NCBI RefSeq assembly: GCF_026151205.1
Contig: NC_087072.1
Location: 9,667,669 to 9,731,668, forward strand
DNA from: Bolinopsis microptera
Lineage: Eukaryota; Ctenophora; Tentaculata; Lobata; Bolinopsidae
Direction: 5' to 3'
Length of the DNA stretch: 64,000 nucleotides
The notes under the pieces are model-generated. The model was given only the letters and a program-made list of their open reading frames with translations, made no database searches and was not told the DNA's origin. This document shows positions 1-64,000 of the stretch, one piece after another. A program made the translations under genes and the position numbers. Positions within the stretch are counted from its first letter, which is position 1. Every line of letters starts with the position of its first letter.

Positions 1-1682
1 TGGTAAGAGGGTTACCTGGGATCTGGGGGGAAGAGTCACGTGATGTAGGGTAATAGTCATTAATTATAAATAACGCATAATCTGTATACGTATATTAATA
101 TATTAATATATTGATTCCAGAAAATATTTCAATGGTTGTGAGAAAATTAAACGCCTGGTTAAGTGAGGAAAGTTTACGGTTGTTGCAATTTCTTTCCAAA
201 ATTTCTGACTCCTGCACTGTTCTCAGGTAAAACGGAATCAAATTGAAATATATTGAACTATTAAGGTGGAATTCAAGGGTCAAATAGTGCGGAGCTGTGT
301 CTGGCTTCTTGGATTCTGCCCTATTTTTATATCGAGATATGATTCGACGACATCTTTAAAAACTCTGCAACTATTACTTCCCAGTCAGTTTTATAACTAA
401 TCAAAATATAAATTTGATTTTATTAAACGATTTACAGTGATCGCAGGGTACTTGAGACACTGTCGCAGGTTGCCATAAATTGTATATTACAGACTAACTG
501 CTAAACTACCCTGCTTATTTGGTGCTGACAAGAATGCCAATAAATCAATCACAAGGTTTTAAAGAGTTTCACTACAAACTATCGTATCAAATATATGTTC
601 GTATCAAATTCTACGTTGAGATATCGTTCATTTAAAATTTAGTAATTATAGGCCTCAATTTCTAGCAAACGACCCCTAAACTATGGTTAAATACATCAAA
701 TAAGAATCTTATAATAATTGAATGGGAGGTTTTTGTCAAGTTACTTCCCATATCATTATCAGTGTTTAAACGATATAATAAAATAATAAACATTTCCTTT
801 GCGAGACAGTAATGACAATTACGATTAACACGGTTGAGACGTCTTAACCACATGAAGTAAAATATTGGGAATGCTAAGCTACACTTCCTGTGGCATTGCA
901 TGTAAAATTAATAAATGGTCTCTGGCTAAAACCCTCTTGCCAGTGAGCCAAGTATTGATTTATAAAGTGCAGTATTTATTATTTAGTGGTGGTAAGATAA
1001 ACGTTATTTACTCGACGATTATAGTTTAAAAGTCAAGATGTATCACTCATTTTTTTGTATTTCAACTGGTTAACTGGTATTCTAGTGTTGCAAAGTATGT
1101 CTGAAAATAGGGCTTCTTCTGCCCCCTAATGATTTTTATCGTAGGATTTCCCCTTTTTTCCTCTTCAAAAAGCTCCTCAAAACCTTGTTTGTCATGTCAC
1201 AACACAAATTGCTGAATAGTTTACACTTACAGTATATAATAACATATTTTAGCAGTAGATAATATCCTATTTAAGCATCCGAAACTTTATTTTATTACCA
1301 ATGAAGTCCAAGTTTTACTTGACTTTGGATCCGTAAATCTTAAATTACGTTACTTTGGATTGACGGTATTGGCAGTGTATAAATACTGCTGTTTATTTAA
1401 TTTCATCTTTCACAGTTGTACAATGTAGAGCAATGGCTTAAAATACGCGACAATATCAAGGCTACCGCTGAGACTAAGACTTGATCCTGTGTGGCGTTTT
1501 TTCTAATAGAAAAGTGCGATAGAAACGCGCAATGGTATCTATTACATCAATCCAGCCGTGCATCATTCCTTATTCAGTCAGTTGGTTGTAGGGCCGAATA
1601 AGGAGCGTTTTTTTCATCAAATTTTCATTGCTTCTAGAGCGGTGGAGGGATGTATGCCTGGTCATTAGTCAAATTGATTTTT

Positions 1683-2123
1683 ATATGAATCAGTCATAAT
1701 GTAACGATCCAATAAATTAATATTCAGAGAAAGACATAACAGCAGTATTCGTGAGAATTTGATGCAGTGATTTAAATCGTGATCAAGTTCATTTTAATAC
1801 GTGACCAATTGACACAGGTACGGGGAAAGCTGGAAATGAAAATACAATAGATTTTATGAAACTAACAGACGAATCAGTCCGACACACATGTTCTTCATAT
1901 TTCGAATGTCTCGTCATAAATTAACATAAATTAGTCGCTGAATAGCGCCTAGACTCCAACTCAACAATTATTCTCCAACGTGTAATTTGTCGCGACTTCA
2001 ACCCTTCTTTTATGGCTTTTGAGCGTCAGCCCAAACCCCAGCTCGCTGCTTTAGTAACGTGCTAGTCTCTGTGATCAAAGTTCAAACTGCACCTATCATA
2101 CCCTCCCTAACTTGGCCGTGTTT
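1683..2123. other. ~440 bp segment present only in the left arm
   Basis: The flanks (ending near 1,682 and resuming near 2,124) are joined directly in the right arm at about 26,362. Short shared T/A-rich sequence lies at the junction. I see no terminal repeats, target duplication or ORF, so it looks like a deletion in the right arm rather than a mobile insertion in the left. Confidence 0.7.
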
Positions 2124-2635
2124 AATGTCGCTATACTCGAAAATTACCACATTTTGTAAAGCTAACTGCTTAAAAAAACCTACTATAAGTTAAGCTGCTT
2201 AAATCGGATTCCAGCTCTATTAATTAAACGACAATTAAGCACAATAACGTAATATAACATGTAAATTGCCGTTTAATAAAGAATAATTACACGAGCTGCA
2301 TACACTATTCTGCCAGTTACGTTTCCTCACCTCTTCCGTCCACAGCTATTGCTAGTAAATTTAGTAAATTTTAGCTAATCGTACTTTTTGTTATAGATCT
2401 GTTCTGACATGTTAGCACAACATTCTTAACCAAATTGATCGAAAATTATGCTTTTTAATTCCATTATTTAGTAGATGTAATTCTAATAGTAAGACCGACG
2501 TCGATAACTTAGTCGTTTTCATTCTATTCTTTGTAGTTTGTTGTGTTCCCAATTGCGGCAAATGCCCTTAGTTTTACCATTTTCTAGTAGTTTTAATTCT
2601 GGTTTACAACCTGCCATACGTCATATCTAGAAAGC

Positions 2636-2680
2636 TAGAAAAGCTAAGGAAGGTTGTAGAAGCTAAGGAAGGTTGTGAAG
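2636..2680. repeat. Short tandem repeat, two copies
   Basis: The unit AGAAGCTAAGGAAGGTTGT or a close variant occurs twice in a row inside the CATIP intron copy. The right-arm counterpart near 25,815-25,855 is slightly diverged. Confidence 0.6.
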
Positions 2681-3488
2681 TGGCCAGTGCAAATTAGTAT
2701 AAAGTACCTGATATCATATATCTCTCTCTCCCGATACCAAGGCGTCAAACAGAGAGCGCTAATTAGAACCAATCGAGAACTGCACAGAGTTAGAATGCTA
2801 GAGAATAGTATGCATTACAGTTCATGTCACTTTCTCAGTACTGCGACCAATAGGCACCAATTGGCACAATATTGACAACCTCCATATCTTTATTCATCTT
2901 TACCTTCATCAAAATTTCCATTAAAGTACAGTGCAAGTGTATTTTGTAATAGCAACACCCATTTAACAATTAAATGACAGTCAGTTGTGATCAGTAAACC
3001 CTGGTCCCTCATCAATAACCCTGTGTCTGTAGATATGAAGCTGAGTGGAAGATAGTAGGAACTAAGGAGTTGACTACAGGTGTTCATGAGTATGCCAGGT
3101 GCTCCTTACCTACCAGCCAGCTCTGATCCTGGCTCCTCCTGCTTTTGTCATTAATTTTACCCGGCGTCATTCTAGCGCAGTGAAATTAGCTCCGTTTTCA
3201 CTGATCTGCAGTATGTAGTATGTAGTTTCAATTTATTACGATTTACGCAGTCCCAACGCCACTTTCGTGTTATTATATCGTCCAGCTGGATTTCGCCGGA
3301 GAAACTATAAACAACTTTAGGCTTTAACACCGTTTGTTACTTTAATTGACGTTCGAGCAGCCCGTTTATTGTGCACATCATTTCTAATGGTCATATTAAC
3401 AGCTCATTCCTCTAGCCCAGTGACCATACCTTTGTGCCCGGGGGTCTTAGTCCCTAATGTAGGATCAGTCCTTGTCCCTGGTGGTCCC

Positions 3489-3580
3489 TAATGATCACGT
3501 CAACATTCCTTAATCAGCTGTCAGGCGTACCCTTAATGATCACGTCAACATTCCTTAATCAGCTGTCAGGCGTACCCTTG
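3489..3580. repeat. 46 bp tandem duplication
   Basis: A unit beginning TGATCACGTCAACATTCC and ending GGCGTACCCTT occurs twice back to back. The same duplication is present, with several differences, in the right arm at about 24,903-24,993, so it predates the arm difference. Intronic, no coding potential. Confidence 0.85.
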
Positions 3581-4243
3581 TTCTTTTTGTTGTGTGTTTG
3601 GACTCACGGGGAGTTGGGTTTTAAACCCAGGCTGGTGAACTGAAATCAACTCAAGATCTGGAGTCTAATATGAGATTCCAATGTTGCAACTTAGATAGTT
3701 AGTGCATTAGAGCACGACCAGGGGGCTTAAATAAAAACGTAACTCAATAACTGGATTCCAGGACCGTGATGCAATTCCTATAATTTCACTGAGTTTCAGC
3801 TTCATTTCCACGGTCGCAATTTTACCTCAGAATTCTTTCACTTTGGAATCGCCGTTTGCTAAAAGTTTTCGGAAATTGCTCGTTTGTACTTTAAATTCCA
3901 CTTTTCGTTTAGCGATAGCGTTTGTTCGTTTAACATCATTGTAAATTTGCTAACCATTACACGGTGTCCGGTTGAATAACAATTTATAATAAACTCCAGA
4001 ATAAAGGTTAGAGTAAAATTCACCATGCGGACGTAAAACACTGGTCAGCGAGGAGCCCAAGTTAGTGCTGACAGCTGCTGACTGATTCGTTGTCTGGTAA
4101 TAATAATAATACTGTGCTCTACAACAACAATAAGTTCAGTATTGCTACTGATAATTATATTAACCCTGGTATCCCAACTTCTCACATGAACAAAAATCGA
4201 TCAGTCGTCTAGTCTAAGTAGGGGGTCCTAGAGTGACACAATT

Positions 4244-4360
4244 TGTCAGTATTAGTATCTTTCAGTAGTTGTCGGTAGTGCTAGTAGTCAGTAATGGTGG
4301 GTATTTGTCAGTATTTGTCAGTATTGGTCAGTAGTGGTCAGTATCTACTTGTAGTGGTCT
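4244..4360. repeat. Degenerate GTCAGTATT microsatellite
   Basis: Variants of GTCAGTA(T/G)T(T/G) are repeated about ten times. The right arm carries the complementary array at about 24,120-24,240. It lies in the CATIP intron. Confidence 0.75.
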
Positions 4361-5423
4361 TAGTGCTGTCTCAAAATCTCAACTGTTAGTTTTGATTAAC
4401 TGTACTACGGAATTCTAGGAATCCCAGACCATTACAATACCATGTGACGTTAACAATTTATCAGATTTCTGTACTTAGTTTCCGAACCCGACTGACCATT
4501 GACAGAAATAAAAGAGGCTGACACAGCCGTCTATTTGGTATGATAATATTTGTTTTACCTTGTTCTACCTTCACTATCTAAATTGTCTGGTCGTGTAAAC
4601 GTACACGTGGTCAATGAAAGATAAACTATCCGCACCAAGCTACGCTTACTTCCTCTCCCGTCATACTACATATAATATTAGGATAATTGTGAGAGTTGGG
4701 TTGTAACTGACACGGCTGGATTATTGAAATTAGTAATTTGTATCCGAAGACAAGCTGAATGTTGACTAAAAAAATAATAATCAAGAAAATTAGGTTTTTG
4801 TGTTGGGTTTTGCGTGACTGGTGAGGGTGTCTTGTAGCTGTGTCTGTGAGGATATAGCCAGGATCACATCTGGTACTGATGATATTCATCTTCTAGACTG
4901 CTTAACTAGGTGGTCACATCATTGATCTTGTTTTAATGAATAATGGATTGTTTAGCTGTACTGTATTTGGTATTCATTTCCATTATTCTGTATTTCTTAG
5001 AATTTGTACTCGGTCATATTACACGCATCACATATGAGAGTTGAATAGTTCACTTTGTAGTTTCTTTGTAATTATGCAGGATTTTCACGGCGGGTAATTT
5101 ATAGTCAACATAATATCTGTACCTACTGCATTAGTGTCTTGAAAAGTTGTTGTTAGATTGTGTTTCTTAATTTAAAATATCTGGTGAAAACAAGATTACA
5201 ACAAAACAAACAAGCAGGACAAACAAAACCAACAAACATTCTTTTTCGTTGACATAATTCGTGTTGCGTTGTGTTCCAAACTCTCAACTTAGGAGTCAGT
5301 AAGCTGAGAGTTAGTTCCCACCAGGAATTGGTATCAACGATTCCATTGCTGTTAGCTGTATAGGTAACCACTCTTTTCCGCTGTATGTGGAACTGTCGAT
5401 TGAGATGGTGAGCTCTCCAACCT

Positions 5424-7164
5424 CCTGAAAACTGTTTTACATTTACACCAGTGAATCGAAGTGAAACGTTAAATGATTTTCATTGGTGGTTGGTTAGTAT
5501 GTAGATACAAATTTTTTCTGTTCCTCAAAGAGGAGCCGTCAGAAAAGGCGTGGGAAAGGCCTGCGCTGTTCATCAGGATCCAGACATGAAATTGAGTTTT
5601 TGTGAGTGTTCAAGTGACGTAGCTCTAATTACAGCAGCCTATTTTCTACACTCGTACTAGAAGAGTGAGGAAAACTAAGAGCAGGTGATAATACGATGAA
5701 ATAATGTGACGACGTTAAAAATATCTACATATCCTAGTAGTATTATGTTTCGTAGGGCACCCGAGGGCGGTGAAGGGTCCCCAAATACGTCTAATATCAC
5801 TTAGTTAAATATAACGATATTTCTCGGAGTAATTTATGGTCCTTTAACATAACCTTTCCGTGCCCAGTATAGCGCACTGCCTGCTGTGTTCTGGTATAAG
5901 TTTTAGTGGTGGTGAATATTATTCTTGATTAAGTCGGCACTTTTCCAGGTATTGTTTGATTGTATTTGAGTCTGTGAACAACAATGCTAGACGCTACTCT
6001 TTGTCATTGTTCTTCAGTTACCATTTCCATGTACTGTATACAATGTTTCCTTTGTATTGACTCTAGACCCTTTGTCCGGATGAGACGGCGAGTTTTTTAT
6101 TTTACAAATATTCGAGATGCGAGGAATTCTTTTGAGAGCTTTTATTTTAGAAGATATTTCAGTTTTTTAATTAGAATCTACGTCATCTCCCTCACGGTAG
6201 TCAAGTCAATTATCTGCGCGGTTTTTCAAAGACGTCTGCAGAAATGAACAGAATCACATGAGATTGTAGCGGTGAACTGTTCGAAACTGTACCGGTAGTG
6301 ACTTTATTATACGCTTTAATAGAGCACGGTTCACTGGATTACAGTCGTTAGCGTGCCTACTTCTACTCACAGCTGTTGCCAAGGGCAATCATTTGCACAG
6401 TGAGGAGGCTTTTTATTTCGTTTTGTGTTTCTCGGTCTTCGGTTTAAGTCATTAAAATCTGTGATTATCAGTTACCTAGTTTTTCAAATTGTTGCCAGCT
6501 TTATTCGGACTTTGAAATCGGAGCTGCAACTTATCTATTACCTGAGTTTCATAAAAATTATAGATTGAATAACGTCATTTTGGTATTTTACAGTTCAGTT
6601 TTCGCTTTTTGGTGTATTTGATTTCGATGTACTCAACTTTACTGATGATGTTTCGATATTTAACATTAATTTTGCTTGAAACGTTGGATAAAAGGAATGC
6701 CGTACTTCTAAGTTTAGTCAAAGGAGTGTGAATAGAAAACAAAAACAGTTCATATGAAAATGTGTGAAAAGTCCAAATAGTAAAATCTTCTGGAGGAGAC
6801 CGAATCTCAATAATATCTGGAAAATACACTAATGTTTAAATTAAAAATAAAAAACAGCACATTAGGATCGTTTATTCATAAGTGTTTCATATCATACATG
6901 TTTAAAACTAAGGTATGAGTAAACTCAAATTCACTGATCGCAGAGAGAGAGTTTACATTTTACAAGTCACTACTTCACTACTATAAAATATAGCTAGTTT
7001 CGTGCACCCAACATAAATCTTATCTGGATCTAAAACAAAATAAACTGTTATCAGCCAATTTAAAGCTCAGTAAACAGTTCAGGAGCTGAATTATTGTCCG
7101 AAATACAGTTCAAGAAAACATCGCTGGACAATTTTAAGAATTTGTGGGTTTTAGAGTCAGGTCC
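5424..7164. other. Non-coding stretch between CATIP exon and Jupiter/HN1 gene (left arm)
   Basis: Collinear with 21,295-23,058 of the right arm. Upstream CATIP exons should lie here or in the right-arm counterpart, but I could not identify one with confidence. No RNA gene or mobile element was recognised. Confidence 0.5.
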
Positions 7165-7503
7165 CTAGCACACATCGTGTGTCTCTTTTCCGAGTGAGAT
7201 AGAGCTGGCACCACCAGGAGGTGAAGTTACCAGGATATTCCTCGTCTTCCTCTTAGGAGTGTCCACTACACGGTCCTCAGACTTTACCACCACCACCTCC
7301 CTGACCTTCCTGGCGGGTCTCGCAACATCCTGTCCGTACCCACCAAACAGATCTAGACTAACTCTGCCGCCAGGTGGAGCCAGCACTCTGAGGGATTGGG
7401 AGGTGTTGTTCTCTTCACTGTTACCACCGCCGGGGGGAGCTAGCACTTTGGTGAAGGACACTGGCGAGTCTGAGTAGTATCCAGTGCGGTCTAGTTGAGA
7501 CAT
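7165..7503 (-). CDS. Jupiter/HN1 (JPT) family microtubule-associated protein, intact copy
   Basis: A 112-residue single-exon frame starts at an ATG at 7,503. It contains three PPGG blocks (about residues 23-26, 43-46 and 95-98), two within VLAPPGG and the last followed by SSISLG, the hallmark of the JPT1/JPT2 (HN1, Jupiter) family. These are small, disordered, basic proteins linked to microtubules and signalling. A basic patch (PKRKTR, about residue 83) lies before the third block. Vertebrate members are about 150-190 residues, so this one is short. It lies 485 bp from the end of a rhodopsin-like receptor frame on the same strand. The inverted copy at 20,962 is riddled with one-base indels, so this is the usable reading. 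Family assignment is strong; orthology to JPT1 versus JPT2 cannot be given. Confidence 0.8.
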   Translation of the reverse strand: MSQLDRTGYYSDSPVSFTKVLAPPGGGNSEENNTSQSLRVLAPPGGRVSLDLFGGYGQDVARPARKVREVVVVKSEDRVVDTPKRKTRNILVTSPPGGASSISLGKETHDVC

Positions 7504-7988
7504 GGTTTCAGGAGTTGTTAACGGTAAAGTGAGATGGAAACAGATTGTTCAAATAGCGAGAACTGATGGGTCAGGGGTTGGTGAAATGTCTTTTATAGTC
7601 ATCGTGAGTATCACAGATAGCAGGGTGATATTGATAAGATGTGATTCAACCATCTCGCATGTCAGACTGTCTTATCAGTAGTAACATCTGAAACCACTAA
7701 CTCAGATGCTAAGAAACGAGAGTATCTTTAGAGATAAACCCACGTCTTTTGTACTGAACACAGTTTTAATGTCACCTCATCAAGATGAAGTCTCTCTAAT
7801 TACACAAGACTTTCTAGATTGAGTAAAACAGCCATTTACGGGACTATTAGAGCCTCCTCCTACGCAAAACTGCCGCACTTCTCAACAATCCAATACCTCT
7901 GAACCCCTAAATCTACACAAATACACCACCGGCGTTAACGCCGCGTTAAAACCCCACTTTATACACAAACACAAACACAGTCAGATAG

Positions 7989-8863
7989 TTACTGAAGATG
8001 GATCACCAACCCACGGATAACATGACACTGTAAACACACGGGGAGGTTCAGTACCAGGATACCTGCCGGATGATGGACTATGGTAGTTGAGGTGAACCTC
8101 CTCTCCTCACCCCTCCCTCTATCTGCATACTCTGCTGAGAGTGAGGGTTTAGTGAGCTCCTGGACTGACAGCACACAACTCATCATGATGGGGAGGAAGG
8201 GGAGGAGGTTGAGGAGGATGAAGACGGAGGTGAAGATGAGGAGGTAGTGGTGAGGGGGTATGTCCATGCCAGATCACGAGATCTAGAGTAGGTGTAGGTG
8301 TTCATGGTGCAGTAAGGGAGGGCGGCGATGAGGAGGAGGAGGGTGGTGTAGAGTAAGATAGGGGTCATGGTGTAACGTTTCCTGCCTGGAGAGAAGGGGG
8401 AGAGAAGGGAGATTGTGCGACTGATACTGAGAAACTGCCAACAGGAACACACTGAGTCTAGCAGATATAAAGAAGAAGACCCCCCACAGTTAACATATAT
8501 ACTGGGTAGGAGAGGACTAGAGGGGCCCGGTGTAGGAAGTGGGACAAACCCGGCCAGAACATCAGGAACACCGATACCAGGTCAACTGAGACAATGCTGA
8601 GGTAGAGGATGTTGGAGGTGGTTCTCTTCCGAGAGGTGAAGTAGCCCAGAGCTAGGATGTTTCCTAGAGTTCCAAGAGTGAAGCACGTGATTAGAATCAA
8701 CCCAATACCCACATCAACATCATTGCTGGTCGGGGGTGTGGTGGAACTGGTGGTGGGAAGTGTAGAAACTCATTGAGTAGTCAGGCCAGATGAAGATGGT
8801 ATACTGATATGGTATAACTTGATCTTTTGTGGAAGGTGGACGAAAGTGAACGGCTTGAGACAT
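7989..8863 (-). CDS. Rhodopsin-like GPCR, frameshifted copy (left arm)
   Basis: A class A seven-helix receptor reads from an ATG at 8,863 through several frames. After a hydrophilic N-terminus comes helix 1 with the GN motif (TLGNILALGY), helix 2 with LSIVSVDL, helix 3 ending in SISRTISLL in place of DRY, helix 4 (ILLYTTLLLLIAALPY) and helix 5 (YLLIFTSVFILLNLLPFLP). A helix 6-like piece (ILVLNLPVCLQC) follows, then a stop. At least three frame changes are needed, one of them in a G-run near 8,476-8,500. Helix 7 was not found before the stop at 7,989, so the gene is truncated or has a further exon. The right-arm copy at 19,490 is also broken but at different points, so the real gene may be intact. 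Ligand unknown. Confidence 0.65.
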
Positions 8864-11280
8864 TATTTGATGATTGTGTATTGTTTGAAGTGAAACAATA
8901 CATAGCAGGAAATTGATATATGATCATAAGTAAGGCCAAGAATAAGGTTTCTTGTCAATTACCCCCAATACTTATCTTTTTATTTAGCAGGGGATTACAT
9001 GTTTGTCGCTGCGAAGAGTCATTCATATTCGAACTTGGATACAAGAGTATATAATGTATAATATTGTGTATTTGCATAGTGGACGGGCGTTCAGCTTAAA
9101 TATTCATCATACGTTATGTCGTCAATAAAATAATTATTATAATTATACCAATATTATGGTCATCAATTCTTGTTTGTCATCATGGACAAAAGCTTAAATG
9201 TAACGAAAACTATACTATAATTAATGAAAGCTGTATACTGATTTACTAGTATTCAGTGCCGTCACCAACTCAATACATAGAGCTTTGAATTATTCTGTTA
9301 TGACGTTAACGAATACCATAAAATGAATCAATTCATATAATTTATAAAATAAATATACCCAAGAGTTTAATTGTCAACAGACGTATTCCAGAAGATTATA
9401 ATGTACAGAAGGGAACTACACGGTACCTACAGTACCCAGTACCTGGTACCATAGTTCGCACTCTGGTATGACAATATGTGCGCGACCAGTAACCATCATT
9501 GATCAGTTTTCTAGTTTATATTGGATGTTGAACTGATGTGCATCTCTCCCAAATTCCTCAACCGTTTTGTTGTCATTTGTTTCATTTCCACAAGACATTC
9601 GATTGCGAGACTCGAGGCATATTTTTGGAAATTAACAAAAGTATTACATGTTAAATTAGTGGCACTTACTGCACTTTTTGGAACAATGGATTTTGCTAAT
9701 TACAGTCAGCAATTTTACTAAAAAACAAAGCACCCAAATTGACAGTGACGATCATGTTTGTCTGATGCTGCTGCCAGAAAGATGAGGCCATAAATCCCTG
9801 CCTGAATGGACATAATACCGTGATCTTATTAGTGAAACGATTTACTGGAGTATGTAGGTAATATCTATCCTTCTTTACTGAGCTCGAACTTTCACGCTTG
9901 TTGCACACTCGGTCATATCATACGATAATTTGCTGCTTTGATCTTGGGTTTGTGTTGTTCATTTTCAGATAAACAAAGTTCTGTTGCCGCAAAAATGAAT
10001 AAACGTTGTGAATGGCCTCCAAAGTTTGTCACTTGATTTCATGTAATTACACTTGAGCTATTTACTAGGCTTTCTAACTCTGTAGCTGTATTGTGACCTT
10101 GAGTTTTTAAAAATACCATGATAGACAAAATGATCCTTAAGGTAGAAACCTGGGTTTGCCTTGAAATACATTCCCACAGCCAGACAGCATATCCTACCAC
10201 GCGTTACAAGAGTACACAAGACACGCTATACTGCCGTGTGATTATCTTTATCATACATGTCATGTACATGTAGTGTATTATGATTGTGTTGTCTGGTTCT
10301 GGTGATAATCGCCTTGCAATTAATTCTCTTGGTATTATTACTGACCGGAGCGCGTGAGTTAAATGGAGTAGAGGGGCACTTGTGATGACCTTATTTGGAT
10401 GTGTTAACGTTTCTTTTGAAGACGAATAGTAGTAGTAAATGAAATCGTTTTATATCCTTGCTTCACAGGCCTTTCTCATGATAACCAAATACTGTTGCTA
10501 CGATTACACGTGTATCATTATGATTATTATATCTTCTGTACTATTTGAACAAGGTTTCAAATCAAATTGAATTGACTATAAAAATGATGAGTTAGCTGTA
10601 TGGCTTATGCTAATTACTTAATTAAGTCCAAAGTGTAGCACGTTGTGGTATTTAATTTTTCTTCTTCTTCTTTATTATGGTCACCCGTTTCTTGCTTGTC
10701 TATTTCTTGGCAATTCTGTAGAGGTCACATTGGCTCAATACCTCAGATTTAACTTTAACCGTGTGACTTATTAATGTTAAGGCTTTGCTTTTATTCCAGA
10801 ACTTTTCTGAAAGGTTCTCTTCAGACGAACAGTGTTATTTATTGCATTTAAATTATAAAAATAGGTGTTAATTTTTGTCGAATTTTTGACGCGTTGATAA
10901 CTACTAAACAGCTGCGGCTGGCTGATTCTCTATCTCTCACGAAATTGACGTTTGCTTTACATCATTATATGGTAGCTTACCAGAATTCCCCCTTGATTCA
11001 CTTCCAACACGTCTTAAACGGAAGCTAATAATTCTATATTTGACGCAATTGGTATCTGGTCATGGTCCACCACTAAACTTTACCCATACTAAATATCTTA
11101 TAAATTTTTGTAGTTTATTTTATTTACCTTTATATCTTACAACCTTTATATCTTATAACATCTCCCAAACTTGTAGTATCCTATAATTTCTTTTATCTTG
11201 ATAATCTTCCAATCTGTAGTATCCTATAACTTCGCTTTTTTCTTATAAACATCTCCAAACTTGTAGTATGCGAATGTTTG
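8864..11280. other. Intergenic stretch of the left arm
   Basis: AT-rich DNA collinear with about 17,010-19,489. No exon, RNA gene or transposon was recognised. Near 11,130-11,275 a unit of about 50-57 bp containing CTTGTAGTATCCTATAA is repeated about three times, just upstream of the first recognisable class C receptor exon; the same array is at 17,010-17,190. Confidence 0.5.
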
Positions 11281-14136
11281 TTATCTGGTCCTGCTACTTA
11301 ATACAGTCCGGTCAGCGTGTAATCTAGACAGATGGGGTCCTCCCTGGTCCAGAAACAGATCCCGGAATGTGTTTCACTGTTCCAGCTATAATTCCTCTCC
11401 ATATCCACTCTGAGGACAACTTTATTCTCCTGGAGTCAACTAGCTGAGGTAGGTGTTTCTCAGTTCTATTTGCAGACGGTCGAACTTTTTATTAGTAAGT
11501 CCTCATTTCCTAACCCACATAGACGGTTATTATTCTCAGATCTAGCTATACCTCAGATCATGATCCCAACTCCTCCTACAGGCCAGTGGTGTACCACCAG
11601 TGTCGTACATTAACCACCATGTACTGAACGCCACCTCTTCTGCATTAACACCACAAAGTGGATAACACCTGCTAGAGAGACGTTCTGTCACACTGGGAAT
11701 GAAACAAGTGGGGAAACTCAGAGTGGGAGGAGCTGCAACTCCTGATACCTGCTTGCAAACACCAAGTAAGTGTGGACACTACAAGGGTTTTCCTTCCAGT
11801 TTAGAGTTTGTTTGTGTCAGGAGAATTACTGTAGATTTAGTAGTTTCAATTTTTGTTTAGCTGTTATATATTTTGTCTTTAATTTAACAGTCTAGACTGT
11901 AGTACTTAAATTCAATAACCTGGTTTATATAGTCTTCCTGCAGAATGTAAAAATAATTGATATCTAGACTCTAGTCTTAAGAAACTGGGAAACCTTAGCC
12001 CTGAGAGACAGTTAATTATTCATTGAATTTGTCGGCAGTCGGATTAAGTGATTGTTGATGTTCTCCTAACATCGTATTTACCATATAGGGCAATAACCCA
12101 ATGACTGGCACATCCCAACCAGTCTGCTGCAAAATAATTGCAACTGAGACTGACCAGCTCCATTTACTCTCAGATAAGTCGCTGTTAGTGGGTTTCTAGG
12201 AGCAGCTAAGTCAGATAACACTATAGCTATCGCCAACCTGTGCAACGTTTTAAAGATTCCTCAGGTACTGATTTCTGAGTAATGTGGACTGTAATGTATC
12301 TTAGTCTTAATATAAACCAACCTTTATTAACGGGTATAAATAAATTGGTAAATGTGCAATAATATGACCTCAGTTGAAGAACTTTAACAATTTTAGCTGT
12401 AAGTTAAAAGCTGTTGTTCCACGAATCTGTTCGGCTAACTTATTCCAGAGAAAATCACACATTTTAATTGAAAATATAATTTAACTTAGATTGGCCCAGA
12501 GCTGGATATTCCATTGTAGGACAATCCAAAATTACCGGATAACTCATTCCTAACAGATAACGTACGCGTCCACTTCTTGGATCTGGAGACTCAGAAGCCG
12601 TAACCCTTACTTCCTGAGAACAGTTCCATCTGACCAGCTACAAGCTGAAGCAATCGTGGAAATCATCAGACAAAGGTAACTGTTTTCTTTAAATTTCACT
12701 GAGTTAATTTTAGGGATGTTGTCTTTTTGAGATGTATTTTCATTTTAGCCTCGAAGACATGAATTCTGTTATGTTTGTTTATAAATGACTACCAAAACTC
12801 TTTAACTCACTATGACAGTTCGAATTGGAGTTACTTGGTATAATAGCCTCTGATTCCAAAACTACGAGGAGCGGGTTATTCAGCCATCCTCACCCCGCCT
12901 CAAGATCACCACCAAACCAAAGGAGTTCGTATGGCTTTCAATATACAAGTGCAGCATGGACTGGGCGCTGACCACCGTGTGCCGACAAGTAATGGATTTT
13001 TAGTTTTAACAAACGAAATATGTTTATTACTTATATTGTTATTGCTGATCTTCTAGTTTCTATGATCTCGTTGACATTATTAATGTAAAATATCCATTAA
13101 ATTTCATAAAAACTTCAGGTTTTGTGGGCAAAATAAACGAAAGGAGCTATCAGGCATCGTCTAGTTTCCGATATGAACGAACTAAAGGAATTCTTCGGAG
13201 CATTAAATAGTCAGCTAGCTAAAGCTAGAGTATCCGAGCGAGTACAGACTAAGGAGAGATAGTACTGAAAAGTCGTACTTAGGATTAGACTCTTGGTCTT
13301 CAGATCAGAATCCTTCACTTTGTATCACGGTGATGTGTCAGAGTTCATAGGTGTGGGCGTCTACACAAGGTATTCAAAGGTTCATAGAACACTTAAAGAC
13401 TAAAACTCAAACTAATTTTAAATAATATGTACGATAATATGAAGGAGAATTATTTTCTGAAGTGGTACGAAGAATACCGTGAAAGCACTGGTAAGGATTG
13501 GCAGGATACGATAGGAGACTCAAAACTAGACGATCATTTCGGCCATAAGCAGATGCAGTCCGGCGTTTGTCAGGGATGCTCGAGTACTTCAAATGCATGC
13601 AAGTTCAAACTAGCTCGTTGACATGTTACTTTCTGATCTGTTTGATGTACTAAAAGAGTTGAGTTTCACGAGTCTCACCGGAAATAAAGTGTCGTTTGGT
13701 AGCAATAATCAGTATGTAGGACGATATTATATCGTGGAATATGTAAACGGACAGTTTATCCACGTTGGAAACTACTCTGGCCAAAAACTCATGTACAACA
13801 ACACATACCAGAACATACCCTCCATTTGCTCAGCACCATGTCGGGGTGGTCAGAGGCGCAAATCAACCTCACCCTGCTGTCACGAATGTGTGGACTGCGC
13901 TGCACACGAGCACAGCAACGGTACCACTACCATGTGCTACGATTGCGCGGACACGTACACCAATAACGAGGATCACACTGGTTGTGTAGCCGTCAAACAC
14001 GACTTCATCGCCTTCACCTCCTCGTTTGCTGTTATCTATAATCCTGATTGCTGGGGGGCTGGTGGCCGTGGCGGGGATGTGGTTATCCTTTGTGGTGATA
14101 AATTTTTTACAAGTTATCGAAAAACCCGTGAAATTT
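11281..14136 (+). CDS. Class C GPCR (metabotropic-glutamate-type), partial and frameshifted, left arm
   Basis: Exon pieces match a class C receptor. A ligand-domain start is at about 11,281-11,448 with donor GAG|GTAGGT. Ligand-domain pieces lie at 12,770-12,990 and 13,120-13,620. A part with RVSFTG-like and YVGRYYIVEY sequence is at 13,623-13,800. The cysteine-rich stalk (ICSAPCRGG, CCHECVDC, CYDCADTY) is at 13,810-13,990, followed by HDFIAFTSSFAVI. Helix 1 continues in another frame from 14,043 (LIAGGLVAVAGMWLSFVV) into the loop as far as EKPVKF at ~14,136. There the palindrome turns, so helices 2-7 are absent. Several frameshifts are cured by the right-arm copy. The ligand cannot be deduced. 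Confidence 0.75.
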
Positions 14137-14142
14137 TACACA
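14098..14142. other. Central loop of the giant inverted repeat
   Basis: About 40-45 bases between the arms have no inverted partner. Read forward they continue the receptor frame (INFLQVIEKPVKF). Outside them, GCGGGGAT at 14,071 pairs with 14,160, which puts the axis near 14,115-14,120. Confidence 0.75.
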
Positions 14143-17003
14143 AGATAACACAATCCCCGCCACGGCCACCAGCCCCCCAGCAATCAGGTTGTAGAGGATA
14201 ACAGCAATCGAGGAGGTGAAGGTGATGAAGTCGGCTGGGACGCTACACACCAGTGTGATCCTCGTTATTGGTGGTAGTGTCCGCGCAAATCGTAGCACCA
14301 TGGTAGTGGTTCGGTTGCTGTGATGTGTGCAGCGCAGTCCACACATCGTGACTAGCAGGGTGAGGTTGATTTGGCGCCTCTGACCACCCGTCAGGGTGTG
14401 CTGAGCTTTAATGTTGGGTAGGTTCTGGTATGTGTGGTTGTTACATGAGTTTTTGGCACCAGAGTAGTTTCCAACGTGGTTAAACTGTCGTTTACATATT
14501 CCACGATTATTATATCGGCTACATACGTGATGATTGCTACCAATCGCACACTTTTCCGGTGGAGACTCGTGAAACTCAACTCTTTTTGGACAATCAATAT
14601 ACATGTCAGAAGTTACAGTGTCAAACGAGCTGTGGATCTTGTCTTGCATTGAGGGTACTCGTGCAGTCCCTGACCTAAAACGCGAGGACTGCTTTGCTGT
14701 AGTGGTCGAAGGATCGTCTTGTTGTTGAGTCTACTATCGTATCCTGCCAATCCTGACCAGTGCTTGCACGGTATTTTCGTTCCACTTCAGAAATATTTCT
14801 CTTCATATTATCGTACATAGTGTTATTAATTAGTTGAGTTTACAGGTCTGTAGTGTTCTTTGAACCTTGTAATATCTTGCTTAGAGCCCACAAACCGATG
14901 AACCTCCTGAACACATCCCTGTGATACAAAGTGAAGGTTTCCTGATCTGAAGACCAAGAGTCTGATCCTATGTACGTGACTTTCAGTACTTTCTCTCTTA
15001 GTCTGTCTCGCTCGGTAACTTCTAGCTTAGCTAGCTGGTCTTTTAATGCTCCGAAGAATTCTTTAGTTCGTTCTATATCGGAAAATAGCACGAGGACTTG
15101 ATAGCTCCGTTTGTTTATTTGCCCAAAACTGAGTTGTTATGAAATTTAATGGAATATTTTCTACATTAATAATGTCAAACGAGATCATAGAACTAGAAGA
15201 TCAGCAATATCAATATAAGTGAAATATACATATTTCGTTTGTGAAACTAAAAATCCATACCTTGTCGGCTATGTCTGAGGCCAGTCTTGGCTGGCAGCTT
15301 GTATTGGAATGCGATACAGAACTCCTTTTGTTTGGTGGTGATCTTGGAGGCGTGGGTGAGGATGGCTGATAACCCGGCTCCTCCGTAGTTTGAATCAGAT
15401 GCTATTATACCAATGTAACTCCAATTCGAACTGTCATAGTGAGTTAAAGAGTTTTGGTAGTCATTTATAAACATACATTACCGAATTCATGTCTTCGGAG
15501 GCTAAAATGAAAAATACATCTCAAAAAACATACATCCCTAAAATTAACTCAGTTGAAATTTAAAGAAACAGTTACTTTGTCTGATGATTTCCACGATTGC
15601 TTCAGCTTGTAGTGGTCAGATGAAAAAATTGTTCTCAGGAAGTAAGGGTAGCTTTCGGAGTCGTTCCAGATCCAGAGAAAGTGGACGGTACGATATCTGT
15701 TTGGAATGAGTTATCGGTAATTTGGAATTGTCCTACAATTGGAATATCGCTCTGAGGCCAATCGAAGTTAAATTATATTTTCAAAGTTAAAATGTGTGTT
15801 TTTATCGGAATAAGTAGCCGAACAGATTCGTGAACACGTCTTTTAACTTACAGCTAAAATTGTTTAAGTCTTCAATATGAGGTCATATTATTGCACATTT
15901 ACCAATTTATTTATACCCCGTTAATAAAGGTTGTGTTATATAAGGACTCAGAAATAAATACTGTACATCTCAGAAAATCAGTACTGAGGAATCTTTAAAA
16001 AACGTTGCACAGGTTGGCGATAAGCTAATGTGTTATCTGACTTAGTGCTCCTAGGAAACCCACTAGAGGCGGATTATCCTGAGAGGAAATGGAGCTGGTC
16101 GTCCTCAGTTGCAAATTTTTTGCAGCAGGTCTGTTGGAATTGTAGCCAGTCTTTGGGTTAATTGCCATATTATGGTTAATACGATGTTATGGAGTATTTC
16201 AACAATAAAATTAATCAGACTGCTGACAATTTCAAATGATAATTAACTGTCTATCAGGGCAATGGTTCCAGGTTACTTAAGGACTAGAGTCTAGATTTCT
16301 CAATTTTTTTTACATTCTGCGGAAGGACTTTATAACCAGGTTATTGATTTTAAGTACTACAGTCTAGACTGTTAATTAAAGGACATAATTTATAACAGCT
16401 AAACAAAAATTGAACTACTAAAGCTACAGTAATTCTCCTGACACAAACAAACTCTAAACTGGAAGGAAAACCCTTGTAGTGTCCACACTTACTTGGTGTC
16501 TTGCAAGAATGTATCAGGAGTTTGCAGAGCTCCTCCCACTCTGAGTTTTCCCACTTGTTCATTTCCCAGTGTGACAGATACGTCTCTAGCAGGTGTTATC
16601 CACTTTTGTGCGTGTTATGGCAGATGGAGGTGGTGTTCAGTACATGGGGTTAATGTACGGACACTGTGTACAACACTGCCTGTAGAGGAGTTGGGGATCA
16701 TGATCTGAGGTTATAGCTAGATCTGAGAAATATTACCGGTCATTGTGGTTAGGAAAATGAGGACTTACTAATAAAATGTTCACTTGTCTGCAAATAGAAC
16801 TGAGAAACACCTACCTCAGCTAGTTGGACTCCAGGAGAATAGAAGTTGTCCTCAGAGTGGATATGGAGAGGAATTATAGCTGGAACAGTGAACACATTCC
16901 GGGGATCCTGTTCTGGGACAGGGAGACCCCATCTGTCTAGTTTACACGCTGACCGGACGTTGTAGTAAGTTAGCATGGACCGAGGATAACAAAACATCGC
17001 CAT
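14107..17003 (-). CDS. Class C GPCR ligand-binding domain, inverted copy with better exons
   Basis: On the minus strand, 17,003-16,815 encodes an N-lobe piece with PAIIPLHIHSEDNFYSPG and a clean donor. 15,474-15,247 encodes NWSYIGIIASDSNYGGAG, the classic metabotropic-receptor strand (W-Y-x-S-N-Y-G). About 15,130-14,840 encodes VLVLFSDIERTKEFF and YIGSDSWS. Then follow the hinge, the cysteine-rich stalk and helix 1 up to the loop at ~14,143. Combining the two arms by eye gives a continuous receptor-like reading from N-lobe to first helix. Pieces at 16,350-16,562 may be another exon but are not recognisable. As a class C protein it would be a plasma-membrane dimer with a Venus-flytrap domain; that is family knowledge. 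Confidence 0.75.
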
Positions 17004-19489
17004 TCTACAAGATTGGGTGATGTTATAAGATATAAAAGAAGTTTTATAGGATAATTCATGTTGGGAAAGATTATAAGATATAAAGAAATTATAGGATACT
17101 ACAAGTTTGGGAGATGTTATAAGATATAAAGGTTGTAAGATATAAAGGTTAAATAAGATATAAACTACAATAAATGTTATAAGATATTTTAGTATGGGGT
17201 ATAGTTAGTGGTGGACCATGACCAGATACCAATTGCGTCAAATATAGAATTATTAGCTTCCGTTTTAAGAAGTGTTGGAAGTGATCAAGGGGGGAATTTG
17301 GTAAGCTACCTATATGATGTAAAGCAAACGTCAATTTCGTGAGAGATAGAGAATCAGCCATCCCGCAGCTTGGTTTTAGTAGTTATCAAACGCGTCAATA
17401 AATCGACAAAATTAACACCTATTTTATAATTTAAATGCCAATTAATAACACTGTAGTCTGAAGTGATCCTTTCAGAAAAGTTCTGGAATAAAAGCAAAAG
17501 CTCTTTAAACATTAATAAGTCACACGGTTAAAGTTTAATCTGAGGTATTGAGCATATGTGACTCTACAGAAGATACCAAGAAATTGCTAGGCCGAAACGG
17601 GTGACCATTATATAAGAAGAAGAAGAAAATAAATTATCAACAACGTGCTACACTTTGGACTTAATTAAGTAATTAGCATAAAGCATACGTAACTCATCTT
17701 TTTTTATAGTCAATTCAATTTGAGTTGAAACCTTGTTCAAATTTACAGGAGATATTATAATCATAATGATACCGTGTATTCGTCACCCTTCTCTCTACCC
17801 CTGTACTCTCTAAGTCGCAACAGTATTACGGTTATCATGAGAAAGGCCTGTGACGCAAAGGATTATAAAACGATTTCAGTTACTACTACTATTCGGTATT
17901 CAAAAGAAACGTTTAACATCCAAATAAGGTCACACAAGTGCCCCTATACTCATTACTCACGCGCTCCGGTCCAGGTAATATAGCTAGTGAGTTAATTGCA
18001 GGCGATATCTACTGAACCAGACAGACTACAAGCCTATAATACACTACTATGTACATGACATGTATGATAATGATATATCACACGGCAGTATAGCGTGTCT
18101 TGTGTACTCTTGTAACGCGTGGTAGGATATGCTGTCTGGCTGTGGGAATGTTTTTCAAAGGCAAACACAGGTTTCTACCTTAAGGATCATTTAGCTATAA
18201 TGGTATTTTTAACTCAATGGTCCACAATACAGCTATGGTGTAAATGCCTTTAGTAAATCAGCTCATGTTGTTATTTCAATGAAATCAAGGACACTTTGAG
18301 GCCATTCTCTACGTTATTCATTTTGCGTGCAGAAAGAACTTTGTTTATCTGAAAATGAACAACACAAACCCAAGATCAAAGCAGCAAATTATCGTATGAT
18401 ATGACCGGAGTGTGCAACAGCGTGAAAGTTCGAGCTCAGTTAAAAGCAGGTTGATAGTACCTACATATACAGTAATCGTTTCACTAATAGATCACGGTTA
18501 TTATGTCCTTTCAGGCAGGGATTTATGGCCTCATCTTTCTTGGCAGCAGATCAGACAAACATGATCGTCTCTGTCAATTTGGGTTCTTTGTTTTTTTAGT
18601 AAAATTGGGCGACAGTAATTAGCAAAATCCATTGTTCCAAAGTGCAGTTGTGCCCACTAATTTAAACATGTAAATACTTTTGTTAATTCCAAAAATATGC
18701 CTCTAGTCTCGCCAATCGAATGTCTGTGGAAATGAAACAAATGACAAATCAAGAAACGGTTGAGGGAAAATTTTGGAGGAGAGATGGCACAATCAGTTCA
18801 ACCAGTCAATATAAACTAGGTAAACTGTCAATGATGGTTAACTGGTCGCGCACATATTGTCATACTCAGAGTGCAGCACTATGGGTACCAGGTACTGGGT
18901 ACTGTAGGTACCGTGTAGTTCCCTTCTGTACATTATAATCTTCTGGAATACGTCTGTTGGATCAATTAAAACTCTTGGGTATATTTTATTATATAAAATT
19001 ATATGGATTTGATTCATTGTATGGTTTCGTTAACGTCATATCTGATAATGCCATTGGCTCTATTGGATTGAGTTGGTGACGTCTATGGAATACTTGTAAA
19101 ATCTGTATACTGCCTTTCATTAATTATAGTGAGTGTCGTAACATTTATGCTTTGTCTTGATGTCATAACAAGTATTGATGACCATAAATTTGGGTTATAA
19201 TTATAATAATTTTTTATTGACGACATAACGTATGATGAATATTTAAGCTGTCGCCCTGTCCACTATGCTATACACAATATTAACATTATAATACTCTTGT
19301 ATCGCAAGTCGAATATGAATGACCTCTTCGCAGCTGACAAACATGTAATCTGCTAAATAAAAAGATAAGTATTGGGGGTAATTGACAAGAAAACTTATTC
19401 TTGGCCTTACTTATGATCAGTATATCCAATTGCCTGGCTATGTAGTGTTTTCATTCAAACAATACTCAATCACATAATAATGTCTCAAG
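17004..19489. other. Intergenic stretch of the right arm
   Basis: Inverted copy of 8,864-11,280, including the ~50 bp tandem units at 17,010-17,190. Nothing else recognised. Confidence 0.5.
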
Positions 19490-20343
19490 CCGTTCACTTT
19501 CGTCCACCTTCCACAAAAGATCAAGTTATACCATATCAGTATAACCATCTTCATCTGCCTGACTCCTCAATGAGTTTACACTTCCCACCACCAGTTCCAC
19601 CTTCAGCCCCCTGTACGCAATGATGTGATGTGGGTATTGGGTGATTCTAAATCACGCTGCTTCATCTTGGAACTCTAGGAAACATCCTTGCTCTGGGCTA
19701 CTTCACCTCTCGGAAGAGAAACCACCTCCAACTTCCTCTTCCTCAGCATTGTCACAGTGGACCTGGTATCGGTGTTCCTGATTTCTGGCCGGGTTTGTCC
19801 CACTTCCTACACCGGGCCCCTCTAGTCCTCTCCTACCCTGTTATATGTAACTTGTGGGGGGTCTTCTTCTTTATATCTGCTAGACTCAGTGTGTTCCTGG
19901 TGGCAGTTCTCAGTATCAGTCGCACAATCTCCCTTTCTCTCCTTCTCCAGGCGAGGAAACGTTACACATGACCCTATTTACTCTACACCACCCTCCTCCT
20001 CCTCATCGCCTCCCTCCCTTACTGGCACCATGATACCTACACCTACTCTAGATCTCTGGTGTTCTGTGGCTGGGACATACCTCCTCACCACTACCTCCTC
20101 ATCTTCACCTCCGTCTTCATCCTCCTCAAACCTCTCCACCTTCTCCCCATCATGTGTAGTTGTGTGCTGTCAGTCCGGGAGCTCATAACCCTCACTCTCA
20201 GCAGAGTATGCAGATAGAGGAGGGGGAGGAGTGGAGGTTCCTAACTAACATGTACATCATCACGGCAGTGGTATCTGGTACTGAACCTACCCCGTGGTGG
20301 TTTACAGTGTCATGTTTTAGTGGGGTTGGTGGACATCTTCAGT

Positions 20344-20345
<2 letters not shown>
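19490..20345 (+). pseudogene. Rhodopsin-like GPCR, frameshifted copy (right arm)
   Basis: Inverted partner of the receptor at 7,989-8,863. The ATG and first codons (MSQAVHFRPP) are kept, and the donor-free frame then breaks repeatedly. Pieces include SVSVAQSP in a wrong frame near 19,910 and an EEWRFLTNMYIITAVVSG stretch at ~20,225 that may be the better reading of helix 6. The copy stops at the poly-A block. Damage sites differ from those of the left copy, which argues for reading errors over decay of the gene. Confidence 0.6.
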
Positions 20346-20479
<134 letters not shown>

Positions 20480-20961
20480 TCTGACTGTGTTTTGTGTTTG
20501 TGTGATAATGTGGGTTTAACGCGGCCGTTAACCCGGTTGTGTATTTGTGTAGATTTAGGGGGTTCAGGAGGTATGTGGGATTGTTGAGAAGTGGCGGCAG
20601 TTTGCGGAGGAGGAGGGCTCTAGGGGTCCTGTATTAATGGTGTTACTCTAGATCTAGAAAGCTGGTGTAATTAGAGAGACTTCATCTTGATGATGGTGAA
20701 TTAAAACTGTGTTCAGTACAAAAGACGTGGGTTTATCTCTAGATACTCTCGTTTCTTAGATCTGAGTTTGTGTTTCAGATGTTACTACTGATATGGACAG
20801 TATGAAATGCGAGATGTTGAATCATCTTTCAATATCACCTGCTATCTGTGATACTCACGATGAGTATAAAAAAGACATTTCACCAACCCCTGTCCCTCAG
20901 TTCTCGCTATTTGAAAACAATTGTTTCATCTCACTTTACCGTTAACAACATCCTGGAAACC

Positions 20962-21294
20962 ATGTCTCAACTAGACCGAACGGGATATACTCAGACTCGC
21001 AGTGTCCTTCACCAAAAGTGCTAGTCCCCTGGCGGTGTAACAGTGAAGAGAACAAACTCCCAATCCCTCAGATGCTGGCTCCCACCTCGGCGGCAGAGTT
21101 AGTCTAGATCTGGTTGGTGGGTACGGAAGGATGTTGCGAGACCCGCCAGGAAGGTCAGGGGAGGGGGTGTAGGTAAATGTCTGAGGACGTGTGGGGACAC
21201 TCTAGAGGAAGGACGGAGAATATACTTGGTAATCTTCACCTTGGTGGTGCAGATCTATCTCACTCGGATGAAGAGATACTACGATGTGTGCTGG
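20962..21294 (+). pseudogene. Jupiter/HN1 family gene, damaged inverted copy
   Basis: Matches the intact frame at 7,165-7,503 (read inversely) from the ATG at 20,962, but contains about ten one-base gains and losses and has lost the stop codon. The indel-rich pattern looks more like raw-read error than evolutionary decay. Confidence 0.75.
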
Positions 21295-23058
21295 GACCTG
21301 ATCTAAAAACCCACAAATTCTTAAAAATTGTCAGCGATGTTTTCTTGAACGTATTTCGGACATAATTCAGCTCCTGAATCTGTTTTACTGAGCCTTTTAA
21401 ATGCTGTAACAGTTTATTTTGTTTTAGATCCAGATAAGTTTATGTTGGGTGCACGAAAACTAGCTTTATTTTAATTTAGTAGGGAAGTAGTTGGACTTGT
21501 AAAATGTAAACTCTCTCTCTGCGATCAGTGAATTTGAGTTACATCTATACCTTTGTTTTAAACATTATGATATGAAACACTTATGGAATAAACGTATCCT
21601 ATTGTGCTGTTTTTTATTTTAGTTTTATCATTAGTGTATTTTCAGATATTATTGAGATTCGGTCTACTCCAGAAGATTTTACTGATTTGATTTTTCACAC
21701 ATTTGCATATGAACTGTTTGTTTTCTTTCACCGTCTTGACTAAAACTTAGAAGTACGGCATTCTTTTATCCAACGTTTCAAGCAAAATAATTAGGTTATA
21801 TGCGAAAACATATCAATTAAAGTTGAGTACATCGAAATTCAAATACAACTTAAAAGCGAAAACTGGAACTGTAAAATACCAAAATGATCGGTTATTCAAT
21901 CTATAATTTAATGAAACTCAGGTAATAAGATAAGTGTGCAGCTCCGATTTCAAAGTCAGGAAATAAAGCTGGGCAACTATTTGAAAAACTAGGTAACTGA
22001 AAATCACAGATTTTAATGAACTTTAAAACCGAAGGACCGTAGAAACACAAAACGAAATAAAAGCCTCCTCACTGCAAACATTGCCCTTGGCAACAGCTGT
22101 GAGTAGAAAGTAGGGCACGCTAACGACTCGTAATCAGTGAAACCGTGTGCTCTATCAAAGCGTATAATAAAAGTCACTACCGGTTACAGTTCGACCAGTG
22201 CACGATACAATCTCATGTGATTACTGTTTCATTTCTGCAGACGTTCTTTGAAAAATAAACCGCGCAGAAACTTGACTTGACTACGTGGAGGTGATGACGT
22301 AGTATCTAATAAAAAAACTGAAATATCTTCTACAAATAAAGTCTCCAAAAGAAATCCTCGCCATCTGAATATTAGTAAAATAAAAATCGGCCCGTTCTCA
22401 TCCTGACAAAGGGTCTAGAGTCAATACAAGGCAAATTGTATACAGTACATGGAAATGGTACTGGAAGAACAATGAAAAGAGTAGCGTCTAGCTTTGTTGT
22501 TCACAGACTCAAATATATTCAAACAATTACCTGGAAATATGCGACCTTCATCACGAGAATAATATTACACGCGCCACTAAAACTTATACCAGGACACAGA
22601 GGGCAGTGCGACTATACTGGGCAGGAAAGGTTATGTTAATGACCATAAAATTACTCGCGAGGGAATATCGGTTATTTTAATAGAGTGTGTATTATGACGT
22701 TTTTGGGGACCTTCAACGCCTCTGGGTGCCCTAGCAAACTTTATACTATTAGGATATGTAGACTATTTTAACGTCGTCACATTATTTCATGGTTATTATC
22801 ACCTGCCATTAGTTTTCTCACTCTTCAGTACGATTGTAGAAAATAGGCTGCTGTAATTAGAGCTACGTCACTTGAACACTCACATAAACTCAATTGCAAT
22901 GTTGGAATGATGAACAGCGCAGGCCTTTCCACCGCTTTTCTGACGGCTCCTCTTTGAAGGAACAGAAAAAATTGTATTCTACATACTAACCAACTCAACC
23001 TTGAAAATCATTTAACGTTTCTCTTCGTTTCACTGGTGTAAATGTAAAACTGTTTCAG

Positions 23059-26000
23059 GAGGTTGGAGAGCTCACCATCTCAATCGACAGTTCCACATAC
23101 AGCGGAAAAGAGTGTTACCTAGTACAAGCTAACAGCAATGGAATAGTTGATACCATTCCTGTGGGAACTAACATCACAGCTTACGTGACTCCTAAGTTGG
23201 AGAGTTTGGAACACACGCAACACGAATATGTCAACGTAAGTATGTTTGTTGGTTGTTTGTCTGTTGTTTGTTTTGTGGTCATCTTGTTTCACCAGAGATT
23301 TTAAATTAAAGAACCAAATTAACACAAACTTTTCCAAGTCATAATGCAGAGGTACAGATATTATGTTGACTAAAATTGCCCGCCTTGAATATGCCCTGCA
23401 TAAGTTACAAAGGAGAACTACAAAGTGAACTATTCAACTCTCTTATGTGATGCGTGTAATATGACCGAGTACAAATTCTAAGAAATACAGAATAATGGAA
23501 ATGAATACCAAATACAGTACAGCTAAACAAATCCAGTATTCATTAAAAAACAAAGATCAATGTTGTGACAACCTGTTAAGCTGTCTAGAAGATGAATATA
23601 TCCAGTACCAGTTGGTGATCTGGCTATATCCTCACAGACACAGCCTCACAGACACATCACACAGCCTCACAGACACAACCAACAAAAACCTAATTTTCTG
23701 ATTATATTTTTGTAGTCAACATTCAGACTTGTCTTCGGATACAAATTACTAATTTCAATAAATCCAGCCGTGTCAGTTACAAACCAACTTCACAATTTCC
23801 TAATAATTATATGTAGTATGACGGGAGAGGAAGTAAGCGTTCTTGGTGCGGATGTTTATCTTTCATTGACACGTGTTCGTTTACCAAGACCAAGACAATT
23901 TAGATAGTGGAATGTAGGAACAAGGTAAAACAAATATTATCATACCAAATAGAGGCTGTGTCAGCCTCTTTTATTTCTGTCAATGGGTCAGTCGGGTTCG
24001 GAATACTAGTACAGAAATCTGGATTAATTGTTATCGTCACTGTATGGTAATGGGCTGGGATTCCTAGAATTCGTATACAGTTAATCAAACTAACAGTTGA
24101 GATTTTGAGACAGCACTAAGACCATTACACGTAGATACTGACCACTACTGACCAATATGACAAATTACTGACAAATACCCACATTACTGATACTTGCACT
24201 ACCGACAACTACTGAAAGATACGAATACTGACAAATTGTGTCACTCTAGACCCATACTCTAGACTAGTCGAATGATCGATTTTTGTTCATGATGAGAAGT
24301 TGGGATACCCATGGTTATATAATTATCATTAGCAATACTGAACTTATTGTTGTTGTATAGCACTTGTATTATTATTATTTACCAGACAACGAATCAGTCA
24401 GCAGCTTGTCTGCACTAACTTGGGCTCCTCGCTGACCTGTGTTTACGTCCGCGTGGGTGAATTTTACTTAACCTTTATTTCTGGAGTTTATTATAAATTG
24501 TTATTCACCGGACACGTGTAATGTTTAGCAAATTCACAAATGATGTTAATAACGAACAAACGCTATCGCTAACGAAAAGTGAATTTAAGTACAAACGAGC
24601 AATTTCCGAAAACTTTTAGCAAACGGCGATTCCAAAGTGAAAAAGGAATTCTGAGGTAAATTTGCGACCGTGGAATGAAGCTGAAACTCGTGAAATTATA
24701 GGAATTTGCATCTCGGTCCTGGAATCCAGTTAATTGAGTTACGTTTTTATTTAAGCCCCTGTCGTGCTCTAATGCACGAACTATCTAAGTTGCAACATTG
24801 GAATCTCATATTAGACTCCAGATCTTGAGTTAGATTTCAGTTCACCAGCCTGGTTTTAAAACCCAACTCCCCGTGAGTCCAAACACACAACTAAAAAGGA
24901 ACAGGGTACGCCTGACAGCTGATTAAGAATGTGACGTGATCATTAGGGTTACGCCTGAACAGCTGATTAAGAATGTTGAGTGATCAATTAGGGACCACCA
25001 GGGAAAGGATGATCCTACATTAGGGACTTAGACCCGGCACAAAGGTATGGTCACTGGGTAAGAGGATTGAGCTGTTAAATGACCGATTAGAAAATGATTC
25101 AGTGCACAATAACGGCTGCTCGAAGTAAATTAAAGTAACACAAACGGTGTTAAAGCCTAAAGTTTGTTCATAGTTTCTCCGGCGATAATCCAGCTGGACG
25201 ATATAATAACACGAATGTGCGTTGGACTGGTAACATCGTAATAAATTGAAACTCAGACGACTTACTGAGATCAGTGAAAACGGAGCTAATTTCACAGCGC
25301 TAGAATGACGACGGGTTAAAATTAATGACAAAAAGCAGGAGGAGCAGGATCAGAGATGGCTGGTAGGTAAGGATGCACTGGCATACTCAATGTACACCTG
25401 TAGTTCAACTCCTTAGTTCCTACTATCTTCCACTCAGCTTTCATATCTACAGACACAGGGTTATTGATGTTGGGGCCATGGGTTAATGGTCACAACTGAT
25501 GTATCTCTTTTAATTGTTAAATGGGTATGTTGCTATTACAAAATACTTGCACTGTACTTTAATGGAAATTTTGTGAAGGGTAAAGATGGCATAAATAAAG
25601 ATATGGAGGTTGTTCATATTGTGCCAATGGTGCCTATTGGTCGCTGGTTCTGAGAAAGTGACATGACACTGTAATGATTACTATTCTCTAGCTTTCTAAT
25701 CTGTGCAGATTTCTCGATTGGTTCTATTAGCGCTCTCTGTTTTGACGCCTGGTATCGGGAGAGAGAGATATATGATATCAGGTACTTTATACTAATTTGC
25801 ACTGGCCACTTCACAACTTCCTTAGCGTCTACAACCTTCCTTAGCTTTTCTAGCTTTCTAATATGACGTATGGCAGGTTGTAACCAGATTAAAACTACTA
25901 GAAAATGGTTTAAAAATAAGGGCATTTGCCGCAATGGGAACACAACAAAGCTTCAAAGAATAGAATGAAAACGATAAGTTATCGACGTCGGGTCTTCCTT

Positions 26001-29000
26001 TAGAATTACTTCTACTAAATAATGGAATTTAAAAAGCATAATTTTCGATCAATTTGGTTATGAATGTTGTGTAACATGTCAGAACAGATCTATATCAAAA
26101 AGTACGATTAGCTAAAATTTACTAAATTTACTTAGCAATAGCTGTGGACGGGAAGAGGTGGAGGAAAAGTAACTGGGCAGATTAGTGTATGCTGCTCGTG
26201 TATTATTCTGTTTTAACGGCAATTTACATGTTATATCGTTTTGTCTTACTTGTCGTTTTTAATTATAGAGATGGAATCGATTTTAAGCAAGCTTCATCTT
26301 ATAGTTGTTTTTTTAAGCAGTTAGCCTTTACAAAATGTGGTAATTTTCGTGTTATAGCGAATTAAAAATCATTTGACTAATGACCAGGCAATACATCCCG
26401 CCACCGCTCTAGAAGCAATGAAATTTGATGAAAAAAACGCTCCTTATTCGGCCCTACAACCAACTGACTGAATAAGGAATGATGCAGCAGGCTGGATTGA
26501 TGTAATAGATACCATGGCGCGTTTCTATCGCACTGTTTCTAGTAGAAAAAACGCGCACACTGGATCAAGTCTTAGTCTCAGGCGGTAGCCGTGAGATTTT
26601 ATTGTCGACGGATTTGAAGCCATTTGACTCTACATTGTAAAACGTGGAAAAGATGAAAATGAAATATAACAGCAGTATTTATACACTGCCAATACCGTCA
26701 ATCCAAAGTAAAGTAATATTAATATTTCGGATTCCAAAGTTAAGTAAAACTTGGACTTCATTGGTAATAAAATAAAGTTTCGGATGTTAAAATAGGATAT
26801 TATCTACTGCTAAAAATGTATGATTATATACTGTAAGTGTAAACTATTCAGCAATTTTGTTGTGACATGACAACAAGTTTTGGGGGAGCTTTTTAAAGAG
26901 GAAAAAAGGGGAAATCCTACGATATAAATCATTAGGGGGGGCAGAGGAAGCCCTATTTTCTGACATACTTTGCAACACTTAAATAGAATACCAGTTAACC
27001 AGTTGAAATACAAAAAATGAGTGATACATCTTGACTTTTAAACTATAATCGTCGAGTAAATAACGTTTATCTTACCACCACTAAATACTGCACTTTATAA
27101 ATCAATACGTGGCTCACTGGCAAGAAGGTTTTAGCCAGAGACCATTTATTAATTTTAAATGCAATGCCACACGAAGTGTAGCTTAGCATTCCCAATATTT
27201 TACTTCATGTGGTTAAGATGTCTCAACCGTGTTAATCGTAATTGTCATTACTGTCTCGCAAGGGAAATGTTTATTATTTTATTATATCGTTTGAACGCGG
27301 ATGATGATATGGGAAGTAACTTGACAAAAACCTCTCATTCAATTATTATAAGATTCTTATTTGATGTATTTACCCACAGTTTAGGGGTCGTTTGCTAGAA
27401 ATTGAGGCCTATAATTACTAAATTTTAAATGAACGATTAACGTAGAATTTGATACGAACATATATTTGATACGATAGTTTGTAGTGAAACCCTTTAAAAC
27501 CTTGTGATTGATTTATTGGCATTCTTGTCAGCACCAAATAAGCAGGCTAGTTTAGCAGTTAGTCTGTAATATTCAATTTATGGCAACCTGCGACAGTGTC
27601 TCAAGTACCCTGCGATCACTGTAAATCGTTTAATAAAACCAAATTTATATTTTGATTAGTTATAAAACTGACTGGGAAGTAATAGTTGCAGAGTTTTTAA
27701 AGATGTCGTCGAATCATATGTCGATATAAAAATAGGGCAGAAGCCAGAAACAGCTCCGCACTATTTGACCCTTGAATTCCACCTTAATAGTTCAATATAT
27801 TTCAATTTGATTCTGTTTTAGCTGAGAACAGTGCAGGAGTCAGAAATTTTGTAAAGAAATTGCAACAACCGTAAACTTTCCTCACTTAAAGTTAACCAGG
27901 CGTTTAATTTTCTCACAACCATTGAAATATTTTCTGGAATCAATATATTAATATATTAATATACGTATACAGATTATGTGTTATTTATAATTAATGACTA
28001 TTACCCTACATCACGTAACTCTTCCCCCCAGATCCCAGGTAACCCTCTAACCAAGAGGTCCGTGTTGAGCCAGACTGATGACGGATACCAGCTGGTTCTC
28101 ACCACGACGGAGGGTGGCACTGAAACGGTCACCACCGAGGAGTTTACTAAAGACGAGATGGCAAGGTTTATATCTGAAGGTTAGTCTGACTGTTCAATCT
28201 TTCGACTCTCGCCTTCCAAGAGTATACGTTGTTACATTCAACCATGGTCATTGGTCCATCGTAACAACTTGGGTTCACTGATGCCGTCTTGAGATATGTG
28301 ACACCGCGTCGATCACAGCGCCGCCACTCAATCAAGGCTTGTTTTTTCAAATAATCGGCGGTTTAACACTGACCGCCCAATAGCAAGTTTTTATATTTAC
28401 AATGAACTTCCCTCCCAGGTGCTAACTTGGTGCTACAGAGGTTGAGTATTATACTCGGAGTACATAGTCGTATGAGCTTTAACGTCTTCTCCACGGATAA
28501 TGCCCTTGCTAATGTCAGCTACGTGAGTAATCTTCTTTAAACTACCACACAATTATTTTCAAGTTTAGATTAACCGCTGCGTAACTCATTTTGCATGATA
28601 AATACACAGATTTTAAAACTAACATCAACAATATCCTTGTCAATGGCAACTTAATATTGATAAATCAATACGAAAGTTTTTGCCGAACTATCAATACAAT
28701 CGACTATAATAACAGCTGATACTACCATGAACAGAGGTAGAAATGAACCTCTAATTGACTTCTAATTGACCTGTCGTCGCGGCTAGTATGATTAACAAGA
28801 TTGGTTTACTGTTACCACTGCACTAGTAGACCATTGTTCCCAGAAGTCTACGAGACCTCTTTTTGGGCCTTCTCCAGCACCCTTACAATTAGAGTGAATT
28901 AGACGTCAGATTGTTGCCTGAAGTAATAACGCAACAATGTTGGTGAACATGCATAAACATAGACTATACAGTGTGCTATTGTTAATGTACCTGTGAGTGA

Positions 29001-31841
29001 AACCCAAGGAACGGCTCCTATATAGAGTGGGGCTCTGAGGGTGTTCATTCTTTATACCAGACAAAACACTGTGGAACAAAGATACAATGACACCAGTCAT
29101 CAAGTTTGAGAGGCATCAGAATTACGTTACATACGAAACGCGCAGACTGGCGAACTTAAATCGATCATTAGCATTGAGAATTACCAACCTGCACTTTTTG
29201 AATAAATTACGTAATGCTCCCACTCGTAGTCGAGCATTTTGCACTATTTTTACGATTGTCTAAAATATTGTAAGTTCTAGCTAAATAATCACTGCTGCAT
29301 GGATACTAGTTTACTATTATTCCTATAAGACTAATCCCACTGAAGATATCACTGTAATATTTTCCATTCTAATTCAGCCTTGATAACCACTCTATTACAT
29401 TTACACATCTGAAGACTTCCACTCTAAGTTCTAACACTCTTAAACCCCCACAGTCCCCTATAGAGTCCCACTCAGTGTTGTTACAGAACGTTACTCTGGA
29501 AACCATTGGAATTGAGCGATGTGTGGATAATAAAGACGAGAATCCAACCACTTGGAAAATATACTTCCTCTCTGACGGGTAAATCATATTTTTAATTTGT
29601 AATACCTGCCCTGGCCTTGGCTTGCAGCTCGACACCCAAGCTTCTGTCTAACCATATCACTACAATTTACCAAAACCGAAATTATACGCGGGAGATTGAC
29701 CGTTCTGTATGTGATTTGATTAAAACTACTTTAATTGAAACTACTTGAATTACTTTCTTGCTCTAATGCACATCTGCCAAGAACAAGATACTCGTTATTT
29801 TCACACGTGAAAGTAGTTTAGAGTTTAGTCAACTAAACACGACTCAATTTAAGTCAGTGCTCCACCAACCTCAAATCAACCACCTCATCATGTTAAATAT
29901 CAACGCGGTTATTTTGTTATTTTTCTCAATTCTAGAAATCTCCAACCTTGCACTATTGATGCTTGCCTGTTTAATTTGTTTACTTTAGTATTAAAATTTC
30001 CACAATCCAAAATAATTAATAGTATCAGTTTAACTTGTTTATATGTTTTTTAATCTATTTGTTAGTGATTAAAACCAACTATGGCGTACGGAAATATTAA
30101 ATGACATTCGGTCCGGTGCATTTCCTAAAACTTAATATAATGCACCTTATCTGACTTTATTTGGTCGAAAATTACGTGAGCGGCGAGCGCTAGAGGGTTG
30201 TACGAATATTTCCCAAGATTTTCAACCTTCCATTTCAGCCACATGTATACCCGCGCTCAAGTCGGGTCACCAGTGTACATGAAGATTAAAGATATCCCAG
30301 AGAACTTCATGAAAGATGAAGGTAAGGAATCCTACATCCTTACTAAGGATACCAAACTTTAAGTTGAGACCACGAAATAGATTTATCCTTCGCTTATCAT
30401 GTTACCTAATATTTAAGATGGTTGCAGCATCTAATGAAGGTAAATTTTAATTAGATCTTGACCGCCCTAAAATGTACAGCCCTTTAAAAATCGTCAAAAA
30501 CCGGATCCAAGATTTTCGAACTTTTTGGAAAGTTGCCAAACGTCAATTAAATTATGAGTCAGGATGAAATGAGATTACATCGATTTGTTCTTTAGTTGTA
30601 ACCCCCTCTCTTTCACTAGACGCTGATTGGGTATTCCCTGATTTCGGAAAAGGAAAGCTGCACTGGGGAGGATGATATTGAGATGTTTGTCACACTTTCT
30701 GGACAGAAAGGAAGAGTTGAAGGAGGACCATGTCAACTACATGAAGAGACATCCTGAGCTCAAGGCCATCCTCGGAGATTTTTTACAGGTACTGGGTAGG
30801 AAGGAAACTGGATGTTAAGTAAACGAACCAAAAACTAAAAGCTTTGTTGATTTATTTTATTAGAACCAAACTTACAAGTTACAGTCACTATCCTTGAGAT
30901 TATTGGTGTATTAGTGTCTCAACAACTAAAAGCTGTAGATGACAAAAAAGGTTTTTAAAACGGTAGAAATCTGCAGTAACTGCTTCCAAATTAGCTTTTA
31001 ATGAGTAATTCTAATATGTTTCTTATCAGGCACGTAGCCAGGGGGGGCTAGGGGGGCGGCAGCCCCCCCCCCCCCCCCCCCCCCCCCCGGAAAAAATCGA
31101 ACCCCAGTAAAAAGATAAGCCCCCTAGTCCCCATGGTCGCCTGGTAACTGGGCTGTGTTTATGACTGCAGTCAGTCAAAGATTTGAACTGTGGATTAGTA
31201 AATATATGTCATTAAATCCAAGCAAACATTCTAGAAGACTTCTATAATTATACGTCAATAGTGTCCCCTAGACGTAGGAAATGTAAAAATTCTTAAGACG
31301 ATGAGGCCTGAGTAAGTCGTAAATTCCTGATTGGAGAATGCAGATTGCTGTTGTGAAGTTACCAAATTTACGTGAGTACTTGATTCTTTTCAATCCCAGT
31401 TTATTGCTGTCCTACAAATTTCTTTAATGCCAAATGTCGTCTAAAACACCCTGTTTCGCAAAAAATTTCCAAGGGGGCTGCGCCCCCCCTAGCCCCCGCC
31501 AAGGGGCTCCGCCCCTGGACCCCCCCGCTGGGGGCTGCGCCGCCAGACCCCTGCCACAGCTTGCTCGCTTCGCTCGCTGCGCAGCTTGATTGGACGCGTC
31601 GACTCGCTCCGCTTGCCGACAGCCCCCCTCAAAGAAAAATCCTGGCTACGTCCCTGTTTCTTATCTAATCGAGATTGTTATCTAAACTGAGGTTCACTTT
31701 CAGTTCCTGTTGATGAGAAAGCCTAGTGATGTGATCGAATTTGCAGCAGATTTCTTCTCTTCCTATTCTGCAACCGCAGAAATGAAACCCTCGTTTGCCC
31801 ACTCCAACTTCGTCAACCAGTCAGCTATCCGATCAGAATAG
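23059..31841 (+). CDS. CATIP: CATIP-like protein (ciliogenesis-associated TTC17-interacting protein), 3' eight exons
   Basis: Eight exons with GT-AG borders and consistent phases: 23,059-23,235; 28,032-28,179; 28,419-28,522; 29,454-29,578; 30,239-30,321; 30,620-30,788; 31,704-31,841 (stop TAG), the count being seven confirmed plus at least one unseen 5' exon. Key stretches are GELTISIDSSTYSG, IPVGTNITAYVTPKLESLE, TWKIYFLSDG, AQVGSPVYMKI, DRKEELKEDHVNYMKRHPE and RKPSDVIEFAADFF. They appear in the order and spacing I recall for CATIP, which in vertebrates acts with TTC17 in actin control and cilium formation. The 30,620 exon has two one-base excesses, in GGGG (~30,664) and TTT (~30,685), that break the frame. 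The start codon was not found. The gene straddles the end of the palindrome, and intron 1 (4.8 kb) lies almost wholly in the right arm. Confidence 0.72.
31019..31664. mobile_element. Non-autonomous hAT-type element (MITE) with 8 bp target duplication
   Basis: The element spans 31,027-31,656 (630 bp). Its ends CAGGCACGTAGCCAGG and CCTGGCTACGTCCCTG are inverted repeats matching at 15 of 16 positions. Both sides carry the 8 bp duplication TTTCTTAT (31,019-31,026 and 31,657-31,664). An 8 bp duplication and CAGG ends are typical of the hAT superfamily. There is no transposase frame inside. The interior includes a 26-base C run (31,063-31,088) and a G+C-rich 3' third with GGGGGCTGCGCC-like words. 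It sits in the last CATIP intron and should be neutral for splicing. Confidence 0.85.
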
Positions 31842-32519
31842 ATTGTGGATTAGCCAATCAACCATGTACATATTACTAATATTACTTACTCTATTTGAAA
31901 CATCAATCATAATTTCTACCATATTTGAAACAACTATTTGATCAACGAGTAAACATTATCTGCCTTCATCTCCTCTGCTTTTCTTGATTATCTGAACACG
32001 AATTGCATGAAGATAAGCTACTAGGACCCTACTGAATTTAAAGTTCTGTTTCGCTCTTTGAATTAGTCATAAATTTTGATGTGAGTTGAACTTTCGTACA
32101 AGCTTAGAATCAATGATATGATCAGTTTTTTGTAACTTCATGTATGATTACAGATACCAAATGTGTAATTGTTAATGTAAGATAATTTTGTAATTAAATA
32201 TAGTAGATGAAGCCGCCTGTCATTTAAAAAACATGAATATTCTGTTGCATTTGTTAATAAATTTGGATTTTCATACGCTGTAAATATAACATGAACATTT
32301 CTCTTATCAGTTATTCTTATGAACCTCCTGAAGTATAATGTTTGTAAATATTATGAGAGTGTGGGTATTTATTCAGGTAAACACTTCTTCTCTTCTAGTT
32401 CTATTTCTTTATTGTAATAACAGCTATTTTCTTTTTGTCGCACAATCTTATCATATAAAGCGGGAGGAGGCTTTGAGGTCCTATAAAATTTGAAATCAAT
32501 TGAAGTGCACTAATCTTGT
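31842..32519 (+). other. CATIP 3' untranslated region and flank
   Basis: AT-rich, no ORF. An AATAAA at 32,256-32,261 is the likely polyadenylation signal, about 415 bp after the stop. Confidence 0.5.
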
Positions 32520-33622
32520 CTGTTGTCACACGTTGTAGACCCGCCGCGCACGAGTGCGCGGCTGTATCGTGGCTTTCGCCACTTAGTGAAACGACAATGG
32601 GGGTCACGACGTGATACAACACTAATCCACGGATGAAAAGCGACATTTCCAGACGTTGCCTTGACCCACGCTGCAACCCCTTTTGATCGCGCGCGGCGAC
32701 CGGCCGGAGTGCACGAGAGAGGTATCGTATACAACGTGTAGCAAACGTTGCCTGACCTGACACATACACAGCTTTGCCTCACTGCTCAAGTCGCGAACCT
32801 AATTTTTGTTAAATCATTCGTCATTCGTGGCTCTTCTGTCTTCGCAAAAATTAGGTAAAGCTGATCGTGAAGTAAAACAATTTTAAGCGCCCTATATATT
32901 AGATTTAGAGATCTCTCGAGCGTGTGCAACAGCAACATGTTAACGGGTGATACTCGTAAAATATTTTTTCCGACCGTCGACGAGTCCAACTCGGCGCGCG
33001 CCGCGTCCTGGTAGGTTATAAACCTACAAACAACATGCAATTGCAACAACATCTACATTGTACTTCATGCTTTAATTCTCCATTATTGATGGACTGTAAT
33101 GCCGGCCGGAGCGCGCTTAGCTTATACGTGCCCAGTTTAATTGACGATGTCAATTTATCGCAGCTCGGCGCGGCACAGTAGCGCATCTCGCCGATCGCTG
33201 TGAGAAGCCTCATTGAGTGCGCGGCGCGGCACAGTAACGCATCGCGCTACAAGTGCCCAGTATATAGCGCAATGCACTACTGGACCGCGCTGTGCGCATC
33301 AAATTGCAATTGTATGCAAATAATTTGGAAGACTTCGCCGCTTCGACGCGCCGCGCAAACTACAAACTGGCATTCTTGCTAGCAACGATCTCGACGGATT
33401 GACATTGTAAATCAAGCAAATAATATTTCTCGCAACCACTGTGACTCTTAGTAGATCGGCAAAATGTACTGTTATACTGGGCAATGCCGAGCTGCGAAGG
33501 GTTGACATCGCGCTTGACCATTGTTAATGGTCTGGCCCGGCGCGCGCTACTTCGTAGCACGTACGTCATAACATTTCGAGAAGAAAGCGGCGCGCGCTAC
33601 TTCGAAGAAATGTAGACGTGAG
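32520..33622. repeat. CpG-rich repeat block
   Basis: Dense CG words (CGCGCG, GGCGCGCGC) stand out from the AT-rich surroundings. Internal repeats include GCGCGGCACAGTA(A/G)CGCATC at about 33,170 and 33,228, and CGCGCGCTACTTCG at about 33,541 and 33,590. A related but rougher copy lies at 34,910-35,280 (GCGCGGCGCGCG, GCTACTTCGAAAAAA, GAGCTGCGATGAATTGACATCG). Short overlapping frames on both strands are by-products. It could be part of the element at 33,623-34,340 or a CpG island; I cannot assign it. Confidence 0.6.
32936..33033. repeat. Dispersed repeat, copy 1
   Basis: Shares GTTAACGGGTGATACTC, GACGAGTCCAACTC and TGGTAGGTTAT(A/T)AACCTACAA with 57,525-57,652, in the same order. This copy lacks about 30 bp of the middle. 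Confidence 0.8.
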
Positions 33623-34340
33623 TTTGGGATTCTGAGTGGAGCCACTGATTGGATAGTATTAGCAGACCTGGATAAGCAGCTGAAATTCCCGTCGGATATA
33701 GCAACGACCAGATTAAGACCAGATTTGGTTCTTTTCTCGAAAGCTTCCAAGAGAGTAATCTGGTGGGAGCTTACAGTACCGTCGGAAGAGAGAATAGCTG
33801 CATCATTCCGCTTGTAGACTGAAGCTTGATCGGTATAACAGTCTACAAGCGGAAATACAAGCTAATGGGGTGGTCCATGTTTCAGCTTTGCTGTTGAGGT
33901 TGGGCTAGAGGTGTGGTCGCAGGCAAGTTTGGAGTGTGCATCAAGGAAGGATTGGTCTGACTGGGAAGAGCCCTCAAGAAGTGGTCAGAGATTGTGGGAA
34001 GGATGCAGCCCATTGTTCAAGATGGATTTATCTGCTGTCTAGGAAAAGAGAGTGGGAGATGAGAGCTGTTTGAGCTTTATGACTTCACCTAACAGCCAAA
34101 GGTGCCATAAGCTAACTCGTCGTAAATCGCGAGCTCTAGCAGGTATCCTCGGGTGATTGTCAGATCAGATGGTGGTCCAAGAGAGACTGCTGAGTGCTGG
34201 GGCACCTGACAGAAAACGTATCGCAATGAAGCCCCGAAACGGTGTCAGGTTTGTGACTGAAGTTTCTGATCAAGCTCGGGTTTGAGTCTACACAGGGCGC
34301 CACTTGTGTGCCAGTGATGCAGAAGCCGATTAATGGAATT
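33623..34340 (+). mobile_element. Decayed transposable element with endonuclease-like domain
   Basis: Frame 33,623-33,817 reads LSGATDWIVLADLDKQL, then TRLRPDLVLFS, then WWELTVPSEERIAASFRL and a stop. The RPD...ELTVP arrangement is what I recall from a nuclease-like C-terminal domain of abundant repetitive elements in cnidarian, lancelet and fish genomes, probably a PD-(D/E)XK fold (D in RPDLVL, E in WELT). Beyond the stop other frames still show QAEIQANGWSMFQL and GARGVVAG, so the domain continues with stops and shifts. The 3' part to ~34,340 (VPVMQKPINGI-like) seems to be the element tail. Element class is uncertain. Confidence 0.55.
33808..33854. repeat. 14 bp perfect inverted repeat inside the endonuclease remnant
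   Basis: TCCGCTTGTAGACT at 33,808-33,821 pairs exactly with AGTCTACAAGCGGA at 33,841-33,854 around a 19-base loop. The first arm contains the stop that ends the open frame. Confidence 0.85.
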
Positions 34341-35937
34341 TATTTTAAGAAACAGGTGGGGTTTCCGGGTGCCGGTTAAAAAGATGAAAAAGGGGGGTAT
34401 ATCCGTACTTCGCTGCTAGTGATCAGCCCTTTGGGCCCGGTACAAGCTTCCCGTTTCTCGAAATTTGGCTCCGAGGGCCCTTGGCCTCTGGGGTAAAGTG
34501 CAGGATGAGGGACTGGCCACAGGATAGGTTGTTTTTGGGGAGATGAGTGGGTTGGGTTTTGGTGTTGTCCCTTTGCATTTAACTGTATCTTCCCCCATGC
34601 TAATTTGGCGTTCTGCGACCAAAAATACTGAAACGTCGTACGTTTTTGGCTTGTTATTTCTTTCAAAGATTCCAGGGGTTAATCTTAAGTGTATTATTAA
34701 CCTAAATATTTTGCAAACTAAAATTTCCACCCCCCAAAGTTTAAAAGAATTACCACAATGGCCCCAAAAAAAAAATTTTGGGGAATTTGTTTCGGCGGGG
34801 ATATAACCTGCCCCAAATAAAAAAAATATATGTGTTTGGGAAAATATAATTTTTGAAAAAAGTTAGTATACGGGAAAAAATAAAAAAAAGAAAAAAATTT
34901 TAGAAGGTTTAGTTTGCGCGGCGCGCGAAGGAAAAGTCGATAAAAGGGGGTAAAAATAAAACTTTAAAATGAAGCAACGATAAAAAATCTAAGCCAAAAA
35001 ATTTTGGTTCTTTGTTTGCCCTTTGTCATTGTTAGGGTCTGGCCTGGCGGCCTACTTCTTAAAGGGGGTATATTTAAAAATACCTGTTCGTCGACGAGCC
35101 AAAACTCGCCGGCGCCGGGTTTTTGTAAGCACTTGCCATGGGGCAAAAATTTTTTTCGGAAAAAAAAGGGGCGCCGCTACTTCGAAAAAATTTAACGATA
35201 ACATCCGTCAATTTTTTGTCCAGCCTTTGCGTTCTTTTCCCGAGCTGCGATGAATTGACATCGTAAATTTAAAACATTCGCTCAACTTGGGTATCAGAAA
35301 ATACAATCAAACAGGGGAAGAAATTTCCTCAACCGGTGCGGGCCCCCAAAACGCCCCTGTCATCAATTTTTTGACTTTTTTTTCTTTTGTTATCTTGAGC
35401 ATGAGATGGTCATTTGGGTCTCTTCACCGGTCAGGGTTTTTGAAAGTTCTGTTCCACAACATCCATATCAGTAATGTTGAGGAAACCGGGTTTAGTCCCG
35501 TGAACTGATTTGTGGGTTAATAGCCAAAGAAGTTTCCGGGGTTTTGGGGATATGGGGGCCTTCTTATAGAAGCAACCAAAGTCCGGGGTTTTTCTGTCTT
35601 CTATGTTATAGATGACAGAACAATTAACCATATATTAGTCTGCTCAATTAATGTTTATTTCTAAATGGGCAATAAAGTTTTTACTCGCTTTGTATTGAAA
35701 ACTGCAAAAGGGATTAATACTCATGAGAAAATTGCCAAATGTCTGTCCTTTTTTTTTGAAAACCAAAATTCGTCTTCAAAATTTTCACTTTTTCCAAATA
35801 TATTTTTACACCTTTCATGAACTCTGTTAATCATTATTACGTGTATTGCACCCTCGCTTTTTTTTTTTAACCCCCCGTTAGCTTTTAAAGAACTCTTTAA
35901 AAAATAACGGAGTTTTCCTGTTTATTAGCTCAGAGAA

Positions 35938-36235
35938 ATACTGATATCTGGAAAATTACCCGGGTTTGGAAGAGACAAGGAAAAGGAAAAAAGGGAAGTT
36001 GGGAGGGCAAATTTGGCGTCAACGCCATCTTCGGGCTCAAATTATTTTTTTATATATAGTGTTGAAAGTAAAAAAAGTTTTAAAAATTAAAAAGTTTTAA
36101 ACTTTCAACATACTATATAAAAATAATTGGCCTGAAAAATGGGGTTTACGCCCAAAAATTTCCCTTACTCCCAACTTCCCCTTTTTTCCTTTTCCTTTTC
36201 TCTTCCCAACCGGAATATCCGATACAGAGATCTTT
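35938..36235. repeat. Foldback element with ~120 bp arms
   Basis: The left arm (GGTTTGGAAGAGACAAGG ... TATATATAGTGTTGAAAG) matches the inverse of the right arm (CTTTCAACATACTATATA ... CCTTTTCTCTTCCCAACC) around a ~40-base AT-rich loop. Differences are mostly run lengths. It could be a MITE or hairpin. Confidence 0.8.
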
Positions 36236-37063
36236 TAACATTAAAAAAATTATGACAATTATTTAGTTATTGAATTTTTTTGTTTTTTTAATGACGAAGG
36301 CTTGAAGTTTTAAGTTTGAATGAGGAAAACAAAAGAATTTTTTAAAAGGAATGTTATGTCATTATTCTTAAAAATCTAATTTAAACTTTAAAATTTTTTT
36401 GTATCAGAAAAGGGTATTTTAGATTTTGCAACCCCAAAACAAAAGACTTTTCGTTTGGTCGGCCAAAAAGATTATGGATTAAAAACCGAATTTTAAAAAG
36501 TATAGTGGATTTTCTTGCAATTTGATTTAAAAAATTTTCGTGCACATACAGAATGAAGGTTTAAAATTTAATAAAATGTAGACCAAGCCCTTTGCACGGA
36601 TCTTCCGGAAGAATCCAGTTCTTTTAGGGGCCCCTACCTAAAGCCCAAAAGAGATTAATAATCATATTCCTAGGGGAAAAAATCAAAATCGAAAACCCCA
36701 AACAATAAAATATATAAGGGGTAGTAACCATATTTACTAGCAAAAAACCTCAACCCATAGTGTAAATTTTTAAAAAAAATTAGTGAAACAAATTTTGTGA
36801 AACAAATTTAAAATTTTTTTCCTTTATTTTAAAACATAATATAATAAAATTTATAAGCCTCCCTTTTGAAAGTTTTAATTTTTTTATACATTCACATTTT
36901 ATTTAAAATTCAATTTTTTGACAAGTCTAATGGCCGCCAAGCCGCCATTCTTGAAAACAGGATTAACTTGATTTAGTTAAAACGATATGTAAATTTAAAA
37001 ATTTTTAAATAAAAATTATAAATTTTCCGAAATCCAAACCAGCTTTTAAAAATTTACTATAAG

Positions 37064-39830
37064 GGGGGGGGGGGGGGAATGTCTCCAAAGTCCCCGCACC
37101 TTACTTTTTCGAAAAAAACAAAAAACAGGAGACATTGGAGACAGGAACATTGGGGCACGCTTTGGGAAAATTTGGAGACATTGGGGACTTGGGGAATTAG
37201 GGCATTAAGCAAGCTTTTGGGGGACATTGGAACATTGGGACATTGGGGGCTTGGAGACATGGGGAAAAGGGGGAATAGGGACAAAAAATGGATATTAGGG
37301 GGATTGGGGAAAATTTGGGGAACACAGCTTTGGGGACTCCTCCTCCCCTCCTCCTCCTCCTCCCCTCCTCCTCCCCCCCCCCTCTCCCCAGTCCTCCCCC
37401 TCCTCCCATCCTCCCCAGTCCCTCAGTCGTTCTCCCCCCTCCTATTCCTCCCGGGGCCTGGGTTTTTTCCCCGGGTCCTCCCCTGGGTCCTCCTCCGGGC
37501 TTCCGGGTCCTCCTCCTCCTGGGCCCCCTCCTCTTATCCTCCCCTCTTTCCCCCCCAAACACAGTCCTCCCAATCCTCCTCCCCATCCTTCTCGTCGTCT
37601 CCCCCCCAGCCCCCCCAAGTCCCCCCCCCCCTCAGCCTCCCCCATCCCCCTCCCCCTATTCAGTCCTCCCCCCCTCCTCCTCAGTTCCCCTCATCCCCTC
37701 CTTTCACCCCCACCCCGATCCTCTTCCTGATCTCCTCCGAATCCTCCCCATCTTTCCCGAGTCCCTCCTCCTAGGTCCTCCCCTTCTCCTCCCCCCCCCC
37801 TCCCCCTCTCAGTCTCCTCCTCAGTCATCCTTCTCGCCCCCTCCCCCCCATCCCCCTCAGCCTCCTCCCAGCCATCCTCCTCAGCCCTCCTCCTCGCCTC
37901 CTCCCCAGCCTCATCCCACCTATCCTCAGTACCCTCAGTCCTCGCCCCTCCTCATCCTCCCCTCAGTCCTCCCCTCATCCCTTTTCCCCTTGTCCTCCTC
38001 CTCCTAGTCCTCCCCTCCCCCCCCCCTTTCCCATTCACTCCTCCTCCCCCCCCAGTTTTCCGAGTCCTCCTCCTGAGTCCTCCCCCTCCCCCTGAGTCCT
38101 CCTCCGGGTCCTCCCCCTCCTAGGGCCTCCCCTTCTCCTCCTCACCCTTTTCCCCTCCCCCCCTCCGTCCTCCTCCCCTCCCTGTCATCATCCTCCTCCC
38201 AATCTCCTCTCCCCCCAGTCCCCCCTTCCCCTCAGTTCTCCTCACCTCCTCTTCAGTCCTCCCCTCCTGGGTCCTCTTTATTCCTCCCTTCCTCCTCAGT
38301 CCCATCCTCCCCCCTCATCCTTCTCGTCAGTCCTCCCCCTCCCCATCCTCCCCAGTCCCTTTCCCCTCCTCCTATTCAGTCTTCCCCTCCTCTTCCATTC
38401 AGTCCTCCTTTCCATTTCCTCCTAAGTCCCCCTCTGGGTCCCCCCCCCTCTTCTCCGATCCCCCTCCTGGGTTTACCTCCCCTAGTTCCTCCACCTCCCT
38501 TCTCCCCTCATCCTTTTCATCCGCTCCTCCTCCTCAGTCTCCCCTTCATACTCCTCATCCTCCCCTTTTCAGTCTTTTTTCGTCCTCTTCCTAGTTCCCT
38601 CCCCCTCCGAGTCCTCCCTGGGGCCCCTCCCCCTAGGTCCTCCTCAAACTCCCCCTCAGTCCACCCTCCCCCTCTTCCCCCTTCCCCTCCCCTCCCTCTC
38701 AGTCATCCCCTCAGCCTTCTCCTCAGCCATCCCCCACCCCCTCGTCCCCCTCCCCCTCAGTCCTCCTCCTTGGGTCTTCCCCTCTTTATCCTCCCCGTCC
38801 TCAGTCCTCCCCCTCATCCTTCTCGCAGTTTTTTCATCCTCAGTCCCCCCCAGTCCCCCCCTCCTCCCCCTTTCCCCTATTCAGTCCTCCTCCTCCCATT
38901 CTCCCAGTCCCTTTCCTTTTTCGTCCTCCTGAGTCCTTCTCCTCCCCTTCCTCCGAGTCCTCCCCTGGGTCCTCATCCTCCTAGGTCCCCCCTTCTCCCT
39001 TTTCCCATTCCTTCTTCTCCTCCTCCTCCCCTCATCATCCTCCTCTTCCATTATTCCCATCCTCCCCATACCCCCAGCCTCCTCCTTCTTGTCCCCCCTC
39101 ATCCTCTTCCTCAGTCCTCCCTCCTCCGTCCCCCTCCTCATCCTTCTCGCAGTTTTTTTCTTTCCTCAGTCCTCCCCCTCCCCCCCCCTCCTCCCCCTAT
39201 TCAGTCCTCCTCCCCCTCTTTTTCCCCATCCTCTTCCTTTTCATCCCCTGAGTCCTCCTCCCCCCTTCCTCCTATCCTCCTCCCGGGGCCTCATCCTCCT
39301 AGGTCTTCCCCTTCTCCCTTTCCTCATCCTTTTTTCCCTCCCCCATCATCATCCTCCCCAGTCATCCTCCTCAGCCTCCCCTCGTACTCCCAGTTTTTCC
39401 CCCTTTTCTGTCCTCCTCAGTCCTCTTCTGAGTCCTCCTCCTCCTCCCCCCCCTGGTCCTCCTCCTGGGCCTCCTCCTCTGGGTCCCCCCCTCCTATTCC
39501 TCCTCCTCGTCATCCTCCTCACCATCCCCCTCAGCCTCCTCCCCAGCCACCTCCCCCATCCCCCCAGTACTCCTCAGTCCTCCTCCCTTTTTGTCCTCCT
39601 CATCCTCTTCTGTTTCCCCCTCCTGATCCCATCCCCCCTTCTCCTCCTGAGTCCTCTCCGGGGCATCCTCCAAAAGCTTTGTCTCCAAAGTCTCTTATGC
39701 CCCATGTTCAAGTTTTCCTGTCTCCAAAAACTGTGTCTCCAATGTCTCCAATGTTCCCCGACTGTCTCTGCCCCTATTTTTCAAAAAAAAACCCAAAAAC
39801 ATTAGACATTGGGGGACAGTCACCCCCCCC
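37064..39830. repeat. 2.3 kb pyrimidine-rich tract between inverted ends
   Basis: From ~37,330 to ~39,690 the plus strand is nearly pure C/T with scattered AG, in variants of TCCTCCTCAGTCCTCCCCC. The left end (37,064-37,320) starts with a G-run and then purine-rich ACATTGGGGAC words. The right end (39,690-39,830) has the complementary GTCTCCAATGTC words and finishes in a C-run, so the borders are inverted relative to each other. Long Pro/Ser frames on one strand and Gly/Arg/Glu frames on the other are by-products of composition. Such mirror-rich tracts can form triplex DNA; that is general knowledge. Confidence 0.9.
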
Positions 39831-41149
39831 CTTTAAAATCATAATAATTTCAACTTTTAAAAATTTATAAAAGCAAAAATTTTATTAAACTGTAAACACG
39901 CGTACTCCAGCCCCTAAACGCATCAATTGTTATGCGGCGGGGCTCAAACCGCGCACGCCCTATTTTTTTATACGTTTGCTTTTAAAAATAGGGGCCAATG
40001 TTACGTCTAAATTGTAAACGTTCATTTTGTGAAAGTGAAACCCAAAGGGGCTAGTGAAAGGATAAGGACCCCAAATGCCCGTACGGGTTTTTCCCCCCGG
40101 GACCCTACTCTTAAAATCCCTACAACCCTTGAAAAACTTATCACTAGTCATTTGGCAATTATTTTGTTATTGTCTTAATCTAACGTCAATTAATTTCGAG
40201 GGGGGAAAAGGGAAACGCTTCACATTAAAAACAATATACAAAATTTTAAACCATCAAACGGATTTAAAATATGGACAAAACTTTAAAATCTATTCGTATA
40301 TATATTCACATGATTTCTTTTTAAATTTTTTAAAAACTGAAGAAGTACGAGAAATTTAAATTCCCTATCATCATTAAACCTCATATCCAAAATAATAGCC
40401 CAACAAAATTAAATAACTTCATAACCCTTCTGTCAACAAAAATTAATTTTAAAAATTTGAAAATTTTTAACCAAAAGAATAAATTTTTAAACCTAATGCA
40501 GTGAAATAATTTTTGATCAATAAAAGAATGCCTAAAGGAGTTTCATTGTCAATTTTCCGTAAACGTCTGTACAAGAGATATGGGAAAAAATTGAAAAAAA
40601 ACAGGGAAATTTTCGTCGTTTAAAAAAAAAATAAAATATCGAATTTAAGATTGAATATAAAATAACATAAGTCAATGTTCGCAAAAAAACGTACATTTTA
40701 AATGTTAAAAAAAGGGTGATACAGTCCCAAAAAATTTAAAACAATAAAATAAGTTTAAAAAAAAAAGGGTCTAAAAACTACCACTAGGTATAATAGGGCA
40801 ATAAAATTTAAAAATGGGTTTTTAAAACTACCCCCGTGAGAACCCCCTTCCCCGTTAAAAACATGTCAGGCAGTGAAAAAACAAACGAATGGGAAAGGGG
40901 GTAAAAAGGGAAACCCTTTTGAAACATCAAATTTTTTTTTTGCCTCAGCTTAAAAGAATTAGAAGATACTTTGTTTTCTCGACATGATTTCAGTGTAAAA
41001 TTTGTCACGAATTGTAACGGGGATAATTAGGGGCTTTTTTTTATAAAGAGAGTAGTGTTTCTTTACGAATCACAAAGCTTTTAAAAATCGGGCAGATTTC
41101 GTAATCTGTTGGAAAATATTCCAACATTTTGCCCCCAAGTATTGAAATT

Positions 41150-42800
41150 TTTTTGTGATGTTGATCATTAAATAAGGTTGCGCTTTTGCGCTCCCATACC
41201 TCCTGATAGTAACTAAATTTTTTTTAAATTTGTAGGACAATTGTCATGGATATTTAAACATAAATTTGCAGATGGAAAGTGTCCTTTAAAATGGATGGTA
41301 ACCCTTTTATTCTCTATAAAAATTAAGGCGCTCTCTTTGTAAAAGTTTTGAGCTATTTTGGCTACCTTTTTGTAAGAGTGTCAAGTTCACAAGTTTTGTC
41401 TTGCCAGCTCTACAAAAGTGTGTCTAAATAATCGAATTGTGGCAACTGACTTGGCAACATTTTCCCATATTTAATGGTAGCATGCTTTACTTCAAAAATG
41501 GGACCCAATTTTTTTTATGACCTTCCTAATAATAAAATTACATGGCTTTTTTAATTTTTAAATTTTTATCAAATGAGGGCCCAAAATATTTTGTCTCTTT
41601 TCACTCCTTGATTTGAAAGTTACCCTACATTCAATGGTTTTAAATTTTCCCGCGATCAACAATCAAACAATTGCAATAGGAAATTTAGTCTTCTTTTATT
41701 TATGAAATTTTTAACATTTAACACCATTTAAAGATTGCATAATTCTATTTTCATGTTTATAAAAGTGTTCTGCAGGGTTTTATCAAAGAATAGGCACCAC
41801 ATCTCAAAATAGAAAAGGGGTTTGATAGGTTCAGCATAATGATTTATTTATGAAGAATAAATAATATAGGCCCAAAGATGTTCCTTGGGTACACCATCAA
41901 AATTCAAAAAAAAGGTTTTGTTTTTCCCTTGATCCTAGTGCATTATATCCCCAAAAAAGAATTTTTAAACCCCGGTTTAAAACAAAGCCCCCAATTTCCC
42001 TAATTTCCAATTTTTTTAAGCAAAATTTCATGATTCACTGTGTAAAGCCTTTTTAAGATAAAAAGATGATTTCCCGTTTTTAAGACTTAGATTTCTCATA
42101 TATATTTCGTCCCCTCAGATCGACATCAAATAAGTTTGGGAGTGGGGTTTTTCCGAAAGCCCTAGAGCCGGATGAAAAATTTGTTCTTTCCAGAATCATA
42201 GTTGCTTGCCCCAAAAATATTCTAATTTTCTACAATGGAAGGTGGATATTGCCTGTAAATTTTTAGGGTCATCTTTTATTCCGCCTTTTGGGTGGGAGTT
42301 ACTTAGCTTTTTTTCAAAGGGTTGGTACCAAAAACCGATAAGGGTCAAATTGACAAAATGGGGGAAGTGGGTCCCAAACTATGTATGGGACAGTTGCTTT
42401 AATAAAAAAGAGGCACCGTCATATGGGCCTTTTCATTCTTGGGCGTTTCACATACATTTGGGGTATCATTTCATTTATTTCTTGGGAAACATCAAATGAG
42501 ATGTTAGAAGTTTTAGAAAAAAATCAGTAAAACTAACTTTTTCAATATTGGGGCCTGATTTTGTAATCTTTTCCAACATTTGCAAAAAAAAGTTAAATAG
42601 CTCAGGATCATTCTCATTGATAGTTTGACAATTATTTGTACCAGGGGTCATATTTGATGCCAGTTTGATAGTTTTCCATATCCCTTTAAGATTCATTCTT
42701 GGCACTTTTTAACTTGTAGATCACGATTACATTAGCCTTTTTGCAGGGGTTTTAGCTAATTTATTTCTAATATTTCTCTGAATCTTGTAGCAATCCCAGC
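41150..42800 (-). mobile_element. LINE-type retrotransposon fragment (reverse transcriptase)
   Basis: On the minus strand, from high to low coordinate, I see CYKIQRNIRNKLAKT (~42,790), then GIWKTIKLASNM and NENDPELFNFF (42,705-42,480), the linker that precedes RT in Jockey/CR1-like LINEs. Then comes a motif A-like LKKALH.VNHEILLKK (~42,050-42,000) and a motif B-like GVP...LWAYI, expected GVPQGS.LGP (~41,890). A region with FINKRRLNFLL follows at ~41,690. Multiple frameshifts and overlong homopolymers break every frame. No 3' end or poly-A was located. The lower boundary is approximate. Confidence 0.65.
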
Positions 42801-43034
42801 AATTAACTTTGACCAGACTCCAGCAGTCCTACATCAAAGATCATCACTGTATTCTGATTTCCATAGGTAGAGCTGTGAGCTCAATAATTATAATTTCAAG
42901 ATTTGAATCCAATTTTGCAAGAGGTTATGGTACCATTGCTTGCGCCAATGTACCTTGTTGTGAGTGCACTATTTTTAGATTTAATGATAATGTGATTGTG
43001 CTAAAAAATTCAAGTTGATTTTTAATTCATTTTC

Positions 43035-43042
43035 CTCTACAG
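43035..43042 (+). promoter_or_regulatory. Splice-acceptor-like site directly before K2P start codon
   Basis: A pyrimidine-rich stretch ending CTCTACAG lies four bases upstream of the ATG at 43,047. It suggests that the mRNA 5' end is spliced on, either from an upstream exon in the rough region or from a spliced leader. Confidence 0.4.
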
Positions 43043-43046
43043 CAAA

Positions 43047-44033
43047 ATGCTCACCCCAGAAGATGACTTGGAGCTCCTGAACAGTGAAGGTCAAGCAGCA
43101 GATGAGAGCAAGTTTGCTTCTTTCTTTCTAGGACCTACTTACAGAGCGATCAAGGATGTCGTTTGGGCAACTGGCTTAGTTGTTATCTGCCTGTGTATAG
43201 CTGCACTGATTTTTACATACACGGAAAGAAATTGGGAAATTCTAGACAGCTCCATAGGTGAAGGAGAGTGGGACAGGGGATATATAGATACCTTAAAGTT
43301 CAAGGATCTGAGAATGAGATATGAGGACATTGATGAAGCTTTACTTGGTAACAAAACAGACGTTGCTAGATATGAGGTTATTGTAAAGCAGCAGTGCCTC
43401 ACAAAGAGGAATGTGTTTGATTTCATGTGGCATTTTGGAGGTTCAGTTGATTATGTTATATCTGTTCTCACTACTACTGGCTGGGGAGTCATGATTCCTG
43501 TTTCCGCAGGTGGTAAATTCTTCACGATAGTCTATTTCCTAGCAGGAATTCCCATCATTTTGCTCTTTCTCTACTCCTTGGTGGACATAATTGATACAGT
43601 GTTCACCAAACTTAGGCACAACCTTGCAGACAGGATCAAAACATATGAGGATAACCCTGACGGCTGGGCATTATATTCAATAAGTGGGATACTGTTTGCT
43701 CTACTCACTCTGGTGGTGCTTCTTTGTGCTGGCATCTCTGCAAGACGTGAACACAAGTGGAGTATTGAGGGGGCTGACTTTGTTCCTGGATGGGCTGATG
43801 ATGGAAAAGGGAATTGGGTGTACTGGGATGCTTTCTATTTCCAAATCGTATCTATGCTTACAGTTGGTTATGGAGACTTCCATCACCGGGCTTATGACAC
43901 TTCGTTTGGAGCATGCCAGTTCTTCTTTGTCTTCATACCTATCTGTTTGTTTTTGGCACTTTCCAAAACAATTGTAAACCAGTTCAAAGAAAAGAGGGCT
44001 CCTAAACCTGTCAGCACAGCAGGCCATCAATAA
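43047..44033 (+). CDS. Two-pore-domain (K2P) potassium channel subunit
   Basis: An intact single-exon frame of 328 residues. It has four helices (M1 ~37-58, M2 ~157-182, M3 ~208-231, M4 ~288-312) and two pore loops, the arrangement of K2P leak channels, which dimerise to make one K+ pore in the plasma membrane. The second filter is canonical (TVGYGD, 272-277). The first is TTTGWG (142-147), with Trp where Tyr, Phe or Leu is usual. The M1-P1 cap loop has an NKT glycosylation site (~102) and Cys117, a candidate for the cap disulfide. M2 carries the AGIPI turn typical of the family. A strong splice-acceptor-like CTCTACAG ends four bases before the ATG, so a 5' non-coding exon or a trans-spliced leader is possible. 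Subfamily unassigned. Confidence 0.92.
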   Translation: MLTPEDDLELLNSEGQAADESKFASFFLGPTYRAIKDVVWATGLVVICLCIAALIFTYTERNWEILDSSIGEGEWDRGYIDTLKFKDLRMRYEDIDEALLGNKTDVARYEVIVKQQCLTKRNVFDFMWHFGGSVDYVISVLTTTGWGVMIPVSAGGKFFTIVYFLAGIPIILLFLYSLVDIIDTVFTKLRHNLADRIKTYEDNPDGWALYSISGILFALLTLVVLLCAGISARREHKWSIEGADFVPGWADDGKGNWVYWDAFYFQIVSMLTVGYGDFHHRAYDTSFGACQFFFVFIPICLFLALSKTIVNQFKEKRAPKPVSTAGHQ

Positions 44034-45100
44034 AGGACATAGTGAAATTATGTGAGTATTGTGAAGTGTACCCACAGTTTTTCGAACGTTGTGATAATTT
44101 CACAAATTTTCCTCCCTGCTTGTATCTGCCTTAGATTGTCATTTTCATAACTGCATCTGGTCCTAATTGTGCTGTGAATTTTAGTTTGCTCAGTTGATCA
44201 GTACTCAGTTTTGGAGCTAAACTGCTGATCAAATTTCATTGTGTTTTTTAAACCAACCGAACCCTTATTCCATATAATTTTAGATTTCAATATTATTGTA
44301 TTCATAGACAGATAGTTTAACTTAATTTTTACTGATCATATGATATGATACTAATAGATTCCAGTTATAGATCAGCTCATTTTGGGCCTCTAATGCTCTT
44401 TTACAGCTGGCGATAGGTTGGTTAATGGTTTTAGAATTATAAAACATTATTTCATAAGTAGTAAGTTGATTATAAGATGAATTGTTAATTTCTATAATTG
44501 AAGGTTACATGCTATATCCAGTTGACAAATGACTTCAAAGTTCAAACTATAGATCATAGAATAAAAAATACAGAATTTAGAATTTTAAAATAAGAAGTGT
44601 AATTTATGTAAATATTTAATTTTCTGACTCACTCTCATTCTCGATGACGTAGAATAATTGTTCAGAGCATGATTTTAGTAGTATGAAAATTTTTAGAATT
44701 TTTAATAATGCATGAGAATTATTTGATCGAGCATTTCCCAGCATTAAGATTAAAGATGCATTAGAAAATTAGAAAACTATATGGACACGTTCATTTGAGT
44801 TTGAGGATATTGGTAAACAAAAATAATAGCGTTTTTGACGATAGTGGCTTAATTTTGACATCTATTAACCTAGCACGTTCAGAAGTTCTGAACATTAGCC
44901 ACGCAACCCATACTCCCATATGCACCGCTCAGAAAGAAAATCTATTGTTGTTAGGCACTATAATGTTTCAAATGTCACATTTTGTGTGACTTAGTTAACT
45001 GCAGTTGTCTAATTATCATTCCTTGGTCTGGAAATATAGTAATTAGGTCAATCTAAACAATTATGATACAACATTGGTAAAGGGCACGGATCGAACGGTT
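44034..45100 (+). other. K2P 3' untranslated region and flank
   Basis: Clean AT-rich sequence without coding potential. AATAAA at 44,560-44,565 is a plausible polyadenylation signal. Confidence 0.5.
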
Positions 45101-45111
45101 ACAAGGCAATA

Positions 45112-46870
45112 ATTTGGGTAACTTTGTCACACTCATGATACCATACCTCTATTCTACTGTGAGGTGTCCTAAAAACCCTTTCAACTCATTATTTTATGGT
45201 TGCTCTACCAAGCATAGCCCTAAAAATATGTTGTTTTGAATAGTTAGCTAATACAGGCACTTGGTTATTGGGAAATGAGGTTAATTCTGTCACAATATAT
45301 GAAATTTAAAATTTTGGGCGAATAATTATATCTGATTTTGGTTTGAAAGGCGGGAAAATTTTATATGATGACAATGTAGTTGATGCAAGTTAAGATCAGT
45401 TGATGTTTACATTGTCACAAAATATATACGAAATCGTAAATAGATTAAAAACAATGATTATAGAATGAAATAGTCTCTTATAATAACCTCTTATAATAAC
45501 TGATGTGACAAGTAAACATGTCTTGCCCCTATTTTGAAGATCTATATTCTATACTCTATTAGAATATTGTCAGAACATCAGAGCTTAAGTTTAACATTTT
45601 AGGTTAAATTTGTCAAAGTCACTAAAAATGTGACAAAATTAACTTTTCATGCCCCCAACAATTTCAAGATAGTGTGTAAAAACTTAGCATAGGCTGCTTT
45701 ATTACCTATATAAATCAATCCAAACTACAAAAAAATATAGTTAATGAGTATGACGATTACCTAACTCTTATAATAACTGATGTGACAAAGTAAACATGTC
45801 TTGGCCCCTATTTTGAAGATCTATAACTCTATTAGAATTCAACATTCTTTCAGAAACGATTGGAAGAATATTGTCCAGAACATAAGAACTCAATTTTAAA
45901 ATTTAGATTTAATTTGTCAAAGACATTGAAAATGTGACAAAATTAACTTTCCCTGCCCCAACAGTATCAAGATAGTGTGTTAAATTGGCATAGGATTTAT
46001 TACAGGTCTATTAAAGTATTAATCGATCCACTAACTACGAAAAATATCTTTAATCTGATGACGATTACCTAACTCTTATAATAACTGATGTGACAAAGTA
46101 AACATGTCTGCCCCTATTTTGGAAGAACTATACTTCTCTTAGAATACTATGTAACTTTATCATCAAAAAAATTCGATAAACTAGTTATTTGCCAGCAAGG
46201 AGCTAACAGAGTTATAATAATTTTTTGTGACGAAATTACCCTATTTTTGACCATGTAGCGGTAGTTTAATTGTGACACTGTTAACATATTACCACCTGAT
46301 AATGATTTATGTGACTGGTGCAGAGTACTAGCAGTGTTGTTTGATCCATAGTACGTATAATATAGAGGGGTTTAAGCTGGTATATTCATTATTTGTTCAA
46401 TTTCACACATGTTCAGATATTATCCAAGATTGTGTGACAAAGTAAGCTTGGTTGTGCCTTCTGTGTTTTAATTCCCTTACGACTATATGATATAATAACA
46501 ATTCCCAGCACTCTCCAGCCATCAAATAAACTTACACTACTAGCATTGCTTATCAGGTGCCCTAAACATCATTACATATTTTCTTTAATGTGTGACAGAG
46601 AAAACCTGAATGCACCATCAAACGAAAAAAGTCGTAAATATTAGGAAAGGGTCTATGTACCCACCCAAAACGGGCATCAAAAATTTGGTAAAAAAGGGCG
46701 CAAGGGGTCCTTTTACCGTCAAGTTTATGTGTGACAAGTAAACCATCCCGTGCCGGCCTATTTTAAGCGATATCTTTACTATTAAGTTTCCCTTATTGCA
46801 AAGTTAGCCTAAGGATGGGGCGATTATCCTAACCATCAGGGTTTAAGTAATTTCATGTGTGACAAGTAAT
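45112..46870. repeat. Array of GTGACAAA-type motifs, with three ~290-310 bp direct repeats
   Basis: The phrase CTTATAATAACTGATGTGACAA(A)GTAAACATGTCTTG begins near 45,484, 45,766 and 46,075, followed each time by CCCCTATTTTGAAGA. A second phrase, ATGTGACAAAATTAACTTT, lies near 45,629 and 45,933. Single motifs GTGACAAA or its inverse TTTGTCAC recur at about 45,121, 45,286, 45,410, 46,208, 46,267, 46,432, 46,593, 46,730 and 46,856. No terminal repeats were found. It resembles a decaying satellite or the subterminal part of a transposon. Confidence 0.75.
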
Positions 46871-47427
46871 TACACGTCCTTTTAATGGGGGTACTTATAT
46901 TTCCTTTCCCTAAAACAAATAAACGGCCCCATATCGTTCTTATTTTTAATATGAATTTTAAAATTGTATGAAAATTTTACTTTTAATTTGCGATTGTTTT
47001 TATTTTGTGATTACTTATTTTTGTTTTGATACATTGTAATATGTGATATAAAGTTGATAGTTTTGATGATTTTTAAGAATTGACAGTAATGAAATTTTTC
47101 TTTATAAAATATTGTTATTGCTTTTTTATACTTTACGTAATTTTCTAAAAATTTATTATTTTCTGACCCTTTTATGTTTTATTCAAAAAAACTCCCCTTC
47201 CTTGGTCAGATGCCTAAAATTTTCGTGAAAATAATGTTCAATAGGCGGGAACTATATAATGAAAGTTCCCAAATTTGGATGAAATTCAGGTTATGACATT
47301 TTGACTTTGGGTTTCTCTTGCGGGCCAGATTTAAAGTTTTAAAATCTTTTTCAGTATAACCTTGATCGTTTAAAAATATTCAGATGACTTACCAATCCAT
47401 AATATAAAACTATATATAAATATATTA
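46871..47427. other. AT-rich stretch in second rough segment
   Basis: Homopolymer-rich, no feature recognised. Confidence 0.4.
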
Positions 47428-48360
47428 ACTAGAAACCCGGCAGTCAAAAGCTTTGTTCGAGGAAATTTTAAAATCATTTGTTTTAATTTCTTTCTTATAG
47501 CCCCAAAACGTACTTTTCCCGCAAAAAAAATTTTCAATAAAACCAAATTTATAAATTATATAGGTAATGCGTCATGAGGGTTTGTGAGTGTTGTAAATTC
47601 TGACGTAGCATACAGCTAACACCCCCGTTAAAATCCGTGTGTCGAAAATTTTATAAAGGAATATAAGGGACAAATTTATCTTTCAAATTTATCGGTCATC
47701 GCTAGAAAAAGGAAAAACAATCCAACAAATATGCTTTAGTTGCCAAACCCCTGCTTCACTGAAAAATAGAATTACACTTTTTAATGAGTCACGGTGTTAA
47801 ATTTTTCTATTTTTAAACTTCACAGCAAACGATTGTGCAGAGATCTCCGTTTACAGGTCTAACCCAAAGAAAGGGGCATTGAAAAACAACAACGATAGAA
47901 AAAATATGTTAATCTTTGGAAGATATTTAATGGGAAAATGCAGTAATTGTTTATTGCCAGGCTTTTAAAATGGCCGTGTGTTTAATGCGAAAGTTATTTG
48001 CGAATTGGAAACAAAAATTTTGTTGATTGTGTGTGCGGGGAAATGTCGCATTGTGTGTAGCTTAGCGAAGAAACCGCAGTCGAAAGCTTTGTTCGAAAAA
48101 TTTTTAAAAAAATCAGTTATTTTTTAATTTTTCTTCATCATATAGCTCTTTTTATACGTAGACAAAAGGGAAAATTTATCTAACAATGGCGCAGCTTGTT
48201 AGTATTCGGTTTCCCCAAAACGATACTTTTTTCCCGCTCAAAAAATTTCCAACACAAACAAAGTTATAAGAAGTCATAGCGTGAGCAAAAAATGTGAGCT
48301 ATTTTTGAAATTATGACGTGCATACAGCATAAAAGCGCGTTGTTAATCTGTGGTTGCTCG
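47428..48360. repeat. Diverged direct repeat pair ~640 bp apart
   Basis: 47,428-47,640 and 48,065-48,340 share GCAGTC(A/G)AAAGCTTTGTTCGA, CCCCAAAACG(A/T)(A/T)ACTTTT..CCCGC and TGACGT(A/G)GCATACAGC in the same order. The second copy has an extra ~70 bp. Confidence 0.7.
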
Positions 48361-48715
48361 CGCACGTGATTTTAAGTTGCTACTGGGGCTATCCCCCCGA
48401 AAATCGTTACCGATAATTATCCCCGAAATTCTTTAAAAAAGGGGTTATCTGTTTTCTGAAAAAACTATTTTTTATCGGTATAAAAATTTTTCACTAAATT
48501 ACCAAAAAAAACTGCCCCATCCGTAAAATTTTAAAGAAATTTATGTTTTTTTAATAGTATGATGAAAGGTAGTTTACTTAAATGTGAGCTACACAATTTT
48601 TATTTACTTTTGTAACCTATGGAACTGTGAACTGTAAAAATGTAAACTGTGAACTGTAGAACTAGAAAAGTTTTGAATTGTTATCTGAGGCTAGGGTGCT
48701 CGTTCTACCTTATAA

Positions 48716-49210
48716 CCTTCTGGAAAAGGGAAAACGGCAGTTACGTTAACAAGAGTCAAAAATCCGGCGGGCATCAATTAAATTTCCCGTAAGTTTTCTA
48801 GGCGGAAACTTGTCTTCAGGAAAAGGAATCTTTTTGCCCCCAAGTTATCCACAGAAAAAGGGAAAGGTTCACGAATCATTAAAAATGTTTTACTTTTCGA
48901 GGGAATTGGATTTGTTGCACTACTGTTCTGGAAAAAGGAAACGTTGGTTATTTTTTTAAAAGAGAAGGGGGCACTAGGTTCTCGGGAGAAGGAAACCGTT
49001 GGTCTATGTTTTAAAGAGAACTAGTGGGGTACTACTTACTGTTCTGGAAAAGGAAAACCCCTTTGGGTCTCTGTTTTGAGAGAAGGGGACACATGTTTTT
49101 GGGAAAAGGGAACGGGATCACTTTTTTTAAAGGAACGGGTTTCCTACTGTTCTTAGGAGAAGAAAACCTTTGGTTACTTTTTGAAGGAATGGTAACATTG
49201 CCCCCAGAAA
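48716..49210. repeat. Degenerate minisatellite, ~55-62 bp unit
   Basis: Six to eight units start with GTTCTGGAAAAAGGAAAC or a variant, continue with a T-run and end in AGAGAAGGGGGCAC-like sequence. The clearest starts are at about 48,924, 48,978, 49,039, 49,092 and 49,146. The 81-residue frame across it is a by-product. Confidence 0.7.
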
Positions 49211-49699
49211 AAATGATGCTCTATTTTTTCAAAAAAAAGGGAAGTTGTACTTTAGAAAGATACGGGTAAAAGAAAAAAAGTCGACAATCAGTTTTTGTGA
49301 ATTTGGAAAACATTTTGGCTTTGGCCTTCAGCAAAAAATTATGGGGTTTTATCGGTTTTATCTAGAAAAAACCAAAATTTTATTTTTATCTAGATAAAAG
49401 ATTTCATACCGATAATGGATAGCCATTCTACCACAGCGCGTAAACCTTTGCTTAAATAACGCCATTATTCAAAGATTATTTAACCTCATTTCCGCGTTAA
49501 TTAAAAAAATCTAAAGCCTAAATCAAATTCTAAGTTTTATAGCCTATTCCTATCCTTTTCTAAACCCGTAAAAATCGGGGTTTCAACTCCTTTTCGAGCT
49601 GGTTTGGCTCACCGGGGGTTTTTTTTGAGGTCGATTTTCGGGTTTTTTCTTCTTGTCCCTTTGCCGGGGAAATTCGTCAGTTAAAATATAATATAGTAT

Positions 49700-50130
49700 G
49701 TCAGACTAAACTTGAAATTTTCTTTTTCCCGCTACATGAATGGTGGTAAAGGGACTAGACGAAACATCAGCGAAAAATGCAAGCGTGGTGAAGACAGTCC
49801 CTGTCCCCCCCAAAACCCCGGAACATGTTATGCCCTTGAGGGGATTTCATTTTGTCCAAATTTTGTTCGGCAGATAGCTGGTTTTTCGGAGGGAAGTGGA
49901 AAGGAGATAAAGGACATTGTCGGAAGTTTGTTATAGCTTGTTGGCGAGGGGTGTGTGTGTTTTTGTCATGCCCCCTGGGAAGACGCGCTCACCCCCACTG
50001 ATTTTAAAAAAATTTAAAAAAATGGTCTCGTTTTGTGTCTTCATCGAGGCTCCTATGCTAAGACTTTATCAGAACCCTCCGTGGCCTATTTTGTTGTTGC
50101 TCAGTTTCTGAAAGATGTCGTGTCGAGGTG
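49700..50130 (+). pseudogene. Frameshifted 5' part of FAM120-like gene (XPG-like region)
   Basis: Pieces in different frames resemble the N-terminal XPG/FEN-like domain of FAM120 proteins. LEIFF and NGGKGTRRNISEKCKRGEDS lie at 49,711-49,800; family members have a hydrophobic strand, then NG, then a basic helix there. VCVFVMPPG lies at ~49,950, followed by LKKF. The segment is in the homopolymer-rich region and the 3' exons next door are clean, so the breaks are probably reading errors. Exon borders cannot be set. The match is from memory of the family and moderate. Confidence 0.4.
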
Positions 50131-50149
50131 GATATTTCGGTCAGTGATT

Positions 50150-50192
50150 TCGGGGGGGGGGAGGGGGGTTGGGGGGGGGGGGGGGGGGGGGG
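50150..50192. repeat. Poly-G run marking the end of the rough segment
   Basis: About 35 G with interruptions by A and TT. Sequence quality changes here: 5' is homopolymer-rich, 3' carries long intact frames. Confidence 0.85.
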
Positions 50193-50210
50193 ATTCATAC
50201 CCTTGAAGGG

Positions 50211-52603
50211 CTCCCTCTTTTTAAAAACTCAAAATTGAAGAGAAAAACCCCTAGTTTTATATCCGACAGATTCTTACTGACAAAAGAATCTTGGGTTGAG
50301 AGAACACCACCTGCCCCTATTATCATGTCTCCTCGGTAATTCTCTCATTCCTCGGGAGATGCTACACGCATTCCACAGGAAACTTCAGTCAGGAATGCAG
50401 CTCTCGGGACTCAATCTAGTCCTTGACATCATGCCAAGAATCTGCATGTATGTTCGCCCCCAAACTACACAATATAACATGTTAGCCCGCACTGCTCTGG
50501 CGGACGAATCCAAAACAGACTTTCTCCAAGCCATTATCAGTAGGTATAATTTGTCTTGCGTCGATGAAGCTTGGAAACCAAATCAGCCATCAGATGATAG
50601 TCGAGTTACTTATAACATCAGCCAGGTTAGCATTTTCTAACCACATAATTTCATCTCACCATGTTATAATAATAATTTCATCTATAATACAAGCATTAAA
50701 ACTAATAAAATCTTATAATATTTTATCAAAATTGATACAATTTTCTCGAATTCTGTTTATGGTTTTATTAGTGTGTAAATTGCGATTCTATTTGCCAATA
50801 ATTAGAAAATTTGTTCACAATCGAAATGACAGACTTTCCCATTGAAATGATCGAAATCTATATAAAGTGTTGATAATGACGTTTTTTAATCCCTCATTTC
50901 AGATATATGAAGATGCAGTAACAAAACAGATCAGTTGTGACTCCATACCATTTGTGTGCGGTATTCTGACCAGTTATCTGTATGAACAAGGGGTTACCCT
51001 CGAACATGAGCCCCTCACTTCCTCCTTCAACTTGTACCGACCCCTCCGTAAAGCATGCTATAGCATCTTGCTCGGTAATGCTGCCTCTGTCTCAGAGAAA
51101 TGTACCGCCAGTAACCTAGCTGTAGAAGCTGTCACGTGTGAAGAGTTCACAATCAAAGAAAAGACAGTGAAGTTGGAGCGTTTACAGAGTAATAAGAGGG
51201 AGTCTCTGAGATGGGCCACGTTTGTGAAGTGTGCGCAGGTGACATTTAACACAACCCTGGCACAGCAGCTGCCTCCCCATTACCTGGGTCTGTGTTGTAT
51301 CCTCAACTACTGGTGGCATAGTCCTCTTATCCAGCTTGCGCAGTGGGAGCTTAACGCAGTTCTGGCACAGGCTGTTTCTCAGTACGCGGCTGATGTGACG
51401 TCACTAAAACGAGTACTGGTATCAGTTGTTAACACACGTGCTATCAACATAGCTCTCCAGCTAGCACGTGGGGCTGAGGCCCTGCTTCAGATTGCCTCTG
51501 TTACTTACCTACCTACAGAACCATTCTTACTGCACAACTATTTTGATGGGAAGCTCTTCAGTTTCTATTACTACCTTTCGGATAAGGGGGCTACCATTGA
51601 AAAGCTTTGTGACGAGATGCCGGACAGAGTTGAGATGTTTAGGTTTCTGATGATGGTGGTACAGTCGAAGAACTTGTCTATTGATGAAGAAGAGGAAGAG
51701 GAGGAGTCAGACGACGAGGGAGAGAAGAAGGAGGGTGAGAATGTCTCGATTGTTCCAGAGTATGAGACTATCTCGGACGATGAGGTAGAAATAGAACCTG
51801 TCACAGATGATGACGATCTCTTTAACGATGCTGTTACTGGTGGTTCTAAGGACATAACTGGTTTGAGTAAGTCTGGTGAGGATAAGACTGAGAATACATC
51901 TGAAGCTCAGCAAGAGACGTCTGATAATAGCACAGCAGAAACAAAGAACAGCTCCGAAATAAGAGTTAGGCTAGATCGAAAGGATTCAACAAATGGTGCT
52001 GTGGCTGAGATGATGAACCTACAAATGACCAGCCCTGTTACCAGAACGCGATTCCCAAGTTACCCTTCTGTTGCGGAGGAATACGAATCAACAGAAGAGC
52101 AAAAAGTACCGGAAGCTGAGCCAGTAAAACCTCCAAACAATTCTCAGTCAGTATCCAAACAGTTGTTTCCCGTCAATGGTAACGTACCTCCTAAGTTCCC
52201 ATTGCAACCTGGAAGAAGGCCAGCATTTCGCCCAAATAACGGTCACGAAGCTTGTGTTCAGCCTGAACCCGCCCCACCGGGCCTTGAAGATTACCCTCCC
52301 GACCCTCTGCTCAACATGATGGAGACAGTTGATCTTCCAGCCAAAGCTCCGGAGCAAGAATTCAAGCCCCGTATCCCCCTTCCCCCTCTCCCTGATCCAA
52401 TGCCTCTGTACTCAGACCCTTTGTATGGTAAAGCTGAAAATGGGTTTCCCTCCTCATATCCGATGAGGTACAAGAGGCACTCTGACAAGGAGAACTATGG
52501 TAGCAACCAGAGTGGAACCCTATATTCTGTGGTGGGACCTGATGGGGTCGTCTCATCAACCACACAAAACCCTGTGAAGAGACACAGAAGCGAGGAATCG
52601 TAG
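50211..52603 (+). CDS. FAM120-like protein (constitutive coactivator of PPAR-gamma-like), 3' two exons
   Basis: Exon ~50,211-50,625 reads RFLLTKESW...HLPLLSCLLGNSLIPREMLHAFH, matching the FAM120 stretch with LLGN and an acidic/His helix. Its donor is CAG|GTTAGC, the intron 277 bp and the acceptor TTTCAG. The second exon, 50,903-52,603 (stop TAG), has NLYRPLRKACYSILLG, SLRWATFVKC, LPPHYLGLCCILNYWW, ELNAVLAQAVSQ, VVNTRAINIALQLARG and a YFDGKLFSF signature, all in FAM120 order. FAM120A/B are cytoplasmic RNA-binding or nuclear coactivator proteins that have lost XPG nuclease activity (family knowledge). After the conserved core comes a strongly acidic tract (EEEEEEESDDEGEKKEG), then a Pro-rich disordered tail with a KENYGSN degron-like word. 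The N-terminus is damaged upstream. The paralogue is undetermined. Confidence 0.82.
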
Positions 52604-53547
52604 ATGTTATTGGTCGATATTTGACTATTATAATAGACAATAGTGTGTCAAGTGAGGAATCAAGATAGGACAAATTATGCTACTATGCAAGTTATTACGT
52701 GACCTTCAATTATGCCAACTTGAGGCTTGAGTCATTAATGTTATTTAAGTATGCTAGATCATATGACTGTTTAGCTGCCTATATGTCAAGATGAAATGTT
52801 TTTACTCTATAATCAGATAATACAATTGTTATTTATTACTTTAGGCTTTTCAAGTACTTTGTCAGGAGGACGTGAATTATTAATTAGTGTATCTGCTTAA
52901 ATCCTGATGTCTTTGCATCTACAGTAACTGTTTTCTCAAAGTAATAATTTGTTGTTAGTGTTACAAATAAGTAGAACTCTGCATTGCTAGATCTTAGTAA
53001 TTAGAGTTGTTTAATTGTTTGTGTGCAATTGTTTATGTTGTTCGGGCTGATTGTCACGAGGATGTATGATCGTGTTTTTGTCAAATTTTTAAATGTTATA
53101 TTACATCAAGATAATTCATCCTGCAAACATTTCTAATGAATGAACACAAATCATGAATCAGAGACATTTATTTTTAGACAAAAATGTTCACAAACGTCGA
53201 TTTTTCTCAGTTTTTTTAATTAGAAAACTGTGACCCTTTATTTTTACTAATTGTTAAGTCATTATAATACCATTAAGTTATTGAAACAATTTGTTTCATT
53301 TGACTGCCTAAACTATTAATTGTAATTTCACATAAATCTTTCAATTACTACAAAAATATCAGTAAATTAAATTAAATCTATCAAAAATAAAGAGCGTCAA
53401 CTAACTAAATTTCCTTATATTCGATATGAAACTAAATGACAAATGACAATTAGTGTCTCGAGATCTTAAATTCATATTTCTAATAGAAATACAGCTGACA
53501 TTTAAATACTGACACTAGTTTCCTAGATCTTTTTCTAAGTGTTCAAG
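52604..53547 (+). other. FAM120 3' untranslated region and short intergenic gap
   Basis: AT-rich, no ORF. AATAAA at 53,386-53,391 is the likely polyadenylation signal, only ~155 bp before the next gene start on the same strand. TTTCCTAG at ~53,519-53,526 is acceptor-like. Confidence 0.55.
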
Positions 53548-56500
53548 ATGCCAAAACGAAAAACACTGTCACGAAGCTCCGACTCGGATGAGGAGATTAT
53601 AGAAAAAACAGCAGTCAAACGAACCAGAAAAGCCCGGATTGTACCAAAGGCAAAAGTAGATGATGCAGAACTGAAACAGCCAGCTAGTGACATACCTTCT
53701 GATAGTGCAGCTACAAGCATGAAATCTAAATTAGAGAGGATGCTTGAAGTAAAGGAAAACAAAAGTGATACCACTAAAAAGGCTAAGACCAAGAAGTCTG
53801 GATATTCTTCACTTTATCTGAAATCCCTGAAAGAATGTAAACGACCCGGCGATCCTGCTCCTAAGAAGACAACGGCTAAAAAACCACCGAAAGTTGCTGT
53901 AGACTTGCTCACACAAAAAGTTACCGAATTCACAGAGTTAGCCGACCAAAGTCCTGACGTTATTAAGTTCATATCAGAAAACAGTCTGACAATTGGGGCT
54001 CACATTTCAGTGGCTAAGGGAGTTTATAATGGGCTTATCAACGCATTTAAGATAAAAGCTACTTCAATGGCTTTCTTTATCACGCAGCCTCGCAGGTGGA
54101 CCACTGAAAAAGGTTTGATTTTAATTTAATAAAAGTATCGTTATATACCATTGTGATACTTTCTAAAGAGTTCGGTAGGGATCACAGCTATGATCCGTGT
54201 CAAGCTCAAACTTCATGTTCACATATATTACGTAAGCCACATTTAGAATTTAGACTACCCCTCCGCTAAAGCCACTTTACACATATTATAGCTATTGTAT
54301 TTACTGTAGCAATAACTCGGCTGGCTTACGTAACATGTGAACGATCCCTACTGCTACTGGTAACAGCTTAAATCATAATCACCCTGAAATCTTAAATATA
54401 ATCTGGAAGTTGTAACGCCCCTAATTGTAACGCCCCTAATGTTCAGCTCTGTCAGATGAAGAAGTTTCAATATTTAACGAAGGTGTAAAGATTTTGGGAT
54501 ACAAGCGGGAGAACATAGTACCACATGGTAACTATCTCGTTAATTTGGGGTCTCCAGATCAGACTATATACGATAAAAGTTACGCTTGCTTTGAAACTGA
54601 GCTTAAGATTTGTGAGCAGTTACAGCTGTGTTGGGTAAGTTGTCTGGCAGGTCTAATAGTTGAAACATTCCAAAGATATTACTTAATTAATTCCTTTATA
54701 TTATATATGACAAAGTCGCCATGTTACTCTGTCCAAGTTAGGTTAAAGAAAAGCGTAACAAGATGGATTTGACCTGTGAGATCATTAGAAATATGATTCT
54801 TTTATCTTTTTTATTTATCTCTTTTTTAATTGATATTAATCTTAAGTGTTTTTTATTAATCTGTTAAGTGGTTTTTAATTAATCTGTTAAGTGTTTTTAT
54901 TCGATCATTGTTTGGAGCTATTATATTACCTTTTCGAGAACAGTAATATCGTTACAGTTGAACATACATCCTGGAAGTGCTGTGAAGGGTATGGATAAAG
55001 AGAAATGTTTACAACAGATAGCAGAGAGTATAAACAAGGCACACTCTGCTACCTCCAATGTAACTGTCCTTCTTGAAAATATGTGCAAACAGGTGGGTTA
55101 TCCAGACATTGATGCCACTTTTCAGCCGTTAGTGACAGGTATCTGTAAATCCTGTGACCATGGCCGCAGCGAAAGTCATTTATGGAAATGAGCTAATTGG
55201 AGAATTGGGTCAGGTTTTTAGAATGAGTTTTGGTCAGGTTCCGGTTATTGTAATGACTTGAATCGTGAAAGAGTATTCAGGTCTTGCCCTATTAGATAGG
55301 CTATTCTTGATTCATTTTTGGCCCCAAATCTTTTGCTATCACATCCGCATCCTACGCCCAGAGAAATTTTCGGAATAATTTTAAGGGAAACTAGAAAAAG
55401 GGTCTTCTTTTGAAAGATACTGGAACACGCGAAAATGCTTTGATTATTTCAAGTAAAGCACTTTTCGCGCTTTTGAAACGTGCGCGCGCGCGCGCCTAGT
55501 TTAACTTTCGAATTCTAGAAAACCGATTAAATTTTATACAGGCTGAGGATCTGAAATCAACATTTCAACCATTTAGCCGTTCATCCACCTGTTGCTTGAA
55601 TTATTATTAAATTATTGTGAAATTAATTTATCTGCTTAACTATGGATCGCTTCCCGAAAATCATATTTACTTGATCTTCAAAGTTCAAACACAATTAATG
55701 AAGTTATCAAATCCGCATACACCGTATACAGCATAATTTAAAATGACGATAACCTGAAAATGAATTAGCTCACCCACGGAGTATCGATCTGTAGATGGCA
55801 TGCAGAATGTTTGCAAGATAGTTAAGAGAGGCCTTACTATGGGGCCAATTATAAGTCCGTGTGGCCCGTGGTCGTGGGGGTATTTTAGTGTTCTTACGGT
55901 TGCCAGATAATATTGGCTCTTAGTAAAGTAAGATGCAAAATGTGATATAGTCTTTTGATTTTTAGGAAAACATAACATTATTTTGTATGATTGGACACCG
56001 GTGGCCTGGGTGGGGACTGGTGAGCATTGAGCCATATTTTCACGAAGTTGATCGAGCTTAGAAAGCTCATTGCAATGGTCACATTTATCTACGATTCATT
56101 AAAAACAGGCTCTGGAATGCTTATCATAAACAGACATTTAAGTTTCAGCTCATCTTCCCACCAGTATCAAAGTTTCAATTTTTTGTACGCACATTTGATT
56201 TCTCGGATTTTTCTCACGAAATTATTGCAAGTAATGGTGTTTTGCCTGCCAGGTAGATTACAGATTTGTCCGACTAGATAACAAAACACTTTAATTTGTA
56301 GAATGAGGGCCTTGCATTAGATCGGATATCAAAGTGTGCGTGGATAGCAGTGTAGGTAACCGAGCCTGATTAGCTGCACCTGTGTATATCAACCTGATTA
56401 TATTATCCCAGAATTGCCATTGTAACTGAGCCGATGGACTCTAGATTATGTTGCATTGTACTGTGTAACAAAGCGTACTCACGTCACTGTGACACAAGTA

Positions 56501-56715
56501 TACGTCCTCTGTCTTGTGCAGTAACAATTTATTTAATGAGACAGAAAACAATTTATCTTAATCATTAATGAAGATATTACGCGGATTTACGCTTAAATAT
56601 TTCAGGGAACAACTGTTGGAGGCGATCTGTCTGATCTAGGGAGTATAATCAGTCACGTGACTGACAAGACGAGAGTGGGAGTTTGTTTCGACACTTGTCA
56701 TGCTATGGCTGCTGG
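53548..56715 (+). CDS. APN1: Endonuclease IV / APN1-type AP endonuclease, first four exons
   Basis: Exons with matching phases are 53,548-54,112, 54,447-54,634, 54,958-55,092 and 56,606-56,715. The start is the ATG at 53,548. A basic, Ser-rich N-terminus (MPKRK, VKRTRKARI) looks nuclear. Then follow IGAHISVAKGVYNGL, FFITQPRRW, IVPHGNYLVNLGSP, LNIHPGSAV, TVLLENM and VGVCFDTCHAMAAG, the TIM-barrel motifs of endonuclease IV. Compared with E. coli Nfo, the zinc ligands His69, His109, Glu145, Asp179 and His182 are present. The C-terminal ligands (motifs HLND, DRHHSLG and LETIN in Nfo) are not found before 64,000. The enzyme would cut DNA at abasic sites. Either later exons lie outside the window or the gene is truncated. 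The family is absent from vertebrates and flies. Confidence 0.85.
54173..54353. mobile_element. Small MITE-like element in APN1 intron 1
   Basis: Ends GGTAGGGATC and GATCCCTAC(T/C) are inverted. TTCACATATATTACGTAAGCCA near the left end inversely matches TGGCTTACGTAACATGTGAACG at the right. The length is ~180 bp, with no clear target duplication. The inner motif TTACGTAA...GTGAACGA is shared with 60,872-61,358. Confidence 0.65.
55481..55496. repeat. (CG)n microsatellite
   Basis: A short alternating CG run in APN1 intron 3, unusual in AT-rich DNA and a possible Z-DNA former. The rest of this 1.5 kb intron shows nothing. Confidence 0.85.
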
Positions 56716-57037
56716 GTGAGTCTCACAATAGATCGTGATATTAGCTGTACATAACTTTATGTATTGGGGACACATTTTTGATATACCATCTGCAGTTTAA
56801 AAGCCTTTAAGAAGATAAATATATCTGCGTCAAAATTTTTAACGCAACATCAAATTTGGTTAAATACTTAGGACGTTTAACATCCAGTGTGGATACTATG
56901 GAGATATTATCCACAGTATCGATAGTTCACTCTAAAGTAGGAGTAAACTTAACTATCAGCCATCAGAACGTTGCCGCTTGAGGTTGCTGCTTGTCTCTGG
57001 CCGCCATTTAATGTACCATAACACACAAAATACATAC

Positions 57038-57182
57038 CTGGCTCACAAAACGGAAGTTCACTCTCATCATCGCAGATCAGGACCTCCTCCCCCTGAACTT
57101 TGTACCCTGGGGCACAGGATAGAGTGATAGGTTGTCCTCGTGCTAATGACAGGGTCTCATCACTCAATCTCATCATCTTCAT
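57038..57182 (-). CDS. Sushi (CCP)-like exon on the minus strand
   Basis: Minus-strand frame LARGQPITLSCAPGYKVQGEEVLICDDESELPFCEP ends in a clean donor CCAG|GTATGT at 57,038. Spacing of the last three cysteines, GY before the middle and PFCEP at the end fit a complement-control-protein (sushi) module. The first cysteine would lie on a preceding exon, and the usual Trp is missing. Such modules occur in secreted or cell-surface adhesion and complement-like proteins. No neighbouring exon of this gene was recognised, so parent protein and start are unknown. Confidence 0.4.
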
Positions 57183-57524
57183 CGAGAAATTTTTACACTC
57201 TGTTGATAATGCAGGGGGCTATACTAGAAGTTTCTTGGGAATAACGATAACTTTTGATGAAATGAAAAAAAAATTGGGATTTGCTACTTTTTAAAAACAT
57301 ACCCTTTTCAACTACTCGGTATTTAACTGACAACCGACTTGCACGGGACCTCCAATTCTTTCAAGACTGAACAATGAACATCAACCTGCTGATCTTTCCA
57401 CCTGACACAGCAGACTCGGTACAGTTCGAGAAATAGCCAAACGTTTTATCGACTATCTTTATTCATCCTTAGTCGCCCAAAAAACGCATATAGAATCTTG
57501 ATGGTAGTCACGTAGACATGAAAA

Positions 57525-57652
57525 CGTTAACGGGTGATACTCTTAAAATATTTATTCCAAATATTGGGTATATTGAGTTGTATTTCTACCCTACCAAGAC
57601 TGTTGACGAGTCCAACTCAGCGCTTGTCTTGGTAGGTTATTAACCTACAACG
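57525..57652. repeat. Dispersed repeat, copy 2
   Basis: Related to 32,936-33,033. This copy also carries an inverted pair CTACCAAGAC / GTCTTGGTAG around the shared GACGAGTCCAACTC core. Confidence 0.8.
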
Positions 57653-58079
57653 GGTGTATCTATTTGTCGACGTATCTATTTGTCTAAAACTAAAAGCACA
57701 ATTATCACTTGCAACACGGTAACTGGCCGGTAAATAGCCAGTCTTGATTGCACAACCCAGAGCAAGCTGTTTCTAGTGACCGGTTAGTGACCACTTTTGA
57801 GTAAATCGGGGTTTGCGGTTAATTGGGGTTTTACTGTATAAGGAATACTACAGATTAGTATAGAAAAGGTCAGCTAGTTCAGAAATAATAATTAGTTACA
57901 AATAATAATTCAGTAAAAATTATCGTTCCAAATAGTTAAAAAAAACATGAATCTAAAATGTTTAGTTATGTCCTCTCGGTACAACGTCGTATTTGTAAAT
58001 AGAATATTCTGATTCGCAATGGATGTTTATTGACATTCCTTTTGCACTTAGCCTCGGTAGCTTAGAAAATAGAAAGCGT

Positions 58080-58952
58080 CTAAAAGCTAGTAATAGTCAG
58101 TAGGTAGATGTAGAAGTTCGACATGACACTCAACATGAGGATTGACCAGGCGCACCTGTAGAACTGAAGATGGAAGGTCCCTGGTGGTTCTTCCGTGACG
58201 TGAGGACCCGCAATCAGGTACAGAGTAAAGGGTAATATTGATACGCAATAGATAACAGCTGTGAGGATAACTGTTATCGTACCCTGCCATCTGAGACTAC
58301 TTCTCCCTCTCTTCGCTACCTTTCTAGCTTCAACCAGCAACATCAGGGTCGTTACAACAACCGCAATGTTTGGAAGGAGGGAAGTAAAGATACTGAGCAC
58401 AGGTCGCAACCACTTCCAGATATCAGCTGTGAAGTGATAGTCACACTTGTAAGCTTTGTAGCCGAAGTAGATGTCATCACTGTCCACCAGGAGCAAGGAC
58501 ATGTCCACAGTAGCAGCACATACCCAGCACGCAGCACTGATAAGATGGGACCTTCTGGAGGACCAGGCTCCTCCCCGGAGCGGGTACTTCAGTAACATCA
58601 TCTTGCTGGTTGTGATAGCGGAGATGAGCAGGAAACTAGCCGGTAAGGTAAGGTAGATCGTATAGGTGGACAGGTAACAGACAAACTGTCCTAAGACGTG
58701 TCCGTCAGCTATCATGGAGATGGGACCGAATGTGGCAGCGAGGCAGGTCAGGATGTCGCACACTGCCATGTGTTGGATGATGGTGACGATGACTTTGTGG
58801 AGTTTGATGGCTTTGTACTTGAGGGTGGCAAGGAGGATGAGGGAGTCCCCGATAATGGAGGAGAGGACCACTAGGATGAAGTAGCTGGCCCAGGTGTAGC
58901 GCTCTGCTGTGTTCGTTATCCGGATTTCGGTGTAGTTGCGGTACTCTGCCAT
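58080..58952 (-). CDS. Orphan rhodopsin-like GPCR, single exon
   Basis: An intact 290-residue frame starts at the ATG at 58,952. Seven hydrophobic helices lie at about 22-45, 54-77, 91-120, 136-156, 181-208, 222-248 and 265-287. An N-terminal NYT glycosylation site and the conserved Cys pair (Cys92 before helix 3, Cys170 in loop 2) support class A. Several signature motifs are altered: helix 1 has GD in place of GN, helix 3 ends TTSKMM in place of DRY, helix 6 has CVSILPF for CWxP, and helix 7 has SNFYIY for NPxxY. The protein stops seven residues later, without a cytoplasmic tail. It could be an unusual chemoreceptor-like orphan; ligand and G protein cannot be inferred. No close match to the receptor at 7,989-8,863 was seen. 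Confidence 0.85.
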   Translation of the reverse strand: MAEYRNYTEIRITNTAERYTWASYFILVVLSSIIGDSLILLATLKYKAIKLHKVIVTIIQHMAVCDILTCLAATFGPISMIADGHVLGQFVCYLSTYTIYLTLPASFLLISAITTSKMMLLKYPLRGGAWSSRRSHLISAACWVCAATVDMSLLLVDSDDIYFGYKAYKCDYHFTADIWKWLRPVLSIFTSLLPNIAVVVTTLMLLVEARKVAKRGRSSLRWQGTITVILTAVIYCVSILPFTLYLIAGPHVTEEPPGTFHLQFYRCAWSILMLSVMSNFYIYLLTITSF

Positions 58953-60871
58953 TTTGGTGAGCTGGAAGTTAGGAATTATTTAATTTTAATCTTATTTATG
59001 TTAAATTATTAAAATATGTTAAATAGATTATTTAAAGATTCCCATCTTTGTTCTTATTATCATTAAACTATTGTAATCTATACAAATTGCCAAGTAGCAC
59101 CCTCATACTCTCATACGATTATAAGTTGCTCAGACATAAACATTAAATGATTAGACAATCTCCTTTAAACAAAATATCATGACAGCAGCCTAATTTGATG
59201 ACTAGTCATCTTTAAGTAGAATAATAAGTATGAATTTATAAGCTGACGAATTTACATCTGCTGTAAGAGTTCACCGATACACAAATAGTGCACTCAAAGA
59301 AAGTAATTCCTACAATCTACAGAAATCGCTAGTAAGAAGCTAATAAAATATAATTCGTGAGAAGATGTCGACAAATATGACTGCTGTTTTTTAGGATGGA
59401 GTAAATAACTAGGACAAAGGAACCTTTAAACACGTGGACCGTTTTCAACAATAGATTGAGTCGAGTCTGGTAATTTAATCGTCTAAGAGTCGAATTAAAG
59501 TGAGTAAATGGCGGCAATCAAAACTTCGATTATCATATTAGTCAGCTCTGTGAGGACAAAGATGGCCAAAAAAAGAATAAAGGCGATAATTAGAATTAGT
59601 GTAATGTATAAAATTCACGAACGAGTATAATGTTTTGTTAATCGAAATTAAGACTAAATAATATGGCCTGTTACTTGAAGTTGCTGCTTCTGTACAAATA
59701 TTATTAAACAAGACCGTCTGCAAGGAATTTTTTAGTCGCAGTTTAAAGACCTGAGTGTGTTATCGCTGGGTGGCCCTGGCTCTCCTAGTCTTACCTATGC
59801 AGAATTTAAAACAGAATAAAATGAAATTTCTATCAACGCATATAGCCACATGATAACAAATAGAAAATTCGCCAAACTATCCGCGCACTTCATAATAGTT
59901 CACACAGCCATTGTTGTGAAAATTTACACCTGGCATGGAGTTGCGGGAAGTCACAGTCTCTCCTATTGTTGCAACTATATTGTTTAAATTTAAAATATTG
60001 TTTAATTGTTAGTTCTAGTGGAGCTTCCCAAGACACATACGTGGTTTGAGTTGGGGCTAACGGAAACTAGTTCTGTTTGATCTTCCAGAGACAATGCTTT
60101 ATGAACTGAGGTAAAATATAGCAAGGTAGAACTGCAGCACTAATCGATAAAACGTGTTAGAGAAAGCAATTGTTATTCGCTGTAAAGAGTTAGGAAAGGT
60201 GTCATGAAGACGAGTTTAGCATGAAGCAAGGTGTAAACACGAACTAATCTGTCACAGCGTACAGACTATGATATTTTGTATGATCGGCAGTTTTACATGC
60301 AGCCGGCAGTGAAGAGGCTAAACAACACTAAATGTGTTCAACCTAATTTAACAGAGAAAACGAATAGGACCAATTACCAACTCTTGTGTGGTAGATGAAC
60401 AATGTCAGGGCAACACGAAATGAGTGTGGCTTTAAATAACTCTGATCATTAGTTGACGATGAAAAGCTGTTATTCTTCAAATTAAGTTCTCTTTTATTTA
60501 AAGTCCTCACAGCTGGTGTCAACACTCGACAGTATATAATTGGGAAAAAAAATTAGTAAATTTTAACTTTGACCGGAAATATTTCCTAATTTGCCTCCTT
60601 CAATACCACGTGTAATTAGAAATTATACACTACCTAATAAAAACACTGAGACCCCAATGTAATAGTTACAACTACTGACTAAACACGATATCACCTCAAC
60701 TATATGAGGTGTGGGATCATTTGACGGTCTATCTAAACGATGTCAGTAGAAAGCTGTGTTTGTGTGAGCTAGGTGCCGCTTGTAGGCAAGACAGGCTTTG
60801 TTCACGGACTAGATGTGATTAATCAGTTTACACATGGCGGAGGTACTATCAAACTGTTAAACTATCGTGTT
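58953..60871. other. Intergenic stretch
   Basis: AT-rich, clean sequence with only short frames and no recognisable gene, RNA or repeat. Confidence 0.5.
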
Positions 60872-61358
60872 TGGGGTCTTTTACGTATTACGTAATCAGC
60901 CGAGGGGGGGTTTCAAAATGCTTACGGTCGATTACGGGGGGCCGGGGGGGGGGGGGGGGGGGGGAGGGGGGGGGGAGGGGGAGGGGTGTTTGGTTGTTGA
61001 TTACTTAATCAACATTTTATTATTTACCCTCTAAGTATTTTAATTCAAATTCCACTCAATTTCACGCTGATAGTGATAAAATTTAGAAATTGATCGGATA
61101 TCCGACGCGACTATAACTTAAGTAGTTTGAAAGGTGCTTGGCCGGATATAATAACAATGATTTCGGCTCATTATGATCAGGGTAGCATCAAACGTAAAGA
61201 AAAGTGTTTCCAGGGAAAATAGTCAGGCCATTACGTAATATTACTGTCAGGAGGGGGGGGTGGGGTTGGGTCTTGATTACGGTTGATTACGGGGGGGGGG
61301 GGGGGGGGGGGGGGTAAAAATTGCTAAAATATTGATTACGTAATATGTGAACGACCCA
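60872..61358. mobile_element. MITE-like element with internal G-runs
   Basis: Ends TGGGGTC..TTACGTATTACGTAATC and GATTACGTAATATGTGAACGACCCA are inverted with a few differences. Inside are several GATTACGGGGGG units and two long interrupted G-runs (60,941-60,985 and 61,291-61,313). No ORF. The inner end motif is shared with the element at 54,173-54,353. Confidence 0.7.
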
Positions 61359-64000
61359 TTTACGTGTGTTAAACAATAGCATAGGTATTGGGAGACCTAT
61401 ACTCATGGTTAAAGTGCGATTATTTACCGCAAAACATTATAATCCTATTTTAACGTAACAACAGTTTTAATGTCGAGAAAAGTATGTAACCTGTTTAACC
61501 TCATCATATAAGTGGTGTAGCCGGAAAAGCTCCCTAACTGTACTGAAAAAGCTATTGCTATTGTTGAACTGTGTGAATCAATTGAATTTTGTGGGGTCTA
61601 TCATGTGTAGTTGGAGGAATTATAACAGAAATCAAATAGGATAGAATAATAACGGCAGCTTCAACTTGAAGGTCAACAGAAATATGCAGTTTTTAGTCTC
61701 ATATTTAAAGTACTATGGCAGGAAAGGCTGAGCAATTAGAGTTCTATGTTACACACTTTTTGTTATACATATTTAATTCGCTTCTGACAACAACTATTCA
61801 TAGAAAAATGAAACTTAGTAATAGCTATTGAAGTATTGGGCACTCAGTAATACTATTTAACTATAGAATAAAGACTGCTCAATTATGTGATCAATTAAAA
61901 TATGTGACATGCGGGTAACAACACTCGCCAGACTTTTTATAATTGAAACGAAATTTTCGATCAATAGGACGAACCGTTCAAATTTTAAAATCGTCAGAAG
62001 AATTTGAAAATTGCAAAAAAAATGCCAGCTCACAAAAACCCTAAGTTATGAATAACTAAAGCAAGCCACTTAAAGTCATGGAGCGTTCAGGGGTTCAAGA
62101 TTAAGATATTCAACCGACCACATCTGGAGTAATTCAAAGACCGAGGTATTTGCCTCAAACGTTTGTAAAACATTGATCTAAACAAAGGTGAAACTGTATA
62201 TGGGAAGTTAATCAACCCCGCTTCGTCAAGCACCATTCCTCAAGTTTTATGAGAAATTTGACGCTTATAACACGGTTTGTCGTATGGAACTCAAATAAGG
62301 GCTAGAACTTGCTTTCTCGGTCCCGTTTGACATGCCAAATAGCCGGCCTGTAAGGGGTCTAGATCTTTAGGTCAGGCGGTGTCTTTCAGAAGTGATACCA
62401 TTTTCTTTCCTAGTTTTTAGTCTACAAAGGTTACTGCGAAGCCAGGTAAATGTGAATTGTGACTGTGTCTGTACTCATATTTTCTACTTTCGGAAGGATA
62501 AAGCATTTATCACCACTACTTGCCAGAACAAATCTAGAAAGCTCCAAGCCATTAAAGATACGTTATATTAATGACAGCATTTACGCCTTTTAATAAAGTG
62601 TAGATTACCCAGGAATAGTCTGTACTGATGTACACGGTGTGTATCTCAAGAGGCTTATTACAGTTTATTATCAAGTTATTGTTTCCTTTAATAAGACTAA
62701 GTAATAGTTCACAGCAATCTAATAAACATTGGCTGGCCTCGGTGCACGTTACTGATCCAATATTTCTTATTGATATAATAGCTAGAGCGCAGGCTCTAGC
62801 TCTGTTTTTCAGCAATATATCAAGAATGTATTGAGGTGACGTCATCGCCACTAATATTTATTTAAAAAATCACAGAGCTAAAATTGTGCACAAATGAATG
62901 CACAATATTTCAAGAAGTAGATATGGATCGGTAGCATTATCTTAGAACTTTTTCAAACCCCTCTCCCCCTATGATTCCAAAGCAAAATCAAAATGAGGAT
63001 GATGCCCCGTTCCGTTCATTTTAAAACCCAGATCATGCCCAAAAACGTTCAGCCCAAGTTGTTCAATGCGTCACGCGATCCGCGGCCAATGGGGATTAAT
63101 TTGAGAAAGTTTTAATAACAGAAAAGGATTACCTAAATTTAAAGTTCATTGCATTTATTGAACGTAACCGCCTCAATTATTACCAAACTGCCAAGTTGCC
63201 TCGTGTCAACATTACTTGGCAACGTTACTTTAAACACGCGCTTAATGTGATGAACATCACTATTGATATTTAAATATTGGGAACATCTAAATCATCTGCT
63301 ATTGTGACAGTGACAATATTGTTATTTTAATTATCAGCCATTGTGACGTAATTGAAATTGGACGATGCAGATGATGATTAGATACCATTATGACCTCTAT
63401 TATGACTGTTACCCTCGCACCCCTATAATTCTTCTTGAAGGTGACATTTAGCTGAATCATATTAAGAGAATCGAGCAATCAGCATGGTATATTTCTTTTG
63501 TGCCTTAGGTCTGGGAGACTTTTAGGATGCGCTGAAAGAGGTACGTCTTTATAATCTATATCAAGATATCAGTGGTACCATTCAGTCGAGATCGGCTCGT
63601 AACAAAGTAAAATTAATATCGCCTTACAATAGTATGTAATACTTAGCAGTGAGTTCACGAAATGCTTTGAGTAAAGATAAAAGTAATGAGTCCTGGGTAG
63701 ATCAATTGGTATTATATGAACGTTTCAGCTTATGTTATCGTTTGAGCTCCCCGCTCTTGTTTACTGTTAGCATTATTACTTTATTATAAATATCTTATAC
63801 AACTCTTGACAACGAATAATTGGTATACTAGAGATTTTATCAAACGTACAACTTAGAGTGCTGATATGCTTATCTCTTTAACCATCCATTATATTCGGTT
63901 GTTATCCGAGGTCTGTGCATGGCAAACAAATGAACGAGTTTAGCTTTAAATGCTCGAACAATTACAAATTTAAAAAATATACTTCGGACATCGATTTAAA
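61359..64000. other. Gene-free stretch to the window end
   Basis: AT-rich with short frames only. I looked for the missing APN1 C-terminal exons on the plus strand and saw none. No RNA gene or element recognised. Confidence 0.5.

Follow-up and report, generated by a model that had tools for sequence, protein, structure and literature searches.

The window is a stretch of 64,000 nucleotides from the ctenophore Bolinopsis microptera (C1:9667669-9731668), within an assembly of 232 contigs that totals 264,652,675 bases. Its left part holds a single collinear inverted repeat across window positions 1-28053, found by self-BLASTN in four pieces of 87-94% identity and far longer than expected by chance, whose arms meet inside a class C GPCR gene. 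Further right lie two intact ORFs, one of them for an ion channel. There were no Rfam matches at gathering thresholds and no tRNA genes (ARAGORN) in the window. The features and the segment copies to which they belong are as follows.

Window 1..14105, minus strand: left arm, formed by copy R's right-hand end (self-BLASTN, context BLASTN, error signature by windows)
Window 13614..14730, no strand: class C GPCR gene fragment in two copies that face each other over the fold (ORFs; the left one matches NCD3G)
Window 14106..14130, no strand: unpaired fold centre, about 25-30 bases (R/F2 alignment, adapter comparison)
Window 14131-28053, plus strand: right arm, the first 13.9 kb of copy F2 (self-BLASTN, context BLASTN)
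Window 20344..20477, plus strand: A run in the F2 arm, 134 bases long (132 A, 2 T), exceeding its counterparts in R and F1 by about 131 bases
Window 43026..44030, plus strand: 335-aa ion-channel ORF with two Ion_trans_2 stretches (E 9.3e-18; ORF comparison, Pfam)
Window 50846..52600, plus strand: 585-aa ORF without Pfam match (ORF comparison, Pfam)
Window 1-1683 with 28053-26363: inverted-repeat piece 1, 93.7% (self-BLASTN)
Window 2121-7990 with 26366-20476: inverted-repeat piece 2, 89.9% (self-BLASTN)
Window 7989-10501 with 20345-17814: inverted-repeat piece 3, 89.2% (self-BLASTN)
Window 10500-17783 with itself: inverted-repeat piece 4, 87.0% (self-BLASTN)
About C1:9605680-9653742, forward: copy F1 (context BLASTN)
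C1:9653835-9681773, inverted: copy R (context BLASTN)
C1:9681799-9725238 (window 14131..57570), plus strand: copy F2 (context BLASTN)

Layout, joins and coding content of the three copies

The initial annotation had described a near-perfect two-copy palindrome over 1..28051 with a loop of 40-45 bases. Collinear inverted copies are indeed present over 1-28053, with window 1-14105 mirrored by 14131-28053, but the arms are far from perfect: they differ by 6-13%, with numerous indels, and the divergence increases toward the fold (self-BLASTN and arm alignment). In a global alignment of the arms, which converts part of the indels to mismatches, the mismatch rate is 2-3% at the outer ends and climbs to as much as about 20% by the fold. 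The loop is also shorter than described, since R ends at C1:9681773 and F2 starts at 9681799, leaving about 25-30 unpaired bases. Moreover, BLASTN against a 201-kb context (the window and its neighbours) found the same segment three times, collinear and in the order forward-inverted-forward, as F1, R and F2. The two arms stand, but a third copy lies at C1:9605680-9653742, and the left arm extends to C1:9653835, 13.8 kb outside the window on its left side. Homology of F2 to R continues with large gaps until about window 54079 (C1:9721747). In a genome search whose counts are lower bounds, a 1001-base arm query had three places, namely F1, R and F2, and the central 1281 bases matched the palindrome and also F1, in each case on both strands. 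A query from the right flank (window 57500-59500) matched itself, a 71-base end common with F1 and dispersed pieces of 34-149 bases; among the 40 of 769 candidates scored, it had only one place at high identity.

The copies differ by several structural changes. A 3.2-kb insertion in F1, flanked by AAATACTTTT (a 10-base target duplication), is absent from R and F2, and a 655-base transposon-like insertion in F1 and F2, flanked by GTTTCTTATC (likewise a 10-base target duplication), is absent from R. About 433 bases present in F1 and R are missing in F2, without a clear target duplication. Furthermore, R lacks about 12 kb held by F1 and F2, in three blocks (F1 9631.3-9638.6, 9640.6-9642.8 and 9643.3-9645.7 kb), and one-base read error does not account for these absences, which counts against an assembly artefact. 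The presence of two states at each structural site could be explained by two haplotypes and mosaic contigs, which would suffice, and equally by three real copies.

At the join between the first two copies, F1 follows F2 until C1:9653742 (F2 9725238), save for a 65-base insertion in F1. There follow about 95 bases resembling a dispersed repeat at C1:9643973-9644064, and then R begins, inverted, at C1:9653835, equivalent to F1 9650121. The identity of R to F1 and F2 is 88-89% from its first bases, right after the clean end of F1.

At the fold, R and F2 both depart from F1 no more than about ten bases from C1:9605675. They lie there on opposite strands, at the same place and less than 200 bases apart, which is how a fold-back is defined in the section of PMC12870357 used here. 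A run of 36 C in F1 (C1:9605578-9605613) lies 62 bases beyond the fold point. The ORF beside the fold in the left arm matched NCD3G (E 1.3e-7, 31.8 bits, under the curated cut-off of 38.9), and the one in the right arm had no Pfam match. Both fragments of the receptor gene stop where the membrane part begins and, among the three copies, only F1 continues the gene, with 7tm_3 matches above the cut-off at C1:9605002-9605514 and below it at C1:9605453-9605770, each with one internal stop. A count of receptor frames with an intact class C paralog as query gave one match each in F1 and R (28 and 32%) and none in F2, and this query was too distant for counting frameshifts. A class A receptor suspected by eye at window 8183-8769 was also set aside, as Pfam gave only Cation_ATPase_C (E 0.0023, under the cut-off).

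F1 carries the 585-aa and 335-aa ORFs of F2 in intact form (99.3 and 99.7% identical), and 13 of the 17 substitutions between F1 and F2 over both are synonymous. In R, tblastn found only shattered, frame-shifted remains of the two, with 32-37% identity and one 22-residue piece at 64%. This breakage would be the result of error, not natural decay. A three-copy majority sequence was also tried as a test of frame damage, a weak one on which no conclusion leaned: the best ORF of the majority was 256 aa in one block, against 207, 132 and 120 in F1, R and F2, and 142 in the class C receptor block, against 204, 160 and 196.

Error signature and ordinary divergence along the copies

The copies were mapped for error by scanning all pairs in 600-column steps and by odd-one-out column counts, which give approximate boundaries. 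The error signature, an excess of one-base indels and transversions, toggles on and off along every copy, as listed below (kb are those of C1).

F1: noisy up to about 9629 kb, clean at about 9629-9653.7 kb (approximate)
R: noisy at 9653.8-9662 kb, clean at about 9662.6-9672 kb, noisy thence to the fold (approximate)
F2: noisy from the fold to about 9694.5 kb, at 9701.8-9710.1 kb and at 9714.2-9718.1 kb, otherwise clean to the end (approximate)
Window about 1-4430 and about 4430-14105, minus strand: left arm (R), clean and then with raw-read-type error (window-wise signature)
Window 14131..26830, plus strand: raw-read-type error in F2, one-base indels and transversions (signature, approximate boundaries)
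Window 34130..42430, plus strand: raw-read-type error in F2 against F1 (pairwise scan, approximate)
Window 46530..50430, plus strand: raw-read-type error in F2 against F1 (pairwise scan, approximate)

Opposite the last two tracts F1 is clean, as judged by comparison with other repeat copies, and the signature is present throughout the initial part of R (pairwise scan). Two comparisons over the same part of the segment, at F1 coordinates 9646.7-9650.1 kb, illustrate the two kinds of difference. R and F2 are separated there by 83 substitutions (9 transitions and 74 transversions) and 244 indel events, 220 of them one-base, in 3485 columns, which we read as uncorrected long-read error. F1 and F2 are separated by 19 substitutions (12 transitions and 7 transversions) and 8 indel events in 3372 columns, which we read as ordinary polymorphism. 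Over two stretches of clean sequence these same copies differ by 0.6% substitutions (19 transitions and 12 transversions), and the four clean comparisons between copies gave 0.6, 0.6, 1.4 and 1.3%. The outer part of R and F2 (window 1 to about 1100 with about 26950-28053, and R further left) differs by about 1.3-1.4%, with transitions in excess. In the noisy tracts, deletions outnumber insertions (for example, 153 against 91 events), which we take to be unlike the classical raw PacBio profile and which was not used to name a machine.

Substitutions with five identical columns on each side were counted as isolated. At F1 coordinates 9605.6-9618.6 kb, transitions and transversions of this kind private to one copy numbered 1 and 12 for F1, 4 and 21 for R, and 4 and 35 for F2; over the inner arms of all three copies there were 9 transitions and 68 transversions. 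Near the fold there is probably almost no true divergence, because the isolated substitutions of the inner arms are mostly transversions, compared with 14 transitions and 9 transversions in the clean tract of R (F1 coordinates 9622-9628 kb).

Cleanness was also scored in 500-column windows, a copy being called clean with at most 3% private differences. There were 54 such windows (remainders shorter than 300 columns were left out beforehand), and 48 were scored after six had been dropped for a long gap in one copy. No copy was clean in 12, one in 20, two in 16, and all three in none. Although no proof of it, this is the pattern expected of two alleles' short reads split among three assembled copies; it would also be expected of a real triplication whose copies had to compete for one pool of polishing reads.

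As controls, 11 pairs of other repeats from the same 201-kb context were scored alike. Six of the 11 had no or one one-base indel, with transitions and transversions from 4/6 to 16/11, and four had 3, 7, 10 and 18 one-base indels. Even a pair only 91.1% identical (9592457-9593243 with F1 9640554-9641342) had 12 transitions, 12 transversions and no one-base indel. The noise of F1 probably extends leftward at least to 9602.3 kb, because the control at 9602254-9603254, 92.2% identical to 9741636-9742649, had 6 transitions, 24 transversions and 47 one-base indels. Counting one-base indels and comparing transversions with transitions copy by copy tells raw-read fill from true divergence without the reads, and could be applied at any multi-copy locus.

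Origin of the giant palindrome

The giant palindrome is very probably an assembly artefact, and as such an error to repair, not a biological discovery. This verdict rests on the assembled sequence. Established here are the order in which the three copies stand, the position of the fold, the patchiness and limits of the error signature, the ORFs intact in some copies and shattered in another, and the single occurrence of the right flank at high identity among the candidates scored. The locus would occur once per haploid genome, and allelic contigs would have been left in one scaffold, with F1 forward, a piece of R reversed and then F2 as the main contig. We infer from their sequence that F1 and F2 are alleles. 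The gaps between contigs would have been filled with uncorrected long-read sequence, and the fill at about window 4430-26830, which includes the fold, would most likely be one read folded back upon itself, although a meeting of two raw reads at a single difficult site by the C run would do equally well. Short-read polishing would then have cleaned the copy that drew the reads, at most two copies per place, while the others stayed raw.

A single folded molecule is the preferred source of the fill, because its two arms reverse at the same point and neither has the 3.2-kb insertion. That both end in the receptor gene, which F1 alone continues, also speaks for the artefact. The 131 extra A of the F2 arm, absent in the R arm, speak against one molecule, unless the run is itself an error, and so does the lack of a recognised adapter at the fold. 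Three adapter sequences were compared with the fold and with the F1-R join, with 300 shuffles each, and none was recognised at either place. Five of the six scores were ordinary against the shuffles; the ONT rapid adapter at the fold had a score reached by 3 of 300 shuffles and was not credited among six tests. Snapping back from a short inverted repeat in F1 was also considered and discarded, as the longest exact one at C1:9605560-9605760 is 6 bases. The raw tract at window 4430-26830, whose borders come from the signature, has the fold (14118) at about 43% of its length and unequal arms of about 9.7 kb and 12.7 kb. A fold-back read would be expected to turn within 10% of its midpoint, but the borders of the tract need not be the ends of a read.

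The sections of the assembly report available to us (PMC10232365) describe the use of wtdbg2, HiRise, TGS-GapCloser, Purge Haplotigs and Pilon with Illumina reads for Bolinopsis microptera, a diploid of about 254 Mb per haploid genome, with 13 chromosome-scale scaffolds holding 97.23% of bases. PacBio CLR and HiFi libraries are listed there jointly for three species. A pipeline of wtdbg2, HiRise, TGS-GapCloser, Purge Haplotigs and Pilon would yield such a mixture of sequence, and we infer that CLR data were used for Bolinopsis and that its published pipeline produced the artefact.

A real rearrangement has also to be considered. It is improbable, although conceivable, that a local forward-inverted-forward triplication arose by template switching and that its copies were too alike for proper polishing. 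Such an event would be a comb-jelly amplification of 40-50 kb, with the template switch beside the 36-base C run in the class C receptor gene, and at the same low probability it would be young, its inner arms differing by little but sequencing error. The order of F1, R and F2 is that of DUP-TRP/INV-DUP rearrangements, each copy has private differences (3.2 kb in F1, 655 bases absent from R, 433 absent from F2), and the 95-base piece of nearby sequence at the F1-R join, a point against the artefact, fits a real template switch too. However, the fold lies within a tract of raw error, and both ends of R are noisy; the inner arms are almost without true divergence, yet the outer parts of R and F2 differ by 1.3-1.4%; and two ORFs that F1 and F2 keep intact are broken up in R, by what appears to be error rather than natural decay. 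Moreover, three clean copies are found nowhere in the 48 windows.

Even less probable is a real inverted duplication on one chromosome of two, in which F1 would be the undamaged allele and R-F2 the rearranged one, placed serially by the assembler. As this proposal would have it, R and F2 differ from F1 in two shared respects: the 3.2-kb insertion is absent from both, and both stop at one point of the receptor gene. It requires a mistaken tandem placing of alleles anyway, however, and the right part of F2 and F1 resemble plain alleles; in addition, the clean tract of R shows a difference of 1.3-1.4% from F2, and the 655-base insertion common to F2 and F1 is absent from R.

The favoured assembly artefact combines two of the three origins proposed initially (a fold-back duplication, haplotypes joined tail to tail and a fold-back read), namely the second and third. 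The arm differences had been taken to favour a real or haplotypic origin, and this holds for the outer part (about 1.3-1.4%, an excess of transitions and the transposon-like insertion) but not further in, where 10-13 kb of each arm carry the signature of uncorrected long-read error. If the artefact is true, about 71.5 kb of the scaffold would be surplus (C1:9653743-9725238, with F1 kept). Genes there would be counted two or three times, or would resemble pseudogenes, and a false inverted duplication could pass into comparative work as biology.

Comparison with known systems

The large gene-bearing palindromes of the human Y have very similar arms and far longer spacers. The present structure resembles them in its long inverted arms only, with arms 87-94% identical, shattered ORFs and a spacer of 25-30 bases. 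Similar arms with intact genes were not found here, as neither arm has an unbroken receptor fragment and the two ORFs are shattered in R. DUP-TRP/INV-DUP rearrangements in humans have a forward-inverted-forward order and a short nearby piece at a join. Both traits recur here, the latter at one join, but here error-laden sequence lies at both joins.

Haplotigs left unpurged within a scaffold are another likeness. Among F1, F2 and R, clean tracts show 0.6-1.4% substitutions, transposon-like insertions are present in some copies and absent from others, and F1 and F2 are allele-like in their low substitution, normal ratio of transitions to transversions and intact frames. In this case, however, three pieces stand in a row, and one of them is reversed.

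Fold-back artefacts of long reads, as far as the portions of PMC12870357 and PMC6218980 used here describe them, share with the present structure the opposite strand, the coinciding position, a junction measuring a few dozen bases, independence from an adapter and read-level error. Single-read error with almost no true divergence was found in the inner part of both arms here (4 transitions and 21 transversions in R, 4 and 35 in F2, with many one-base indels). Those artefacts are seen in reads, whereas this one would lie in a finished scaffold, with an asymmetric raw tract and 131 extra A in one arm. According to the excerpts concerned, virtually no fold-back reads were seen in the PacBio HiFi data of one survey (PMC12870357), a point against the artefact, and 0.5% of unamplified PacBio reads were flagged as palindromes, ascribed to false positives and to missed or missing adapters (PMC6218980). 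Raw long-read segments inserted by TGS-GapCloser need further error correction, as stated in the part of PMC7476103 consulted. Here the original gaps are invisible and the borders of the fill are placed by the error signature, but the likeness to such fill extends to uncorrected stretches between clean contig sequence, partly cleaned by short-read polishing.

Homopolymer runs

The forward copy F2 of the locus, whose start forms one palindrome arm, carries a long A run that is missing in both the inverted copy R and the other forward copy, F1, and that is probably a read error. As a read error, its length would be unusual. Long runs of C or G are also present, and these may mark break sites of this assembly.

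Window 20344-20477: A run (132 A + 2 T), F2 arm
Window 31063-31088: C or G run, 26 bases
Window 50152-50192: C or G run, ~41 bases
Window 60936-60986: C or G run, ~51 bases
C1 (NC_087072.1):9605578-9605613: C or G run, 36 bases, close to where the fold point (palindrome centre) falls in F1

Insertions and tandem arrays

Two transposon-like insertions are polymorphic, with empty sites in other copies of the locus; the ends of the first are inverted, as judged by eye.

C1:9626165-9626820 (F1), F2 copy at window 31000-31700: insertion 1, 10-base target duplication GTTTCTTATC
C1:9610250-9613440 (F1): insertion 2, 10-base target duplication AAATACTTTT

Tandem arrays occur within the window and to its right. 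Those inside it are C- and T-rich, with strong strand skew and copies that match one another poorly. Relatives of the array at C1:9746961-9750556 reappear at 9769778-9770961.

Window 37337-39553: C- and T-rich arrays (F1 counterpart ~C1:9632789-9635305)
Window 38789-39454: tandem unit of ~318 bases, among these arrays
C1:9746961-9750556: array right of the window
C1:9762212-9765401: array right of the window, copy spacing ~33 bases

GPCR genes

Single-exon GPCR reading frames of two classes lie on the minus strand, and the class A frame lies shortly past the right end of F2.

Window 58083-58979, minus: class A ORF, single-exon, 299 codons (7tm_1, E 1.8e-15)
C1:9738660-9741101, minus: class C ORF, intact, single-exon, 814 codons, 7 kb right of the window

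A profile search of the genome returned 31 7tm_3 matches, many within single long ORFs. By sequence comparison, the broken class C gene at the fold is a distant paralog of the intact 814-codon ORF (identity 28-32%).
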